Below are positions 1-64,000 of a DNA stretch of 64,000 nucleotides, one piece after another; the stretch's first letter is position 1; the number at the start of each line of letters is the position of its first letter. Below the pieces are notes generated by a model, which did no database searches, was not told where the DNA came from, and was given only the letters and a program-made list of their open reading frames with translations. Origin of the DNA: Calothrix sp. FI2-JRJ7. Its GTDB lineage: Bacteria; Cyanobacteriota; Cyanobacteriia; Cyanobacteriales; Nostocaceae. The position numbers were made by a program, and so were the translations under genes. The stretch is from contig JAHHGX010000001.1 of NCBI GenBank assembly GCA_019359675.1, positions 1-64,000 on the forward strand. Reading direction: 5' to 3'.

Positions 1-2
1 CC

Positions 3-104
3 TGTAGTGAGCTAGTAAATGAGTTAATGAAATTAAATCTCAATAAACGCAAGTATTATCAACGAGGCATGAGAGCTATGAATCTTATTGAATCTATGTT
101 GTAG
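3..104 (+). CDS. C-terminal end of an unidentified gene
   Basis: An open frame enters from the left edge and stops with TAG at 102-104, leaving about 33 codons. The residues are basic and helical (for example KLNLNKRKYYQRGMRAMN). I do not recognise the family. It converges on the truncated vapC, and a GGCGCC site (103-108) begins inside its stop codon. It could equally be a chance frame; only the missing left flank can decide. Confidence 0.35.
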   Translation, partial: CSELVNELMKLNLNKRKYYQRGMRAMNLIESML

Positions 105-113
105 GCGCCTTTG

Positions 114-446
114 TCACCCCTTCAGATCATCACGAGAGCGAGCGACAGCAGCAATTAAGGCATCTAGCTCACCTGTCGGTCTACCTATTTGTTTGAGTTC
201 GCTTTGAATTTTGCCGAATTCTACAGCAGCATTTAAATCAAACGGTTCAATATCTATTAACTCTGTGAACTGCTGCAAACTTTGCAAATTTTTCTCAAAC
301 TGTCGAGAACCGTAAACTCCTTTGTAAAGTTCAGACAGTACTATTGTTGAAATATAGCACTGGCTAAAAACACGATTAAATCGAGCCATAACTTTACGAT
401 TTTCGTTTAGCAATGCAACACAAATGTTAGTATCTAATAGATACAT
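114..446 (-). CDS. PIN-domain toxin, VapC-like, apparently truncated
   Basis: The 110-residue product starts with the PIN signature LLDTNICVALLN, whose first Asp is a metal ligand. Later it has the family motif GELDALIAA, with another acidic ligand. VapC toxins are Mg-dependent RNases controlled by the antitoxin encoded just upstream. The family usually runs about 130 residues; here the final strand, with the usual Asn/Asp-rich turn and EDW-like end, is missing, and the frame stops after RSRDDLKG. The end lies six bases from a GGCGCC, so a rearrangement may have removed the tail. The start ATG overlaps the antitoxin stop by one base (TAATG), so the two are translationally coupled. Whether the truncated toxin is active is unknown. 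Confidence 0.75.
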   Translation of the reverse strand: MYLLDTNICVALLNENRKVMARFNRVFSQCYISTIVLSELYKGVYGSRQFEKNLQSLQQFTELIDIEPFDLNAAVEFGKIQSELKQIGRPTGELDALIAAVARSRDDLKG

Positions 447-733
447 TACCTGTCATCCTGATTATCCATTGAGTCTACCACCCTACCACGATAAGCATGA
501 CGTTGCTCGTCAATTTCTTCAAATATTTGTTTTAGATCAGGTTGGTCTTTCCATGCACCGAATAATTGATTTAGTTTGGCTAATCTATCTTCATCTGTTA
601 AGTTATGTTTTGTTTCATCGATTTTATTTGAAGATATTTTAAATTCTACTATAACTTCTGTTCCATCAGGCACGTTACTGATATCTTCTAGAAACTCTAT
701 AGATTGACTACGTTTAATTCCTTTAATTTTCAT
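446..733 (-). CDS. VapB-like antitoxin of the truncated PIN toxin
   Basis: This 95-residue acidic protein lies directly upstream of, and overlaps by one base, the PIN-domain toxin gene. The arrangement antitoxin first, toxin second is typical of type II modules. The N-terminal half (MKIKGIKRSQSIEF, then DGTEVIVEF) looks like the short beta-rich DNA-binding part seen in several cyanobacterial antitoxins. The C-terminal half is charged and helical, as expected for the toxin-wrapping tail. I infer autoregulation of the pair by analogy; no operator was identified. With the toxin shortened, this gene may persist only as an antidote or as a relic. Confidence 0.6.
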   Translation of the reverse strand: MKIKGIKRSQSIEFLEDISNVPDGTEVIVEFKISSNKIDETKHNLTDEDRLAKLNQLFGAWKDQPDLKQIFEEIDEQRHAYRGRVVDSMDNQDDR

Positions 734-911
734 ATAAATTTATCTCCTCAAAGATATCGACGAATTGAATTATCAACTGCTCAATTATAGCAATTGTAGC
801 GCAAAATGCCTGTTGACGTGCGGAGATATGTGGACAAAGAAAGGCGAAGCACTATCATTATTTGGTAACGATGAAGGTATTTTACAACTTTACGAGCAAG
901 TAATAGCTTAT

Positions 912-1478
912 CTAATAACCCATGAGCATCTGTAATTTATCATTGTTTTGAAATACTTTAATACTAGCAGGTGGTTTCGGGTTAGGCGCCGTTGGTTGTA
1001 GCGTTAGTCCTAACCATGTAACATCATGCCATTCGCCACATTTATATCCGGCATTTTTATAAGTACCAACGTGCTGAAAGCCTAATGATTCATGCAGGCG
1101 CATACTTGGTATATTAGGTTGTGTTACACCTGCGTATGCATTGTAATAACCTTGCAGTTTTAAGACATCAAATAAAGTAGTATATAAACTTTTTCCAATT
1201 CCCATACGTCGTGCGCGCTCATCTATATAAACGCTGACATTTACAGACCATTGATAAGCTACACGTTCATGATGCGGCGCCGCATAAGCATAACCTAAAA
1301 CTTGATTATCAGAACAATACACCAACCAGGGATACTGAAGAAGAAGTTTGGTTATACGCTGTTGCATTTCTTCAACAGTAGGCGCCGAGGTTTCAAATGT
1401 TATTGGTGATGATAGGCAAAATGGAGCGTATATGCGGAGAATAGAAGTAGCGTCATCAAGTGTGGCAAGACGAATCAT
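912..1478 (-). CDS. GNAT N-acetyltransferase, phosphinothricin/methionine sulfone type
   Basis: The 188-residue protein is a single GNAT domain. It begins MIRLATLDDATSILRIY, has the P-F/Y-T-FE-like segment SPITFETSAPTVEEM near residue 30, the acetyl-CoA loop RRMGIGKSLY (Q/R-x-x-G-x-G/A) near residue 90, and ends with the family pattern SLGFQHVGTYKNAGYK followed by WHDVTWL. These are the marks of the Pat/Bar/ArsN-like group, which acetylate small amino-acid analogues. The exact substrate cannot be read from sequence. It is a single gene with no operon partner. A short open stretch of about 35 codons on the opposite strand (828 onward) ends inside its 3' end and is not called. Confidence 0.85.
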   Translation of the reverse strand: MIRLATLDDATSILRIYAPFCLSSPITFETSAPTVEEMQQRITKLLLQYPWLVYCSDNQVLGYAYAAPHHERVAYQWSVNVSVYIDERARRMGIGKSLYTTLFDVLKLQGYYNAYAGVTQPNIPSMRLHESLGFQHVGTYKNAGYKCGEWHDVTWLGLTLQPTAPNPKPPASIKVFQNNDKLQMLMGY

Positions 1479-1753
1479 AAAAAATTAAATCATCAATATA
1501 CTTAACAAAAATGAATATTCTGTTTTTTAACTTAATTTTAAGTTATTAATGCTCAATTTAAATCAATAAATATGCGTGCTTATATTCAGATAGAATAACA
1601 TTCATCGAGTCAATGCACGTGTTTGCTTTTACTAAAGCCATCGGAGTACAAATTATGTATTTACATGTCAAAAAAGATTACAGAATTTCTTATAATAAAA
1701 AGACTTGTTTACCATCTATCTTTAGATATATTTAATATAAACATATATTTGTT

Positions 1754-2461
1754 ATGAATAACAATGATAAACCCAGTAACCCTTCAAGAAGAGGGTTTTT
1801 AGCTCAGTTTGCGGCGGCAGCAGGAGGCGCCGTTGCTCTTCCATCGTTAGTTCAAGCGACTCAAGACAAAACTACTGTAAAGGTTGGAATGGGAGAAGTA
1901 CCTGTTAATTTGAATATTAATGGTAATAAATATACCCTATCAATTGAGCCGCGTGTGACTTTGCTTGATGCTTTACGCGAACGGTTAAAACTTACAGGTA
2001 GCAAAAAAGGCTGTGACCACGGGCAATGCGGCGCCTGTACAGTAATGATTGATGGACAAAGAGTTTATTCGTGTTTATCTCTGGCTGTAATGCAGGAAGG
2101 TAAACAAATTACGACTATTGAAGGTTTAACTCAAGGTAATAATTTGCACCCAATGCAAGTGGCTTTTATTGAAAATGATGGTTTTCAGTGTGGATATTGT
2201 ACTCCAGGTCAAATTTGTGCTGCTGTCGCTTTAATTGATGAAGTGAAGCGCGGTTGTGTGAGTGTGGTTACAGAAAAGTTAGCTGGAACCGAACAATTAA
2301 CTAATCTTTCTGAGGCTGAAATTCGTGAACGGATGAGTGGTAATTTGTGTCGTTGTAGTGCTTACAACGGTATTGTTGCGGCAATACAGCAAGTTGCTGG
2401 TACTACGCCACCTTCACCTTCAGCATCGATAATGGTACAGGGTCAGGAGGGTTTGGCATGA
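1754..2461 (+). CDS. paoA: Aldehyde oxidoreductase-type molybdoenzyme, [2Fe-2S] subunit (PaoA/YagT-like)
   Basis: The 235-residue protein is the small iron-sulfur subunit of a xanthine oxidase-family enzyme. A twin-arginine signal (SRRGFLAQFAAAAGG, residues 12-26) should send the folded complex across a membrane by Tat. The plant-type [2Fe-2S] cluster is bound by CDHGQCGACTV near residue 88, the second cluster by CGYCTPGQIC and the closing CRC. The gene is first of three, and its stop overlaps the next start (ATGA). Family knowledge: PaoABC oxidises aromatic and other aldehydes in the periplasm. The substrate here is inferred, not shown. The upstream 275 bp is very AT-rich and no clear promoter was identified. 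Confidence 0.88.
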   Translation: MNNNDKPSNPSRRGFLAQFAAAAGGAVALPSLVQATQDKTTVKVGMGEVPVNLNINGNKYTLSIEPRVTLLDALRERLKLTGSKKGCDHGQCGACTVMIDGQRVYSCLSLAVMQEGKQITTIEGLTQGNNLHPMQVAFIENDGFQCGYCTPGQICAAVALIDEVKRGCVSVVTEKLAGTEQLTNLSEAEIRERMSGNLCRCSAYNGIVAAIQQVAGTTPPSPSASIMVQGQEGLA

Positions 2462-3441
2462 AGAATTTTACTTATACACGCGCGACTTCGATAAAAGATG
2501 CGGCACGTAGACCTGAAAAATCACTGCTTATAGCTGGTGGTACTAATTTAGTTGACCGCATGAAGGTGTTTCTTGACCAGCCTACTCAAATTATCGATAT
2601 TTCTCGACTTGATTTAAAGAAGATTGAAAATACTGGTAATGGGTTACGTTTAGGCGCCCTTGTTACAAATACCCAAGTAGCAGACAATTTGGAAGTACGG
2701 AAAAATTATCCGATTTTATCAAGGGCAATATTAGCAGGAGCATCACAGCAAATTCGTAATGTTGCTACTGTCGGTGGAAATCTGATGCAGCGAACTCGTT
2801 GTCCTTATTATTATGACACAGCATTTGGTTGTAATAAGAGACAGCCAGGAAGCGGGTGTCCAGCAGCGACGGGAATAAACCGGATGCACGCAATTTTGGG
2901 AGCAAGCGATACATGTATAGCTGTAAACCCATCTGATATGTGTGTGGCATTAAGTGCTTTGGATGCAGTAGTTGAAGTTGAAGGGGTTAAAGGTAGGCGC
3001 CAAATTCCTTTTAGTGATTTTCACCGTTTACCAGGTAATCAGCCTGAACGTGATACTACACTTGGAGATAATGAAATTATTACTGCTGTAATTTTACCAG
3101 CAAATATCAATGCTCAATCGGGAGTGTATTTGAAATTGCGTGACCGTGCTTCGTATAGTTTTGCACTAATTTCAGTCGCTGCAATTCTTGATATAGATAA
3201 TAACAAGGTTCGTAACGCGCGCATCGCTTTAGGAGGTGTAGCTCATAAACCTTGGCGTTCAAAAGAAGCAGAGCAATTTTTGATTGGTAAAAGTGTTGAT
3301 GAAAGTGTGTTTCAACAAGCTGCTGACTTAGCACTTCGTAATGCTCAACCATTGGAGCATAATAAATTCAAAGTTGAAATGAGCAAACGGGCAATTCGTC
3401 GCGCGTTGATGGTATCAGCAAAAGGAGGTGGGGTAGCATGA
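2458..3441 (+). CDS. paoB: Aldehyde oxidoreductase-type molybdoenzyme, FAD subunit (PaoB/YagS-like)
   Basis: The 327-residue protein is the FAD-binding middle subunit. Near residue 25 it has LLIAGGTNLVDRMK and around residue 100 NVATVGGNLMQRTRC, the two flavin-contacting loops of the CO-dehydrogenase flavoprotein family. The segment CPYYYDTAFGCNKRQPGSGC adds closely spaced cysteines that match the extra [4Fe-4S] cluster known from PaoB and not found in ordinary xanthine dehydrogenases. It overlaps the genes on both sides by four bases, so all three subunits should be made in step. It has no signal of its own and would be exported bound to the Tat-bearing subunit. Confidence 0.88.
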   Translation: MKNFTYTRATSIKDAARRPEKSLLIAGGTNLVDRMKVFLDQPTQIIDISRLDLKKIENTGNGLRLGALVTNTQVADNLEVRKNYPILSRAILAGASQQIRNVATVGGNLMQRTRCPYYYDTAFGCNKRQPGSGCPAATGINRMHAILGASDTCIAVNPSDMCVALSALDAVVEVEGVKGRRQIPFSDFHRLPGNQPERDTTLGDNEIITAVILPANINAQSGVYLKLRDRASYSFALISVAAILDIDNNKVRNARIALGGVAHKPWRSKEAEQFLIGKSVDESVFQQAADLALRNAQPLEHNKFKVEMSKRAIRRALMVSAKGGGVA

Positions 3442-5537
3442 GTAAAATGGGAACTTCGGTTAGTCGTAAAGATGGTGTTGCTAAAGTTACTGGCACTGCG
3501 ACTTATTCAGCCGAACATCAACTATCTAATTTAGTTCATGGATATGTTGTAACATCAACTATTGCTAGTGGTCAAATTCAGCGTATTGATATTAGTGAGG
3601 CAACTAAGGCGCCTGGAGTTCTTGCGGTATTTACGCATTTAAATGCACCAAAGGTATTTAAGCCCAAATCAAAGATTTACGAAGCTCGTTTACCTTTATC
3701 TGATAATCAAGTTCATTACGCAGGGCAAATTATTGGGCTTGTAGTTGCTGATACATTTGAACGTGCGCGCGATGCAGCATTCCGTGTCAAGGTAGATTAT
3801 AATCCTCAAACTCTTGTTATTGATGCAACTAAAGCTAACTTTAAAGAGGCGCCACCAAATTTTGGTGAGGAAATGAAGTTTACTACAGGTGATGTAGCTT
3901 CGGGAATGGCAAAGGCAACCGCCAAAGTTACTCAAACTTATAAATCTTCTACAGAACTTCATGCTCCAATGGAACCTCACGCCATTATTGTAGATTGGCA
4001 CTCTGGTGATGGAGCGACAATATATGAGCATACTCAATGGGTTTTAGGGTCGCAGCGTACCTACGCAGAATTACTAGGTATATCAGCAGAAAAAGTACGA
4101 ATAATTAGTCCGTATATAGGTGGTGGTTTTGGTTCCAAAGCTTTCCCTTGGTCACATGCTATTCTTTGTGCAGCAGCAGCAAAAGAAATTAAACGACCAT
4201 TGAAAGTTGTTTTAAGTCGGCGCCAAATGACTGCTTTGGCTGGACATCGTTCTGAAACCGAGCAAATTATTCGCTTAGGCGCCAATAAAGAAGGCATAAT
4301 TACAGCTATTGACCATGAAGTTAAATCATTAACATCACCTGTAGATGTTTTTACAGAACCTTGCACAAGTATTACCCCCGTTATGTATAAAACGGATAAC
4401 TTGCGGTTAATGCAGGAACTAGCGGTGATGAATGTGGGAGTGCCAACTTTTATGCGGGCGCCAGGTGAAAATCCGGGAATGTGGGCATTAGAATCAGCTA
4501 TGGATGAACTCGCATGGAACCTTAAAATTGACCCTGTAGAGTTGCGGCTTAAAAACGAAACTAAAATCCATCAGCGTAAAAAACTTCCTTTTAGTGCCAA
4601 ACACTTTGATGACTGTCTCAAAGTAGGCGCCGAAAAGTTTGGTTGGGAAAACCGAGCTAAAGAACCGCGCGCTACAAGCCGTGATGGTAAATTAATTGGA
4701 TGGGGAATGGCGGCAGCAACTTTTCCTGGTTTACGTGGTAATGCTTCTGTTAAAGTTCGTTTGTTAAGAAGTGGTACAGCACATGTTTTAACTGCTGGAA
4801 ATGACATGGGGACTGGTGCTTATACAGTAGCAGCAATAATTGCCGCTGAAGCTTTACAAATACCAGTAGAAAAAATTCGTGTTGAACTTGGTGACTCACG
4901 ACTTCCTGATGGAGGGTTGGCGGGTGGTTCGATGATGAGTGCATCAATGGCGCCTGCTATAATGGCAGCATGTCAAGAAGTCCTAAAACAAGCAAAAGCC
5001 AAAACAGCCCAAGAAGCATTTGCACTACTTGAAAAATCTGGTGGCGCCGCATTTGAAGCAACAGCATCATCTAAGCCTGGAGAAGAAAGTAAGAAATTTG
5101 CCTTTCAATCATGGGGCGCCCACTTTTGTGAAGTCGCTATTGATGAAACTATTGGAAGGTTGCGTGTAACTCGTTGGCTTTCAGTAATGGATATAGGAAG
5201 AGTTATCAACGCCAAAACAGCAGCAAGTCAAGTACGTGGTGGTGTGATAATGGGTATTAGTCATGCCTTAATGGAAGAATGTCACTTCGACCCTAATATT
5301 GGTTATCCAGTTGTTTATGATTTAGCAACATATCACTATGCAGCACACGCCGATATTCCTCGTATTGAAGTAGCATTTGTTGGGGAACCTGATATTAACT
5401 TTAATCCTGCTGGAGTTAGAGGAGTTGGTGAAATTGCTATTACAGGTGTTTCTGCTGCAATAGCAAATGCTGTATATCATGCCACAGGTAAACGATTACG
5501 AAGTTTACCATTAACACCAGATAAATTATTGGCATAA
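3438..5537 (+). CDS. paoC: Aldehyde oxidoreductase-type molybdoenzyme, molybdopterin subunit (PaoC/YagR-like)
   Basis: The 699-residue catalytic subunit carries the Mo cofactor. It starts with SRKDGVAKVTGTATYSAEH, the usual N-terminus of domain a/b hammerhead, then the molybdopterin domain with GGGFGSKAFPW near residue 228 and FMRAPGENPGMWALE near 340. Near the C-terminus AGVRGVGEIAITGV supplies the family's active-site Glu. The usual length is about 730, so it looks complete. It is the last gene of the operon. A GGTGGGC/GCCCACC hairpin follows the stop and may end the transcript against the converging hypB. PaoC-type enzymes use the cytosine-dinucleotide form of the cofactor; the needed chaperone and cytidylyltransferase are not in this window. 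Confidence 0.88.
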   Translation: MSKMGTSVSRKDGVAKVTGTATYSAEHQLSNLVHGYVVTSTIASGQIQRIDISEATKAPGVLAVFTHLNAPKVFKPKSKIYEARLPLSDNQVHYAGQIIGLVVADTFERARDAAFRVKVDYNPQTLVIDATKANFKEAPPNFGEEMKFTTGDVASGMAKATAKVTQTYKSSTELHAPMEPHAIIVDWHSGDGATIYEHTQWVLGSQRTYAELLGISAEKVRIISPYIGGGFGSKAFPWSHAILCAAAAKEIKRPLKVVLSRRQMTALAGHRSETEQIIRLGANKEGIITAIDHEVKSLTSPVDVFTEPCTSITPVMYKTDNLRLMQELAVMNVGVPTFMRAPGENPGMWALESAMDELAWNLKIDPVELRLKNETKIHQRKKLPFSAKHFDDCLKVGAEKFGWENRAKEPRATSRDGKLIGWGMAAATFPGLRGNASVKVRLLRSGTAHVLTAGNDMGTGAYTVAAIIAAEALQIPVEKIRVELGDSRLPDGGLAGGSMMSASMAPAIMAACQEVLKQAKAKTAQEAFALLEKSGGAAFEATASSKPGEESKKFAFQSWGAHFCEVAIDETIGRLRVTRWLSVMDIGRVINAKTAASQVRGGVIMGISHALMEECHFDPNIGYPVVYDLATYHYAAHADIPRIEVAFVGEPDINFNPAGVRGVGEIAITGVSAAIANAVYHATGKRLRSLPLTPDKLLA

Positions 5538-5538
5538 A

Positions 5539-5563
5539 GTATGGTGGGCACTGCCCACCTTAC
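5539..5563. repeat. GGTGGGC hairpin repeat, copy 1
   Basis: The perfect stem GGTGGGC-ACT-GCCCACC (5543-5559) sits between two converging genes, paoC and hypB. Two more copies occur at 40023-40042 and 44684-44708, all in intergenic DNA, so this is a dispersed hairpin family rather than a one-off terminator. It could still stop transcription in both directions here. Confidence 0.7.
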
Positions 5564-5573
5564 CCTATCTAAA

Positions 5574-6401
5574 TTACTGGCGTAACCAATTATACCAATC
5601 ATTCAAACCTTCACCTGTTTGTGCTGAAACTTGAAAAACCTTAATTTGTGGATTTACTTGACGCGCGTATTCAATACATTTTTCTATATCAAACTGTACA
5701 TAAGGTAGCAAATCAAGTTTAGTGATAATCATTATCTGACTAGCACGAAACATGTGAGGGTATTTAATTGGCTTATCTTCTCCTTCCGTGACTGAGAGAA
5801 TTACAACTTTGGCATTCTCACCCAAATCAAATAATGCAGGGCAAACAAGATTACCCACATTTTCAATCATCACAACAGAATTTAGGGATGGTTTTAGCTG
5901 TTGTAAACCCTTATCAATCATTCCTGCATCTAAATGACAGCCTGTTCCGGTATTAATTTGTACAACCTTGCAACCAGTCTCTTGGATTTTTTGAGCATCA
6001 TTAATCGTTTCTTGGTCGCCTTCAATAACGCTGATTTCTAATTTTTGCTTTAAATCTTTGATAGTGCGGGTAAGTAGAGTTGTTTTCCCGGCGCCTGGTG
6101 AACTCATCAAATTTAAAGCTAAAATATTTCGTCCCTTGAACCAACCACGATTTTGAGCCGCAAGTAAATTATTCTTTGCTAAAATATCAGCTTCTAACGA
6201 TATTGTTGTATTGTGAACTTGGGCATGAATATGAGCAGGTTTAGGATGTGTATGTTCATGTTCATGATGATGGGTATGAGTAACAACAGTACCATCAGGT
6301 AAAACATGAGTATGATGATGGTGATAATTATCATCATGAAGCGAATCAACCATAGTAACCTTTACATAGACATCATCCGAACAGCCACAAGTAACACACA
6401 T
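5574..6401 (-). CDS. hypB: Hydrogenase/urease nickel-insertion GTPase HypB
   Basis: The 275-residue protein is the G3E-family GTPase that loads nickel into [NiFe] hydrogenase precursors. It opens with MCVTCGCSDD, the CxxCGC high-affinity metal site. Residues about 25-62 form a histidine-rich stretch (HHHHTHV, THTHHHEHEHTH), a nickel store. The GTPase core follows, with Walker A GAGKTTLL near residue 108, the switch segment IENVGNLVCPA, and ITKLDLLPY for guanine recognition. It lies five bases behind hypA on the same strand, so the pair is co-transcribed. hypC, hypD and hypF are not in the window; the other part of the pathway present is hypE, 1.1 kb upstream. Confidence 0.95.
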   Translation of the reverse strand: MCVTCGCSDDVYVKVTMVDSLHDDNYHHHHTHVLPDGTVVTHTHHHEHEHTHPKPAHIHAQVHNTTISLEADILAKNNLLAAQNRGWFKGRNILALNLMSSPGAGKTTLLTRTIKDLKQKLEISVIEGDQETINDAQKIQETGCKVVQINTGTGCHLDAGMIDKGLQQLKPSLNSVVMIENVGNLVCPALFDLGENAKVVILSVTEGEDKPIKYPHMFRASQIMIITKLDLLPYVQFDIEKCIEYARQVNPQIKVFQVSAQTGEGLNDWYNWLRQ

Positions 6402-6406
6402 AAATC

Positions 6407-6733
6407 TTATATCTCAATTTCTTTTATTTTTAATTCTTCACCAGCAATTACATTTAACTCAGTACAACCACACGTACATCGACCAAAAGGTTTTTCAAGT
6501 AAAATTTGTGTACCGCAGTTGCGACAACTCGCCAAACCAGGTATCTCTCTAATTTGCAACAAGGCACCTTCTAAAACAGTTCCCTGCGAGCAAATATCAA
6601 AACAAAATTTAATTGCATCCGGTAAAATTGCCGATAACTTACCAACTTCTAATAAAACACGCTGCACTTTCTTTCCTTCAGCATGTTCAGAAACAATCGC
6701 TACAATATTTTGAGTAATACTTAACTCATGCAT
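6407..6733 (-). CDS. hypA: Hydrogenase nickel metallochaperone HypA
   Basis: The 108-residue protein begins MHELSITQNI, whose His2 is the family's nickel ligand. A zinc-binding loop follows from residue about 70: CRNCG, then CTCGC, two CxxC-like pairs. HypA works with HypB to insert Ni into the hydrogenase large subunit. The length is typical (about 113). It is the first gene of a hypA-hypB unit. The dispersed repeat GTAGGTTGGGT (6741-6772) starts eight bases upstream of the start codon, so the native promoter or leader has probably been altered by repeat insertion. Confidence 0.95.
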   Translation of the reverse strand: MHELSITQNIVAIVSEHAEGKKVQRVLLEVGKLSAILPDAIKFCFDICSQGTVLEGALLQIREIPGLASCRNCGTQILLEKPFGRCTCGCTELNVIAGEELKIKEIEI

Positions 6734-6740
6734 AACTAAT

Positions 6741-6772
6741 GTAGGTTGGGTGGAACGTAGTGGAACCCAACA
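6741..6772. repeat. Dispersed GTAGGTTGGGT repeat, copy 1
   Basis: The unit GTAGGTTGGGT...GGAACCCAACA forms a weak inverted repeat just upstream of hypA. A second copy lies at 48971-49007. This type of repeat is widespread between genes of filamentous cyanobacteria. Confidence 0.65.
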
Positions 6773-6790
6773 TTTATATTAAGTTATTTT

Positions 6791-7118
6791 TTAACTGTAA
6801 AATGGCTTCTGTGCTTCGTGAGAACAAGCATTTAGTTCATCTAAAAATAAACAGTACGGTTCTGAGCTAGCAATTATCTTTGGCGGACAGAAGCGACTGG
6901 TTCCATCTATAATTTGTGGTACACCGATTAAATCTTAGTCGCGCCAGTTGACTACCAAGTAATGAAACACATGGTATTCCTACTTGACGGGCAAACTCTT
7001 CTACTTCATATGATTTGCCTATTCCAGGCGCCCCCCAAATAAAAACTGGTCTTACTACAGCCACATTCAACAGAAACTCGGTTAGTTGTTTTCGGGTAAG
7101 TGCAATTACTGGGTTCAT
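6791..7118 (-). pseudogene. Broken MoxR-like AAA ATPase
   Basis: The first 60 codons read as a MoxR-type AAA+ ATPase: NPVIALTRKQLTEFL, then the Walker A FIWGAPGIGKSYEVEEF. After GSQLA the frame is lost. A net insertion of one base near 6944-6952, where the family has PEDL(I/V)GVP, puts the continuation in another frame. That frame still reads GVPQIIDGTSRFCPP, then the Walker B segment CLFLDELNACSHEAQK, and stops with TAA at 6791-6793. So the gene is both frameshifted and cut to about a third of the usual length. It lies between hypA and a small gene on the other strand, with no partner left. A sequencing error cannot explain the early end as well. Confidence 0.8.
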
Positions 7119-7278
7119 TCAATACCAAATTGTATAGTTTTGTATACTTAACAAGTGTATGTTATTTACAACAGTTTGAAATGTCATTATTCCGCTCAAA
7201 TCTATATAATAATTGCTTTTAACTTGCGCTTAATCGCTTAAAAAGCTATACTATAGAGGTACTAGCATTCATTGTTAC

Positions 7279-7464
7279 ATGATAACTTACAAATGTACGC
7301 GCAACAAACCTTATATTAACGATATTGCACGCAAAACTGAAACTGCCTCTCGCCAAGGGCACTATCTCAAAGCTAACTCTATAGAAGATGCAATCGCACA
7401 AATGGAAAAAAAGTTTCCAAATGAAAAAAATGTAGGATTTACTGCTGAAGAGTGGGAAGAGTAG
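7279..7464 (+). CDS. Small hypothetical protein
   Basis: This 61-residue protein starts MITYKCTRNKPYINDI and ends FTAEEWEE. It has a mixed charged composition and no membrane segment. The middle part EDAIAQMEKKFP looks like one amphipathic helix. I do not recognise a named family, though short proteins of this form are common in cyanobacteria. It has its own 160-bp upstream region and converges on hypE. There is no strong ribosome binding site. The coding case rests on composition alone. Confidence 0.5.
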   Translation: MITYKCTRNKPYINDIARKTETASRQGHYLKANSIEDAIAQMEKKFPNEKNVGFTAEEWEE

Positions 7465-7533
7465 TTAGTGATACCATAAGCTTGGTAGCATTGATATCAA
7501 GCTATCAAGTCGTTTTTGTCGCAATCTCCAAAA

Positions 7534-8604
7534 CTAACAAATTCTCGGCAATTGGTCACCTACTAACATATCTACTATTCTTTCGGCGCCAAATCCAGTC
7601 TTTAATAAAACAATACCTGCTGGTGCGTCAATTACTTCTCCAACTACACACGCATTTAAACCTGCTGGGTGTGATTTCATTACTGATAATACTGTATCAG
7701 CGTCTTCACGTTTGACGACAACTACTAGTTTTCCTTCATTAGCTAAATACAAAGGGTCGAAACCAAGAATTTCACATACACCCTTGACTTGTTCTTGAAC
7801 TGGTATCGCTGCTTCATCAAGACGAATACCTACATTGGCACTTGAAGCAAATTCATTTAAAACTGTTGCTAAACCACCACGTGTAACATCCCGCATTGCA
7901 TGAATATCAGGACACGCTTCAATTATAGTGGCGACTAAATCATTCAAAGGCTGGCAGTCACTCTCTATATTACTATCCAATGCTAACTCACCACGTGCAA
8001 TTAATATAGCTGTACCATGATTTCCTAATTCTCCGTTAATTAGGACTACGTCACCAGCTTGGATATTTTGGGTGGATATATTTACTTTATTAGATATTAC
8101 TCCAATACCAGTTGTATTAATAAATATTTTATCTGCGGCGCCCTTCGGCACGACTTTAGTATCACCTGTGACTATTTGCACACCTGCTTTAATTGCAGCA
8201 TTTTGCATACTTTTAACAATACGCCTTAGTGTTTCTACTGGAAACCCTTCTTCTAAAATAACGCTACAAGTTAAATATAATGGCTTGGCGCCACTTACAG
8301 CTAAATCATTGACTGTGCCATTTACTGCTAACTCACCAATATCACTACCAGGAAAAAACAACGGGTCTACAACATAGGAGTCAGTAGTGAAGGCAAGTTT
8401 ATCACCATGTTGCATCAAAGAAGCTATATTAAAAGTTGCTTGGTCTTCAAGTGGCGCCAAAAATGAGTTATTAAATGTATCAACAAAAATATCATCGATT
8501 AAATCGCGCATAGCTTTACCACCACTGCCATGCGCGAGGGTTATATTTTTATCTCGTAATTGAGCGCGCTTATTAAGTCTAATACCGTAATCCGGGTTTT
8601 TCAT
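7534..8604 (-). CDS. hypE: Hydrogenase maturation protein HypE
   Basis: HypE dehydrates the carbamoyl group that HypF places on its C-terminal Cys, giving the thiocyanate that becomes the CN ligand of the NiFe site. The protein starts LRDKNITLAHGSGGKAM, the family's N-terminal glycine-rich loop, and contains VTGDTKVVPKG and MRDVTRGGLATVLNE, the PurM-type ATP-binding segments. It ends with PRIC, the invariant tail with the modified Cys. I chose the ATG at 8602-8604; the frame remains open to a TTG at 8617-8619. It lies 15 bases behind the GGDEF gene, with which it probably shares a transcript. hypA and hypB are nearby but not adjacent. Confidence 0.95.
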   Translation of the reverse strand: MKNPDYGIRLNKRAQLRDKNITLAHGSGGKAMRDLIDDIFVDTFNNSFLAPLEDQATFNIASLMQHGDKLAFTTDSYVVDPLFFPGSDIGELAVNGTVNDLAVSGAKPLYLTCSVILEEGFPVETLRRIVKSMQNAAIKAGVQIVTGDTKVVPKGAADKIFINTTGIGVISNKVNISTQNIQAGDVVLINGELGNHGTAILIARGELALDSNIESDCQPLNDLVATIIEACPDIHAMRDVTRGGLATVLNEFASSANVGIRLDEAAIPVQEQVKGVCEILGFDPLYLANEGKLVVVVKREDADTVLSVMKSHPAGLNACVVGEVIDAPAGIVLLKTGFGAERIVDMLVGDQLPRIC

Positions 8605-8619
8605 AGAATAGCAGGACAA

Positions 8620-9945
8620 TTAACTAAAAATTGTGAACTGTGCTTTGCCTTGCTGTTTGGCACGGTACATTGCAATATCCGCATCGTTGAGCAAATTAAG
8701 AGGTTCTTCATGATTTTTTGAACTTAAGGCAATTCCAATACTAGCGGTAGCAATAACCTCGTGTCCTTTAAGGTGTAATGGTTTCTTAAGAGATTCTTGA
8801 ATGCGTCTTGCTACACTTGTTGCCAAGTGTACGTTCTTGATGTCTTCCAGTAACACAGCAAATTCATCACCTCCAAACCGAGCAACCGTGTCACCACTTC
8901 GTACACACGAGTTTAACCGAGAAGCGACATGAACTAGTAAATCATCCCCCATCGAATGTCCGTAACGGTCATTAATTCCTTTAAAACCGTCTAAATCTAA
9001 AAACATGACGGCAAAATGATAATTATTTCTTCTTTTTGCACGCTCGAAAACTTGCCTTAAGCGGTCTAAGAATAAAACTCGATTTGGTAATGATGTTAAT
9101 GCATCGTAAAAAGCGTTGCGTACTAAATGTGCTTCCTTTTGTTTCCGCTGCGATATATCTTGAAATACTATAACGGCGCCTGTAATATTACCATCTCTGT
9201 CACGAATTGGAGCAACATTGTCCCCAATAGGAATCAAATCACCATTTTTATTGATTAACATGCAGCTTTCTGGCAAATTTAAAACTTGACCCTGTTTGAT
9301 TGCTTGCCTTACCAAGTAATCGATTTCTTCTCCTGTATCATTATCTACTAAGTTCAATACTTGTGTAATGTGTTTTCCAATAACTTCTTCTTGTTTCCAA
9401 CCAGTTAGAGTTTCTGCAATTCGGTTCATGACTTGCACGTCTCCACTGATACCAGTAATAACTACGGCGCTACCCATACTGTTAATAACTGACAGCATCT
9501 GCTGCTGTTCTACTTCAAATTTCGTTTCAATATGATGCTTATAAAGTGCCATTTCTACAGCGTTATGTAAATCTTTTTCTGTAAACGGTTTAAATATATG
9601 ACTAAACGGTTCGCTCCGGCGATGATATAAATTCGGTTGTACCGTATACTCCATTAAATATAATACTGGTATGTGAAAGTTTTTCCGGATAATATTACCT
9701 GCTGCAATCGCATCAATATCACCAGCCAAGCAGATGTCCATTAATACTAAATTAGGCTGCGTTTCTGCTACCTTTTGAATAGCTGCTTTCCCTGAATTAA
9801 TGATATCTGAAACTGCATACCCTAATTTCTGCAAACTATTCCTAATGTCTATCGCGAGAACTCTAGAGTCCTCTACAACTAGGATTTTTGGGCAGTCCAT
9901 GCTAAACTTACCTGCTTCAATCGGTTCAGATGCGATTAACGACAT
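8620..9945 (-). CDS. Response regulator with PAS and GGDEF domains (diguanylate cyclase)
   Basis: The 441-residue protein has three parts. Residues about 18-135 form a receiver domain with the phospho-acceptor in LVLMDICLAGD (Asp70). Residues about 150-270 are a PAS domain ending in VFQDISQRK. Residues 275-441 are a GGDEF domain with an intact active site, RFGGDEFAVLLE. RSGD, five residues before the GGDEF motif, matches the inhibitory I-site, so c-di-GMP feedback is likely. No histidine kinase is adjacent. The downstream neighbour is hypE, 15 bases away. A functional link to hydrogenase maturation is not implied by the domains. A second Met at residue 16 is an alternative start. Confidence 0.92.
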   Translation of the reverse strand: MSLIASEPIEAGKFSMDCPKILVVEDSRVLAIDIRNSLQKLGYAVSDIINSGKAAIQKVAETQPNLVLMDICLAGDIDAIAAGNIIRKNFHIPVLYLMEYTVQPNLYHRRSEPFSHIFKPFTEKDLHNAVEMALYKHHIETKFEVEQQQMLSVINSMGSAVVITGISGDVQVMNRIAETLTGWKQEEVIGKHITQVLNLVDNDTGEEIDYLVRQAIKQGQVLNLPESCMLINKNGDLIPIGDNVAPIRDRDGNITGAVIVFQDISQRKQKEAHLVRNAFYDALTSLPNRVLFLDRLRQVFERAKRRNNYHFAVMFLDLDGFKGINDRYGHSMGDDLLVHVASRLNSCVRSGDTVARFGGDEFAVLLEDIKNVHLATSVARRIQESLKKPLHLKGHEVIATASIGIALSSKNHEEPLNLLNDADIAMYRAKQQGKAQFTIFS

Positions 9946-10359
9946 GAACCATCACGGGCGAGAAAATTATTCTATCATAATCAATCTCCATACTGCTTGC
10001 ATCTGTCGTTAGTACAAAGTTAAGCAGAATATTATATTAAGCAATCTGGGTTCAATTAACCGTTAATTTCGGCACTTACCTCTAATTCATCTGTGCAATC
10101 ATTATCAACTTTTCCAAGCTATATTCAGCATGTACTTGTATAAAAAACATCATGCTATTTATTATTTTTTACCTCATAGATACAATAATACTCGGTTTTT
10201 ACTTAGCTAAATAAAAATATAATATTAACATATAATTTTAGTTGTGTGTTGATTTGATATACTGCTCCCGCTAAAAGAACATCATTCATACACTAACAAA
10301 ATATTAACCAAACACTTACAAGTAAAGTGGTATTGTAAATACAGTTTTAATGTATAAAA
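9946..10359. other. Intergenic region upstream of the GGDEF gene
   Basis: This AT-rich stretch holds no frame with convincing coding character. It should contain the promoter of the minus-strand GGDEF-hypE unit. I could not pick a -10/-35 pair with confidence. It ends at the folB terminator hairpin. Confidence 0.5.
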
Positions 10360-10386
10360 AAACCGGGTTAACATTAAACCCGGTTT
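10360..10386 (-). terminator. Hairpin terminator after folB
   Basis: A ten-base-pair stem AAACCGGGTT / AACCCGGTTT with a seven-base loop lies 30 bases past the folB stop. On the minus strand it is followed by a run of A/T. The stem shares its core with the dispersed AGAAACCGGGTTTCT family seen at 23349, 52496 and 53886. Confidence 0.7.
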
Positions 10387-10415
10387 GCTGAACAACTTTT
10401 TTTGGTAATAAAACT

Positions 10416-10778
10416 TTAAACTCTAGTTCGAGTCACTTCGAGACTAATTCTGCCTCCAAAATCAGGAATAGGCGCCGCTGGTTTACTGAGAATCACTTGT
10501 ACTTGAGTGATAGAATGACATTCGGCTAAAATAGACTCTGCAATTGTCGCTATTAACTTTTCAATCAATGCGAACTTGCATGTTTGTATTAAATGCTTCA
10601 CTAAACTAATTACGCTACGGTAATCTAAAGTATCCTCAATGGCATCAGTTTTTCCTGCTTTCGAGATATCTAGCCACAACTTAACATCTACTTCAAACCA
10701 CTGTCCTAGCACTTGCTCCTCTGGCAGGTACCCAGTGTAACCATAAGCACGAATACCTGTAACATGAATGTTGTCCAT
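10416..10778 (-). CDS. folB: Dihydroneopterin aldolase FolB
   Basis: FolB cleaves 7,8-dihydroneopterin to 6-hydroxymethyl-dihydropterin in folate synthesis. The protein starts MDNIHVTGIRAYGYTGYLPE; the Tyr-rich GYTG stretch and the following Glu form the pterin pocket. It continues with DTLDYRSVI near residue 60 and LSKPAAPIPDFGG near the end, both diagnostic of the family. The length of 120 residues is normal. I chose the ATG at 10776-10778; an upstream TTG in frame (10791-10793) would add five residues the family lacks. It is a single gene, divergent from menD 110 bases away, with a hairpin terminator behind it. Confidence 0.95.
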   Translation of the reverse strand: MDNIHVTGIRAYGYTGYLPEEQVLGQWFEVDVKLWLDISKAGKTDAIEDTLDYRSVISLVKHLIQTCKFALIEKLIATIAESILAECHSITQVQVILSKPAAPIPDFGGRISLEVTRTRV

Positions 10779-10890
10779 AATATATTGTGTCAAAACGTGA
10801 AATTAGCATTTTGGATTGTAATAGGTATTGGGTAATGGTAATCAAGTACTAGATACTAGATAGAGCAATATTGATTTCACCACTGCCATA

Positions 10891-12615
10891 ATGTCATTAA
10901 TTTGTAATACAAATGAACTGTGGGCTTTTGTCCTTGTCGAGACTCTAAAAAGGTTAGGGTTGACTTGTGCTGTAATTTGTCCAGGTTCTCGCTCGACTCC
11001 TTTAGCTGTTGCGTTTGCACTTCATGCGCCTACAATAGAAGTGATTCCTATTCTCGATGAACGTTCAGCAGGATTTTTTGCATTAGGAAGAGCAAGAGTG
11101 ACAAAAAAACCTGTGGCAGTTGTTTGTACTTCTGGAACAGCAGGAGCAAATTTTTATCCTGCGGTGATTGAAGCGTTTGAAAGTTGTGTACCGTTATTGT
11201 TACTGACTGCTGATAGACCGCAAGAATTACGCTTTTGTCACTCTGGACAAACTATCGACCAAGTAAAGTTATACGGTAATTATCCCAACTGGCAAGCCGA
11301 ACTCGCAATTCCTGGCGCCACATTAAATTTACTAACATATTTAAGGCAAACAATAATTTATGCATGGGAGCGTTGTTTATCTCCTCAACCAGGGTTAGTA
11401 CATTTAAATATACCGTTTCGCGACCCTCTAGCCCCTGTTTCAGATGGTATTGATTTAACTAGCTTACAGTCAGAAATAAATAGCGAAGATTTTTGGCGCC
11501 AACCTTTACCCCTTTCATCCTTACCCCTTACTTCTTACCCCTTCCCCCTTCCCCCTTCTTCGCGTGGTATTATTATTGCTGGAATTGCTCAACCGCTTAT
11601 AGACGACCAATATTGTAATCACATTGCTCTTCTTGCACGCGCTTTAAATTATCCTGTATTGGCAGAAGGACTTTCTCCCGTTCGTAACCACGCTGATTTA
11701 AATTCCTATATAATCTCTACTTACGACTCAATTCTTCGTAATGCTGATTTTAGAGAAAAGCTTGCACCCGAATTTGTCATCCTTATAGGTGAAATGCCAA
11801 CTAGCAAGGAGCTACGAACTTGGTTACAGCAAACCCAACCGCAGTTACTAATCATCGATAAAAGCTTTCGCAATCTTGATTCGCTGCACTTAAGAACTTC
11901 ACACCTACGGGTAGACATTTGCGAATTGAGCGAATTTCCGACGCTACCAACTACTACTTACCTTGAAGATTGGCGCCATATTGAAACGAAAACCCGCATA
12001 AGACTCGATAAAACTTTTGAACAAATCAGCGAGATGCTTGAATGTAAAGCAGCTTGGTTACTTTCACAGATACTACCACCAAAAACACCCTTATTTATTG
12101 CCAACAGTATGCCTGTACGTGATATTGAGTTTTTCTGGAAACCCAATAATCTTGGTATTAAAGCATTTGTTAACCGAGGCGCCAATGGTATTGATGGTAC
12201 ATTATCTACAGCTTTAGGAGTAGCTCACCGTAATCAAAGTAGTGTTATGCTAACAGGTGATTTAGCTTTGCTGCATGATACAAACGGGTTTTTGATTAGA
12301 AAAAAGTTTATAGGTCATTTGACAATTATTTTAATTAATAATAATGGGGGTGGTATTTTTGAAATGTTACCAATTTCTCAATTTGAGCCACCATTTGAAG
12401 AATTATTCGCCACTCCCCAAGATATTGATTTTGGCAAACTCTCTGCTACATATGATATTGAACATGAAATAATTACATCATGGAATTTATTAAAAGAAAA
12501 ATTAAATCCATTACCCACATCAGGAATACGCATTTTAGAAATACAAACAAACCGTAAACATGATGCAAAATGGCGTAAGGAAAATTTAGGAAAATTCGCT
12601 AATAATATTGATTAG
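10891..12615 (+). CDS. menD: SEPHCHC synthase MenD
   Basis: MenD is the ThDP-dependent enzyme joining 2-oxoglutarate to isochorismate, the first committed step of menaquinone/phylloquinone synthesis. Phylloquinone is the photosystem I electron carrier. Motifs include CPGSRSTPLAVAF near residue 30, CTSGTAGANFYPAVIE near 80, RGANGIDGTLSTALG near 425, and the ThDP/Mg motif GDLALLHDTNGF near 455. The length of 574 fits. One oddity: residues about 207-225 are a Leu/Pro/Ser-rich linker encoded by a pyrimidine tract (11509-11561) that looks like a repeat inserted in frame. It lies 20 bases upstream of the LOG gene, with which it likely forms a unit. Confidence 0.95.
   Translation: MSLICNTNELWAFVLVETLKRLGLTCAVICPGSRSTPLAVAFALHAPTIEVIPILDERSAGFFALGRARVTKKPVAVVCTSGTAGANFYPAVIEAFESCVPLLLLTADRPQELRFCHSGQTIDQVKLYGNYPNWQAELAIPGATLNLLTYLRQTIIYAWERCLSPQPGLVHLNIPFRDPLAPVSDGIDLTSLQSEINSEDFWRQPLPLSSLPLTSYPFPLPPSSRGIIIAGIAQPLIDDQYCNHIALLARALNYPVLAEGLSPVRNHADLNSYIISTYDSILRNADFREKLAPEFVILIGEMPTSKELRTWLQQTQPQLLIIDKSFRNLDSLHLRTSHLRVDICELSEFPTLPTTTYLEDWRHIETKTRIRLDKTFEQISEMLECKAAWLLSQILPPKTPLFIANSMPVRDIEFFWKPNNLGIKAFVNRGANGIDGTLSTALGVAHRNQSSVMLTGDLALLHDTNGFLIRKKFIGHLTIILINNNGGGIFEMLPISQFEPPFEELFATPQDIDFGKLSATYDIEHEIITSWNLLKEKLNPLPTSGIRILEIQTNRKHDAKWRKENLGKFANNID
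11509..11561 (+). repeat. Pyrimidine-rich tract inserted in frame in menD
   Basis: CCTTACCCC/CTTCCCC-like units follow one another inside menD and encode a low-complexity Leu-Pro-Ser stretch between the first and second MenD domains. The tract differs sharply from the surrounding codon use. It resembles the short tandem repeats normally seen between cyanobacterial genes. Confidence 0.6.
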
Positions 12616-12635
12616 AGAAGAGGGGAGATAAAATA

Positions 12636-13220
12636 ATGGAATCTATATGTGTATTTTGCGGATCGAGTATGGGAATTCGATCAAGTTACAAGCAGTCAGC
12701 GCAAAAACTAGGTGAAACTTTGGCTAATCTTGGATTAAAATTAGTGTATGGAGGCGCCAGTGTTGGTTTAATGGGTATTGTTGCTGATGCTGTTTTAAGT
12801 AACGGAGGTGAAGTAATTGGTGTTATCCCAGAGTTTTTAGCAAACAAAGAAATTGCTCATATTGGACTTAGTCAACTTTACATTGTAGATTCAATGCACG
12901 AACGTAAAACCAAGATGGCAGAATTAGCAGATGCATTTATTGCCTTACCTGGGGGATATGGCACACTTGAAGAATTTTGTGAAATCTTAACTTGGGCACA
13001 ATTACGACTTCATGAGAAACCTTGCGGGTTATTAAACATTGAGGGATATTATGATCCCTTGCTGAAATTATTTGACCAAGCAGTTACAGAACAGTTTTTG
13101 AAACCAGATTTACGTGCGTTAGTTCTTCAAGCATCAGAACCTGAAGAATTGTTAACTTTATTTGCAAATTATAAACCTAATATAGTTGACAAATGGATTG
13201 GTCGAGAAGTTAAACCATAA
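12636..13220 (+). CDS. LOG family protein (TIGR00730)
   Basis: The 194-residue protein has a Rossmann-like fold with the signature SMHERKTKMAELADAF and PGGYGTLEEF, which bind the nucleotide phosphate. The start ICVFCGSSMG is also typical. Plant and bacterial LOG proteins release free cytokinin or, more generally, cleave nucleoside monophosphates. In bacteria the physiological substrate is mostly unproven, so I name only the family. A good ribosome binding site (GGGGAG, 10 bases before ATG) is present. It follows menD by 20 bases on the same strand. Confidence 0.9.
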   Translation: MESICVFCGSSMGIRSSYKQSAQKLGETLANLGLKLVYGGASVGLMGIVADAVLSNGGEVIGVIPEFLANKEIAHIGLSQLYIVDSMHERKTKMAELADAFIALPGGYGTLEEFCEILTWAQLRLHEKPCGLLNIEGYYDPLLKLFDQAVTEQFLKPDLRALVLQASEPEELLTLFANYKPNIVDKWIGREVKP

Positions 13221-13229
13221 TATTTACTA

Positions 13230-13946
13230 CTATTTAATGCCACCAAACACAGCTAAACCATAGTATTTCCAGGGAACAGCGACAGTTGAAAATCCAGCTT
13301 GCATAAGCATTTCTAAGTGTGCGTTTAAAGTCGCTAATTGGTCTTGATTAGAATATCCATAAGTAGTGCTGTTTCCTATTCTTGCACGGACATCAGCTAA
13401 TCTAGTGCCTTGTTGAGTTCCCCATTCTTCTCGCGCTAATTTATACACTTCTGTTAAAGTTGGCGCCTCTGGTAAAGTGGGGTCAGCATTCCAAAAACAA
13501 CCAGATGAAATAAGACTTTGATTAATACGTGTAAATAAATTTTGCTTCATTTCATCCGTAAGATGATGAATTGCAAGTGACGATATACACGCATCAAAAT
13601 CGGCGCCGATATTAAATTTATCAGGGTAACTTGCCCACTCGCCAAAATCAGCTTCTTGTCCCGACCATCTTTGTTCATATCCAGAAGAAGTAACCTTCTC
13701 GCGTGCGAAACTTATCATACGTGGTGAATAATCAAGCGCTATAATTTCCGCATCTGGACAACGTTTAAGTATTTTGAGCGTTAACTCCCCTGTTCCACAA
13801 CCAAGTTCTAGAATTTTTCTACTTGTAGATGGTACACAGCGAGTAATCACTTCGAGCATTTCATCATAACGCGGTAAAAGTTGACGAATACCAGCGTCAA
13901 AGTCAGAAGTGTTAGCGAAGACCTCGCCGGGATATATTTGTGTCAT
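13230..13946 (-). CDS. Class I SAM-dependent methyltransferase
   Basis: The 238-residue protein has motif I ILELGCGTGELTLKIL near residue 44, motif II AEIIALDYSPRMI with the acidic SAM ribose contact, and a post-motif segment FDACISSLAIHHLTDEMK. This is the general small-molecule methyltransferase pattern. Nothing shows the substrate. It is convergent with the LOG gene and divergent from menB. Although it sits between menD and menB it is not MenG by its motifs, and it is on the opposite strand. The C-terminal region is specific to its own subfamily, which I do not recognise. Confidence 0.85.
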   Translation of the reverse strand: MTQIYPGEVFANTSDFDAGIRQLLPRYDEMLEVITRCVPSTSRKILELGCGTGELTLKILKRCPDAEIIALDYSPRMISFAREKVTSSGYEQRWSGQEADFGEWASYPDKFNIGADFDACISSLAIHHLTDEMKQNLFTRINQSLISSGCFWNADPTLPEAPTLTEVYKLAREEWGTQQGTRLADVRARIGNSTTYGYSNQDQLATLNAHLEMLMQAGFSTVAVPWKYYGLAVFGGIK

Positions 13947-14028
13947 AAATTTTAAGTAAATGCATCTGATTTAATTATCTTACGAAAAAGTAAAAAATTT
14001 TACTTTCATAATAACGAACTAGTTTTGA

Positions 14029-14109
14029 GGCGCCAAATTCCTAGAGGATAAATCACATCCAAATATATCCTCTAGGAAAATTGATATAATGAAGGCGCCA
14101 AGTTCCTAG
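14029..14109. repeat. Direct repeat of GGCGCCAA(A/G)TTCCTAG around a 13-bp hairpin
   Basis: Two 16-base copies with one mismatch (14029-14044 and 14094-14109) lie in the 260-bp divergent region between the methyltransferase and menB. The first overlaps an inverted repeat of TTCCTAGAGGATA (14038-14050) with TATCCTCTAGGAA (14066-14078), separated by 15 bases. The unit ends roughly 100 bases before menB. It could be an operator, an RNA hairpin or a mobile repeat. Confidence 0.7.
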
Positions 14110-14205
14110 TCCATGTTATTAATTTTACCAAGTTAAAAAATAATCAACAGCAATAGTAACCCTATGCGATAAAATTTTTTGGTTCGGCAATAATAAACGC
14201 CTGTA

Positions 14206-15039
14206 ATGGAAACTAATTGGCAAACTGTTAAATCTTACGAAGATATTCTTTATCATAAAACTGATGGCATTGCGAAAATTACCATCAATCGTCCTCATAA
14301 GCGCAATGCTTTTCGTCCCAAAACGGTATTTGAGCTTTACGAGGCTTTTTGTGATGCTCGCGAAGATACTACTATTGGAGTTGTTTTATTTACTGGATAC
14401 GGTCCACATACTGATGGGAAGTATGCTTTTTGTTCGGGTGGCGACCAAAGTGTGAGGGGACAAGCTGGTTATATTGATGATGAAGGTACTCCACGATTAA
14501 ATGTATTAGATTTACAACGTTTAATTCGTTCGATGCCGAAAGTTGTAATCGCTTTGGTTGCTGGTTATGCTATTGGTGGTGGACATGTTCTACATTTAAT
14601 TTGTGACTTGACAATTGCCGCCGATAATGCTGTATTCGGTCAAACTGGCCCCAAAGTTGGTAGCTTTGATGGTGGTTTCGGCGCCAGTTATCTTGCGCGT
14701 GTCGTTGGACAAAAAAAAGCTCGCGAAATTTGGTTCCTTTGCCGTCAGTATAATGCTCAACAAGCTCTAGAAATGGGATTAATCAATACAATTGTTCCTG
14801 TTGAACAGCTTGAAGTAGAGGGTATTCAATGGGCAAAAGAGATTTTAGAAAAAAGTCCCATTGCGATTCGCTGTCTCAAAGCTGCTTTTAATGCTGACTG
14901 CGATGGGCAAGCTGGTTTACAAGAACTCGCTGGTAATGCCACTCTACTTTATTACATGACTGAAGAAGGCGCCGAAGGTAAACAAGCTTTTTTAGAAAAG
15001 CGTCCCCCAAATTTCCGCTCTTTTCCTTGGCTACCTTAA
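14206..15039 (+). CDS. menB: 1,4-dihydroxy-2-naphthoyl-CoA synthase MenB
   Basis: MenB is the crotonase-family enzyme that closes the second ring in phylloquinone/menaquinone synthesis. It has [17 protein letters not shown] near residue 23, [15 protein letters not shown] near 78, the oxyanion-hole loop [20 protein letters not shown] near 118, and [18 protein letters not shown] near 147, where the Asp is diagnostic for MenB. The C-terminus ends FRSFPWLP, as expected. The length of 277 fits the family. It is monocistronic and closed by a strong rho-independent terminator. It shares the pathway with menD, 1.6 kb upstream. Confidence 0.96.
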
Positions 15040-15061
15040 TTATTTTTTAACATTTCATCCT

Positions 15062-15104
15062 AAAAATCGCACCTTGAATGAATATAAAGGTGCGATTTTT
15101 TTTT
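15062..15104 (+). terminator. Rho-independent terminator of menB
   Basis: The stem AAATCGCACCTT / AAGGTGCGATTT (12 pairs, 11-base loop) is followed by a run of T. It starts 23 bases after the menB stop. Confidence 0.9.
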
Positions 15105-15267
15105 ATCAAGACAAATACATGAAGCCCAAGCCTATCTTCTTACTTTTTCTACACAGTTCCACCAATCAGTATATCCAGATGATTGGTAACCAGGAACGTT
15201 AACTAGATTCAGATTATTTACGAGCGAATTTATTTAAGAAAATGTAACATTTGATAAATAAGAGGTA

Positions 15268-15561
15268 TTAAACTGGCACAGTTTTTGCCACAGAAAGTTC
15301 AGCGCGGTGAACTGCTAACTCTTCTAATGGAAGAACATCTTGCTTCATATTTGATGCTACAACAGGTATGGCTTCTGGCAAGCTCCATGCATCTTCTAAG
15401 GTTTCCCAAGATGGTGCAAACGCTGGTAAAGCCAATGAGCAAGCTTTCCAATGTCCTTGAACTGGCGCCCCTAATTGCTGGCAGTTTCCGCCCCGACGAC
15501 CTTCTGGATTGTAATGACGACAATATTTACAGGCAGAAGTTAAGAAATTGATGCTCTTCAT
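15268..15561 (-). CDS. Conserved cyanobacterial Cys-rich protein
   Basis: The 97-residue product has a Cys/His cluster near its N-terminus: CKYCRHYNPEGRRGGNCQQL, then HWKACSLALPAF. This looks like a metal or cluster site. The rest is low in motifs and ends in a hydrophilic tail. I recognise the pattern as a protein shared by cyanobacteria but know of no assigned function. I chose the ATG (MKSINFLTS); the frame stays open to a TTG 18 bases upstream. An AGGAGG sits about 40 bases before the ATG, too far to be its ribosome binding site, so the start is uncertain. No operon partner. Confidence 0.75.
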   Translation of the reverse strand: MKSINFLTSACKYCRHYNPEGRRGGNCQQLGAPVQGHWKACSLALPAFAPSWETLEDAWSLPEAIPVVASNMKQDVLPLEELAVHRAELSVAKTVPV

Positions 15562-15932
15562 GGTCAACGCCGTAGGCAAATAGTTTTCACTATTTATTTT
15601 CCTCCTAGATACAAATACGGTTTATTGCCAACAAACCATTATTCAGCATATGTTTTACCGATCCCCAAGCCAAATTTGCCTTTATATTTATTTTATGTTT
15701 GTGTTATATTTTTCAACTTTTTGGTTACAAAAACGATACATAAGTCAAATTGGACTCTTGGGAATCACCCTTTAAAAGCAATTGGGATCAAAGCTAAAAT
15801 TATCGCTATAGATTTGTCTCAAATTGTCTCATCGTCCATTGGATAGAAAGTTTTTACATTTTTATAGATTTTATAACTTTTTCTATATATTTTGACTTAT
15901 TTGGCGCATATAGACTTTATCTAAGAATCTAG
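15562..15932. other. Intergenic region without a supported gene
   Basis: A 73-codon plus-strand frame (15625-15846) is present but has no family resemblance or ribosome binding site and is not called. The region holds divergent leader sequence for the Cys-rich gene and the 3' end of the DciA-like gene. Confidence 0.4.
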
Positions 15933-16538
15933 CTAAAACCTTTTTGCCGCGCATAATGCACAAACTCCCCAACGTTCTAGTTCACCCGAAGGAGTCGGAG
16001 ATTGACATTGTGGACAAAGTGGTAGGTTCTGTGAACTAGTTTGTACTTTTTTAATCCAGCTATCAAAAGCTGTATTTACAGCATTACTACCTATTGCTGA
16101 AATATTCTCCTCTACTTTATTAGAGGTAATTTGTTCTAAATAGCATGGATGTTCTTGATGTGAAGCTCTTCTTGGCTTTATGATGCGCGTGCTACTATTC
16201 CAACCAGCAGTTGAAAAATGAATGTCGGTTAGTGGTGAGTCAGTCAGCGGTGTCGGTTTCCGTCCCGTTGAACTGACGAACCCGTAGGGCGCCGATAGTT
16301 TTTGATTTACCTTTATAAGTAAGGTTTTGCGCTCAAACGTCAAAGTTTGTGCCCATGCAGCACTCGATGTTGCAACCCGCAGAACATCACGATGGATAGA
16401 AATGGGACGAGTATGTAGTGCAATAGAACTACCGACAATCTCATGCCAGCATTTAAGCAATACTTGTAAAGGTGGAGTTTGCCAGTGACCCCGTGCTTGT
16501 AAAATTTTTAATACATCGCTTACAGTTCTAAAAGCCAT
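15933..16538 (-). CDS. DciA-like DUF721 protein with C-terminal zinc ribbon
   Basis: The 201-residue protein starts MAFRTVSDVLKILQARG. Its first 95 residues match DUF721: LLKCWHEIVGSSIALHTRP followed by LRVATSSAAWAQTLTFER. In other bacteria DciA of this family loads the replicative helicase DnaB, and cyanobacteria lack DnaC. The C-terminus adds a zinc ribbon, CPQCQSP and CALCAAKRF, as in other cyanobacterial members. I chose the ATG at 16536-16538 because the family starts there; the frame is open to a GTG 39 bases upstream. The gene diverges from the SPOR-like gene. The role in helicase loading is inferred from the family. Confidence 0.85.
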   Translation of the reverse strand: MAFRTVSDVLKILQARGHWQTPPLQVLLKCWHEIVGSSIALHTRPISIHRDVLRVATSSAAWAQTLTFERKTLLIKVNQKLSAPYGFVSSTGRKPTPLTDSPLTDIHFSTAGWNSSTRIIKPRRASHQEHPCYLEQITSNKVEENISAIGSNAVNTAFDSWIKKVQTSSQNLPLCPQCQSPTPSGELERWGVCALCAAKRF

Positions 16539-16687
16539 CGAATTTAATTTGAGGGAAATTATAAGACTATCAAGCACCCATAAATCTATTGTAAGAAAAG
16601 GTATATTAGCAATAAACTATTATCGCAACGGCAAAGCGTAAATTATTTTTACTTTTTAGAGTCTTATAGCTTGAAAGTGAGTAGGTA

Positions 16688-17944
16688 ATGAGTCAAAATC
16701 CCCTGATGCATCTGGGTAGTCAATTTTCAAAAACACCCGGCTTGAAACCACCACTAGCAGCAGCACTAGCTAGTTTGGAAGTACAACTTGACCGAGAGTT
16801 AGCAAGATACAGGCGTACACGAACTGGTGGATATCGTGCTTCTGGGCAAAGCTCAAAAGACAAAAATAGTAGTTCGATTGGACTACAATATTTAACTCCG
16901 GTAGCTGACACGATACCATTTGATACAGCGATACCCGCCTTAGACGAAAATATTAGTGAAACTCCTATATCCGAAACGAATGTTACACCAGTAACTTATA
17001 TAAATGAAATAACCACGACACCTCCACCCCCACCGCCACCCCCACCTCTACCAAGTCCCAAAGTAGCTGTTACACCTGACCCAATACCTGACGCAATAAA
17101 AGAGACGGCAACACCACCATTATCTACAAGTGCCAGCATCGTACCAGTTACTACAATCAAAGCCTCTACAGAAGAAAATGTAGAGTCTAGTACTCATCAA
17201 AATGAACCCGATGATTATTTAGAGTCCTCGGAGGCATTATTACGGAGTTTGACAGAAGAGGCGCCACCGCCACAAAAGCGACCAAAAAGCAATAGTGATA
17301 GTTTGCTTTCGCCTTTAGGGATTGGTTCTATTTTATTATTCTTAATGGCAAGTATAATTTTGGGTGCCGTCATACTAAATCCGAAACTTTTGCCGCAATT
17401 TAGTCTTGATGGTTTGTTTAAACGCGATGGGTCAACTGCAACTAATAATGATACAGGTAGCCCAAGTAGTGACGGCAACACCAAAACAGTCGCTCAACCA
17501 CAGCTAACACCCATAACTAGATATCCCAACCTTGCCAAAGACGAATTCCCAGAGGTTAAGAGTCCGAATGATGTTGTTGGCTTGACCCCTAAACCAAAAC
17601 CTACTCCAACTGTGGCGCCTCCTCCAACTCCTCAAAATGTAGCGCCTCCCGTAGTCCCTGCTATATCCGCTCCAACAACTCAGACGCCAGTAGCTATTAC
17701 ACCAACACCAACACCAACAGATATTCCTATCTCTGAAATTAAACCTTCAAGTGATGGGTTTTATCATGTAGTTATAGATAACACTAGCGAAGGCGCCTTT
17801 GCTAATGCCCGTAAAGTAGTTCCAGATGCATATTTGTCACCCGATGGCAAGTTAATTTATCTCGGAGCAATTAAAAACAAAGATAAAGTTCAGGAATTGC
17901 TTAATGACGTTAGGCAAAAAGGCCTCAACGCCAGAGTCAAATAA
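16688..17944 (+). CDS. Proline-rich single-pass membrane protein with SPOR-like C-terminus
   Basis: The 418-residue protein has a cytoplasmic N-terminal part (PLAAALASLEVQLDREL), then a Pro/Thr-rich stretch (residues about 105-170, including PPPPPPPPPLP). One membrane helix lies at residues about 213-232 (SILLFLMASIILGAVI). A second Pro-rich linker follows, then a C-terminal domain (GFYHVVIDNTSEGAFANARK... LIYLGAIKNKDKVQELL) that resembles a SPOR domain. Proteins of this build bind peptidoglycan. The gene lies 64 bases upstream of pspA on the same strand, with a small palindrome between. Shared envelope function with PspA/Vipp1 is plausible but inferred. Confidence 0.75.
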   Translation: MSQNPLMHLGSQFSKTPGLKPPLAAALASLEVQLDRELARYRRTRTGGYRASGQSSKDKNSSSIGLQYLTPVADTIPFDTAIPALDENISETPISETNVTPVTYINEITTTPPPPPPPPPLPSPKVAVTPDPIPDAIKETATPPLSTSASIVPVTTIKASTEENVESSTHQNEPDDYLESSEALLRSLTEEAPPPQKRPKSNSDSLLSPLGIGSILLFLMASIILGAVILNPKLLPQFSLDGLFKRDGSTATNNDTGSPSSDGNTKTVAQPQLTPITRYPNLAKDEFPEVKSPNDVVGLTPKPKPTPTVAPPPTPQNVAPPVVPAISAPTTQTPVAITPTPTPTDIPISEIKPSSDGFYHVVIDNTSEGAFANARKVVPDAYLSPDGKLIYLGAIKNKDKVQELLNDVRQKGLNARVK

Positions 17945-17947
17945 ATA

Positions 17948-17974
17948 TAGAGACGTGATTCCGGAGCGTCTCTA
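17948..17974. repeat. TAGAGACG hairpin between the SPOR-like gene and pspA
   Basis: The stem TAGAGACG/CGTCTCTA (eight pairs, 11-base loop) fills most of the gap between the stop codon at 17944 and the pspA start. Related hairpins occur at 29277-29304 and 61058-61085. In this position it may attenuate or stabilise the joint transcript. Confidence 0.6.
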
Positions 17975-18008
17975 CGAGCGCAATATATTAAAAATTAGGG
18001 AAATAATT

Positions 18009-18689
18009 ATGGGATTTTTAGACAGAATTACCCGTGTGGTGCGTTCAAACGTCAATAGTTGGGTAGCAACTTCGGAAGACCCAGAAAAAGTTTTGCAGCA
18101 AGCCGTAATTGAAATGCAGGATAATTTAATTCAGTTACGACAAGCTGTTGCTAGCGCTATTGCCACACAAAAGCGTACTGAACGTCAAGCTGCTAATGCT
18201 ACTGAAGCTTCTGAAGAATGGTACAGACGTTCAAAACTTGCTCTTGGACAAGGTAACGAAACTCTTGCCCGTGAAGCGCTTATTAAACGCAAGAGTTATC
18301 AAGATACTGCGATTTTGCTTAATACCCAAATTCAGCAACAAAGCAGTGTAGTTGTTACACTAAAAAAGGATATGCGAGCGCTCGAACTTAAAATAGCTGA
18401 AATCAAGGCTAAAAAGGACATGTATATTGCGCGTGCGCGTTCGGCACAAGCGTCATTACGTCTCCAGCAACTTGTAGGCGAGCTAGAAAGTGGTTCTACA
18501 AGCGTTTTTGAGCGTGTTGAAGACAAAATTATACAACTCGAAGCTCAAAAAGAAGTATCCTATATTACTCATGAAGATAATTTAGAAAAGAAATTTTTAG
18601 CTTTGGAATTAAGTAATAATGATATAGACACTGAACTTAAAGCAATTAAGGCTCAAATCTCAAAAAGCACAATTACTGAAAGTGAATAG
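18009..18689 (+). CDS. pspA: PspA/IM30 family protein (PspA-like)
   Basis: The 226-residue protein is a coiled-coil ESCRT-III-like membrane remodelling protein. It begins with the amphipathic helix MGFLDRITRVVRSNV, followed by SWVATSEDPEKVLQQAVIEMQ, which is the family signature. The remainder is heptad-rich helices alpha 1-4 and ends at residue 226 without the extra C-terminal helix. That makes it the PspA type rather than Vipp1. I chose the ATG at 18009; an earlier start in the frame would overlap the upstream gene and add unrelated residues. The Vipp1 gene follows 200 bases later. Stress-induced membrane repair is the known family role. Confidence 0.9.
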   Translation: MGFLDRITRVVRSNVNSWVATSEDPEKVLQQAVIEMQDNLIQLRQAVASAIATQKRTERQAANATEASEEWYRRSKLALGQGNETLAREALIKRKSYQDTAILLNTQIQQQSSVVVTLKKDMRALELKIAEIKAKKDMYIARARSAQASLRLQQLVGELESGSTSVFERVEDKIIQLEAQKEVSYITHEDNLEKKFLALELSNNDIDTELKAIKAQISKSTITESE

Positions 18690-18890
18690 TAGTATATAAT
18701 ACTTTACTGATGAAAATAATATTAATACGCATGTGCGGAAATTTGAGCGTATCTTAAGAAGAAAGATATAAAGGGGGTGTTTGCTGCACAATCTCGCATA
18801 AGAAAGATTAAATTTAAAGAATGGCAGATAGTTAATAGTAAAAATCCAAATCGTTCTTGAACGTAAGCGTAAGTCTCAAAGGAAAAAATT

Positions 18891-19688
18891 ATGGGTTTAT
18901 TCGACAGAATTAGACGAGTGGTCAGTGCAAACCTCAACGACATGGTGAACAAAGCCGAAGATCCTGAGAAAATGCTGGAACAAGCGATTCTGGAAATGCA
19001 GGAGGACTTGGTACAGTTACGTCAGGGTGTTGCACAGGCAATTGCCGCACAAAAGCGTACTGAAAAGCAATATAACGATGCCCAAAACGAAATCAATAAG
19101 TGGCAGCGTAACGCGCAGCTAGCTTTACAAAAGGGTGACGAGAACTTAGCTCGCCAAGCTTTAGAAAGGAAAAAAACCTTTACAGATTCTGGAAGCGCGC
19201 TAAAAGAAAGCTTAGACCAGCAAACAACCCAAGTCGAAACTCTCAAACGTAGTTTAATTCAACTTGAGAGCAAAATTTCTGAAGCTAAAACCAAGAAGGA
19301 GATGCTCAAAGCTCGTATTACCGCAGCTAAAGCACAAGAACAACTTCAGGGTATGGTGCGCGGTATGAATACATCTAGCGCAATGTCAGCTTTTGAGCGG
19401 ATGGAAGAAAAAGTCCTGATGCAAGAAGCACGCGCTCAGTCCGCAGGAGAATTGGCAGGTGCCGATTTAGAGACTCAGTTTGCTAAATTAGAAGCAGGTA
19501 GCGACGTTGACGATGAGTTAGCTGCACTCAAGGCGCAAATGACACTCGGTCCAGCGCAAGCGCCAAATCAACCCCAACTACCTGGACAAACCACTGCACA
19601 ACCACAGCCATCAACATCAACGCCAAAATCAGAAGAAGTTGTTGATGCCGAACTAGAATCGCTTCGCAAACAACTAGACAACATGTAA
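18891..19688 (+). CDS. vipp1: Vipp1 (IM30), thylakoid membrane maintenance protein
   Basis: The 265-residue paralogue of the gene before it starts MGLFDRIRRVVSANLNDMV and has the same EDPEKMLEQAILEMQ segment. It differs by a C-terminal extension: a Pro/Gln linker (residues about 222-248) and a final helix ending LESLRKQLDNM. That extra helix distinguishes Vipp1 from PspA. Vipp1 forms rings and rods on membranes and is required for thylakoids. The gene has its own 200-bp upstream region, so separate control from pspA is likely. A strong hairpin terminator follows. No GGCGCC occurs from 17.8 to 20.6 kb, the longest gap in the window. Confidence 0.95.
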   Translation: MGLFDRIRRVVSANLNDMVNKAEDPEKMLEQAILEMQEDLVQLRQGVAQAIAAQKRTEKQYNDAQNEINKWQRNAQLALQKGDENLARQALERKKTFTDSGSALKESLDQQTTQVETLKRSLIQLESKISEAKTKKEMLKARITAAKAQEQLQGMVRGMNTSSAMSAFERMEEKVLMQEARAQSAGELAGADLETQFAKLEAGSDVDDELAALKAQMTLGPAQAPNQPQLPGQTTAQPQPSTSTPKSEEVVDAELESLRKQLDNM

Positions 19689-19727
19689 AAATATAGACAG
19701 TTTGTATTTTTACAAAATATTTCATTT

Positions 19728-19763
19728 TTAAATCCCACAAATATAACTTTGTGGGATTTTGTT
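19728..19763 (+). terminator. Rho-independent terminator of vipp1
   Basis: A perfect 12-pair stem AAATCCCACAAA / TTTGTGGGATTT with a six-base loop, followed by T-rich sequence, starts about 40 bases after the vipp1 stop. Confidence 0.9.
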
Positions 19764-19788
19764 ATCTAATCTGCGGTAATCTTTAATA

Positions 19789-20133
19789 ATGAATTACGAC
19801 ACCGCGCGCAAAGTCCTTATTGACCAAGCGATTACAAATTTAGACAATCCCGACGCCTTGCTGACACGAATGCAGCAGGGTAAACCTCCCGTTCCAGGTC
19901 AAATAACATCTATACTATTAGCTTTAAAAGTCGCGTTTGAAGCTCTTAAAGAAGTGACCACTTTAGACCGAGAACTGACCTATGCTTTATACCTATTATC
20001 TTTAAGAACACAACAGTTATTTGCAATTGGGCGTAAAAACGGTATTGATTGGCCTCCTTTATTTAAAGAAGACTTACTAAGAATTTCCGCAGCTTGCGAA
20101 AGCATTTTTTCAGGAACATGGCAAAACATTTAA
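19789..20133 (+). CDS. Conserved cyanobacterial hypothetical protein
   Basis: The 114-residue protein is all-helical by composition: MNYDTARKVLIDQAI, GKPPVPGQITSILLALK, and ending ESIFSGTWQNI. I recognise the pattern as widespread in cyanobacteria. Some database entries carry the name dethiobiotin synthetase, which this sequence does not support because it has no P-loop. The function is unknown. It follows the vipp1 terminator and is monocistronic. A GGTGCGTGACGC hairpin repeat lies 17 bases after its stop. Confidence 0.75.
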   Translation: MNYDTARKVLIDQAITNLDNPDALLTRMQQGKPPVPGQITSILLALKVAFEALKEVTTLDRELTYALYLLSLRTQQLFAIGRKNGIDWPPLFKEDLLRISAACESIFSGTWQNI

Positions 20134-20150
20134 TAGTTAGGAGGAGCGGA

Positions 20151-20217
20151 GTAGGGTGCGTGACGCCATAACAATCGCGAAGTAAAACTAATAAACTAGT
20201 AGCGTCACGCACCTTAC
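20151..20217. repeat. GTGCGTGACGC inverted repeat, copy 1
   Basis: Arms GGTGCGTGACGC (starting 20155) and GCGTCACGCACC (20202-20213) enclose about 36 bases. Two more copies with the same arms lie at 30840-30903 and 31106-31168. The copy sits between two converging genes. Confidence 0.75.
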
Positions 20218-20260
20218 GAGGAGCAGAGTTAAAACTCATAACTCACAACTCATAACTCTC

Positions 20261-20854
20261 TTAGCGGTTTCTTAATTCTGCTTCGAGTTTATCGATATCG
20301 CTTTTTAATAGTACAGTCATCTGCCCTGTAAAAGCCTTACCATTTTTAGGTTTAGCAATTTCCATCCAGTAAGCATAGCGGTCTCCCATTCTTAACTGAC
20401 CGCGTAATGCTTCACGAACAGGTGACGAAGCTAAACGTGCTGAATTTATTGCGCTTTGGTTTGGATAATCATAAATTAATTGCGCGCGTTTAAAATCTTG
20501 ATATATATCTAAACCATAAATTATTCTTAGTGATTCCTGTAAACGCTCAAAACTCATTCCGTTAATAGCATCATACATTGATAGTCTTTCTGTACGTATT
20601 TTACTCCGGTCTTTAGAAAAACTTACGGCGCCTGGAGGTAGTACAGATGCTTGGAAAGTAAAACGTTGTGCTGCGGTATCACTTCTTTGTATTAAAAAAC
20701 GTTCACCTCGCTTCGGTTTGAGTGTAGCATGTCCTTTTAACCAGGCGCCTACTTCTTCGGTACTTTGTCCTGGCAATGCTAGCGCATGGTTTGTAAAAGC
20801 TAAAAAAGTAAAAGGTAATAGCCAAAGGGAAATTAATTGCTTGTTTAGTTTCAT
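20261..20854 (-). CDS. Exported conserved cyanobacterial protein
   Basis: The 197-residue protein has a Sec signal peptide: MKLNKQLISLWLLPFTFLAF, with a likely cut after NHALA. The mature part (STEEVGAWLKGHATLKP, then DIYQDFKRAQLIYDYPN) has no motif I can name and no membrane segment. I recognise it only as a periplasmic protein type found in cyanobacteria. It is monocistronic and converges on the small gene at 19789. The heptad tract AACTCATAACTCA just after its stop is a short repeat. Function unknown. Confidence 0.75.
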   Translation of the reverse strand: MKLNKQLISLWLLPFTFLAFTNHALALPGQSTEEVGAWLKGHATLKPKRGERFLIQRSDTAAQRFTFQASVLPPGAVSFSKDRSKIRTERLSMYDAINGMSFERLQESLRIIYGLDIYQDFKRAQLIYDYPNQSAINSARLASSPVREALRGQLRMGDRYAYWMEIAKPKNGKAFTGQMTVLLKSDIDKLEAELRNR

Positions 20855-21097
20855 ATCTCTTTATCAAGTTAAGGGATTATACTGACATACCCCTGGTATC
20901 AATATGGGGTAATATTAGTTTTCCCTTTTTTGATAGAATTCTCTTCACACGGGCAAAAACCTTTATATACTACATAACCAAATAATTTAGCAACGATATA
21001 AATAACAAAACGAAAGGGCAGACAAAATAAAATTGTCCGCCCTAGAACATATGCAATAATTTAGGGTAGATGAATTATAGCACTAGACAGAAAAGTA

Positions 21098-22162
21098 TCA
21101 ATACCTAACATACCTATCAAAGTCATCAAACATATCCTCTAGGAGTTCATCCATCATTTCTTGCTGTAATGAGCGCAAAATCTCAGGGCCACGTATAAAA
21201 TCCTTGACTGAAATTTTACTTTGGTTAAAGTCTTGGGCGTAATCACGTATCTGAGATATTATATTGATTTGATTTTCGAGTTGTTCGGTAATTGTATCAA
21301 GCGGCTCAACTCCTTGTTTTCTAAATTTTCGGAAGTCTGTAACCATTCCCCCTTGAGGTGTCTTTTTCGCTTCTCTAAGTGAGTTCTTCAAACTTTCAAA
21401 TTGCGTTTTGAGAACTCCATTTTGCTGCTCGATACGTATACACTTGCGACTTAAGTCATCTTCACTACTATTATCTATTTGTTCGCCAACTTGATACTGT
21501 TGCTCAATTTCTAAAAGTCTTGCTAAATCTCCTTCAGTATATGCTCGATTAATTTCCTTCATTATTTCTGTGTGACGTTCTTGGGTTTGACTGTCACTCG
21601 CTTTATCTGGGTGAAAAACTTCAGCTAACCGCAAAAATATATGACGGATTTTTTTAGAAGATTCACTACGACTAGCTGATGCAGATTCTGCTTCTGCATC
21701 GGATTGATAATAATAGTGCTGGTGTGATTGATTTGATTTATCAAAATCTTCGTCACCATTAAATTTTTCTTCTATTTCTATTTCTTCTTGTTCAATCGGC
21801 TGAGGACTGATTATTTCTGCATATTGTAAACTACGATAAATTTCTTCAACTTTCTTTTTATTTTGCTTGTTTAGCTTTTTATTTTTAAGAATTTCATTAA
21901 ATATCGCGTGAATTTCTTTATCAATAACTGCTATTTTTTGAATATTTGGAGTTGCTCGACTATACACTTCTGTTGCAACAGTACGCATTTGTTCAATAAA
22001 TTTATCTAACTCCGTGCGTTTCTTCTTTATTTGCTTAAGCAGCTTTTGGTGTTCAATTTCAAGACCTTCCAAACGTAGGTGGACTTTGCTCGGCGCCAAA
22101 GTGGCGGTCGCGGTAGTGCTACTAGTCGTGCGTTTTAAAGTTGGTGAAGATTTTCGAGACAT
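21098..22162 (-). CDS. J-domain (DnaJ-like) coiled-coil protein
   Basis: The 354-residue protein has a coiled-coil N-terminal half (LEGLEIEHQKLLKQIKKKR). A J domain lies at residues about 172-225, with IRHIFLRLAEVFHPDKASDS carrying the invariant HPD, followed by EINRAYTEGDLARLLEI. The C-terminal 100 residues are helical and charged. J domains recruit and stimulate Hsp70 (DnaK). There is no Gly/Phe or zinc-finger region, so this is a class C (specialised) J protein whose client is set by the coiled coils. It is a single gene with no informative neighbours. Confidence 0.85.
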   Translation of the reverse strand: MSRKSSPTLKRTTSSTTATATLAPSKVHLRLEGLEIEHQKLLKQIKKKRTELDKFIEQMRTVATEVYSRATPNIQKIAVIDKEIHAIFNEILKNKKLNKQNKKKVEEIYRSLQYAEIISPQPIEQEEIEIEEKFNGDEDFDKSNQSHQHYYYQSDAEAESASASRSESSKKIRHIFLRLAEVFHPDKASDSQTQERHTEIMKEINRAYTEGDLARLLEIEQQYQVGEQIDNSSEDDLSRKCIRIEQQNGVLKTQFESLKNSLREAKKTPQGGMVTDFRKFRKQGVEPLDTITEQLENQINIISQIRDYAQDFNQSKISVKDFIRGPEILRSLQQEMMDELLEDMFDDFDRYVRY

Positions 22163-22319
22163 GAGACCAACGAGTTTTACAGAGGGTGTTTACCGAATAT
22201 TTTGAACTAAATTGAAACAAATTATTACAAAAGTTACTTTTCAAAACACAAAATTAATTTTACTGTATTGCCTATTGTACTACTTTAATTCAAAATTACA
22301 AATTTATTTCCAGCAGTAA

Positions 22320-23348
22320 TTACTCAGGCTGTATTGCTACTTTAATTACTTTGCGCTCACGCATATCTACGAAGACCTGTTCTAAATCTTTTAAAGCACG
22401 TTGTTCGCTAATTAGTAATTCAAACGGAATTCTACGGCTCGCAATTAGTGACAGCGCTTCACGTACAAAATAAGGCGTGTTATGAAATACACCTTTAATT
22501 GTTAGTTCGCTGTAATGTAACACCTCTGTGCTTACAGAAATATGTGTATTTTTAGGACATCCGCCAAATAAGTTTACAGTGGCGCCAGGACGGGCACAAG
22601 CAATTGCTGTCTCCCAAACAGTTTTATCTCCAGTTGCTTCAATAACTATATCGGCGCCATAACCATCTGTTAATTCTTTCACTCTTTCAGGAATATCTGG
22701 TACCCCATGATAATTAAAAGCTTCTACTGCCCCTAATTTCTTCGCTATCTCTAATCTTTGATCATTACCACCAAAAACTAGTACTGATGCATTGTAGTCC
22801 AAAACGAGTTTAGCAACAAACATTAAACCAATGGCACCATCACCAAGCAAAACAACTGTATCACCTGGTTTAATATTCGAGCGGGCAACACCATGCAATA
22901 CACATGCTAACGGTTCCGTCATTGCTGCAAGTTGATATGGTACATCAGGCAGCAATAATAAATTCTGCTCAACAATCTGAGCAGGAATTTTAAGATATTG
23001 TGCGAATGTACCGTTATTCCAAGTTAAATTCGGACAAAGCGAAAATTCTTGCTTTTTACAAAAGAAGCAGTGACCGCAGGGTGCAGAATTATTCGCAACC
23101 ACAGCGTCACCAACTTTCCATTTGGTCACACCAGCACCAACAGCAACAATTTCTCCTGCTGCCTCATGTCCAAATAAAGTAGGAGGTTTTAGCATTTTCG
23201 CATGACCACCCCGGCGCCATACCTTTAAGTCTGTGCCACAAGTTGTTGCAGTATGTACTTTGATAACGACTTCACCTGTATTAGGTATGGGGTCGTTTAC
23301 GTCTTCGAGTCTTAAATCTTCTTGACCATAAAGTAAAGCAGCGAGCAT
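22320..23348 (-). CDS. Zinc-dependent medium-chain alcohol dehydrogenase
   Basis: The 342-residue protein belongs to the MDR family. The catalytic zinc site is formed by TTCGTDLKVW (Cys near residue 37) and FGHEAAGEIV (His/Glu near 61). The structural zinc loop is CGHCFFCKKQEFSLC near residue 91. The Rossmann nucleotide loop VVLLGDGAIGLMFVAK lies near 165. The set resembles sorbitol/threonine-type dehydrogenases. The substrate cannot be inferred. Just upstream of its start codon is a paired AGAAACCGGGTTTCT repeat (23349-23413), then the zinc-ribbon miniprotein gene on the same strand. Confidence 0.88.
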   Translation of the reverse strand: MLAALLYGQEDLRLEDVNDPIPNTGEVVIKVHTATTCGTDLKVWRRGGHAKMLKPPTLFGHEAAGEIVAVGAGVTKWKVGDAVVANNSAPCGHCFFCKKQEFSLCPNLTWNNGTFAQYLKIPAQIVEQNLLLLPDVPYQLAAMTEPLACVLHGVARSNIKPGDTVVLLGDGAIGLMFVAKLVLDYNASVLVFGGNDQRLEIAKKLGAVEAFNYHGVPDIPERVKELTDGYGADIVIEATGDKTVWETAIACARPGATVNLFGGCPKNTHISVSTEVLHYSELTIKGVFHNTPYFVREALSLIASRRIPFELLISEQRALKDLEQVFVDMRERKVIKVAIQPE

Positions 23349-23413
23349 AAGAAACCGGGTTTCTACCCGAAATTGTTTTTTTACTACAATATCAATAAAG
23401 AAACCCGGTTTCG
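23349..23413. repeat. Paired AGAAACCGGGTTTC repeats
   Basis: AAGAAACCGGGTTTCT (23349-23364) and AAGAAACCCGGTTTC (ending 23412) flank about 30 bases of AT-rich DNA, each arm itself palindromic. They fill the gap between the zinc-ribbon gene and the alcohol dehydrogenase. Single or paired copies also occur at 10360, 52496 and 53886. Confidence 0.65.
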
Positions 23414-23416
23414 CTC

Positions 23417-23593
23417 CTATGATTGCGGGGCTACTCCAAGATTTCTAGATTCTGCCGTAGGTACGCGATTAACTGTTAGTAAGGAAACTTCTTGGCGACA
23501 AGATTGACATAACCAAAAGACTTTACCGTGGCGAACGTGACGCAACAGCATGGAACTACCGCAACAGGGGCAACTGTTAGCTCTCATACTCAT
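23417..23593 (-). CDS. Zinc-ribbon miniprotein (58 aa)
   Basis: This small gene encodes 58 residues: MSMRANSCPCCGSSMLLRHV, then VFWLCQSCRQEVSLL. It contains two Cys pairs (CPCC, CQSC) separated by about 18 residues, the spacing of a zinc ribbon. A good ribosome binding site, AGGAG, lies nine bases before the ATG. The stop is TAG at 23417-23419. I recognise similar small zinc-ribbon proteins in cyanobacteria but know no function. A second ATG two codons in is an alternative start. It lies between the glycosyltransferase and the alcohol dehydrogenase, all on the minus strand. Confidence 0.8.
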   Translation of the reverse strand: MSMRANSCPCCGSSMLLRHVRHGKVFWLCQSCRQEVSLLTVNRVPTAESRNLGVAPQS

Positions 23594-23667
23594 ACTATTG
23601 TTCTCCTTTTAAATTATTTAAGGTTGTTGATTTGTTGTTGATTTAAGGGGCTATCACGCCCAACTGA

Positions 23668-24738
23668 TTAAAATTTGATTTTGGCTGCGTGGATACGTCC
23701 GTTCTGATTAATTCGAGTTTGAATGATTTTTTCATAGACTTGCTCGTATCCATCAACCATGCGAAGCTCGCTAAAGTTTTTTTCTACATGTTTGCGACAG
23801 TCATGACGGTTAAGTTGCAGCGCTACAGGAACCATTGCGGCCATTTCCTCATAACTAGTACATACCATTCCAGTCACTCTGTGGGCAATAACCTCTGGTA
23901 CGGCGCCCATATTCATTGCAATCACTGGCGTACCAGTTGCCATTGATTCAATCATAACCAAACCAAAAGGTTCTTGCCATGTAATGGGAAATAGTGCAAG
24001 TGCAGCATTACCTAAAAGTTCGACTTTTTGGGCATTACTAACTTCTCCTAAAAACTCGATATGCTCACCGTCAATATGTGGAGCTATCTCGCGTTCAAAG
24101 AATTCTGCGTCTACTACATCGACTTTTCCAGCCATTTTTAGGCGCCATCCAGTCGCACGCGCAATCTTAATTGCATGTTGCGGGCCTTTTTCGGGTGAAA
24201 AGCGTCCTAAGAATGCTAAATAAGGCTTAGTTTCTTGTGGTTGAGCAATAAATGGATAGTCTTCTGGGTTAATACCGTTGTAAACTGTATCAACGTAATT
24301 AAGGTCTATTTGACGTTGAGTGTTGCTAATGCTAACAAATGGTTGCTTTTTATGATGGGTGTAAACGTTTGTATTTTCACTGTTAAAACTGCCATGCAAG
24401 GTATGCACCGTTGGTGTTGGTACAAAGTTAGCGCTTAGTAATGCCGGAACCCCTACATGGGAGTGAATAATATCGAATTCCTCAGCGCGCTGATAAACTT
24501 GGCTAAGTTGGAGCGTTTCGTATGCCGAATATTCCCGAAAATTTGGGTCTAAACGTAATGCACGCGGACATATTGCTTCGAGCTTGGCCAGTGTATATGA
24601 ATCACCAGACGCGAATAAAGTAACATCGTGACCTCGACGTACTAATTCATCTGTCAGACGACTCACTACCAGTTCGATGCCCCCATAACTTGGAGGTGGA
24701 ACCCGTTCCCACAAGGGAGCTACTTGAGCGATTTTCAT
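23668..24738 (-). CDS. GT4-family glycosyltransferase
   Basis: The 356-residue protein has the two-domain GT-B fold. The N-terminal domain starts MKIAQVAPLWERVPPPSYGG, with an acceptor loop GGIELVVSRLTDEL. The C-terminal domain has FLGRFSPEKGPQHAI near residue 188 and the nucleotide-sugar motif FPITWQEPFGLVMIESMATGTPVIA near 255, where E-x7-E is characteristic of GT4. The acceptor and sugar are not readable from the sequence. It is not part of a polysaccharide cluster. A long AT-rich region precedes it. Confidence 0.9.
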   Translation of the reverse strand: MKIAQVAPLWERVPPPSYGGIELVVSRLTDELVRRGHDVTLFASGDSYTLAKLEAICPRALRLDPNFREYSAYETLQLSQVYQRAEEFDIIHSHVGVPALLSANFVPTPTVHTLHGSFNSENTNVYTHHKKQPFVSISNTQRQIDLNYVDTVYNGINPEDYPFIAQPQETKPYLAFLGRFSPEKGPQHAIKIARATGWRLKMAGKVDVVDAEFFEREIAPHIDGEHIEFLGEVSNAQKVELLGNAALALFPITWQEPFGLVMIESMATGTPVIAMNMGAVPEVIAHRVTGMVCTSYEEMAAMVPVALQLNRHDCRKHVEKNFSELRMVDGYEQVYEKIIQTRINQNGRIHAAKIKF

Positions 24739-25272
24739 AACTTGTGAAAGGTACAGGTGAAAAGGTCCTATATTTCAGAACCAATATTTCAGATCTGGTA
24801 GAGCATTTATACTCACCCACCAACAGTTTACATTAAATCAAGGCGCCTACTAGAAAAATTTTTTTCCGGTTAACCGTACTTGACACAATGTATTTACTGA
24901 CTTCTGCCAACCAGTTATTAATCATTAGGTAACTACATTAATAACATTACAATCAATTATGAGTTAGCTTCATCTATCCTGGGGATCATTGAAAGCAGCA
25001 CGAGAATATAGGCTAAACAATATGAATTGCGATTTATAGCGCGGATATTATACCCTATCCAAAATCTCACAAAATAGAGCGGCGCCTGTGAACAACAAAA
25101 ACTACGAAAAATAAAATATAACTTTACAAAAATCAATTAAGATTTTAGTCAGATGCGCTACAAAATTTCATTACTAGCTTGTAATATTAGCACTAGTAAT
25201 ATGTTGCCATCAGTTATATGAAAAATACTAATAATTACTCAGTATATTAAAAAGCTACCAACATAAAAAATA
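24739..25272. other. Long intergenic region without a supported gene
   Basis: This 534-bp region lies between the divergent glycosyltransferase and xthA genes. Two GGCGCC sites (24842 and 25081) are present, but I saw no frame, hairpin or repeat worth calling. It must contain both promoters. Confidence 0.5.
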
Positions 25273-26055
25273 ATGAAAATTGCTACTTGGAACGTTAACT
25301 CAATTCGCACACGCTTAGAACATGTTGCCGATTGGCTAGAACAAAACCCTGTTGATGTGCTTTGCGTGCAAGAGACCAAAGTTGTTGACAAAGACTTTCC
25401 GCACTCCAAGTTTGAAGCATTAAATTATCACGTATATGTATATGGACAAAAATCTTATAACGGAGTTGCGCTACTCAGTAAAAAGCCACTCGAACAAGTA
25501 AGTACAGGTTTCACGAGTATACTTCCCGAATTAGACCCAATATGGGATGAACAAAAACGAGTTATTACGGGTGTAATTGACTCTGTGAGAATTTTAAATC
25601 TCTACGTACCAAATGGTTCCGAAGTCGGTTGTGATAAATACGAATTTAAACTGGGTTGGCTGACCGTACTGCGAAAATACTTACAAGCCTTATTATCAGA
25701 GAATACTAACATTTGCATGTGTGGTGACTTTAATATTGCCCTTGAAGATAGGGATATTCACGAAAAAGCCGATATAAAAAATCACATCATGTCATCTGAT
25801 GCCGAACGTCAAGCTCTCAAAAATGTTTTGGAATTAGGTTTCGCGGATGTTTTTCGTAAATTTACTTCAGAAGCAGGTCATTACAGTTGGTGGGACTACC
25901 GCGCGATGGCATTTCGTCGTAACATGGGCTGGCGCATTGACCATCATTACTTAACACCCGAACTATACGAACGCGCAGTAAGTTGTGTAATTGATAAGGC
26001 GCCTCGTAAGCTAGAAAAACCCAGCGACCACGCCCCAGTTATTGTAGAATTTTAA
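25273..26055 (+). CDS. xthA: Exodeoxyribonuclease III
   Basis: The 260-residue protein is an AP endonuclease/3'-5' exonuclease of base-excision repair. The start MKIATWNVNSIRTRLEHV carries the Asn metal contact; VLCVQETKV carries the catalytic Glu near residue 35. GDFNIALEDRDIH near residue 150 has the Asp/Asn active pair, and the C-terminus SDHAPVIVEF has the final Asp-His. The length is normal. Its stop overlaps the stop of the converging PIN toxin gene by four bases, so the two transcripts must be antisense at their ends. Confidence 0.95.
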   Translation: MKIATWNVNSIRTRLEHVADWLEQNPVDVLCVQETKVVDKDFPHSKFEALNYHVYVYGQKSYNGVALLSKKPLEQVSTGFTSILPELDPIWDEQKRVITGVIDSVRILNLYVPNGSEVGCDKYEFKLGWLTVLRKYLQALLSENTNICMCGDFNIALEDRDIHEKADIKNHIMSSDAERQALKNVLELGFADVFRKFTSEAGHYSWWDYRAMAFRRNMGWRIDHHYLTPELYERAVSCVIDKAPRKLEKPSDHAPVIVEF

Positions 26056-26495
26056 TCTACAATATTAATCTCTATTAATTCATGAACATATGAAGGTCTA
26101 GGCATTAACTGTTTAATCATTGCTATATCCGCTGTCCAAAACTCAGCAGAAAAGCTTTCGGTACAAGCTAGAAATACTGCATCATAAAGAGTTGGCAACC
26201 CATAGTCTTGTGCTATTGTCCACGCTCGAACTCGAATTGCTTCTGTTTCAATGTAATCAATTGGTAATTCGCAAAAATCCTCAAAAATTTCTTGTGCCTC
26301 TTGTATAGTAATGCTTCCGGCACGAGTTTTCTTTCGTAATACCGAACCAACTTCTGCCCAGGCAAATGTGGGAGCAACTATACGGATATTTTGACTCAAA
26401 GCTTCATCCATTAATATTTTGGCTTGAGCTTGATACTGTTCTGGTACTAAGTAAGGTATCCAAACACTTGTATCGATACACAAAACTTTAGTCAC
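26052..26495 (-). CDS. PIN-domain toxin (VapC-like)
   Basis: The 147-residue protein has CIDTSVWIPYLVPEQ at its start, AWAEVGSVLRKKTRAG in the middle with the conserved Glu, and TLYDAVFLACTES near residue 98, giving three acidic metal ligands. A final FWTADIAMI completes the fold. It is full length, unlike the copy at 114-446. The start is GTG and overlaps the upstream antitoxin by eight bases. VapC toxins cut RNA when the antitoxin is degraded; the target is unknown. It converges on xthA with a four-base overlap. Confidence 0.88.
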   Translation of the reverse strand: MTKVLCIDTSVWIPYLVPEQYQAQAKILMDEALSQNIRIVAPTFAWAEVGSVLRKKTRAGSITIQEAQEIFEDFCELPIDYIETEAIRVRAWTIAQDYGLPTLYDAVFLACTESFSAEFWTADIAMIKQLMPRPSYVHELIEINIVD

Positions 26496-26748
26496 GTCGT
26501 TCTTTGCCTTCTCTTAAATTGCGAATCAAATCGATTGAACTTTCTTGTGTATCAGTTCTGTTTTTTATTTTTTGGCTACGGGCAACAATTCGTTGGTGTG
26601 CAGCAATGCCTTTGCGTCGTCGTAATTCTCGCTCAACAGCATCTATTACCAAGTCATTAAATGACTCATTACCATCTTTAAAACTTTTTGCGGTTTCAAG
26701 CAAACCAGACGGAAAACGGATAGTTACAGCTTCACGTTCCATACCCAT
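26488..26748 (-). CDS. Antitoxin partner of the PIN toxin
   Basis: The product is about 86 residues. The N-terminal EAVTIRFPSGLLETAKSF resembles a ribbon-helix-helix strand and first helix; the C-terminal part is strongly charged (ELRRRKGIAAHQRIVARSQ). It overlaps the toxin start by eight bases, giving translational coupling. I chose the ATG at 26746-26748; the frame is open to a TTG 18 bases upstream, and another ATG lies two codons in. DNA binding and autoregulation are inferred from the family arrangement. Confidence 0.75.
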   Translation of the reverse strand: MGMEREAVTIRFPSGLLETAKSFKDGNESFNDLVIDAVERELRRRKGIAAHQRIVARSQKIKNRTDTQESSIDLIRNLREGKERRD

Positions 26749-26797
26749 ACATTTATATGCAACCAAGTTGTGATACCAACTATTGTAACCATAATTG

Positions 26798-27742
26798 ATG
26801 GCTCAAGACGCTAACAAATCATTAAAATTGATGAAGACCCAAACCCAAAATCTATCTAAAACCCTTATGTTTTTGGTAACAGGAGCAACTGGTGATATCG
26901 GGCGCCGAGTCGTGAGGCTTTTACGCGAATCGAATCATAAAGTACGTGCGTTCGTTCGTTTGACTTCACATTATGGTGAGCTAGAACATCGAGGCGCCGA
27001 GTTATTTATCGGTGATTTACGTTTTGAGCGCGATATAAAAAAAGCTTGTCAAGGTGTTCGATATATCATTAGTACTCATGGTTCTGATGGAGACGCGCTT
27101 GCGTTAGACTACCGTGCGAACATAGAACTAATTGACCAAGCCAAAGTAAATGGAGTAGAGCATTTTGTATTTATTTCTGTACTAGGTGCAGATAGAGGTT
27201 ATGAAGATGCACCTGTATTTAAGGCAAAACGTGAAGTAGAAAAGTATTTACTCTCTAGTGGCTTAAATTACACTATTTTACGTCCGGCTGGTTTAGCATC
27301 TAATTTATTAACGCTTGCCGAACGTTTTCGTGAAACCGGGATATATGTACTTATTGGCGACTCTAAAAATCGAACTTCGATAGTGAGTACCGATGATTTG
27401 GCGAAAATAGCTGTTAATTCAGTTAGTCTTATTGGCGCCCGTAATCAAATTTTTCCTGTCGGTGGGCCTTCAATATTAACCCGTGAAGATATACCGCGTA
27501 CATTGAGTCGTATTTTTAATAAAGAGCCAGTTATAATTAATGCACCATTATTTTTAGTCGATGGGTTCCGGGGTGCATTAGGATTGATTAATCCCCAAGC
27601 ACAAAAATCCTTGGGAACCTTTAGAACATTGCTAGCAAACGAATTTTTCTGTAAAACTGAAGAAATTACTAATTTAGAAGCTATTTTCACTTTCCCCTTG
27701 GAACCGTTGGAAAGCTTCTTAAAACGCTATCTTTCAATATAA
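26798..27742 (+). CDS. Atypical SDR / NmrA-like NAD(P)-binding protein (Ycf39-like)
   Basis: The 314-residue protein has the Rossmann start FLVTGATGDIGRRVVRLL (GxxGxxG) near residue 27 and a KAKREVEKYL segment near 148, but not the classical SDR Tyr-x3-Lys pair. This is the atypical SDR group that includes Ycf39/HCF244 and other proteins linked to photosynthetic complex assembly. Assignment to a specific one is not possible. I chose the ATG at 26798; an internal Met 13 codons in is also possible. It lies 18 bases upstream of the hlyD-like gene and may be co-transcribed with it. Confidence 0.8.
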   Translation: MAQDANKSLKLMKTQTQNLSKTLMFLVTGATGDIGRRVVRLLRESNHKVRAFVRLTSHYGELEHRGAELFIGDLRFERDIKKACQGVRYIISTHGSDGDALALDYRANIELIDQAKVNGVEHFVFISVLGADRGYEDAPVFKAKREVEKYLLSSGLNYTILRPAGLASNLLTLAERFRETGIYVLIGDSKNRTSIVSTDDLAKIAVNSVSLIGARNQIFPVGGPSILTREDIPRTLSRIFNKEPVIINAPLFLVDGFRGALGLINPQAQKSLGTFRTLLANEFFCKTEEITNLEAIFTFPLEPLESFLKRYLSI

Positions 27743-27760
27743 GTACCAATCAAAAATTTT

Positions 27761-29257
27761 ATGCGTTCTCCCTTAGCTGCAAACGCTGCACAAGCACGTC
27801 AAACAAAACAAGTATTCGCTCGACCAGAGGAACAGTTATCTTTTGAATTAGGCAAAGCCGTACAAGAGCTACCACCTCTGTATACAAGATTACTAGCTGG
27901 TACAATTACTGCGATAGTTTTTGGTACTATTGCGTGGGCACATTTTTCTAAAGTTGATGAAGTGGCAACGGCGCCCGGAGAACTAATAGCTTCAACCCAA
28001 GTACGTCCTGTAACATCAATTGGTAATGGTTCTATTACCGCAGTACGTGTTAAAGAAGGCCAACGTATAGTTAAAGACCAAGTATTAGTCGAACGTGACC
28101 CAGAATTTCAAAAATTAGATGTAACGCGGTTAGCGCAGTCTGCTAAACTTATTCAACAAGATTTACGGCGCCTTGATGCCGAGCGCACAGGCAATAAAAG
28201 TTCTGGAAATCCAATTCAAGACGAGCTTTTAGCGTCACGCTTACGAGATTTTGAAGCAAAACAAGCTGCTGCGGAAGCTGAAGCAAATAAACAAGCTGCT
28301 TTAATAGAGCAAGCAAAAGTTCGTCTGACTCGCTTGCAAGAAAACTTTGCAAACGCTCAAACTAGTCTTACGAACGCTCAAACAAACCTCGCAAACGCTC
28401 GACAACTACGTGAAAAAGTAGATCAAAACGTAGCACTCGCCAAACAGCGTGAGCAAAGTATGCGTACTCTAATAGGTAATGGCGCTGTTCCGCGACTCGA
28501 TTACCTCGAAGCACAAGACCGACTTAACCGTGCAACCGCTGAAACCACCCGTGCTTCGGATGAAATTACAAATAACCAAAATAAAATTACAGAAGCACAA
28601 GATAAAGTAACCTCACTACAAAAAGATATTGCTGGTCAAGTTCAAGAAATACGCCAAGCGCAAGCTGCTTTTTCATCTGCTAAAAATCAAGCCGACCGTC
28701 TTGCATCTGAACGTCAAAGCGAAATTTTAACGCTAATCAACAAGCGCCGTGAAGAATATACAGATCTAAGCGGTAAACTTGAACAAGCCCGTAAACAAAC
28801 CGAGTACGAAACTATTAAATCACCAGTTGCGGGAACGGTATATAAAGTTAAAGCAACCAAGGGGCCAGTACAATCGGGTGAAGAATTATTATCAATACTA
28901 CCTGATGGCGAAGAGCTAATGCTGGAAGTAAAAGTTCTTAACCGCGATATTGGTTTTATCCGTCAGGGAATGAAAACTAAAGTCAAAATGGCAACATTCC
29001 CCTTCCAAGAGTTCGGTACAATTGAAGGTGAGGTCGCTAAAGTCAGCCCGAATGCGGTTGTAGATAAAGAACTGGGATTAGTATTTCCGACCCGAATTAA
29101 ACTAAATAGACACTCTGTAATGGTACGGGGAGAAGAAGTGCAATTTACTCCTGGTATGACCGCAAATGGCGAAATCGTAACTCGCCAGAAATCAATTTTA
29201 ACCTTCATTATGGAGCCAATTAGCCGCAGATTTAGCGAAGCTTTCTCTGTCAGGTAA
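27761..29257 (+). CDS. HlyD-family membrane fusion protein
   Basis: The 498-residue protein is the adaptor of a type I secretion system. Residues about 43-62 form the single membrane helix (AGTITAIVFGTIAWAHF). A lipoyl-like half follows (GELIASTQVRPV, ITAVRVKEGQRIVKDQ), then a long periplasmic coiled coil rich in Ala/Gln/Asn (residues about 120-345). The second lipoyl half and beta-barrel begin at TIKSPVAGTVYKV. It would link the inner-membrane ABC exporter to a TolC-like outer-membrane channel; no TolC homologue is in the window. The likely partner exporter lies 7.7 kb downstream. The two subtilases and the calpain-like protease lie between them. Confidence 0.92.
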   Translation: MRSPLAANAAQARQTKQVFARPEEQLSFELGKAVQELPPLYTRLLAGTITAIVFGTIAWAHFSKVDEVATAPGELIASTQVRPVTSIGNGSITAVRVKEGQRIVKDQVLVERDPEFQKLDVTRLAQSAKLIQQDLRRLDAERTGNKSSGNPIQDELLASRLRDFEAKQAAAEAEANKQAALIEQAKVRLTRLQENFANAQTSLTNAQTNLANARQLREKVDQNVALAKQREQSMRTLIGNGAVPRLDYLEAQDRLNRATAETTRASDEITNNQNKITEAQDKVTSLQKDIAGQVQEIRQAQAAFSSAKNQADRLASERQSEILTLINKRREEYTDLSGKLEQARKQTEYETIKSPVAGTVYKVKATKGPVQSGEELLSILPDGEELMLEVKVLNRDIGFIRQGMKTKVKMATFPFQEFGTIEGEVAKVSPNAVVDKELGLVFPTRIKLNRHSVMVRGEEVQFTPGMTANGEIVTRQKSILTFIMEPISRRFSEAFSVR

Positions 29258-29276
29258 TTTACAAACGTTACATGTT

Positions 29277-29304
29277 GTAGAGACCGAATTAATTCGGTCT
29301 CTAC
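29277..29304. terminator. Perfect 28-base palindrome between hlyD-like gene and subtilase
   Basis: GTAGAGACCGAATT is followed immediately by its exact reverse complement. It sits between two converging genes 20 bases past the hlyD-like stop. A bidirectional terminator is the simplest reading. It also belongs to the GTAGAGAC repeat group seen at 17948 and 61058. Confidence 0.7.
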
Positions 29305-29333
29305 GTTGTTTATATAATGTTGGCGCCAATATC

Positions 29334-30764
29334 CTACGAAGAAGGTAATAAACGTAAGTATGGTTCATACGGCGCCATAAATATTTTTCCATAGCGCTCA
29401 AAGATATTTTGCGGGTCTTGTGGGTCTGTGGTAGCCATACTTGAGTAGTCGTCAGATTTGTAAATTGTATTTTCTGTGCTGTATTGGTAGATTGTTGAAG
29501 TGCTATTAACGCTGCTGTTTTTAGTGGCGCCGTCAACAACAATGTTGTTTTCTGCTGTATCTATTCCACTAGTGTAATTATAAATGTTGCTGCTGTGATT
29601 AGTAGATTCGATACTGTTAGAGAATGGATTAAAACCAGAGAATATATCACCAAAATTGAAGCTTGGAATAGTATTGTTACCTTGTCCAGAGTTTTTAGAT
29701 GTTTCGGCAAGAATTTGTCGAACTTGACTATCGTTAAGACTACGGTTTGCACTTAGCATCAGCGCTACAACACCTGCAACGTGAGGGGTTGCCATGCTGG
29801 TTCCACTGTAGCTTTCATAGCTATTATTTGGAACTGTTGAATAAATACTAACTCCCGGCGCCGTTACATAACTAAGCTGTTGATTTCCGGCACGGTTGGA
29901 AAAGCTTGCTAAATTACCATCTTTATCGACTGCTCCAACTGCTACACCTGTCTTTTCGGCATAGCGTGCGGGATAAATAGGTGATGCTCCACCACTATTA
30001 CCTGCTGCCATGACAACTATGACACCTTTACCACTGGCATAATTAAGGGCATCTTGCATGGTTTGATTAGCACCACCACCACCAAGACTTAAATTGATAA
30101 CATTGGCGCCGTGGTCTACTGCATAGTAAATACCCTTGGTTATTGAATCATACGAACCAGAACCATTATCATCAAGTACTTTCACTGGCATAATTTTGGC
30201 ATCGTAAGCAATTCCCGTTACACCATAGTCATTCTTTTCACCTGCTATCGTTCCAGAAACGTGAGTTCCATGTCCGTCTCTGTCCATTACATCTGAGTTG
30301 TTATCTACAAAGTTCCAACCGTGGATGTCTCCTGCATACCCATCTTTTGCATCATCGTTGGGGTTAGTCCAAATATTATCTTTTAAATCTACGTGATTAA
30401 TATCAACTCCTGTATCTAGAACAGCAACGACAACACCTTTGCCTGTGTACCCTTTTGCCCAAGATTCAGGAGCCTTCAACATATCGGCGCCCCAACCATT
30501 ACCACCTGTATCAGGCACATCGGCAAAAGGTTGTTGACCGATAGATGACGCAACAGCTGCTCCGGCATTCACTAACCCATAACCATTACTAGAACTGTAT
30601 GACTGAGACGAAGGTGTATTACTATTGCCATTGAAATTATTATAAGAACGACTGCGGCGCCTTAAATCTGTGTACGTATCAGTAGTTAAGCTATCAAATG
30701 AAGAACTCGAAGTTAGATTTAGACTATTTTGTAATGCTAAATCATTATTATTATTAATGAACAT
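29334..30764 (-). CDS. S8-family subtilisin-like protease without a Sec signal
   Basis: The 476-residue protein has an intact catalytic set: Asp117 in VVVAVLDTGVD, His165 in DGHGTHVSGTIAG, Asn256 in MAAGNSGG and Ser323 in SGTSMATPHVAG. A Ser/Asn-rich leader of about 60 residues (MFINNNNDLALQNSLN) precedes the catalytic domain and contains no hydrophobic signal core. The segment YGLVNAGAAVASSIGQQPFADVP is typical of cyanobacterial calcium-dependent subtilases. The C-terminal 120 residues are low-complexity. Absence of a Sec signal and location next to hlyD suggest type I export, but that is inferred. It is transcribed alone, away from an inverted-repeat region. Confidence 0.93.
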   Translation of the reverse strand: MFINNNNDLALQNSLNLTSSSSFDSLTTDTYTDLRRRSRSYNNFNGNSNTPSSQSYSSSNGYGLVNAGAAVASSIGQQPFADVPDTGGNGWGADMLKAPESWAKGYTGKGVVVAVLDTGVDINHVDLKDNIWTNPNDDAKDGYAGDIHGWNFVDNNSDVMDRDGHGTHVSGTIAGEKNDYGVTGIAYDAKIMPVKVLDDNGSGSYDSITKGIYYAVDHGANVINLSLGGGGANQTMQDALNYASGKGVIVVMAAGNSGGASPIYPARYAEKTGVAVGAVDKDGNLASFSNRAGNQQLSYVTAPGVSIYSTVPNNSYESYSGTSMATPHVAGVVALMLSANRSLNDSQVRQILAETSKNSGQGNNTIPSFNFGDIFSGFNPFSNSIESTNHSSNIYNYTSGIDTAENNIVVDGATKNSSVNSTSTIYQYSTENTIYKSDDYSSMATTDPQDPQNIFERYGKIFMAPYEPYLRLLPSS

Positions 30765-30839
30765 AAGTATTTATCCTCAAAAATTACTTCCTGTGGTGAC
30801 ATTAAATATTTATAGGACTTACGCAATTGGTAGATAAAC

Positions 30840-30903
30840 GTAGGGTGCGTGACGCTACGAAAAATCTTTACGTCATGATAAGACAGATAGCGTCACGCAC
30901 CAA
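30840..30903. repeat. GTGCGTGACGC inverted repeat, copy 2
   Basis: Arms GGTGCGTGACGCTA and TAGCGTCACGCACC enclose about 35 bases. The left edge with CGTAGG is the exact reverse complement of the right edge of copy 3. Confidence 0.75.
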
Positions 30904-31105
30904 CTCTTAATTGTGGCTGAATTTATTTTGGCAATATATTTAAAATAAAAGCTCATATTTCCTAGTAAATAATAACTATGAATTTCATATTAAATTTGCA
31001 GCTAGCTTTACAAAAACAGTTGGATGAAATAAGTTTTTTTAAAAATTTTATTGTTAATGGTGAATATCAGGTTATTAACCTTATATAAAGAATAAATTTG
31101 AAGTT

Positions 31106-31168
31106 GGTGCGTGACGCTATTTGTGTTATCACGACGTTGAGGTTTTTTGGTAGCGTCACGCACCCTAC
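31106..31168. repeat. GTGCGTGACGC inverted repeat, copy 3
   Basis: Same arms as copy 2 but in the opposite orientation. Its right end, GTAGCGTCACGCACCCTACG (31150-31169), is the perfect 20-base reverse complement of 30839-30858. The two copies form an outer inverted repeat of about 330 bp. Confidence 0.75.
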
Positions 31169-31171
31169 GTT

Positions 31172-32659
31172 TTATGTGCTAAAGAAGGCGCCATCCCAAT
31201 AGCTGAAATTGGCTAAGATTTGATTCCAGTTGAGTTGTAAGATGCTGGGTTTAGATGATGATTCTCTTCCCCACGGGTTGAATAGGGTAAATGTTTGTGT
31301 CGGACCATCATAATTTACTAATGCATATGCGTGCTTTGGAACAATATCTGGCGCCACTCCACTTGACTTAGACCCAAAGCCAATTGATTTACCCATACTA
31401 ATTGCGTTTGTAAGTGATTCTAGGCTTAAAACATTACTCATTGAGACTGTTTGACCTGTAATGTGTGAAAAAGCATCACTGATATAGCCACCCTTACCGA
31501 TACCCGAATAAGAATTAGTATTATCTTGATAAATCCATCCAGATTCGTTCAGTTGTGCGTATGCTTTCTCTGCTAGTGCCACCCAGAGTTCATTCGCAGG
31601 ATTGTTATAGCTACTACCTTTAGAAGCATAAACAAATTTTCCGGCTAAGTCTGTCGGCAAATATTTATCGACTGTAACGTAGTCTGCGACCTGATTACGG
31701 AAGAATTTAACGGTGTAAGTGTTGTCACCGTTATCGATAAACATGTTCTCAATCGTAGTTGGTGATTGAATTGCTGTTGCTGCAAGTCCGACTAGAAAGA
31801 AACAGTCATTTATCACACCTTGTTTGATGTCTTGATAATTTACACCATTCTGAAATAGTACACCGCTTGCTTGCTGGTAAGTATATGCGCTTGTAGGATA
31901 ATCACGTCCTAGAAACAACTTGTTTATAAGATTGTCCATTAGAGTACTACTACTACCCGCAGTCAAATTACCTAATGGATTATTCTGATATCTCTGATTT
32001 GCGACATCACCGTTGACTACTTTATTGGTTAATACTCGCACGTATTCTGGTATCCCTAGTCTTGATGCATTACTAACTAAGTTCTGTAAGTCTCTAAATT
32101 CAGTGGTATCAACTACACCATTATCTTCAGATGCGCGCAATATTCTAATTACTTCGCTACGGTCAATGGCGCCATCGATAGAAAATGATTTTATATCCGC
32201 ACGCAGTTGTGCATCTTGAAATACCGTATCCAACCAAGAAGCACTGCTTTGAGTTGGTGGTGGTACTTCTGGAATCAAGTTAGTACTGCTTTGAGTTGGT
32301 GGTGGTACTTCTGGAATCAAGTTAGTACTGTATTGGAGATTGTATGTAGTAGTCGCGTTTTTGAACCGAAAGACTCTGATGTAATAATTACCTGCTTCCA
32401 ACGTTATATTTACAGATTCATCTCGCTTACGTCGGTTGTAAGAACCAGCTAATTCTTGACCGTCGCTGTTCAATACTTGTAGGTTGGCATTTGAATATAA
32501 ACCGTTGACTGCAAGATTTAAACTGCTACGACCACTGAAATTGAATCGATAATAGTCTTCTGTATTTGCTGATGATATAGAACCTGTCACAATTTGTGTA
32601 CTTTGATTAATACTCAAATTTTGAATACTTAAATTCTGTTCAAATAAATTAACCGACAT
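31172..32659 (-). CDS. Calpain-family cysteine protease with N-terminal PPC domain
   Basis: The 495-residue protein is bipartite. Residues about 20-110 form a bacterial pre-peptidase C-terminal-like beta domain (TEDYYRFNFSGRSSLNLAV, then GNYYIRVF). After a linker made of two identical 14-residue units (STNLIPEVPPPTQS) comes a calpain (C2) core: Cys286 in QGVINDCFFLVGL, His443 in PKHAYALVNY and Asn461 in LFNPWG, so the triad is complete. No Sec signal is visible. I chose the ATG at 32657-32659; the frame is open 39 bases further. PPC domains normally sit at C-termini; an N-terminal one is also found in the subtilase upstream, suggesting shared export. Confidence 0.88.
   Translation of the reverse strand: MSVNLFEQNLSIQNLSINQSTQIVTGSISSANTEDYYRFNFSGRSSLNLAVNGLYSNANLQVLNSDGQELAGSYNRRKRDESVNITLEAGNYYIRVFRFKNATTTYNLQYSTNLIPEVPPPTQSSTNLIPEVPPPTQSSASWLDTVFQDAQLRADIKSFSIDGAIDRSEVIRILRASEDNGVVDTTEFRDLQNLVSNASRLGIPEYVRVLTNKVVNGDVANQRYQNNPLGNLTAGSSSTLMDNLINKLFLGRDYPTSAYTYQQASGVLFQNGVNYQDIKQGVINDCFFLVGLAATAIQSPTTIENMFIDNGDNTYTVKFFRNQVADYVTVDKYLPTDLAGKFVYASKGSSYNNPANELWVALAEKAYAQLNESGWIYQDNTNSYSGIGKGGYISDAFSHITGQTVSMSNVLSLESLTNAISMGKSIGFGSKSSGVAPDIVPKHAYALVNYDGPTQTFTLFNPWGRESSSKPSILQLNWNQILANFSYWDGAFFST
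32243..32328 (-). repeat. Two 42-bp tandem repeats in the calpain-like gene
   Basis: Two copies of a 42-bp unit lie in frame and encode the linker STNLIPEVPPPTQS twice. The copies appear identical by eye, which suggests a recent duplication or ongoing slippage. Confidence 0.8.
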
Positions 32660-33029
32660 AACTACTCTTGCTTTATAAATTATATGAATTAAGCACAAAG
32701 CATCCTATGCCCCTTGTAATAAAAGGGACTCGCTAGTCAGGCACACTATCTTTATGAAATTGTTGAATTTCTATATTGCTGCTTAAAGTTATCAAACAGC
32801 CACGCGAAATATACGTGATAAATTTTATTGATATAGTAAGTAATTATCAGGATAAAATTAATTATGTAAAAATATTTTATACTTAAAAAAAAGTATTAAA
32901 TTGTACTTTTTGTTTATAACATACGGATAATGGGTGTGGCAGTGTATTAACTGACAAAAAACTCCCCTTTATAAGCTCTTTACAAGCTAGGGGAGTAGAA
33001 AAATACTTATTCTATTTGTGATGCTTTCT
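32660..33029. other. Intergenic region between the two downstream protease genes
   Basis: The AT-rich region includes a hairpin CTCCCC/GGGGAG (32961-32996) that may terminate the subtilase transcript ending at 33030. I saw no frame of interest. It should contain the promoter of the calpain-like gene. Confidence 0.5.
32961..32996 (-). terminator. Probable terminator of the second subtilase gene
   Basis: The outer stem ACTCCCC / GGGGAGT has an inner AAGCT pairing, 34 bases past the stop. On the minus strand it is followed by TTTTTTG. Confidence 0.7.
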
Positions 33030-34922
33030 TTATGCCCGTGTCCTAGCTACAACAGCACGCACAGCAGCTTCAGCGTTAACAAAACCGTGACCGTAATATT
33101 GGTCATAACCTGCGGCGCCTAAATCAACAGCAGTTTGTGCAAGAATTTCTTTAACTTGTCCAGCAGTAAGAATTGGATTTAAGCTCCACACAAGCGAAGC
33201 TATACCCGAAACAATAGGTGTAGATGCCGAAGTACCATTAAATCTATCGTTATAACCAAAGCTAAATGCACCGTTTGAATTTTTAGTTGCGCTAGCTGCT
33301 GGATATTCTGTTAATGCCATTAAAGTTAATGGCTTTTTACCAGCTAAGAAAGTTGTATTGTCAACATAACCACTACGCCACCATGTTGGGTAAAGAGATT
33401 GTGGCTGACCAGTAGCTGTCAGTTCAGGATTGTTTTGACTATAATCAACCCTAGTTCCAGGTATTTTTGCATTGCCATAGTCATCTACAAAACCCCACGA
33501 TGAGCCAACAGTAGTAAAGTTGGGATATGTTTCAGCCAAGGCGGCAAGGGATGAGATAGTACCACTATTACCAGCTGCCGCAACAAACAAAACTTTATTT
33601 GAGTTTTGAGCAACTAAATTTATAAACGCCTGCGTATCTCCACCCGATAAACTCAAGTTAACAATTAGGTTCTGACCGTTCAAGGTTGCTTGGTCGATGA
33701 GTAATTGCGTGGCAGTTGCCAAATCTTTGTCATCGGCATTTCCACCTAACACGTCGATATGTTTGACTCTTGAAGCCCAATTTATCCCTGCTGTGCCTAT
33801 ACCGTTATTCGCGGCGCCTGCAATTGTACTTTGTACTTTAGTACCGTGGAAATCAGTACTTGACTCATCGATGTAGTTAGTACCTGAAAAAATTGTGCTT
33901 CTCAAATCTGGATGGATATTACCACTGGCATCTACACCCAACCCTGAATCCTCAATTCCAATTAGTACACTGTCATTGCCTGTCGTAAACCGCCAAGCAC
34001 CCTGAACTTGACTTGCGAACAAGTTGACTTGCTCGTTGAACTTTGGGTCATTAGTTACAATAGTCCCTTTAAAGCCAGCAGCAGCACCAGGAACTACGGA
34101 AGCAAGGTCAAAGGTTTGGTCGCTAAATTGAAGTTGCTCGATACCCTCAAACAAAATTTGATAACCTGTGTAGGCGCCTGCATTAATTGTAATAGCATCA
34201 AAAACACGATTACCATTACCAGGATTTCCAACTACACCACCTGCTGTTGAAGTTGCCCAGTTATAACTAACTTGCCCCGAACTAATGCCAGCAGTTTTAA
34301 AGTCGAGTGTGTCGCGCTTACCTAATCCAAAGTCAATATTACCGTTTCCAGACACGTATGTAATTTGACTGCTTCCGTTATAAGTGAAAGTCTCTGCACT
34401 CAATTTTCCTACGTTCCAAGAAGTAGTAGGAGTTGCAGGCGCCACACTTTGTGGAGTAGGTAGTGCATTTAAACTAGAGTCAGTGGTATTTACACTACTT
34501 GATAAAGGAATATTATTTATCTGAGATGATATTGGTGGTAAAGCATCACTCTCAGCAGTTGCTGACAGTGACAAGTTATAAAAGCTGTCGGTATCACCGT
34601 TACTATAAACTCGAATGTAATAGATGCCACTATCAAGGTCAGCATCAATAAACTCTCTTCTACGGGCAGGTGAACGTGAAAAAGCAATTACTTCGCTTGA
34701 TTCTACCAACCCATTATTATTGGTGTCTTTTATTAGTTCAACATCTAAGTCACCTCGAAAGCGATTGAGTGATAAGTATAAACTACTACTTCCCTGTAAC
34801 CCAAATTTGTAGAAATCGCTTGATTGCGATGAATTAATTGTATCAGTGAATACTTGTACATTGCTAGAAATTTTTATATCTAGTGCTGTACTTAACAAAG
34901 TACCGGAAACGTCAGCAGGCAT
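33030..34922 (-). CDS. S8-family subtilisin-like protease with N-terminal PPC domain
   Basis: The 630-residue protein has a PPC-like N-terminal domain (SSDFYKFGLQGSSSLYLSL; ends GIYYIRVYSNGDTDSFYNL), a Ser/Thr/Pro linker, and a central beta region (residues about 186-275, SGNGNIDFGLGKRDTLDF). A divergent subtilase core follows: Asp325 in LIGIEDSGLG, His359 in DFHGTKVQSTIAG, Asn452 in AAAGNSG and Ser565 in FNGTSASTPIVSG. HGTKV in place of HGTHV is unusual but keeps the catalytic His. No Sec signal is visible. Export by the neighbouring type I system is plausible. It shares the N-terminal domain type with the calpain-like protease next to it. Confidence 0.92.
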   Translation of the reverse strand: MPADVSGTLLSTALDIKISSNVQVFTDTINSSQSSDFYKFGLQGSSSLYLSLNRFRGDLDVELIKDTNNNGLVESSEVIAFSRSPARRREFIDADLDSGIYYIRVYSNGDTDSFYNLSLSATAESDALPPISSQINNIPLSSSVNTTDSSLNALPTPQSVAPATPTTSWNVGKLSAETFTYNGSSQITYVSGNGNIDFGLGKRDTLDFKTAGISSGQVSYNWATSTAGGVVGNPGNGNRVFDAITINAGAYTGYQILFEGIEQLQFSDQTFDLASVVPGAAAGFKGTIVTNDPKFNEQVNLFASQVQGAWRFTTGNDSVLIGIEDSGLGVDASGNIHPDLRSTIFSGTNYIDESSTDFHGTKVQSTIAGAANNGIGTAGINWASRVKHIDVLGGNADDKDLATATQLLIDQATLNGQNLIVNLSLSGGDTQAFINLVAQNSNKVLFVAAAGNSGTISSLAALAETYPNFTTVGSSWGFVDDYGNAKIPGTRVDYSQNNPELTATGQPQSLYPTWWRSGYVDNTTFLAGKKPLTLMALTEYPAASATKNSNGAFSFGYNDRFNGTSASTPIVSGIASLVWSLNPILTAGQVKEILAQTAVDLGAAGYDQYYGHGFVNAEAAVRAVVARTRA

Positions 34923-35178
34923 ATGTTAGTTTTTTTCAGGAGAGATACAAATACTATCAAAATCGATATTCGCTTGCTCTGGCAGCAAAAAAACTTAATA
35001 GTGATTAAATTTACAAAAAAAACATCATATTTTTACTGAGTCTTCACGTATAGTTTAAATCCAGCATTTTAAATTTTTTTGGTTAAACTATATTATAAGT
35101 GATATTACTTAGAAAAAAAATTATCTATGAACTGGCTTTCTTCATTAAAATTTTAATATTCCGAACTCACCGAATCAA

Positions 35179-35967
35179 ATGCTATCTTTAATTAATGATT
35201 TCAATCCTTGGGTTGTAGCTATCGGACTTAATACAGCTTTACTCGCTGTTGCATGGCTTTTGCCAAAAAAACTGCTGACTGTTGCTGGATACCTTAACGC
35301 TTGGTTACTAGGTGTCTTAATTTGGGGAACTCTTGGTTTCTCAGGTTATGTAGTAGTAATGTTCTATTTCTTAGTTGGTTCGTTTGTTACAAAAGTTGGT
35401 ATAGCGCAGAAGGAAGCGGAAGGTATCGCAGAAAAACGTTCGGGGGCAAGAGGTCCAGAAAACGTTTGGGGTTCAGCATTGACTGCTACATTATGCGCGC
35501 TTGGTGCCGTAGTTACATTAAATTCACAAGCATTAAATTTACAATTAGATAATCTTCACCCGCTGTTTGTGTTAGGTTATGTCGCGAGTTTCAGCACTAA
35601 GCTTTCGGACACCTGTGCTAGCGAAATAGGTAAAGCATATGGACAGCGAACATTTTTAATTACAACGCTACAACCTGTAGCACGGGGAACAGAAGGCGCC
35701 GTCAGTTTAGAAGGTACTGTTGCTGGAGCAGTTGCTTCTTTGGCACAAGCGTTAATAGGGCTAGCTGTTGGATTGATTAATGGTTTTGATGTATTGTGGT
35801 GTGTTCTCGCTGCCTTTATTGCCACTAATATTGAAAGTGTAATTGGGGCAACACTGCAATCGAGGTACACATGGCTGACAAATGAATTGGTAAATATTTT
35901 AAATACATTGATAGGCGCCGCCGTTGCAATGCTGTTGTCGGTGTTGTGGCTATATTTGGCACGCTAA
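35179..35967 (+). CDS. DUF92/TIGR00297 membrane protein, VTE6-like phytyl-phosphate kinase
   Basis: The 262-residue protein has six or seven hydrophobic segments: AIGLNTALLAVAWLLP, LNAWLLGVLIWGTLGFSGY, and SVIGATLQSR later. The stretch GIAQKEAEGIAEKRSGARG is the conserved cytosolic loop of DUF92. In plants VTE6 phosphorylates phytyl phosphate to phytyl diphosphate for tocopherol and phylloquinone. The cyanobacterial homologue likely does the same, fitting the men genes in the window, though there is no operon link. It stands alone between the protease genes and the exporter. Confidence 0.85.
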   Translation: MLSLINDFNPWVVAIGLNTALLAVAWLLPKKLLTVAGYLNAWLLGVLIWGTLGFSGYVVVMFYFLVGSFVTKVGIAQKEAEGIAEKRSGARGPENVWGSALTATLCALGAVVTLNSQALNLQLDNLHPLFVLGYVASFSTKLSDTCASEIGKAYGQRTFLITTLQPVARGTEGAVSLEGTVAGAVASLAQALIGLAVGLINGFDVLWCVLAAFIATNIESVIGATLQSRYTWLTNELVNILNTLIGAAVAMLLSVLWLYLAR

Positions 35968-36258
35968 TATACAATTCTTTAGTACTATGTCGGAAAAATC
36001 AAGTTAATTTTTTTGCAATTTCTTGACTAATATACGATGTAGATATTACTTACACAGCCAGCAGTTCGCTTGACTTTGAGCAAGCGTGCAGTTGCTGATT
36101 TAGGCGATTCTTGCTTACGATTACTATAGCTGTTTTTATAACAGAGCGTTTAAAGTATAGAACGGGCGCGCGGTTGTAGCTTCACGCACTTCCGTTAACT
36201 CCAATTTCTGCTCAAAAACAATAGTATAATTTTTGAACGTATAAATTAATACGTATTT

Positions 36259-37023
36259 ATGTCAATGGAATCTCTATCATTTATAACCGTCGATGAACAA
36301 TCAATTTCTGTGGCACAGGCAGTGAAATACCTGCAAGCGTCAGGAAAATTGGGGCAGTTCATAGGTGATATTCTTCGTCAATACGTGATTGACGAGGAAA
36401 TTGCCACCCGTGCTGATGTTGTCATCAGTCCAGCATTAACAGAGCAAGCAATAATCGATTTTCGTTTAAAAAACCAGCTTACAGACTCGCAGCGTTTCAA
36501 CGACTGGTTGAAAAGTAACGGCACTAATTACGAGAGTTTTCACTCGTCAGTTGCATCTAGCTTTAAATTAGAGAAACTTAAAGCCGCAATTGCCGACCCC
36601 AAACTTCAAGAATATTTTATTGAACGTAAGATTTTTCTCGATAGAGTAGTGTTATCCCGAATTATCGTTGATAATCACGAACTCGCGGAGGAACTACACG
36701 CGCAAGTTGAAGAAGGCGCCAGTTTTGAGCAAATTGCGCGTGAATATTCTCTCGCAGATGACAAGGTTGTGAATGGCATGATGGGACCAGTAAGCCGGGG
36801 AACGTTACCAGATATACTAAGAGCAGCAGTCGATGTTGCTTCTACAGGTACAGTAATTGGACCTATGGAATTAGAAGGACGCTTTGGTTTGTTTCGCGTG
36901 GAACAATTCTTAACAGCATCCTTAGATGATACTCAACTAAAGCAGACACTACAAAACGAGTTGTTTGAGAAATGGCTAGCAGAGAAAATTCAAAAGCTTA
37001 CAGTCAGACTGCAAGTGGGCTAA
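36259..37023 (+). CDS. SurA/PrsA-type peptidylprolyl isomerase, exporter partner
   Basis: The 254-residue protein has an N-terminal SurA-like helical part (FIGDILRQYVIDEEI, LKNQLTDSQRFNDWLKSN) and a parvulin-type domain (RVVLSRIIVDNHELAEEL, then GASFEQIAREYSLADDK, GPVSRGTL, ending GLFRVEQF). It lacks a signal peptide and membrane helix, unlike periplasmic SurA. The last 52 bases overlap the ABC exporter gene in a different frame, an unusually long coupling. I infer that this cytoplasmic foldase serves the exporter's substrates before secretion. PPIase genes next to C39-type exporters are common in cyanobacteria. Confidence 0.85.
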   Translation: MSMESLSFITVDEQSISVAQAVKYLQASGKLGQFIGDILRQYVIDEEIATRADVVISPALTEQAIIDFRLKNQLTDSQRFNDWLKSNGTNYESFHSSVASSFKLEKLKAAIADPKLQEYFIERKIFLDRVVLSRIIVDNHELAEELHAQVEEGASFEQIAREYSLADDKVVNGMMGPVSRGTLPDILRAAVDVASTGTVIGPMELEGRFGLFRVEQFLTASLDDTQLKQTLQNELFEKWLAEKIQKLTVRLQVG

Positions 37024-39764
37024 GTACCACGGATAAAGACTTGCACTCCGAAGTGCTAGCATCTTTACCTTGGCAGGAAGCACCGTTTTGCTGGTTAACA
37101 CCTGATAATAAAAATGTATTAAAAAAGAGTGCTGATGTATCGCGCTATGGGTTAGGTGAGAAAATTTGGTCTAGAACGAACCCTGGCTTACATTATTTTA
37201 TTGTTGCAGGTAAAGTTAGGCTGCGCGAGGAAGAAACAAGCAAACCACTGGCAACAATGGAAGCTGGTGATTGGTTTGGGGACTTATTACTGTGTGCGGT
37301 TGACTGTAAAGCTGTAGCTGCTAGCAAAGAAGTAATAGTAGTTTGCTGGGGTGTTGAAGTTTGGCAGAAGTTATCTAACCCAGAAGTTAATGCTTTTTGG
37401 GAAGGTTCAACATCTGATTCAATATCTGAGGAGGGTAATGGTAATAGTAATCGTAGTACCACTATTTATTCACCACCTCGCCAAGATGAAAATAGATTTG
37501 AGCAAGTTGAATATAACCCGCAATCGTCACTAGAAGACAGGTTAGATACACAGCGAGAAGATTCTGTACCGCAAACTCGAACACAACAGTCTCAATTTCA
37601 ACGCGAACTGCTTGCAACTGCATCATCTCACTCATCGTCTGGCTACCCATTTGTGGCAAGTCACAATACAGGAGCAGCATGTTTGACGATGGCAGCTATT
37701 CAGCTAAAGAACCCGGTGCAGCTTGAATGGGTGCAGCGTCAACTTCGAGGACAGCGACCAAAAAATTTGGTTGAAGCTGCAGAAAAATTAGGGTTTATTT
37801 TACGACGAGTTCAGGTAACTTGGGCAGACCTGAGACAATTATCTTTCCCTGCTTTAATGCGTTTGAACACAGGTCAAACAAAAGAAGCTACCTGGGTTGT
37901 TGCTTATGCAATGAAGGGAGATAGACTCATTGTTGCTAACCCTCGTAACACTGAAGGTAAAACTGAAAGTTTACCGCAACAAATGGTCGTCGAAGCTTGG
38001 GATGGAAACCTCTGGCAAACTGAAGTCGTTAACAAGCAAGAGAAATTTAACCTAAGTTGGTTTTTACCAGCAGTAATGCGGTACCGAGGTTTATTAACTG
38101 AGGTATTGTTAGCTTCTTTTACATTACAGTTACTTGGACTTACGACACCTTTAATTACCCAAGTCGTTATTGACAAGGTGATGGTGCAAGAGAGTCTACC
38201 AACTCTTGATGTTATGGCAATAGCTTTATTGTCTGTAGCATTATTTGAAGCATTACTCGGTGTACTTCGTTTATTTATTTTTACCCATACTGCACGGCGC
38301 CTCGATTTAAGTTTATCAGCGCAGTTGTTCCGGCACTTAATGCGGCTACCTTTGGCGTATTTTGAATCACGTCGGGTTGGAGATACCGTAGCGCGCGTAC
38401 AAGAACTCGAACAAATTCGTCAATTTTTAACAGGTACAGCATTAACTGTTGTACTAGACAGTATTTTTGCTGTTGTATATTTGGCATTAATGTTCTATTA
38501 CAGCGTTCCTCTAACCTTTGCAGGGTTAGCAGTGCTACCATTATTCGCCACACTGACGCTAGTTGCTACACCAATATTACGTAACTGGCTCAACGAAACC
38601 TTTAACCGCAGTGCAGACAGCCAATCATTCCTAGTAGAAACTGTTACAGGTATTCATTCCGTCAAAGCACATGCCGCTGAACCAGTAGCACGCGACCGTT
38701 GGGAAGGATTATTTGCCAGGTTTATTCGCACAGGTTTTAAAGCTTCCACCACTCAAAATATAAGTAGCAACATCGGTGACTTTTTAACGAACCTATCTAG
38801 CTTACTAATTTTGTGGTTCGGCGCCAAATTAGTTATCGAGCAAAAATTAACCATCGGTCAACTTGTTGCGTTTCAGATGCTATCGGGACGTGTAACAGGC
38901 CCGCTATTGCGTTTAGTTCAACTTTGGCAAAACCTCCAACAAGTACTACTATCAGTAGACCGTATTGGCGATATATTGAACGTGGCGCCAGAAGCAGAAC
39001 CAGGAACAGGGTTAGTATTACCACCATTAAAGGGTGAAGTATCATTCGAGCAAGTATTTTTCCGATATAAAGAAGGAACTGAACCTGTACTGCGTGGAAT
39101 TTCCTTCAATGTCGAACCTGGGCAGTTTGTAGGTATAGTTGGTCGCAGTGGTTCCGGAAAAAGTACGCTTTCCAAATTATTACAGCGATTATATACAATC
39201 GAATCTGGTCGTATTTTAATCGATGGATTTGATATAAAGAGCGTTGACCTAGCGTCACTGCGGCAACAAATAGCTGTTGTTCTCCAAGAAGACTTTCTAT
39301 TTAATGCTTCCATCTTGGAAAACATCACTTTAGGAAACCCAGATATTTCAGCCGAACAAGTAGTGGAAGCAGCACGTCTTGCCGTTGCTCACGATTTTAT
39401 CAGTCAACTACCCCACGGTTACGAAACAAACGCAGGTGAAAGAGGAACCGCACTATCAGGAGGTCAACGTCAGCGCATCGCTCTAGCAAGACTATTTTTA
39501 TCACAGGCGCCGATACTAATACTAGACGAAGCAACAAGCGCACTCGACGCAGAAACCGAACAACAAGTACTGCAAAACCTCCAAAAAGTCTCACAAAACC
39601 GCACTGTATTTATTATTGCTCACCGCTTCGCCCCATTAAAACGCGCCAACCAAATTTTAGTAATGGAACGCGGAGTAATAGCAGAACGTGGAACACACGA
39701 AGGACTACTACGCGACAAAGGACTATATTGGTCACTTTATCAGCGTCAACAAGCCAACGTGTAA
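36972..39764 (+). CDS. HlyB-like ABC exporter with cNMP-like and degenerate C39 domains
   Basis: The 930-residue protein has four parts. Residues about 45-140 resemble a cyclic-nucleotide-binding jelly roll (YFIVAGKVRLREEE). Residues 225-350 are a C39-like domain whose catalytic Cys is Thr (HNTGAACL, Thr233), the His position is Thr307 (ATWVV) and the Asp position is Asn323 (ANP). It should therefore bind but not cut substrates, like HlyB. The transmembrane domain follows (about 370-650), then the ATPase with Walker A GRSGSGKST, signature LSGGQRQRIAL, Walker B ILILDEATSALD and IIAHR. It probably works with the HlyD adaptor at 27.8 kb and the overlapping PPIase. Confidence 0.93.
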   Translation: MASRENSKAYSQTASGLSTTDKDLHSEVLASLPWQEAPFCWLTPDNKNVLKKSADVSRYGLGEKIWSRTNPGLHYFIVAGKVRLREEETSKPLATMEAGDWFGDLLLCAVDCKAVAASKEVIVVCWGVEVWQKLSNPEVNAFWEGSTSDSISEEGNGNSNRSTTIYSPPRQDENRFEQVEYNPQSSLEDRLDTQREDSVPQTRTQQSQFQRELLATASSHSSSGYPFVASHNTGAACLTMAAIQLKNPVQLEWVQRQLRGQRPKNLVEAAEKLGFILRRVQVTWADLRQLSFPALMRLNTGQTKEATWVVAYAMKGDRLIVANPRNTEGKTESLPQQMVVEAWDGNLWQTEVVNKQEKFNLSWFLPAVMRYRGLLTEVLLASFTLQLLGLTTPLITQVVIDKVMVQESLPTLDVMAIALLSVALFEALLGVLRLFIFTHTARRLDLSLSAQLFRHLMRLPLAYFESRRVGDTVARVQELEQIRQFLTGTALTVVLDSIFAVVYLALMFYYSVPLTFAGLAVLPLFATLTLVATPILRNWLNETFNRSADSQSFLVETVTGIHSVKAHAAEPVARDRWEGLFARFIRTGFKASTTQNISSNIGDFLTNLSSLLILWFGAKLVIEQKLTIGQLVAFQMLSGRVTGPLLRLVQLWQNLQQVLLSVDRIGDILNVAPEAEPGTGLVLPPLKGEVSFEQVFFRYKEGTEPVLRGISFNVEPGQFVGIVGRSGSGKSTLSKLLQRLYTIESGRILIDGFDIKSVDLASLRQQIAVVLQEDFLFNASILENITLGNPDISAEQVVEAARLAVAHDFISQLPHGYETNAGERGTALSGGQRQRIALARLFLSQAPILILDEATSALDAETEQQVLQNLQKVSQNRTVFIIAHRFAPLKRANQILVMERGVIAERGTHEGLLRDKGLYWSLYQRQQANV

Positions 39765-39773
39765 GAAGTGGAA

Positions 39774-39809
39774 AGTGCTGAGTGCTGAGTGCTGAGTAAT
39801 GAGTAATGG
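39774..39809. repeat. Heptanucleotide repeat AGTGCTG / AGTAATG
   Basis: Three AGTGCTG units and two AGTAATG units follow the exporter gene head to tail. This is the short tandemly repeated repetitive type known from filamentous cyanobacteria. Confidence 0.8.
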
Positions 39810-39814
39810 AAAAA

Positions 39815-39842
39815 TTGTCATTCTGAGCGCAGCGAAGAATCT
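39815..39842. repeat. CATTCTGAGCGCAGCGAAGAATCT element
   Basis: This short inverted element (CATTCTGAGC...GAAGAATCT) is common between bacterial genes. A decayed relative may lie at 56965-57013. Confidence 0.55.
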
Positions 39843-39868
39843 TGATAATGTTGATAATTACAAGACAA

Positions 39869-39899
39869 ACCCCGTTTTACCATAAAGCGGGGTATTTTA
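39869..39899 (+). terminator. Terminator after the exporter gene
   Basis: The stem ACCCCGTTTTA / TAAAGCGGGGT (one G-T pair) is followed by ATTTTAT. It lies 105 bases past the exporter stop. Confidence 0.75.
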
Positions 39900-40022
39900 T
39901 ATTAAGCCAAATATAAACCAAGCTTCTTCAATACATTTATCACAAACACATTATATCTTGTGGAATGGGCTTACCATTAAAATAGGAATTTTAAATTATT
40001 TTTGAAAAAATCTAGGTATCTG

Positions 40023-40042
40023 TAAGGTGGGCGGCGCCCACC
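40023..40042. repeat. GGTGGGC hairpin repeat, copy 2
   Basis: The same arms as copy 1, but the spacer reads so that the hairpin contains a GGCGCC (GGTGGGCGGCGCCCACC). It lies just past the azoreductase stop. Confidence 0.7.
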
Positions 40043-40055
40043 AAAACAACTAAAC

Positions 40056-40673
40056 TTACGCTGTAGTAACTAGTTTTTCTATTGCCTCCCTCGCAGCTAT
40101 CAGAGATTTTTCTCGTGTTCCATCACCAGATAAATTTTCGGCATGAATAAAGGAAACATCTGTCACACCTAAAAACCCAAACAACGTCCGTAGGTAAGGT
40201 TCTTGAAAATCGTATTGTGCCAATGGTGTACCCTGAGCAAAACTACCTCCTCGCGCAGTAATAACCAAAGCTTTCTTATTTTTGAGTAAACCTTCAAATC
40301 CATTTTGGCTAATGGTGAAAGTTCTTCCCACCCTTGCAACTTGGTCAACATACGCTTTGAAAACTGAGGAAATGCCAAAGTTATACATTGGGGCGCCGAA
40401 TACATAAATATCGGCTGCAACTAACTCATCAATTAGTTCATCCGAAATCTTCAAAGCAGCTTCTAATGCAGCAGTGCGCTGGTCAGGAGGACTAAAGGCG
40501 CCTGCTATCCAAGCTTCATCAACATGAGGAATAGGACTATGCCCAATATCTCTGTAAGTTACCGTATCACCAGGATGAGCTTGTAACCAAGTACTGACAA
40601 ATTCTTTGGTCAAACTGCGAGAAATAGAACGCTCTCCACGAGGACTTGTATCAACATGTAGAATATTTGCCAT
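40056..40673 (-). CDS. azoR: FMN-dependent NADH-azoreductase (AzoR-like)
   Basis: The 205-residue flavodoxin-fold protein starts MANILHVDTSPRGERSISR, where the SPRGxxS loop binds the FMN phosphate. It has FGAPMYNFGISSVFKAY near residue 93 and ALVITARGGSFAQGTPL near 135, both diagnostic of AzoR. It reduces azo compounds and quinones with NADH; its physiological role in cyanobacteria is probably quinone detoxification. The length fits the family. It is monocistronic, and its 3' end faces the GGTGGGC hairpin. Confidence 0.93.
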   Translation of the reverse strand: MANILHVDTSPRGERSISRSLTKEFVSTWLQAHPGDTVTYRDIGHSPIPHVDEAWIAGAFSPPDQRTAALEAALKISDELIDELVAADIYVFGAPMYNFGISSVFKAYVDQVARVGRTFTISQNGFEGLLKNKKALVITARGGSFAQGTPLAQYDFQEPYLRTLFGFLGVTDVSFIHAENLSGDGTREKSLIAAREAIEKLVTTA

Positions 40674-40760
40674 GATGTAGCCTAGATATAGTGCTACTTA
40701 ATATTACTTAATGATTTTAGGTATGTGTATTTCTTTCATGCGGTAATAACAACCAATTTT

Positions 40761-40977
40761 TTAGATAATTGACAAATTTATGTACACGGTAGAATCTGAG
40801 CGTAGGGATTCGCGATATTCACGTCCTAGCTTCATAGCTTCATCATACATTGAGTCATTCGCAGAACGTAACAGTTACTTTTAACTCAACATTAGATAAT
40901 CCGATAGGAATATTTAGATATAAAATACCATCTTCCGCAACATGATATTATTTAGTTACAGTGTTTATAGAGGTCAT
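40761..40977 (-). pseudogene. Broken antitoxin-like gene behind the DUF262 gene
   Basis: The ATG overlaps the DUF262 stop (ATGA), as in a coupled operon. The frame reads MTSINTVTK, an in-frame TAA, then YHVAEDGILYLNIPIGLSN and ends at TFCE. One base shift later it continues as NDSMYDEAMKLGREYRESL to a stop at 40761-40763. The first part resembles a cyanobacterial antitoxin type (EDG-L-L-IP-G pattern). Both a stop and a frameshift argue against simple sequencing error. No toxin follows. The family assignment is tentative. Confidence 0.5.
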
Positions 40978-42814
40978 ACACTAATATTTTCGTAATCATC
41001 TGAGTTATCTTCATATTCTACCAATTCAATATCATCAGGTTCAGTCTCTTGTTCTATATTAATATTACATAGAGAAGATTTACCCATAGCTTTTTCAATT
41101 TTTTCCAAAAGTAACTTTTGTCGAGAATGCAAAAAATTATCAAAATCATCTTGGCGTAGAAGCTTGGGTTCAATAAGATGTGTTTGTAAAAACTTATCAA
41201 TATGAGCTTCTGTAACCCCAGCTTCATTTTGAACTTTCGGTAAGTAAATACTTGGAGCTTTACCTCCAATCATACGGTTAGTTCTTGCTGAAATAGGAGT
41301 TTTATTTAAAATGCAATCCCAAAGTTTAGCGTCAATTCCTTGCCCTTTACACCAATGCTGCGGAAATATATGATGAATATCTATCTTATCATCAAAATAT
41401 ATTTCAGTATCTATTGGGCAGCCTGTACGAAAATCAACACTACCATTATGGAGTAGTAAAGCAAACAAACCTTTATAAGCTGCACTGTTGCGTGTACGTA
41501 AACTTAAAAGACGACCTGGTGCAAAATTAGCACTTGTAATAGTATCTGGCTCAGAACCGTCATTGACCCATACTAAAACTTCCTGTAAATCTTTAGCGAG
41601 CCGCGTTTCTATGGCGCCGCTATATAGTTCTCCAAAAACGCCACACCAGTACCAACGTGCTAATTTTGAGCTTACTCCTGCGTTATCTGCTTGCTTCCCT
41701 AATATTGCGAAAATTGCAGCCAGTGCAGTAAGTTGAGGTCGATATGGCAAATCTCTTGCTGTAAATATTTTTAGGGTGTGGAGTAACTTTGCAGCTTTTT
41801 CAAAACCTCTTGTAACTGCTTCATTCCAATTTTTGTACTCATCGAGGGTTAATTTTAAGATATCTTTACGAGTACAGCTTACAGCGCCATGAGGCAAACG
41901 CTCTTTTGTCACAACCAAACTTACAGCTTGTAAAAAATCTGTGTTTTGAAGATTTTCCAAGACTTTGAATTGTTTGAGTTTCTTTTCGCGTTTATCCCAA
42001 TCCTCTCGCAAATTAAATTCATCGGCAGCATAAGTGGCTGTTAATAGTTCAAAAACAGTAAGAAAAACACCTCCTGTGTTTACCTTCTCAAAAACCTGAC
42101 AAACTGCTTCCCTAGGTGTTTCTTTCGATAACTCAATAATTGGTACTTGATATTGCTGGTAAGGTTGAATTACCTCTTGACAGAAATTAGTCCAGCGCGT
42201 AAGACGTTCTGGCATATTACTAGGGTCAAGTTGCAAATATTCTTGCATCCACTGATTTTGCCCTAAAGTGTCAAATACAAGATTCAGCGGGAAAACTTCT
42301 GAGCTACACTCATTTTGAGTAGACGAGTAATCAGCAATAACTTCACCACGGAAATTTTTTAAAATCTTATCGCTTGGTACACTAATAATTGCATCTTCTC
42401 GGTCAGCATTTTCTGAAAGCGCTTTACCAATATCCACATAATACCAACGCTCAGTTTGTCTACCGCGCGTATCTCTGGTTTTTACTGAGTTAGAACAAAA
42501 AAGCACTTGAAACAGTGAAGTTATACGCTGTTGTCCATCTAAAATTAAAGATTCCGGTGTTGGCATTGTACCAAGTGAAACACCTTCAAGCACACGAGAT
42601 GCTTAAATTTGACAGCAGGATTACCCGTCTCAAGCATCATAACTGCTCCAATCGGGTAAGATAAAGAAATACTAGCTAGTAAAGAACATATTTGTTCGTC
42701 ATTCCAAACCCAGCTACGCTGAAAATCTGGTAGTTGAGTTTTACCTTCCTTTGTGTTTTCTAGTATTTGCCGGATAGATTTTGTGATGCTTCGAGTACTG
42801 GTAATTGTTGGCAT
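40974..42814 (-). pseudogene. Frameshifted DUF262/DUF1524 (GmrSD-type) nuclease
   Basis: Two frames together encode one protein of about 610 residues. The N-terminal part (42814 down to about 42595) starts MPTITSTRSITKSIRQILENT and has LPDFQRSWVWNDEQI, the DUF262 start. After the shift, at 42592-42600, comes ILDGQQRITSLF, the DGQQR motif of the ParB-like fold. The C-terminal DUF1524 HNH-type domain has DIHHIFPQHW and NRMIGGKAP. GmrSD-type enzymes cut modified phage DNA using nucleotides. A net change of one base breaks the frame, so the gene is inactive unless read through. The NERD-helicase gene lies 130 bases upstream on the same strand. Confidence 0.85.
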
Positions 42815-42944
42815 ATCATTTTTATTTCATACAATAAAATAACTTAGGGGTTTTAAGTGCCCTAAAATACAGCTTAAGGTTAACTCAAGTAACTGTGATA
42901 TAACAAGCTAATTTAAAAAAATACTGTATTAAAGGAAATTTAAT

Positions 42945-44555
42945 CTAAACCTTAGGTTGAAGAATAATCAAGTGATGACGCGCGCGCGATGCTCCAACAT
43001 AAAGTAATTGCTGATAGTTTGAATTTTTTGACTCGGTTTCAACTAAAATAACAACTTTGCTTTCAAGCCCTTTAAAGTAATAAATTGTATTGCATAGAAT
43101 TTCTTTTTTAGTTATGTCTGGTTCTGCTTTGATACGAAATTGTCCAACAACCTGGTTTTGAAGTGATTGTTTTCGTGTAGTTGTCAGAATAACAATATCT
43201 TTAGTTGCAAAACCTTCATTTATCACTAAACAGTGAAGCACCTGCCCAAGTACTTTTTTCAATTGAGCATCGCCATTATAGTTATGAAATTCTACATCTT
43301 GTCCTAATGGGCATAAAGATGCTGTTGAGTGAGGGTCAGGATGAAACTTCAAAACATAATCGTGTATTTTTTGAGTGTTGCGACAATTTTTATTTAATGT
43401 AAAGGGGACTTCTTCTAAAGGAGGTTTCCATCCTGCGTTGAATATATTTTGATTATCGTCATAGAAAAAATAAAAGATACCGTTATCCGGGTCGTTAAGC
43501 AAGAATTTGAGAGCTAACCACCAGTCTTCATAAAAATCTTGCCCTTCATCAACAATTATTGCATCCACATGCCATTTTAACTTATCTGCGGCATCGATTA
43601 ATAAGTTAGGATATATTTCTTTAAATAGTTGGTCTTCAGAAATGTTACTTTCATTCGGCGACAAAGCAGCTTGTTCAAATAACTTTTTACATAAACCATG
43701 AAAGTTATAAACATGTAAATCTGACTTCCAGCTCGAACTCTGACGCATGAATTGAGCCAAGCTTTTATTATAGCAGGTTACTAAAACACTAAATCCTTGC
43801 TCGTTGAGGCGCCGAGCTTTTTCAAGTGCCAATAAAGTTTTACCAGAACCAGCACAACCACTTATAGCTACACGCCGATGAGTTCCTAGAAAATCTAATA
43901 TATCCATTTGCTGGTCAGTTAGATTTTTAAAAACATCATCATCGTGACGTGGTAATATTTTTGGCGAAATTGGCGCAATTACTTTAATCAGGCGCCTAAC
44001 GCTTTCTGCATCAAATTTATTTCTATTTGAATTTTGATGTAAGTTTTGACCGAGCCAATAATTAAAGACACCTTCTACCCAACCAGATAAATTATTTAAC
44101 TGAGTATAATCTAATATAATCTCACTTGGAGCATCTAAAGGCAGATTAATATTTGCTTTGACATCTGGAAAAGCAACTGCATGTCCTATGGCAACCCAGC
44201 AATTTTTCCAGTAAGGAAATTCTTTTAAACGACTAAGCAAAGCGTACTTGCTATTACACGCTTGCTCAAAAGGATTTGATATATGATTATCATTACTATA
44301 ATATTGGTCTTCTGTGCCGTTATAACGAATTTGACCACCTTTAACTTCTATTACTAAAATACCCAGATTGGGACAAGCAATAATAAAATCTGCTTCACCA
44401 TCTTTGGCGCCGTTACGAAGACTGCGAACTTGCCAACGACAAGAGTGAAAAACAACAAAGCTATCTGATAACTGCTCCTGAAAAGCTTTGTATAGTACCT
44501 TTTCTGCTTGCGAGCGAACATTAGAGCGCAAGTGTTCAGGAAACATTTTTGCCAT
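42945..44555 (-). CDS. NERD-domain nuclease with UvrD-like helicase
   Basis: The 536-residue protein has an N-terminal NERD nuclease-related domain with GEADFIIACPNLGILVIEVKG near residue 55, which gives the D-x(n)-E-x-K catalytic pattern. From residue about 212 follows a superfamily 1 helicase-like part: FLGTHRRVAISGCAGSGKTLLAL (Walker A), AIIVDEGQDFYEDWW (motif II variant, DEGQ) and LNKNCRNTQKIH (motif IV). It ends shortly after LLYVGASRARHHLII, motif VI. It is intact. Fused NERD-helicase proteins occur in bacterial defence regions. Its neighbour, the frameshifted DUF262 nuclease, supports that view, but function is inferred. Confidence 0.88.
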   Translation of the reverse strand: MAKMFPEHLRSNVRSQAEKVLYKAFQEQLSDSFVVFHSCRWQVRSLRNGAKDGEADFIIACPNLGILVIEVKGGQIRYNGTEDQYYSNDNHISNPFEQACNSKYALLSRLKEFPYWKNCWVAIGHAVAFPDVKANINLPLDAPSEIILDYTQLNNLSGWVEGVFNYWLGQNLHQNSNRNKFDAESVRRLIKVIAPISPKILPRHDDDVFKNLTDQQMDILDFLGTHRRVAISGCAGSGKTLLALEKARRLNEQGFSVLVTCYNKSLAQFMRQSSSWKSDLHVYNFHGLCKKLFEQAALSPNESNISEDQLFKEIYPNLLIDAADKLKWHVDAIIVDEGQDFYEDWWLALKFLLNDPDNGIFYFFYDDNQNIFNAGWKPPLEEVPFTLNKNCRNTQKIHDYVLKFHPDPHSTASLCPLGQDVEFHNYNGDAQLKKVLGQVLHCLVINEGFATKDIVILTTTRKQSLQNQVVGQFRIKAEPDITKKEILCNTIYYFKGLESKVVILVETESKNSNYQQLLYVGASRARHHLIILQPKV

Positions 44556-44683
44556 AAGGCGCCTCGAATGAATGTTTGAATATATGGGCAGTCCTGATAT
44601 ATATGCTGGTGGACTTATTTATATAGTTCCCAGATATGCACATTCACTAACACCCAGGTAAATATTCAAACTTGAAGTAATAC

Positions 44684-44708
44684 GTAAGGTGGGCAATGCC
44701 CACCATAC
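44684..44708. repeat. GGTGGGC hairpin repeat, copy 3
   Basis: GTAAGGTGGGC-AAT-GCCCACCATAC, same family as copies 1 and 2, ends five bases before the small minus-strand gene's stop. Confidence 0.7.
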
Positions 44709-44713
44709 AGGTA

Positions 44714-45067
44714 TCAAAAGCATTGATATACACGCAAACCTCTTTTTGCTTCAACATCAAACTTTAAACCAATTTCTTGTTCTGAAGTAGTTTGTACTGC
44801 GCTAGTTGATTCATCGTTAACCTGAATACTCTCAATTTTAGCTAATTCACAATAAGCTTCGCTAACAAGAAAAAGACTTCCTCCAACAGATAAAGAAGTT
44901 ATTTCTTGCATTTTCACTATTGCGGCTTTGGGAGTTTTAAACCATTCTGTAATAGTACCTATTTCTTTTGCTTGTCCTACAGATTCCTGTTTTTGAATAA
45001 CTTGATAAGTCATTAACTCTGTAAGAGCTTCGCATAATGCTTCTACAAAACTACAAAACTCAAGCAA
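44714..45067 (-). CDS. Hypothetical protein, possibly the remnant of a longer gene
   Basis: The frame gives 117 residues (LEFCSFVEALCEALTELMTYQ; GSLFLVSEAYCELAKIE) and no recognised motif. The only near-start codon is TTG at 45065-45067; the frame stays open upstream for 12 more codons (GTPQNTLSTES) without a start, so the native N-terminus may be missing. The first ATG codon in frame would cut off the first 18 residues. It could be a pseudogene piece. Its 3' end is bounded by the GGTGGGC repeat. No ribosome binding site stands out. Confidence 0.4.
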   Translation of the reverse strand: MLEFCSFVEALCEALTELMTYQVIQKQESVGQAKEIGTITEWFKTPKAAIVKMQEITSLSVGGSLFLVSEAYCELAKIESIQVNDESTSAVQTTSEQEIGLKFDVEAKRGLRVYQCF

Positions 45068-45221
45068 TGATTCAGTGCTAAGAGTATTCTGCGGCGTTCC
45101 TTAATCAAAGAAATTACACCATGAAAATCTATTTCATTATTTTGGGGTTGGCACCAATTTCAACCTATCTGACTTTCCCTTTCTGTGTACTCTGTGGTAA
45201 AGAAAATAATATGCACTCACT

Positions 45222-45242
45222 GCACAGGCAGGATGCCTGTGC
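45222..45242. repeat. GCACAGGCAGGATGCCTGTGC hairpin
   Basis: Arms GCACAGGCA / TGCCTGTGC lie 13 bases after the metH stop on the minus strand. Relatives with GGGCAGGGATGC occur at 50089-50119 and 59525-59552, and a further GCACAGG/CCTGTGC pair at 56878. It may act as the metH terminator. Confidence 0.6.
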
Positions 45243-45254
45243 CACAAATACAAA

Positions 45255-48200
45255 TTATGCGCTGAAGTATTTGGCTACTGGGTGATAAGTGATAATAGCT
45301 GTTGTACTTTGTTCTGGGTACAATTGCTCACTTTCATCGATGTGCATCTTAATACGTTCGGCGCCTAACAATTGAAGCTGTTTATACTGGTCTTGGATAT
45401 TAGGACAAGCTGGATAACCAAAGCTATACCGTGAACCTTGATATCTTTGTGCGAGCATATCGCGAATATTATCAGGCTCTTGTGCTGCAAACCCTAACTC
45501 ACGACGTATTCTAGCGTGTGACCATTCGGCTAATGCTTCTGCTATTTGCACTGCCATACCGTGGAAATACAGATAATCTGTGTATTGATTATCTTTATAT
45601 AGCTTTTGTGCAAACTCTGTTGCGATTTCTCCAACTGTCACGGCTTGCATCGGAAATACATCAATAATACCCGTTTCCTTGGGTGCAAAGAAGTCGGCTA
45701 TACATAAACGGCGCCCAGAACGTTGACGAGGAAATTCAAATTCGGCAACCTGTTGCCCATGATTATCTGGGTTGTATATATATAGTGTATTTCCTTCTGC
45801 ATTACAGGGGAAATAGCCATATAAAACCTGTGGGTGCAGCAAGCTCTCTTCAACGATGCGCGCTTTCCATTTTTCAAGGATAGGATAAACCTTCTCTTGT
45901 AGGAAAGCTTGATATTCTTCTTTGCTTTGTTCTTTAGGTTTGCGGAACTGCCATTGTCCTGCTACGAGTGCTTGTAAGTCTAGATGCCAGAATATTTCAT
46001 CCCAAGGAATATCACCATTTTGTAGTAGTTTTGTTCCCCAAAATGGTGGTGTGGGACGTTCGATGTTTATATCGACTGCTTCGGAACGACAGGTGTCTTT
46101 TTCTTTTGGTTCTTCGGGTTTTTTCTTGGCATCCTCTTCTTCTTTAAGCGCATTTCTGCCTACTTCGTTCTCGCTGGCATATTCTCCTAAGAACCCGTTA
46201 ATATCATCCCATTGTGTAGATGCTTTGGCGGGCATGAGTTTGTCCATGAAGTGCAGGTCAGAGAAAGCGTCTTTGCCGTATACGACTTTACCTTTATAGG
46301 CTTTTTGGCAGTCTTCGTAAACAAACTTGGGTGTTAAGGCGGCGCCTCCTAATATTACAGGTACAGTGATGCCTTTTTCATTGAATATTCCCAAGTTTTC
46401 TTTCATGAACGCCGTGGACTTAACGAGTAAGCCACTCATCGCGATACAATCGGCTTTGTATTTGTTGTATGCTTCGATGATATTCTCTACAGGTTGTTTA
46501 ATACCCAGGTTTATTACCCTGTAACCGTTGTTCGACAAGATAATATCTACTAGGTTTTTGCCGATGTCGTGAACGTCTCCTTTGACTGTGGCAATAATAA
46601 ACGTTCCTTTGCCACTGTTTGCATCCTCAGTTTCGCTTTTCTCCATGAATGGTTCCAGGAAAGCTACTGCTGACTTCATGGTTTCGGCGGATTGTAGTAC
46701 AAATGGTAGCTGCATTTGTCCGGAACCGAATAACTCACCTACTACTTTCATGCCGTCAAGCAAGAAAATATTGATAATGTCTAAAGCTGGGTGTTTTAAG
46801 AGTGCCTGTTTGAGAGCATCTTCTAAACCTATGCGCTCACCGTCAATAATATGACGTTTGAGACGCTCTTCAACTGGGAGATTTTCGTCAACACCTTTTT
46901 CGCGTTTGGTTGTTACCCCTTCAAATAAGGTAGTGAGTATTGTGAGAGGGTCATATACACAGATGTCATTTTCAAATTTGCGATTATCATAAATTAAATC
47001 GCGGCAAATTTCTTGATGCTTGGCTTCAATCTTCGCAAGCGGTAATATTTTATTGGGGCTGACAATTGCTCCATCCATTCCTACTTGCATTGCTTCATGT
47101 AGGAACATTGAGTTTAATACTATCCGCGCGGCTGGATTTAAACCGAAGGATATATTCGATACACCAAGCATAAAGTGACAACCAGGTAAATTCTCACGAA
47201 TTCTCTTAATTGCCTCTATTGTTGCCTTTCCGTTTTCTCTATCTTCTTCAATACCAGTAGAAACAGGTAGAGCTAAGGTATCAAAGAATATTTCGTGTGC
47301 AGGTATACCATATTCAATCACTGCACGATAGGCACGCTGGGCTATTTCAAATTTCTTATCAGCGGTGCGCGCCATTCCTTCTTCGTCAATTGTACCAATA
47401 ACTACTCCGGCGCCGTATTTCTTAGCGAGTTCCAATACTTTAAAGAATCTTTCTTCGCCGTCTTCGTAGTTGGTAGAGTTGAGAATGCACTTACCACCCG
47501 CAACTTTCAATCCTGACTCCATTTTTTCCCATTCGGTCGAGTCAAGCATTAAAGGCAAGTTTACATTATTAACAATGCGGGATACTAACTCGTGCATGTC
47601 GCGCACACCGTCGCGTCCTACATAGTCTACGTTAACATCCAGAATGTGGGCACCTTCTTTAACTTGTGCGCGTGCCATCGACACAAGTCCATCCCAGTCT
47701 TCTGCATTAAGCATTTCGCGGCATTTCTTAGAGCCGCTGGCGTTGAGCCTTTCTCCTACAATTAAGAAAGAATTATCTTGAGTGTAATTTTGTGTGCTGT
47801 ATATAGACGCTGCCGCAGGTTCTAAATGTGGATGACGTTCAGCAGGTTTAAGATATGAAGCTATTTCTGCAAGCTGTTGAATATGCGCCGGTCTTGTCCC
47901 ACAGCAACCCCCTATCACTTGGACACCCAGGTCTTCAACAAAATGCATTAATGACATCCGCAGTTCCATTGGCGTAAGCTTATAATGCGCTTGTCCACCA
48001 ACGTTTTCGGGTAAACCCGCGTTTGGCACACACGAAACTATAAACGGCGAATGCTCCGATAAATACTTGATGTGTGGTTTCATCAAGTCGGGGCCTGTCG
48101 CGCAGTTCAAACCAAGAATATCTATTTTATACGGTTCCAAAATAGTGACAACGGCATTAATTTCCGTTCCTACTAGCATTGTCCCCATTGTTTCCATCGT

Positions 48201-48785
48201 TACAGAAACCATTATCGGGCGCCTGTCACCTTTTTTGGCGAACACTTCTTCAACAGCATTAAGTGCAGCTTTAATTTGCAGCACGTCTTGGCATGTCTCA
48301 ATAATAAACAAATCTACACCACCATCCCAAAGCGCCGAAGCTTGTTGAGCAAAAGCATCTTTCATTATGTCGTAGTCGATATGTCCCAATGTTGGTAACT
48401 TAGTACCTGGGCCCATCGAACCAGCAACAAAACGAGGTTTCTCTGGTGTCGAATATTGCTCAGCACAACGTTTCGCTAGTTCTGCTGCCGTTTTGTTGAG
48501 GTAATAAACTTTATCTTCCAGGTTATACTCAGCAAGTACGGTAGATGTACCACCAAAAGTATCTGTTTCGATAACATCGGCGCCTGCTGCTAAAAAGTCA
48601 CGGTGAACTTTTGCCACCGCTTCGGGGTTCGTATGAACAAGGTACTCGTTACAGCCCTCGTACTCGGCGCCGCCAAAGTCATCAGCAGTAAGGTTTTGTG
48701 ATTGTAAGTTCGTACCCATCGCACCGTCAAACACTATGACCGGACGGTTGGGACTATGCAAGTGTTCGAGAAAGGAATTAGGCAT
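45255..48785 (-). CDS. metH: Cobalamin-dependent methionine synthase MetH
   Basis: The 1176-residue enzyme transfers the methyl of methyltetrahydrofolate to homocysteine. The homocysteine domain comes first, with zinc ligands Cys228 (LGLNCATG) and Cys294-Cys295 ([10 protein letters not shown]). The pterin-binding domain follows ([25 protein letters not shown]), then the B12 domain with [10 protein letters not shown], whose His is the lower Co ligand. The C-terminal part carries a reactivation-like domain with an acidic Lys/Glu-rich linker ([15 protein letters not shown]) between. The length is close to normal (about 1180-1230). No cobalamin riboswitch was recognised in the 320 bp upstream. 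It is monocistronic. Confidence 0.97.
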
Positions 48786-49107
48786 ACTTTCAAACTAAAT
48801 TGAGTTATTGTGGTTTAGTTCCACTTTATTTAATATTCTCCTAAATTTTTAGGGTTTTTGAGTAACTGAATTTCTACTGAAATGTTTAAAGATTTTGCTT
48901 GCCCAACAATTATATTTATCCGTCTAAATACTGATATCCCAAAAAAAAGTATTATAAGCTACATTTTCTCGTAGGTTGGGTGGAGGAACGTAACCCAACC
49001 CAACCCATAAATAACTTAACTAATTTATTTGCTTGTATATAAGTTGCCTATTTATAACTAAGGCTTGATACTAAAATTACATAGAGTAGCATAGGTAATT
49101 ATTAGAA
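48786..49107. other. Divergent intergenic region metH / amidase
   Basis: It holds the second GTAGGTTGGGT repeat copy (48971-49007) and otherwise AT-rich DNA. I looked for a cobalamin or SAM riboswitch upstream of metH and saw no conserved core. Confidence 0.5.
48971..49007. repeat. Dispersed GTAGGTTGGGT repeat, copy 2
   Basis: GTAGGTTGGGTGG...AACCCAACCCAAC, related to 6741-6772, lies in the divergent region. Confidence 0.65.
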
Positions 49108-50082
49108 ATGCGAGATAGCGCTTGGATAACTAGAATGCTGGCTATTTCTTTAGTAGTCTTGGGTGTGATTGTGTTTTTTATCGGCAGCAAAGACGTATCT
49201 AGTTCAGATAAGCTAGGTAATTCTGATTCTAGTTCGGAACAGTCAGCTTGGAGTCCAGCCAAGGTGCAGTATCAATCTGATCTTAAACCACCTGCCGCGC
49301 TTTCACCGAATAAACCTGTAAATAATCAAGCTGCACAAGCTAAAGTGGCGCCTGTGCCAACAACTCCTGTACCAACAACTCCTGTACCAACAACTCCTGT
49401 ACCAACAACTCCTGCACAGACTGCACCAAAAAAGACCCCAGCTAGCAAACAGCCACTTAAACGCACGTTCACCACTACTTATGCATTTAAAAGTTACACA
49501 CCTAAATATGTAGTTGCCTGGGCAGACCCAAGTAATTATGGGGATAGGTTCGCTACTGATGTTTATGGTACTCCTGTTAACAATCCACCAATTATAGTTC
49601 TCCACGAAACTACAAATTCTGCACAAAGCGCTGTTAATACGTTTAGAAGCAATAATTCACAGGACGAAAACAGACAAGTTAGCTACCATACTTTAATCGC
49701 ACGCAATGGGTTAGTTGTTTATCTCGTTCCGCCAGATAAACGTGCGTTCGGCGCCGGCAACTCGGTATTCGATGGTCTTAATGGTCCGGAAACAGTACAA
49801 ACTAACCCAACTTTAAATCCTTCTGTCAATAACTTTGCTTATCATGTTTCGTTAGAGACACCACCCGATGCATGGGATAAAAATGTGTCTAGTCATAGCG
49901 GTTATACAGATGAGCAGTATAATTCGTTAGCTTGGTTAGTAGCGCAAAGCGATGTTCCTGATGAACGCATTACTACTCACCGTGCGGTTGACCGTTCGGC
50001 ACAAAGAATTGACCCCGTAAGTTTTGATTTTGATAAGTTTTATAGTATATTACACTCTTTTAGAGAAATTGCTATTAATTAA
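49108..50082 (+). CDS. N-acetylmuramoyl-L-alanine amidase (Amidase_2), membrane-anchored
   Basis: The 324-residue protein has one N-terminal membrane helix (MLAISLVVLGVIVFFIG, residues about 9-26), acting as a signal anchor. A Pro/Thr linker follows, including four tandem VPTTP units encoded by 15-bp repeats, then an amidase_2 domain. Zinc ligands are plausible in IIVLHETTN (His), VSYHTLIARNG and ITTHRAVDRS (His/Asp). The enzyme cleaves the amide between muramic acid and peptide. It would act in the periplasm. Its stop codon abuts the stop of the AIM24/WD40 pseudogene on the other strand. Confidence 0.88.
   Translation: MRDSAWITRMLAISLVVLGVIVFFIGSKDVSSSDKLGNSDSSSEQSAWSPAKVQYQSDLKPPAALSPNKPVNNQAAQAKVAPVPTTPVPTTPVPTTPVPTTPAQTAPKKTPASKQPLKRTFTTTYAFKSYTPKYVVAWADPSNYGDRFATDVYGTPVNNPPIIVLHETTNSAQSAVNTFRSNNSQDENRQVSYHTLIARNGLVVYLVPPDKRAFGAGNSVFDGLNGPETVQTNPTLNPSVNNFAYHVSLETPPDAWDKNVSSHSGYTDEQYNSLAWLVAQSDVPDERITTHRAVDRSAQRIDPVSFDFDKFYSILHSFREIAIN
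49351..49410 (+). repeat. Four 15-bp tandem repeats in the amidase linker
   Basis: Units of CCTGT(G/A)CCAACAACT follow one another four times in frame and encode PVPTT repeats. The copies are nearly identical, so copy number probably varies between strains. Confidence 0.85.
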
Positions 50083-50752
50083 TTATATGGGACGGGCAGG
50101 GATGCTCATTCCACAAGAGTAATCAAAATGTTTTTGATGTGATTTAATTAGTTTCCATAGCTTGATTTGATTATCTTTACTACTGCTTGCTATTAATTGT
50201 CCGTCTTGGCTAAAAATAATTGAGTTTATACTATCTGTATAATTATCAATGGTTAGTAGTAAGTTAGATGAATCGACACTCCAAAGCTTAATTTGGGATT
50301 GACTTGCTATGGCGACGAGTTTCGCATCTACGCTAAAGCAAATACAGTTAACAGATGTTTTATGTCCAATAATATTAAAAACAGGTTGAAAAGTTTCTAA
50401 ATTCCAAAATCTGATTGTGCTATCTTGATTTGCTGTGGTGATTTGTTTATTATCAGGACTGAAGGCAAAAGTATTTATATTATCTCCGGCGCCGAGCGTG
50501 AAAATGCGATGTTTTCTGGACTGTGCACTTCGCTGATAAAGATTTGTAACCCTGCGTTCAGGACGTTTTACGGCCTTTTAGTCCTTTCATTCCTAGGCGC
50601 ACATTTGGCTGCTTCCAGAGTAAAATGTGATGTTCAAAGTAAACTGACTGCTGTTGTCCTAGTTGAACATCAACAATAGGTGCTACTTCGCCTTTAATTT
50701 TTAAGCTTAAGTCACCTGAACGGAAAGAAGATTGAGGTTTTATACTGCTCAT
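50083..50752 (-). pseudogene. Chimeric pseudogene: AIM24 N-terminus joined to WD40 repeats
   Basis: The 5' part starts MSSIKPQSSFRSGDLSLKIK and has SVYFEHHILLWKQPNVRLGMKGLKG, the N-terminus of an AIM24 family protein. One base is lost near 50586, after which another frame reads IFISEVHSPENIAFSRSAP, still AIM24. At a GGCGCC (50488-50493) the similarity changes to WD40 repeats in a further frame: NINTFAFSPDNKQITTANQD, then LWSVDSSN and DGQLIASSSKDNQIKLWKL. The last residues (SCGMSIPARPI) come from a GGGCAGGGATGC repeat. So two gene remnants were fused. It cannot make an intact protein. Confidence 0.8.
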
Positions 50753-51265
50753 AATATTATTTACGCTTATTTATACTGCTTATTATATTTTACAGCAGAT
50801 TGCGAGTAAATGAGGTACACCAATATTTGTCGTATAAATAGGTAAAATAGAAACTCTACCTAATTTGATTAATTACTAACATTTTAGACATTTTTCAATT
50901 ACTGTACCTCACCAACCTGCAATCTGCTGTAGTTAAAATTTTCAAGAGACTATACTTAAGGAGTATATACATTGGGTGATTATATTTTTACCCATTACTT
51001 TAGTCATACTTAAATCGTGACTTTTTATTCATGGTATTTATAAAATCAATGTTCTACAGTAAAAGTGCCTGAGAGAAACATGCTTCCTGTAAGCTTTAAT
51101 AAGGCTTCTGGGTTTACGAAAGTTAACAATCAGATGCAGTGTAATACTCTAAGACCATATATTTAATTTTATTGTGTTATCAAGTGCATAAACCATATAT
51201 CTGATGTGTATAAGTAAATATTGCTGTTTTAAAGGTTTAAATTTATTAATGAGGTAATTTAGTTT
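50753..51265. other. Intergenic region with a MITE
   Basis: The 513-bp region holds the MITE at 50793-50929 and the leader of the Arg-rich secreted protein. I saw no frame worth calling. Confidence 0.5.
50793..50929. mobile_element. MITE with terminal inverted repeats and TA duplication
   Basis: The ends CAGCAGATTGC...GAGGTACA (left) and TGTACCTCACC...GCAATCTGCTG (right) are imperfect inverted repeats of about 27 bases, with at least 11 perfect bases at the tips. Both ends are bordered by TA, the target duplication of IS630/Tc1-type transposases. The 137-bp element encodes no protein. The parent element is not in the window. Confidence 0.7.
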
Positions 51266-51529
51266 ATGAAACGTGTAATTGCAGCAGTTCTTCTTGCACT
51301 TCCACTTACTACACTAGCATTTGCCGCAAAACCAGCAGCAGCAGAAACTTACCGACAAGAACGTCGTGAAATTCGGCGTGAAGGAGCTACGAAGCGTGCA
51401 GAAATTCGTCGTGAACAAGCTCGTCATCTTGCGGAAATTCGTCGCGAACAAGCTCGTCGTCGTGCGGAAGCTCGCCGTGAAAACGACACAAGAGTTTGGG
51501 TTAACGGTCGTTGGGTTTATCGTCGTTAA
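51266..51529 (+). CDS. Secreted arginine-rich helical protein
   Basis: The 87-residue protein has a Sec signal: MKRVIAAVLLALPLTTLAFA with a cut near AAKPAAA-ET. The mature part is very basic and repetitive, with units like RREQARHLAEI and RREQARRRAEA, probably one long amphipathic helix. It closes with VWVNGRWVYRR. The closing W-x-NGRW-x-YRR pattern occurs in small periplasmic cyanobacterial proteins, but I know no function. A GAGG ribosome binding site lies about 12 bases before the ATG. It has no operon partner. Confidence 0.7.
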   Translation: MKRVIAAVLLALPLTTLAFAAKPAAAETYRQERREIRREGATKRAEIRREQARHLAEIRREQARRRAEARRENDTRVWVNGRWVYRR

Positions 51530-51610
51530 AGAAAAGCTTTGCTGAAGATTACGAGCATCTCAGGTGTTGAATATTTACATTGTCCCATTTGTGCTGTAAG
51601 TATTCGACAA

Positions 51611-52032
51611 TCAGGCGCCGATGGGACGTAGGTTTTGACATACTAAAATGGCACGATGACATGTCATTGGGTCTTTTTCGGCACACATTAAGGCCTTTTG
51701 GGCGCCTTTGAGCAAACGTTGTACACCAATGCCAAACTCTTCGGTTGCTGCAATTCTTTCGTATAAAGCTTTACCATCTACATAACAGTTAGGGTTACTT
51801 GACAAACAGCGCCTAACTCTTTAACTAGAAAAACGTAGTAAATACCTGCTTCGACCAAAGTAGCTTTGAGAGCAGCTTGGCTAAATTGGGGGTTTTGACG
51901 ACTATAGGGATGCGAACGCACGTCCGCAATGGCTGTTACTTCGTGTTGCTTGAGTAATTGAATAAAAGCTTCGCTACTATGGTTTGAGTGACCAATCGTA
52001 AATAATTCTTTATGGTTATTCATGGTATGCAA
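51611..52032 (-). pseudogene. Frameshifted DUF488 protein
   Basis: The first frame starts MHTMNNHKELFTIGHSNHSS and reads AIADVRSHPYSRQNPQFS to KELGA, a typical DUF488 N-terminus. One base is missing near 51796-51804. The second frame continues SNPNCYVDGKALYERIAATE, then MCAEKDPMTCHRAILVCQNLR and stops after PIGA. DUF488 members are small, possibly nucleic-acid-linked proteins of unknown reaction. Beyond the stop another frame reads HRRLIVEYLQHKW, like a second DUF488 tail, down to about 51549. That tail is less certain. The gene is probably dead. Confidence 0.75.
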
Positions 52033-52159
52033 ACTTTTTGTTTACGATTTTACTCGCTCAACGAATAAAAAATCCTGAATAGCTTGGGAATGTGGGCAAG
52101 TTTGTTATACATTAAGTTATGTGTAAATTATTAACGATATCACCTGATTGGAGAAGCAC

Positions 52160-52489
52160 ATGAGTACGGGTGTAATTACTATCACTGATACTGAGTTTGA
52201 AACAGAAGTTTTGAAATCTGAGCAGCCCGTATTACTTTACTTCTGGGCTTCTTGGTGCGGTCCTTGCAAGTTAATGACTATGACGGTGAACAATGCCGCC
52301 AATACTTATGGCGACCGTCTGAAAGTAGTTAAAATGGAAGTTGACCCTAATCCTACTACTGTCAAGCAGTACCAAGTTGAAGGTGTACCTGCCTTTCGCA
52401 TAGTTCAAGATGGTCAACTTTTAGCTGCTACTGAAGGCGCCATTGGTAAAGATAAGCTGTTTAACTTCATTGATAGTCATCTAAATTAG
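52160..52489 (+). CDS. Thioredoxin
   Basis: The 109-residue protein has the classical active site FWASWCGPCKLM near residue 31 and the cis-Pro segment VEGVPAFRIVQDG near 73. It is a soluble dithiol-disulfide reductase. I chose the ATG at 52160-52162, which has a GGAGA ribosome binding site eight to ten bases upstream; the frame is open to a TTG 12 bases earlier. An inverted repeat of AGAAACCGGGCTT follows the stop and probably ends the transcript. Which thioredoxin class (m, x, y) it is cannot be settled by eye. Confidence 0.9.
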   Translation: MSTGVITITDTEFETEVLKSEQPVLLYFWASWCGPCKLMTMTVNNAANTYGDRLKVVKMEVDPNPTTVKQYQVEGVPAFRIVQDGQLLAATEGAIGKDKLFNFIDSHLN

Positions 52490-52495
52490 CTTGCG

Positions 52496-52560
52496 AGAAA
52501 CCGGGCTTGTTTAGGGAAATTAAGGTTAAGAGCAAATATTTCTCTAGAAGCCCGGTTTCT
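52496..52560 (+). terminator. AGAAACCGGGCTT inverted repeat after thioredoxin
   Basis: A perfect 13-base arm pair AGAAACCGGGCTT / AAGCCCGGTTTCT encloses 39 bases. It lies between thioredoxin and the aminotransferase. It belongs to the AGAAACCGGGTTTCT repeat group and may serve as terminator. Confidence 0.6.
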
Positions 52561-52585
52561 ATGATGCATAATATAGTTGAATGTT

Positions 52586-53767
52586 ATGCAAGATACCGAA
52601 ATGCAATTTGCTAAACGTCTACAACCTCTGCAAAGTAATGTGTTTGCGGATATGGATACTGCCAAAACCAAAGCTTTGGCGGCATCTAAAGAGTTGATTG
52701 ATTTGTCGCTGGGTTCTTCTGACCTAGCGGCACAACCACATGTTATTGATGCTATTGCAAAATCATTAGATGACCCATCAACTCATGGTTACTTACTTTT
52801 TGGCGCCACGATAGCATTTCGTACTGCTGCGGCAACTTGGTATGAGCAAAAGTTCGGTATTTCCATCGACCCGGAAACTGAAGTATTACCTTTAATTGGT
52901 TCACAGGAAGGAACCGCTCATTTACCTTTGGCAATTCTTAACCCTGGTGATTACGCTTTATTGTTAGACCCTGGTTATCCTTCTCATGCAGGTGGAGTCT
53001 ATTTAGCTTCAGGATTAATTTATCCAATGCCACTGCGTGCGGAAAATGAATTTTTACCTATATTTAGCGATATTCCCGTCGATGTCCTAAATAAATCGCG
53101 GATGATGGTGTTAAGTTATCCACATAATCCAACCGCAGCAACCGCATCTCTATCATTCTTTAAAGAAGCAGTTGCCTTCTGCCAACAGCATAATATTGTT
53201 CTCGTTCATGATTTTCCCTACGTTGATTTAATATTCCCTAACGAAACAGCCCCATCAATATTTCAAGCTGACCCAGAAAAAAGCGTTTCGATTGAATTTT
53301 TTACGCTCTCGAAGTCTTATAATATGGGCGGTTTCCGTATTGGCTTCGCTATTGGCAACGCGGACTTAATTCGTGCGTTGCGTCAAGTCAAAGCTGCCGT
53401 TGACTTTAACCAGTATCGAGGAATTTTAAACGGCGCCGTTGCTGCTTTGACTGGCCCCCAAACAGGAGTAGAGACTGCTGTCGCAACTTTTAAAAGGCGC
53501 CGTGATGCTTTTATTGGTGCTTTAGATAACATTGGTTGGCATGTACCAACACCCCAAGCAACAATGTATGTCTGGGCAAAACTGCCTCCTGCTTGGCGCC
53601 ATAACTCAATCGAATTTTGCACAAAACTTGTCCAAGAAACAGGTGTAGCTGCATCACCAGGTGCAGGTTTTGGTAAGTCAGGAGAAGGTTATGTCCGTTT
53701 TGCGCTTGTTCGGGAACCTCTAATTTTGGAAATAGCGGTTCAACGTATAGCCGAATTTCTAAAGTAA
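52586..53767 (+). CDS. Class I/II PLP-dependent aminotransferase
   Basis: The 393-residue protein has fold type I motifs: GSQEGTAHLPLAILNPGD near residue 105, the PLP ring contact SYPHNPTAATAS near 180, VHDFPYVDLIF near 210 with the Asp-Tyr pair, and the Schiff-base Lys in FFTLSKSYNMGGFRIGF near 245. It resembles LL-diaminopimelate aminotransferase-like and related acid aminotransferases used by cyanobacteria, but the donor cannot be fixed. I chose the ATG at 52586 (MQDTEMQF); a TTG nine bases upstream is also in frame. It stands alone. Confidence 0.9.
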   Translation: MQDTEMQFAKRLQPLQSNVFADMDTAKTKALAASKELIDLSLGSSDLAAQPHVIDAIAKSLDDPSTHGYLLFGATIAFRTAAATWYEQKFGISIDPETEVLPLIGSQEGTAHLPLAILNPGDYALLLDPGYPSHAGGVYLASGLIYPMPLRAENEFLPIFSDIPVDVLNKSRMMVLSYPHNPTAATASLSFFKEAVAFCQQHNIVLVHDFPYVDLIFPNETAPSIFQADPEKSVSIEFFTLSKSYNMGGFRIGFAIGNADLIRALRQVKAAVDFNQYRGILNGAVAALTGPQTGVETAVATFKRRRDAFIGALDNIGWHVPTPQATMYVWAKLPPAWRHNSIEFCTKLVQETGVAASPGAGFGKSGEGYVRFALVREPLILEIAVQRIAEFLK

Positions 53768-53885
53768 ATTTACTAATACTTTATTAGGAATTAACAATAA
53801 GTTTATAAAGATTACCTAAAATTTCAGTATTCCCAAGCTAGACTACAGAGGGATTACTGAATATTATCGTATTATATTAAACCAA

Positions 53886-53900
53886 AGAAACCGGGTTTCT
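53886..53900. repeat. AGAAACCGGGTTTCT palindrome
   Basis: A single palindromic copy lies 20 bases before the PEP-CTERM gene start, within its leader. Confidence 0.6.
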
Positions 53901-53919
53901 ATAGCTAACCTAATTGCTT

Positions 53920-54447
53920 ATGAGAAATTTAAGTACAATTTTTACAACAAGTATTAACCTAGTTGTAGTTTTAATATTGGGTAGTTTTTCTTTACCTGCC
54001 CAAGCAACATCGTTAAAAAATGGTTCATTTACAGAACAATTAAAACTGAATAATAATGAAAAAAATAATATAAGCCTAAATACTCAACTTGATGACATAG
54101 TGCCTTTTGGCTCAAACTTATTTGGTAAAAACCCTCAAAATAAGAATGAACTTGAATCTCGCTTACTTGCAGAAGCGAAAGATACCATCAATGAAGTCAG
54201 AGAAGCAAATAAAGTTATCCAAGAAGACATCAGTGGTAAAACTGTATATCTTTATAAGCTAGAAACGATAAAGCCTGTTGCGCTTAGTAATAATACAAAT
54301 ATTTCAGAAGCGAACCAAATTAGTTGGAAATTACAAGCACCAAAACGAACAAGAAAAGTACCAGAACCTTCTACTGGTGTTGGTTTAGTATTAGCATTCA
54401 TTGCTTTTGCTGCACGATGTCCGTTGAAACAGGTACAGAAATTTTAG
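53920..54447 (+). CDS. PEP-CTERM sorting-domain protein
   Basis: The 175-residue protein has a Sec signal peptide (INLVVVLILGSFSLPAQA, cut near residue 32) and a C-terminal sorting signal: VPEPSTGVGLVLAFIAFAARC, the PEP motif followed by a hydrophobic helix and a basic end. Such proteins are processed by exosortase in organisms making exopolysaccharide. The middle part is Asn-rich and has no known domain (EAKDTINEVREANKVIQED). I chose ATG at 53920; the frame is open to a TTG six bases earlier. No exosortase gene is in the window. Function unknown. Confidence 0.85.
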   Translation: MRNLSTIFTTSINLVVVLILGSFSLPAQATSLKNGSFTEQLKLNNNEKNNISLNTQLDDIVPFGSNLFGKNPQNKNELESRLLAEAKDTINEVREANKVIQEDISGKTVYLYKLETIKPVALSNNTNISEANQISWKLQAPKRTRKVPEPSTGVGLVLAFIAFAARCPLKQVQKF

Positions 54448-54789
54448 CTGTAAATATTTAGGGCAAGGCACCAATACAAAAGAATAATTATAAGATATTC
54501 TTATAGTAAATCTGGTTTTCTAGAAAAATGGATTGATCTTTTTTGTGGTGAGCAATGATACTTGTCAACAGCCTTCTGTGCTTGGATAGTAAGTTAATGT
54601 AGAAACTTTGCTTAAATTTAAAAATTGAGTTAATATTGGTTAGCATAGATAATTTTATATGCAAATTGTTGTCATTACTTCAGGCTGCATGAAATAAATA
54701 ACTAAATCTAAGAAATTCAACGAGTTTTGTGCAGTTATATTTGAGTCCAGTAGTTATCGTTGAGTTTTTACCTAATTGAATAGGGAGAA
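54448..54789. other. Intergenic region without a supported gene
   Basis: This 342-bp AT-rich stretch between the PEP-CTERM gene and the response regulator holds no coding frame, hairpin or repeat worth naming. It must contain the regulator's promoter. Confidence 0.5.
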
Positions 54790-55212
54790 ATGACAGCGCA
54801 ATTACTTGAAACTAAACAAAAATACGAGTCATATCCTTCTAGACGTATTCTGTTGATAGAAGATAACGATATGAATCGAATGTTGCTAAGTGATTATTTA
54901 GCTTATTTTAATTACGATGTTATTGGTCTGCCTGAAGCATCAGAATTTTTTTCAACAGTCGAGCGATTTAAACCAGAATTGATTCTTTTAGATTTAAAGT
55001 TGCCAAATGTTGATGGTTACTCAATTTTAACACAAATAAAGCAGAAGCCGAAGTATTCAAAAATACCTATTATCGTTGTTTCAGCTTTTGCATTTAAAGC
55101 TGACCAAGATAAGGCGATGAAATTAGGCGCCTGTCGTTACTTCGTAAAGCCAGTGAATCTTAACGAACTAGTGGCAGCAATTGAAGAGGAGTTAGCTTGT
55201 GACTCAAATTAG
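54790..55212 (+). CDS. Single-domain response regulator (CheY-like)
   Basis: The 140-residue protein is a lone receiver domain. ILLIEDNDMNRML has the acidic pair, LILLDLKLPNVDG the phospho-acceptor Asp (near residue 69), IIVVSAFAFKADQDKAMKLG the Thr/Ser switch, and YFVKPVN the invariant Lys. There is no output domain. A GGGAG ribosome binding site precedes the ATG. It is followed by the converging small gene at 55234. No histidine kinase is adjacent, so it acts in a phosphorelay or by protein contact. Confidence 0.93.
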   Translation: MTAQLLETKQKYESYPSRRILLIEDNDMNRMLLSDYLAYFNYDVIGLPEASEFFSTVERFKPELILLDLKLPNVDGYSILTQIKQKPKYSKIPIIVVSAFAFKADQDKAMKLGACRYFVKPVNLNELVAAIEEELACDSN

Positions 55213-55233
55213 TATAGTTAATTTCTCTCATTA

Positions 55234-55413
55234 TCAATCAGGTGTTTGATTGGTAATGTATTCCTCGACGCTTTGACTCAAACTTTGTACAGAACTGCCA
55301 ATTTGGGAAATTTTACGCTGTACTTGTGCCAGTAGTAAAACAGCCGTCTGTAATTCATTAAGGGTTTCAGCCATTGCGTCGCGGTATTGAGACTCAAATT
55401 CTTGTACGTTCAT
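55234..55413 (-). CDS. Small helical protein (59 aa)
   Basis: A short frame encodes 59 residues, MNVQEFESQYRDAMAETLNE... KISQIGSSVQSLSQSVEEY, one long amphipathic helix. A ribosome binding site (GAGG) lies 8 bases before the ATG, and the stop TGA is followed by an in-frame TAA. It converges on the response regulator, with 21 bases between stops. I recognise the build of small coiled-coil proteins common in cyanobacteria, not a named family. Coiled-coil self-association is plausible. Confidence 0.7.
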   Translation of the reverse strand: MNVQEFESQYRDAMAETLNELQTAVLLLAQVQRKISQIGSSVQSLSQSVEEYITNQTPD

Positions 55414-55743
55414 GGAAGTATCCTCACATTCAACTTATTTGTCGCTGTATTCAAGATAAACGTTGAGTATGAATATATAAATCCGTTGAACCGCCGAATC
55501 ACAAAGTTTTTCGCCAATTTCCGAAATCCCCACTAGACATAGCAATATATTTATTTTGTTTTGACAAGAAAATATAAACAAACGTCCCTATATTACTAAG
55601 TTACCAACAATATTGCACTATGCAGACCTTCAGGTTGGCACCTGACTGCTAGCAAGTGACTGTACTTTAAAAATACTGACATTAGTTTACGAAATCTTTG
55701 ACAAGCCAGCAACTCTAATATAAAGTTAGTTACCCAAATTAGT
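55414..55743. other. Divergent intergenic region, no gene supported
   Basis: Region between the small helical protein and the KdpD-like gene, 330 bp, AT-rich. I saw no structure to report. Confidence 0.5.
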
Positions 55744-56868
55744 ATGTATCATTCCTCAGCCTCCCCTTCCCCTAACAATACGTACATTAGTTCTGCTCGA
55801 CGCGGTAAGCATAAAATTTTTATTGGAATGGCGCCTGGTGTAGGCAAAACCTATAAAATGCTTGAAGAAGCGCATCAACTCAAAGCAGAAGGAATTGATG
55901 TAGTTGTTGGTATTCTTGAAACCCACGGACGTAAAGAAACAGCTGAAAAAGCGACTGGACTCGAAACAATTCAACGCAAAGCTATTTTTTACCAAAACGT
56001 CACATTAGAAGAGTTTGACACCAATGCAGTTTTAGAACGCTGCCCACAACTAGTTTTAGTAGACGAACTAGCTCATACCAACGTCCCTGGTTCAGTGCGC
56101 GAAAAGCGTTACCAAGATGTAGAAGTTATTTTACAAGCAGGAATAGACGTTTACTCAACTGTTAATATTCAACACTTAGAAAGCTTAAATGACTTAGTAG
56201 CAAGGATTACAGGTGTTGTAGTTCGCGAACGTATCCCCGACCGTCTACTCGATGAAGCTAATGCAGTGGTAGTAATAGATGTCACACCAGAAACTTTAGA
56301 AGAAAGACTACGAGAAGGCAAAATTTACAGACTTGATAAAATTGAGCAGTCACTAGAGAATTTTTTCCAGCGACGTAATTTAATTGCACTGCGAGAACTC
56401 GCGTTACGGGAAGTTGCAGATACAGTAGAAGACGATGGAAACGCTTCTAACTTAACTGGGCAAAGCTGTAATATCCACGAAAGAGTTTTAGTTTGTATTT
56501 CGACGTATCCCAATTCTATGCAATTATTACGTCGCGGTGCCAGAATTGCCAGCTATATGAATGCACCTTTGTACGCAGTATTTGTTGCAGACCCAGACCG
56601 TTTTTTAAGCAAGGAAGAAAGTTTACATGTAGAAACTTGTGAAAAACTCTGTAAAGAATTTGGTGGTGAATTCGTCAAAGTCAACAGTCATAGTGTAGCT
56701 GGAGAAATAGCCAAAATAGCATCTGACCTTCACATTACTCAAATAGTTATTGGTGAAAGCCAACAGTCAGGGTGGAATCGATTTTTTAAACGTTCTTTCA
56801 CACAACGCTTAATGGAATTAATACGACACCAAAATATAGACCTACACATCATCGCTACCGAAAAATAA
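55744..56868 (+). CDS. KdpD N-terminal protein (sensor plus Usp domains, no kinase)
   Basis: The 374-residue protein matches the N-terminal part of KdpD: KIFIGMAPGVGKTYKMLEEA (Walker A, near residue 25), ILETHGRKET, LVLVDELAHTNVPGS (Walker B), IDVYSTVNIQHLESLND. It then has a universal-stress-like domain (residues about 244-374; VLVCISTYPNSMQLLRRG, VIGESQQSGWNRFFKRS). The histidine kinase half is absent, as in other cyanobacterial KdpD-like proteins. No kdpFABC gene is adjacent, so its link to K+ uptake is inferred from the family only. Confidence 0.9.
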   Translation: MYHSSASPSPNNTYISSARRGKHKIFIGMAPGVGKTYKMLEEAHQLKAEGIDVVVGILETHGRKETAEKATGLETIQRKAIFYQNVTLEEFDTNAVLERCPQLVLVDELAHTNVPGSVREKRYQDVEVILQAGIDVYSTVNIQHLESLNDLVARITGVVVRERIPDRLLDEANAVVVIDVTPETLEERLREGKIYRLDKIEQSLENFFQRRNLIALRELALREVADTVEDDGNASNLTGQSCNIHERVLVCISTYPNSMQLLRRGARIASYMNAPLYAVFVADPDRFLSKEESLHVETCEKLCKEFGGEFVKVNSHSVAGEIAKIASDLHITQIVIGESQQSGWNRFFKRSFTQRLMELIRHQNIDLHIIATEK

Positions 56869-57125
56869 CGCGCTCTTGTAGCACAGGTCAAAAAGCCTGT
56901 GCAATGCAGTTTTCTAACATATGAATCATTATTTTTATACTGCAAACGGGTAAAATATAAACATTATGTCATGCTGAGGAACGTTAACGCAGTTTTCCCG
57001 CAGGGTAGCATCTTAAAATTATAACTTTGTTTAAAAGTAAAGTTCTAACCCATTTTGAGTATACCCAGAGACACAGAGAACACAGAGTTAGAAAAACTTT
57101 ACCACAAAGTACATAAAGGAATACT

Positions 57126-57380
57126 TCAAAAGTACTTTTTTTCAAATTCATCTAAATCAACATAAATTAAATTGCCTTTCTCAACGTTTTCAATAGCTTT
57201 AAGAAGACGTGCTTTATTTGCCTCAGATTTGAATAAATAAGTAGTTGCATCTTCTTCAATTTTTTTTTCAAATAATACAATAACTTCTACAACAGTTCCT
57301 TCTGGAAGTTCTTTGACAAATAATTCTATTTTCCCATCTTTTCCGACCACAGCTTTTTGCTTAATTACATTCAGCATCAT
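57126..57380 (-). CDS. Orphan antitoxin-like protein
   Basis: The 84-residue protein (MLNVIKQKAVVGKDGKIELF, PEGTVVEVIVLFEKK, then NKARLLKAIENVEKG) resembles antitoxins that in cyanobacteria precede a YoeB/Txe-type toxin gene. Downstream on the minus strand (below 57126) I found no toxin frame, so the antitoxin is alone. Two ATGs lie at the start (57378-57380 and 57375-57377). It may counteract a toxin encoded elsewhere or be a relic. The family match is by pattern only. Confidence 0.65.
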   Translation of the reverse strand: MMLNVIKQKAVVGKDGKIELFVKELPEGTVVEVIVLFEKKIEEDATTYLFKSEANKARLLKAIENVEKGNLIYVDLDEFEKKYF

Positions 57381-57543
57381 CTTACTAGAGTTAATGTACT
57401 ACATACTTAAGAACGGTAGGCTGGAAATAGTTGCAATGTTAATCAGTAATATCTTGTGGGAACACTATATTAAGCGCGACTGGTACTGCCACTTTTAATT
57501 AAACATAGTATTACCAAATGGCGCCTTCTTAAATTTTACTCAT

Positions 57544-58716
57544 ATGGAGAAAATCGTGGTTCCAGCTTTAACTGTAAGTTTTGCTCTTACTGATTGGGTT
57601 GTCAAGGGTTTGGAGAATGGCACTTTTGAGCGTGTTGGTGGTGTAATAAGAGAAGTCGCAACTAAAAAAGTTGTTGGTTGGTTAAGAGAGATTAGCTCCG
57701 CGAACCCTTATCAAAAATTTACTGAGATTGAGAATCAATTAGGAGCAGTTCAAAATGGGTTGAAATTAACTCAAGGAATGTTACAACTATCAACTGCGGC
57801 TAGCCTTCTTAGTCTAGGTGTTTCTGTTATGGGCTTTGCTGTAATAACACAACGCCTAAATGATTTAGAGCAACGCCTTCGAGAAACACAAGCTTCAGTA
57901 GAAAAAATTAATCACAAGATTGATATCAGCTTCTATGCCAATTTCCGCGCAGCGTTAGATTTGGCAGTGAATGCTTTTACAATGAGTAATGCTGAGAACC
58001 GTCGTAGTAGTGCTTTGCAAGCCGTAAACCGTTTTGTAGAAGCAGAGCATATCTATCAAGAATTAACTATTAATGAGATTAATCAAAAAAGTCAAATAGC
58101 GGATGAATATATACTAACCCTAACTCTTGCTTATTTATCTGAAGCTCGCTGCTATTTAGAGTTAGAAGAGTATAATACAGCGCTTCGCCGTATTCAGGAA
58201 GGGTCAAAAGTTGTACGTTCACATATTCATAGATATGTCGATGTTTTGTTGACTAGCAATCCTGCCGTTTATTTACAACCGCAATTTAAAGGCAAGATAG
58301 ATCTACGAAGATTAACTAGAGTTTATAAATGGATAAGTCCTAGCTGGAATGAAAATGCTGTATTTGAATTGCAACGCGAAAATCTTATCACATTTTCTCA
58401 AGACCCTAACAAGTGGGTTGAGTCTCTACCAGCAGCTATTTGGGATTCAAAGGTAGATTGGGCAGGAAAAGCATTTTGGGAAGGCCCTAAACCAAATATA
58501 TACGCTCGTCTTCCTCAAGTTTTTGAATCTATCGAATCAATGGTTGAGACAAATGAACGTTTTGAAGTTTATCAGGAAGAAATACAAGCTATATCAAGAC
58601 TTGGAATTAAATTTGATGAGTGGTCAAAGTTATACCCTAGCAAAGAGAATCAACCAGATAAAGCTAAAGTTATGTTCATTATCCCAAATTATACAGTCGA
58701 GGCGCCTGTTGTATAA
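57544..58716 (+). CDS. Unrecognised protein with membrane helix and helical repeats
   Basis: The 390-residue protein has three visible parts. Residues 1-75 are mixed (SFALTDWVVKGLENGTFER). Residues 79-104 (LQLSTAASLLSLGVSVMGFAVI) form a hydrophobic helix, followed by a short coiled coil (LNDLEQRLRETQASVEKINHK). Residues about 130-250 are helical and look like degenerate TPR repeats (EYILTLTLAYLSEARCYLELE, EEYNTALRRIQEG). The C-terminal 140 residues are Trp-rich without motif. I do not recognise the family. It sits between an orphan antitoxin and a ParE module, in an accessory stretch. It has no strong ribosome binding site. A membrane-acting effector is possible but unproven. Confidence 0.6.
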   Translation: MEKIVVPALTVSFALTDWVVKGLENGTFERVGGVIREVATKKVVGWLREISSANPYQKFTEIENQLGAVQNGLKLTQGMLQLSTAASLLSLGVSVMGFAVITQRLNDLEQRLRETQASVEKINHKIDISFYANFRAALDLAVNAFTMSNAENRRSSALQAVNRFVEAEHIYQELTINEINQKSQIADEYILTLTLAYLSEARCYLELEEYNTALRRIQEGSKVVRSHIHRYVDVLLTSNPAVYLQPQFKGKIDLRRLTRVYKWISPSWNENAVFELQRENLITFSQDPNKWVESLPAAIWDSKVDWAGKAFWEGPKPNIYARLPQVFESIESMVETNERFEVYQEEIQAISRLGIKFDEWSKLYPSKENQPDKAKVMFIIPNYTVEAPVV

Positions 58717-58860
58717 TGCGAACAAAATACTTCTACCTCGAAATCTTCTAACCCTGTAATGCGACTTTTCAAAAAATAAATTATTAAATCTATCTTAATT
58801 CGAATTTTTTAACTTCTGAAGGCACAACTAATTATTGTGCCTCTAAAACTTAAATAATTA

Positions 58861-59157
58861 TTAACTTCTATTACGCCAGTACTTTGGCTTACGCTTGTTA
58901 TGTGCTACTGCCAAAATACGAATTTGATTGTCTTCAAGAACACTATATATTAAAGAGTATGGAAATTTAGGCACAATGAAACGACGAACCGAATCTTCAA
59001 TTGTTGATCCTATCTCTGGATAACGTATTATTAAGTTAATTGCTTTTTGTACCTCATCTAAATATTCAAGCCCTAATCCTCTTGTTTGTTCGTCATAAAA
59101 TGATGCACTTTCAAGTAACTCTTGTTCTGCTAGCGCGTTAAATAAACCTGTTTTCAT
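58861..59157 (-). CDS. ParE/RelE-type toxin
   Basis: The 98-residue protein has the family pattern AEQELLESASFYDEQTRGLGLEY, then YPEIGSTIEDSVRRFIVPKFPYSLIYSV and a basic tail ending NKRKPKYWRNRS. ParE toxins poison gyrase, RelE toxins cut mRNA; the sequence favours the ParE side but does not decide. The start overlaps the upstream antitoxin stop (ATGA), so the two are co-translated. Confidence 0.88.
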   Translation of the reverse strand: MKTGLFNALAEQELLESASFYDEQTRGLGLEYLDEVQKAINLIIRYPEIGSTIEDSVRRFIVPKFPYSLIYSVLEDNQIRILAVAHNKRKPKYWRNRS

Positions 59158-59384
59158 TGTAAAGATGCACGAATTCTTTCAAATACTTCCTCAGCAGGAA
59201 TACCTACAAGTTGACCATTATCCATTTGCTTATTACGAAATTTAGCTTCTTCCGCCCATATTTGAGCTACTTCTGGCTCTATTTCAATTTCTTGTCCTAA
59301 ATGTTCGACTAACCGGGCTAGTAATAAGGCCTGAGAATCTTTTGGAAGTGCAAGAACTTCGGCTTCAAGCTGTTCGAGTGTCAT
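59154..59384 (-). CDS. Addiction-module antitoxin, partner of the ParE-like toxin
   Basis: The 76-residue protein reads LEQLEAEVLALPKDSQALLLARLVEHL, a pattern common in the addiction module antitoxin family paired with ParE/RelE toxins. The C-terminal half EEVFERIRASLQ is helical. It directly precedes and overlaps the toxin gene by four bases. The module appears intact. Confidence 0.85.
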   Translation of the reverse strand: MTLEQLEAEVLALPKDSQALLLARLVEHLGQEIEIEPEVAQIWAEEAKFRNKQMDNGQLVGIPAEEVFERIRASLQ

Positions 59385-59524
59385 AAGTTTTCCTGCATCT
59401 GTTTGAATATAACACGTCTATTATACCCCGTTGATTTTTTGGAGAACGTCAGCAAGCAAGTTTGTTAGTAAGTTGCCTTTTATTACTAAATTTTTATATT
59501 GGGCGCCATAATAAAAAGAATCAA

Positions 59525-59552
59525 TGGGCGGGCAGGGATGCCCGCTCCACAA
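59525..59552. repeat. GGGCGGGCAGGGATGCCCGCTCCAC repeat
   Basis: GCGGGCA/TGCCCGC arms with the tail CCACAAGA lie just after chlN. A related copy at 50089-50119 forms the tail of the WD40 remnant. Confidence 0.6.
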
Positions 59553-59583
59553 GATTTGTTACATAGTAAAGATTAAGATTTGT

Positions 59584-61037
<1,454 letters not shown>

Positions 61038-61057
61038 ATGTTTACAACTCCTAACTC

Positions 61058-61085
61058 GTACAGACGCGATTAATCGCGTCTCTAC
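61058..61085. repeat. GTACAGACGCGATTAATCGCGTCTCTAC palindrome
   Basis: This near-perfect palindrome (AGACGCGATT core) lies 14 bases after the DUF5331 stop. It belongs to the GTAGAGAC-type hairpins seen at 17948 and 29277. Confidence 0.75.
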
Positions 61086-61098
61086 CAACTCCTAACTT

Positions 61099-61860
61099 TT
61101 ATCCGTTGGGGAAAAGACGAGCTATTTCTGAGTCTTCTTCAAAACTAACGCCGAAATCCCCATCTTCGCTTTGCTGAGTTTTTGTTTCCTCACTCCAAAC
61201 GTCCATTAACACGTCGCTAAATCCGTGGTCGTCGTCTGAAGTGTTAAGGTCTTCAAGTTCGTTGTAACTATCATTTTTTAGTGGCAAATCACTGTCAAAA
61301 GAGATATCACCACCAAAATCGTCGTCTGATAATACTGAAGACAATTTTTGTGCTGTTTCTTCTACGTTGGCGCCAACACCATTTAAAGACATGGTATGTA
61401 TTTCACTGGTATCAACAGCATCGATTGAGAAACTATTCCTAACTGTTCCTGTTTCAAAGCCACTGGTAAGAATTCCTGCTGCATCATCAACGTCAATTGA
61501 TTGGCTTTCTTGTTCAGCCAACGATTCTTCAATTGATTCGTTTATAACCATATCGCTATCTTGCTGATAAGGTATGGAATGATTACCTAGTGCAACATTT
61601 GGGTCGAAGTGTAAACCTAGTACTTCGACGAGGGTATCGGCATCTGGGTTCAATTTTGAAAAGGGTAACATCAACTGAGCTAATTTCGGCTCTAGCGCGT
61701 TTGCTACGCCCAAAATCAGGTAACTTGATGGACGTTTGCCACCATCAGGTGTGTAAACCGATTCAACTTGCATCTGCAAGCTTATCCATTCACGGTTAGC
61801 CTGAAAAAATTGCAACCACTTCTGTTTCAACGATTCTGTAAAACTGTAAAAGAATGCCAT
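61099..61860 (-). CDS. DUF5331 protein between chlL and chlN
   Basis: The 253-residue protein has a helical N-terminal domain (FFYSFTESLKQKWLQFFQAN, then LILGVANALEPKLAQLMLPF) that matches DUF5331. The remainder is acidic and low-complexity (DDFGGDISFDSDLPL; DDDHGF). It lies between chlL and chlN, a position shared by many cyanobacteria, so a role in making or regulating the dark protochlorophyllide reductase is likely but unproven. No signal or membrane helix. Confidence 0.85.
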   Translation of the reverse strand: MAFFYSFTESLKQKWLQFFQANREWISLQMQVESVYTPDGGKRPSSYLILGVANALEPKLAQLMLPFSKLNPDADTLVEVLGLHFDPNVALGNHSIPYQQDSDMVINESIEESLAEQESQSIDVDDAAGILTSGFETGTVRNSFSIDAVDTSEIHTMSLNGVGANVEETAQKLSSVLSDDDFGGDISFDSDLPLKNDSYNELEDLNTSDDDHGFSDVLMDVWSEETKTQQSEDGDFGVSFEEDSEIARLFPNG

Positions 61861-61889
61861 ATAGCCCCATCCCGAAAAGAAATAATGAT

Positions 61890-62756
61890 TTATACAATCA
61901 TCAAGTCTAATTGCTCTTCCGGATTAGTGACTGCGGGTTTACCCGGATTTAAGTAAAAATCTGATAACAAAGAGAATAAATCTCTATCTTGAGCATCGTT
62001 AGGCACAACTCCTTCCGGACGCGCTAAAATTTGGTCGGCGATGCTGAGATAGTAGTCACACACGTAATTTAACGAGGGGTCATGTTCTGCCATCTCGAAT
62101 AATGTTTTACCTTTAACACGCGAAACGCGAATGTCTTCTATCAATGGCAAAACTTCCAAAACTGGCATGGGCACTGCTTCGATGTACTTCTCTATCAAAT
62201 CCCGCTTGCTGGTACGATTACCAATCAACCCTGCTAAACGCAATGGGTGGGTGCGGGCTTTTTCACGTACCGAAGCAGCAATGCGATTAGCTGCAAACAA
62301 TGCGTCAAAACCGTTGTCTGTAACAATCATACAGTAGTCAGCATAGTTTAAAGGCGCCGCAAAACCACCACAAACTACGTCACCAAGAACATCAAACAAA
62401 ATGACATCGTATTCATCAAAGGCATTCAGTTCTTTCAGTAATTTCACTGTCTCCCCAACTACGTAACCGCCACATCCCGCGCCTGCTGGTGGCCCACCTG
62501 CTTCAACACAATCTACACCACCGTAACCCTTATAAATTACATCCTCGGGCCAAACGTCTTCGTAGTGATAGTCTTTTTCTTGCAGTGTATCAATTATTGT
62601 TGGAATTAAGAATCCAGTTAGAGTGAATGTACTATCGTGTTTTGGGTCACAGCCTATTTGTAATACCTTTTTACCCCGCTTGGCTAGGGCGACAGAAATA
62701 TTACAACTAGTTGTAGATTTACCGATGCCACCTTTTCCATAAACTGCTAGTTTCAC
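61890..62756 (-). CDS. chlL: Light-independent protochlorophyllide reductase iron-sulfur ATPase
   Basis: The 289-residue ChlL is the NifH-like reductase of the dark pathway. It has the P-loop [15 protein letters not shown] and two cluster ligands, Cys95 (AGAGCGGY) and Cys129 (LGDVVCGG). I chose the GTG at 62754-62756, giving VKLAVYG, where the family normally has MKLAVYG; an AGAGG lies seven bases upstream. The frame continues 43 codons further to a TTG, but no ATG occurs in that extension, and its residues ([15 protein letters not shown]) are not part of the family. It is first in the chlL-DUF5331-chlN unit. Confidence 0.95.
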
Positions 62757-63119
62757 GTCTTTACCTCTTAATTCTTGTTTATAAAACTTTGTGTCTTGAA
62801 GCTTTGATGGTTCATGAGTGTCATTATTGTTCAATTCACTCAGGAAATAAAGAGACTTGCTCTGTGAATAGTAGTCTAATTCCAAGTGCTTGTACTCATT
62901 CGCTTCTCTTTTGTCACATATCTTCTTAAATTAAGCGAATAAGGTTACAAAATGTTTTTAAAGTATCTTTATATTATGTATTTTATAAAAATAGTTACAA
63001 TAGACAAAATCGTAAAGCCCGTAACATAAAAGCCTTTTAGACTTATATATTTGGGATGATAGTGTGGGTAATAGTGATGAGAATGCAGTGAGTGTAAATA
63101 ATTATCACAATTAATCTGA
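62757..63119. other. Leader of the chlL operon
   Basis: The AT-rich region upstream of the GTG start includes the in-frame extension of chlL (to 62885) and should contain the operon promoter. I could not place a -10/-35 pair with confidence. Confidence 0.5.
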
Positions 63120-63386
63120 CTAGCCTGCTCCCAGTATTTCTTCATCTGCGCCTATGTCTTCCAGAGTTTGCCAACCTGGGCGCCAAAGTTCTTGGTCTTG
63201 TAATATTGCTGCGTTAGTCCAGAACCGAACGTTCGGGTCACAAGATGAAACCATTTCGGCATAAACCCATTTTCCCTGGTTTTTACGGTTGACAACTTCA
63301 AAATGGCGCCAACCATCAACTTTTTTTTGTGCCGTCCATTTTGAACCGAGTAAATACGGAAACTTTTGTTTTTTTGATTTAGGCAT
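63120..63386 (-). CDS. TIGR02450 Trp-rich protein
   Basis: The 88-residue protein is a small Trp/Lys-rich domain: FPYLLGSKWTAQKKVDGWRHFEVVNRKNQGKWVYAE, and LWRPGWQTLED near the C-terminus, which fits TIGR02450. Members occur in cyanobacteria and some proteobacteria with unknown function. The protein is cytosolic and monocistronic. The start ATG is at 63384-63386. Confidence 0.9.
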   Translation of the reverse strand: MPKSKKQKFPYLLGSKWTAQKKVDGWRHFEVVNRKNQGKWVYAEMVSSCDPNVRFWTNAAILQDQELWRPGWQTLEDIGADEEILGAG

Positions 63387-63578
63387 AATTACTTAAATTT
63401 TGGCTCAAAAATTTTATTAATAAATATTAAGTATTATTAATTATAGTAAAGAATGGTCGCTATGCGGGTGGGCAATCACCACTAAAGAAAATTTAGATAT
63501 ACACAAACAATATATAAGTTAAGCACTAGAGGTTGATTATTAGGTACGATAACTGCGATATCTATTTCTGTGCCGTTT

Positions 63579-64000
63579 ATGAGCAGTTCCCCTACCACTT
63601 TAAAAGTTTCTTCTGAATCTACTACAGTTAACTGGTCTTCATTACTTCAACAAATTCTCGACCATCAATCATTATCGCGCCAACAAGCTGTTGAGTTGAT
63701 GCAGGGCTGGTTGAACGAAGCTATACCCCTAGAATTATCAGGAGCAATATTAATTGGACTTCAAGCCAAGGGTGTGTCTTGCGACGAATTAGCAGGAATG
63801 GCGCAGGTGCTACAATCTCTGTCGGTGAGCGAAGGGTCAATAGAAGCTACAACTACTCCTTTAATTGATACTTGTGGCACTGGAGGTGATGGCGCCTCTA
63901 CATTTAATATTTCTACGGCGGTAGCATTTGTTGCAGCAGCGGCAGGTGTGCGAGTTGCTAAACATGGTAATCGCTCCGCATCAAGTCGAGTTGGCAGCGC
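63579..64000 (+). CDS. trpD: Anthranilate phosphoribosyltransferase TrpD, N-terminal part
   Basis: The frame starts with ATG at 63579 and runs to the window end (about 140 codons). It reads [20 protein letters not shown], then [19 protein letters not shown], the GTGGDGxxTFNIS motif that binds PRPP, and [13 protein letters not shown]. This is TrpD, which transfers the phosphoribosyl group to anthranilate in tryptophan synthesis. The rest lies beyond the right edge. The first 20 residues ([14 protein letters not shown]) are a variable leader. Confidence 0.97.

Follow-up and report, generated by a model that had tools for sequence, protein, structure and literature searches.

The locus analyzed here raises the question of why a short palindrome, GGCGCC, recurs so often in it, and whether this word stands in for HIP1 (GCGATCGC) as the highly iterated palindrome (HIP) of the genome. 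We, therefore, determined how far the abundance of GGCGCC extends in the source genome and its relatives, which DNA methyltransferase might recognize it, and how the sites are gained and lost.

GGCGCC is abundant in the window and throughout the genome

The window, i.e., the entire 64,000-nucleotide stretch under analysis, contains 117 GGCGCC sites by exact count against 3.4 expected from base composition (34-fold), in agreement with the initial annotation, which had given about 115 against about 4. The sites, to which no strand is assigned, are spread over the coding and noncoding DNA of the whole window, from position 104 to position 63896 (the last site occupies 63891-63896); the limits given previously, 103 and 63895, were correct within one base. 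GGCGCC is the most frequent six-base palindrome of the window, which has a GC content of 38.9%, and an exact count of HIP1 in the window gave 0 copies, confirming its reported lack there. A maximal-order Markov model predicted 61 GGCGCC sites (1.9-fold enrichment), an expectation raised by the sites' own contribution to the counts of GGCGC and GCGCC. Pfam matches fit the assignment of sites to menD and metH: a menD-like ORF of 574 aa (10891-12615, forward strand) with two TPP-enzyme domains carries 4 sites, at 11314, 11495, 11972 and 12178, and a metH-like ORF of 1176 aa (45255-48785, reverse strand) with five methionine-synthase domains carries 7.

The whole genome (8.66 Mb) contains 14,889 copies of GGCGCC, i.e., 1.72 per kb or about one per 600 letters, and 31 copies of HIP1; the mirror control, CCGCGG, occurs 8 times. 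The claim that GGCGCC stands in for HIP1 genome-wide was thus borne out, with a genome ratio far above 1 and HIP1 scarce outside the window as well. A 284 kb reference of the source genome, consisting of the window and 220 kb of contig C20, holds 505 sites, 33.5-fold over composition. Within ORFs of at least 100 aa, the sites occupy all three coding frames (210, 86 and 119), and they are denser in ORFs (1.94 per kb) than elsewhere (1.28 per kb). A codon or composition artefact was ruled out, since sites occur in every frame and in noncoding DNA, and none was found in 120 kb of DNA from four sister-genus genomes. Spacing is irregular (CV of 1.11), which excludes a set-point distance between sites, and gaps of less than 50 bases are mildly scarce (0.044 vs 0.085 expected).

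The exchange of HIP1 for GGCGCC is shared by the genus

GGCGCC was found at 1.15-1.72 per kb, or 7,475-20,380 sites per genome, in all seven genomes searched from the Calothrix/Dulcicalothrix genus, while 29 genomes from other genera of the family contain 3-530 copies each. Conversely, HIP1 has 31 copies in the source genome but 1,285-6,835 in each of 28 further genomes from the family. An alternate HIP, by Elhai's density criterion, is another GC-rich palindrome present at about 500-2500 per Mb genome-wide; here, GGCGCC reaches 1,719 per Mb, HIP1 is nearly absent and a candidate methyltransferase is encoded. GGCGCC is the alternate HIP of the Calothrix/Dulcicalothrix genus. The exchange itself is already published for the genus, in Calothrix sp. 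PCC 7103 (Elhai 2015, PMC4390886), which has the same word, lacks HIP1, avoids GATC, encodes a GRCGYC methyltransferase and, as Elhai reports, a GATC nuclease, and is depleted of the remaining GRCGYC words. That study rested on a single genome plus 19 kb from a second one; our results add that the exchange is genus-wide, across seven genomes. Whereas Elhai described exceptional HIPs as sporadic and not found in clades (PMC4390886), GGCGCC persists across one genus. A shift to GGCGCC, which had been proposed for the source lineage, is thus real, but it is not recent in that lineage, because all seven genus genomes searched have it. The word resembles HIP1 in being dense, genome-wide, palindromic, GC-rich and tied to a methyltransferase.

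Similar exchanges were sought elsewhere. Genome G094 (9,489 GGCGCC, 74 HIP1) encodes a homologue of the methyltransferase described below, designated X, but it was rejected as an independent second switch because the non-palindromic words CGGCGC/GCGCCG (7.8-fold) and GGCGCT/AGCGCC (6.8-fold) outrank GGCGCC (5.6-fold). In family f9, genomes G043, G072, G095, G201 and G224 have 1,031-3,403 copies of GGCGCC yet retain 2,362-15,293 of HIP1, and no exchange has occurred; CGATCG is the leading palindrome in both f9 genomes sampled, G043 and G201. The lack of HIP1 in the genus can be explained at least as simply by strong avoidance of GATC, for which the observed/expected ratio is 0.07-0.08 in samples of four genus genomes, against 0.68 in four sister-genus genomes (120 kb sampled).

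A predicted GRCGYC methyltransferase is present without an RE_HindVP nuclease

The initial annotation had suggested searching for a GGCGCC methyltransferase. A matching family was found, although its predicted specificity is GRCGYC rather than GGCGCC alone. The enzyme, X, is a C5 methyltransferase present in all seven genus genomes; PF00145 matches residues 13-304 of its 313 residues (223 bits), indicating a whole C5 domain. Sequence likeness places X with the M.BsaHI/M.HindV type, which shares the C5 domain and whose homologues often adjoin RE_HindVP. By eye, the TI pair of X is preceded by Arg at a distance of 11 residues and by Gly/Ala at 10, one residue off the arrangement given for M.BsaHI (Arg eleven and Gly/Ala nine before TI) in PMC2413257, in which the target is the central C of GRCGYC. 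Haemophilus influenzae Rd, the home of HindV, likewise has GRCGYC as its listed m5C motif (PMC8565308). The remaining GRCGYC words are depleted in the source genome (GGCGTC 0.17-fold, GACGCC 0.42-fold and GACGTC 0.08-fold).

The X slot adjoins one shared gene cluster in all seven genomes, the copy in G006 being cut by contig ends; the single cluster member tested was RuBisCO-like by Pfam. Outside the genus, a neighbor family of ~366 aa lay next to the X homologue at 33 of the 48 loci inspected and was RE_HindVP in five of five tested, and RE_HindVP, whole or in pieces, occurs in 48 of 67 X-bearing genomes. In contrast to these relatives, X stands without RE_HindVP in every genus genome (0 of 7, at the sensitivity of Pfam). 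X is, thus, an orphan in the genus, and its restriction-modification system, predicted to act on GRCGYC, appears incomplete. Two members of the RE_HindVP family, HindVP itself and one from Crocosphaera, were inactive in tests. Two further methyltransferases are found in all seven genomes, namely Y and, as judged from scores, an N4/N6 enzyme.

X alone does not make sites, because outside the genus its homologues are, on average, associated with depletion: across 20 genera and 112 genomes, carriage of X within genera was associated with fewer GGCGCC sites (permutation p of 0.013; 0.0026 without G094), although the link is mixed, with 11 of 20 genera lower by at least 0.2 log units and nine flat or higher.

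Site-destroying substitutions, when pooled, are suppressed except for inner C-to-T

Losses and gains were compared among four genus genomes over the 284 kb reference. Among losses confined to one species, 54 of 89 converted GGCGCC to GGTGCC or GGCACC (inner C-to-T), an excess that is as expected if the inner C is methylated. A Vsr-like T:G correction was considered and set aside, since no Vsr endonuclease (PF03852) was found in 60 genomes, including the seven of the genus, and GGTGCC (1.18-fold) and GGCACC (1.35-fold) are not depleted. At four-fold degenerate positions, inner transitions occurred at the background rate (30/501 vs 235/3669 in controls, p of 0.77), while other transitions, pooled, were 6-fold rarer than in controls (6/644 vs 260/4710, p of 5.5e-9) and pooled transversions were 4-fold rarer (7/1145 vs 208/8379, p of 6.5e-6). 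This suppression is carried by C6 (2/327) and C5 (0/129); G1 (3/95) and G2 (1/93) taken singly were similar to controls (p of 0.80 and 0.18). An apparently raised rate of synonymous gains (3/7) was dismissed on inspection: one event did not end in GGCGCC in the focal species, a second is more readily interpreted as losses, GCG being found at this codon in outgroup G001 too, and one gain remains.

Alternative explanations for the sites

On balance, we favor the reading that GGCGCC is an alternate HIP, most likely the main genomic target of the orphan X, whose sites were amplified and are now weakly held and slowly decaying. Under this proposal, X would methylate the central cytosine of GRCGYC, with GGCGCC as its probable chief target; the sites would have been amplified in or before the ancestor of the genus, avoidance of GATC would have removed HIP1, and the GRCGYC nuclease would have been lost. 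Weak purifying selection on the site itself, or biased repair directed at it, may preserve existing sites; either would suppress most destroying changes except inner C-to-T, where raised deamination of 5-methylcytosine would offset the protection and let the sites leak away slowly. Because inner transitions run at the background rate, one must assume that an elevated mutation rate there happens to cancel the protection, and an excess of losses over gains is not what a stationary selection balance predicts; both points count against the reading.

An excess of losses would be expected of a relict, i.e., a past burst of site creation with no present function and simple decay now. Losses confined to one species numbered 89, whereas no more than 21 sites were present in a single species (5 of them with the remaining three species alike), while other all-GC hexamers showed 221 and 381, respectively, and confirmed terminal losses and gains numbered 15 and 3 with outgroup G003 and 5 and 2 with G001. 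Against simple decay stands the 4- to 6-fold rarity of synonymous destroying changes other than inner C-to-T, when pooled, relative to matched controls, whereas synonymous positions 7-30 bases from sites change at the usual rate; we regard a relict as improbable. The proposal that selection or repair bias acts genome-wide was upheld insofar as protection is measurable at some positions of the site, but an ongoing increase was not shown, because losses outpace gains on the branches that can be polarized.

Elhai's ratchet, in which G-methyl-C-directed mismatch repair keeps mutations that create GGmCGCC, so that sites accumulate to about 1 per kb while the word itself is unselected, is also rather unlikely, though less so. 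It fits the density of one to two sites per kb, and it favors GGCGCC over GACGTC, as seen in the word counts, because, of the GRCGYC words, just those of the form GGCGYC have a G before the cytosine predicted to be methylated. Positions more than 1 kb from a site had the highest synonymous rate (40/564), as the ratchet would have it, but that bin rests on six genes, one of which accounts for 270 positions; between 7 and 1000 bases the rate was flat (0.045-0.052), with no significant per-gene correlation (Spearman -0.11, p of 0.22, 131 genes). Gains are few, and, although a second methyltransferase copy was considered critical by Elhai (PMC4390886), G001 and G004 keep high site numbers with one X copy each, so a second copy is not needed for maintenance.

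The density of GGCGCC is comparable to that of known uptake sequences. A signal for DNA uptake or recombination (uptake-sequence or Chi-like) nevertheless seems very improbable, given the irregular spacing and the lack of a conserved flank: across 505 sites read on both strands, none of the ten flanking positions exceeded 0.046 bits.

A further reading, that the alternate HIP is functional rather than a by-product, with methylated GGCGCC kept genus-wide by selection or site-specific repair, which would show as fewer synonymous changes at positions other than the methylated cytosine, and leaking at that cytosine via deamination, is plausible, but we hold it only tentatively. Our best guess for the reader of the sites would be repair or nucleoid proteins that use a chromosome-wide methylation mark, after Elhai's proposals for HIPs. 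Xu, Lawrence and Durand (2018) have reported selection on HIP1, as cited in PMC6604393.

The exchange of HIP1 for another word is one of few natural experiments that bear on the role of HIPs. With seven genomes sharing the exchange and an orphan X, and lacking RE_HindVP, the gain and loss of sites can be followed against matched synonymous controls. Genuine protection of the outer positions would mean that the word is of consequence to the cell. Should the functional reading hold, HIP1-type selection would be extended to a replacement word, and the substitution pattern would serve as an evolutionary assay for locating the methylated base.

GGCGCC replaces HIP1 across the genus

The initial annotation had proposed that GGCGCC takes the place of HIP1 (GCGATCGC), the usual cyanobacterial iterated palindrome. 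Exact counts over the 64 kb of the window gave 117 GGCGCC, a 34-fold ratio to the base-composition expectation, and zero copies of HIP1. The observation holds genome-wide, since the 8.66 Mb genome (91 contigs) contains 14,889 GGCGCC versus 31 HIP1, with 8 copies of the control word CCGCGG. Counts of GGCGCC covered 60 genomes, and those of HIP1 covered 291 from the order. Each of the seven Calothrix/Dulcicalothrix genomes carries 7,475-20,380 GGCGCC (1.15-1.72 per kb, lowest in the MAG Calothrix C42_A2020_038), and 29 genomes of other genera of the family carry 3-530. The HIP1 count of the window's genome compares with 1,285-6,835 in 28 other genomes of the family. On an 11 kb contig of Calothrix NIES-4105 (C3, locus L143), GGCGCC reached 3.6 per kb, roughly double the density of the chromosome; samples of five other smaller contigs had 1.6-1.9 per kb, and a 3.6 kb sample of contig C2 of PCC 7103 had 0.28.

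The swap is thus true, and it is already described for the genus: GGCGCC was reported as the HIP1 replacement in Calothrix PCC 7103 (Elhai 2015, PMC4390886), the sole report on GGCGCC or iterated palindromes in Calothrix found in the literature searched. The same paper argues that exceptional HIPs arise sporadically, without lasting through a clade; for the GGCGCC word, its sharing by seven congeners speaks against this view.

Other iterated words were seen in the order. Non-palindromic words were found in genome G094 (CGGCGC/GCGCCG and GGCGCT/AGCGCC; L182-L187, 91 kb) and genome G191 (GGGCGC/GCGCCC enriched 34-fold, GGCGCT/AGCGCC 18-fold; L196, 20 kb), whose whole-genome HIP1 counts are 74 and 59, respectively. 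Genome G169 (81 HIP1 in 6.6 Mb) has GCCGGC at 10 times the compositional expectation (L193-L195, 52 kb), resembling the rCCGGy alternate HIP of Oscillatoria PCC 10802.

GATC avoidance can account for the missing HIP1

In samples of the window's genome, PCC 7716, Dulcicalothrix desertica PCC 7102 and PCC 7103 (the window plus L228-L301), GATC had an observed/expected ratio of 0.07-0.08 (12- to 14-fold under) and CGATCG was approximately 6- to 12-fold underrepresented. The GATC ratio was 0.12 in NIES-4105, 0.26 in C42_A2020_038 and 0.68 in four sister-genus genomes (120 kb). This shortage is in line with the GATC nuclease reported in PCC 7103 (Elhai 2015, PMC4390886). Because HIP1 includes GATC, and GATC is avoided, the absence of HIP1 requires no other cause.

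GGCGCC sites are lost mainly through their inner bases

To follow the sites among close relatives, 284 kb of the window's genome (the window and 220 kb from contig C20; 505 sites) was aligned to PCC 7103, PCC 7102 and PCC 7716 at ~94% identity, giving 162,584 hexamer windows covered by all four genomes. GGCGCC was present in four, three, two and one of the species at 244, 89, 44 and 21 positions, versus 378, 221, 166 and 381 for other all-GC hexamers. With 89 sites in three species versus 21 in one, losses outnumber gains. Among the 89 losses, 54 were changes to GGTGCC or GGCACC, 11 were outer transitions and 2 were middle transitions.

Polarisation with NIES-4105 and C42_A2020_038 as outgroups covered a smaller part of the aligned DNA. 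The former gave 15 terminal losses (site present in the outgroup) versus 3 gains, with 7 three-of-four sites absent from it and of unassigned direction; the latter gave 5 losses, 2 gains and 10 three-of-four sites absent from it. When GGCGCC sites were taken from the four close genomes, GGTGCC made up 4-10% of their counterparts at 5-7% divergence, 7-9% in NIES-4105 and 5-8% in C42_A2020_038, a flat share, and therefore GGTGCC does not build up with divergence. Multiple changes rose from 2-7% to 17-21% and 37-41% over the same comparisons. When sites of the two outgroups served as reference, multiple changes in the four close genomes were 10-15%; therefore, either more sites disappeared along the outgroup lineages or some arose on the stem of the close group.

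At four-fold degenerate positions of the four-genome alignment, the inner transition occurred at background rate (30/501 in the site versus 235/3669 in controls), whereas the other transitions, pooled, were rare (6/644 versus 260/4710), owing to C6 (2/327) and C5 (0/129); G1 (3/95) and G2 (1/93) taken singly showed no significant reduction. Transversions were likewise reduced (7/1145 versus 208/8379). With the context requirement relaxed, 10/514 in-frame GGCGCC had a changed final base, compared with 71/829 GCC codons preceded by other codons (p 1.9e-7). The three lowest-changing of 11 codon pairs tested were GGGCGC, GGCGCC and TGGCGC, i.e., the site itself and the pairs able to be its second frame. 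The synonymous rate showed no gradient across 7-1000 bases from GGCGCC, being slightly lower at 1-6 bases (0.042) and higher beyond 1 kb (40/564, six genes).

The simplest joint reading of these substitutions is that the inner C, the third base of GGCGCC, may be methylated and fast-mutating, in a site that either selection or a repair process would protect. HIP1 is kept by selection according to Xu, Lawrence and Durand 2018, as cited in PMC6604393; for GGCGCC, the sequence data do not distinguish selection from repair.

A shared orphan methyltransferase with a predicted GRCGYC target

The initial annotation had envisaged a matching GGCGCC methyltransferase. Clustering of PF00145 matches in the seven genomes (68 ORFs; L095 and L107 gave none) yielded two C5 families present in all seven, X (main copies 313-331 aa) and Y (370-398 aa), and an N4/N6 enzyme was also in all seven, judged from matching scores. 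A shared C5 family was thus found, but the target predicted for X from homology is GRCGYC.

X adjoins one common gene cluster in all seven genomes (RuBisCO-like by Pfam in the single member tested) and, in six, lies near a second (the member tested is an S-layer/GHL10 protein, and the window's genome has a 172 aa piece with an S-layer domain). In HK-06 NIES-2101, the copy in the common slot is cut by contig ends. C42_A2020_038 and PCC 7102 have one copy; the other five carry additional copies or fragments. Of the 291 genomes of the order, 68 encode an X-like gene (E up to 1e-45), the window's own genome among them; outside that genome, identity is 54-73%.

Outside the genus, 33 of 48 loci examined have a ~366 aa family, intact or fragmented, next to the X homologue. 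All 5 members tested match Pfam RE_HindVP, and RE_HindVP, again intact or fragmented, is found in 48 of the 67 genomes there that carry X. A Pfam search found RE_HindVP in 0/7 genomes of the genus and none in G094. According to PMC2413257, R.BsaHI, HgiDI and HgiGI are HindVP homologues recognising GRCGYC, M.BsaHI methylates the central C of GRCGYC, and HindVP itself and a Crocosphaera relative are inactive as nucleases; a listing in PMC8565308 includes GRCGYC methylation for Haemophilus influenzae Rd. Presence of X goes with fewer GGCGCC (within-genus permutation, 20 genera, 112 genomes, p 0.013; p 0.0026 without G094), with no difference or a reversed one in 9 of the 20 genera. Because of the RE_HindVP pairing elsewhere, the BsaHI/HindVP homology and this depletion, X is most likely a GRCGYC methyltransferase left without its nuclease.

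Among other candidates, Y (L133:5282-6391 and orthologues in 7/7 genomes) is a near neighbour of a RecO gene cluster in the four loci examined, RecO being assigned by Pfam in one of them. A 658-aa C5 methyltransferase (L145:173-2146 and four other genomes) occurs in five of the seven, less than ~3 kb from X in PCC 7102, PCC 7103 and HK-06 NIES-2101. The window itself carries, at 40974-42593 (-), an ORF matching the GmrSD N-terminal domain, which takes its name from nucleases that attack modified DNA.

Altogether, three additions are new here, not having been found in the literature searched: the genus-wide persistence of GGCGCC, the pattern of substitutions at its sites, and the orphan X shared by genomes in which RE_HindVP was not found. 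They fit a partly protected yet leaking putative methylated mark.
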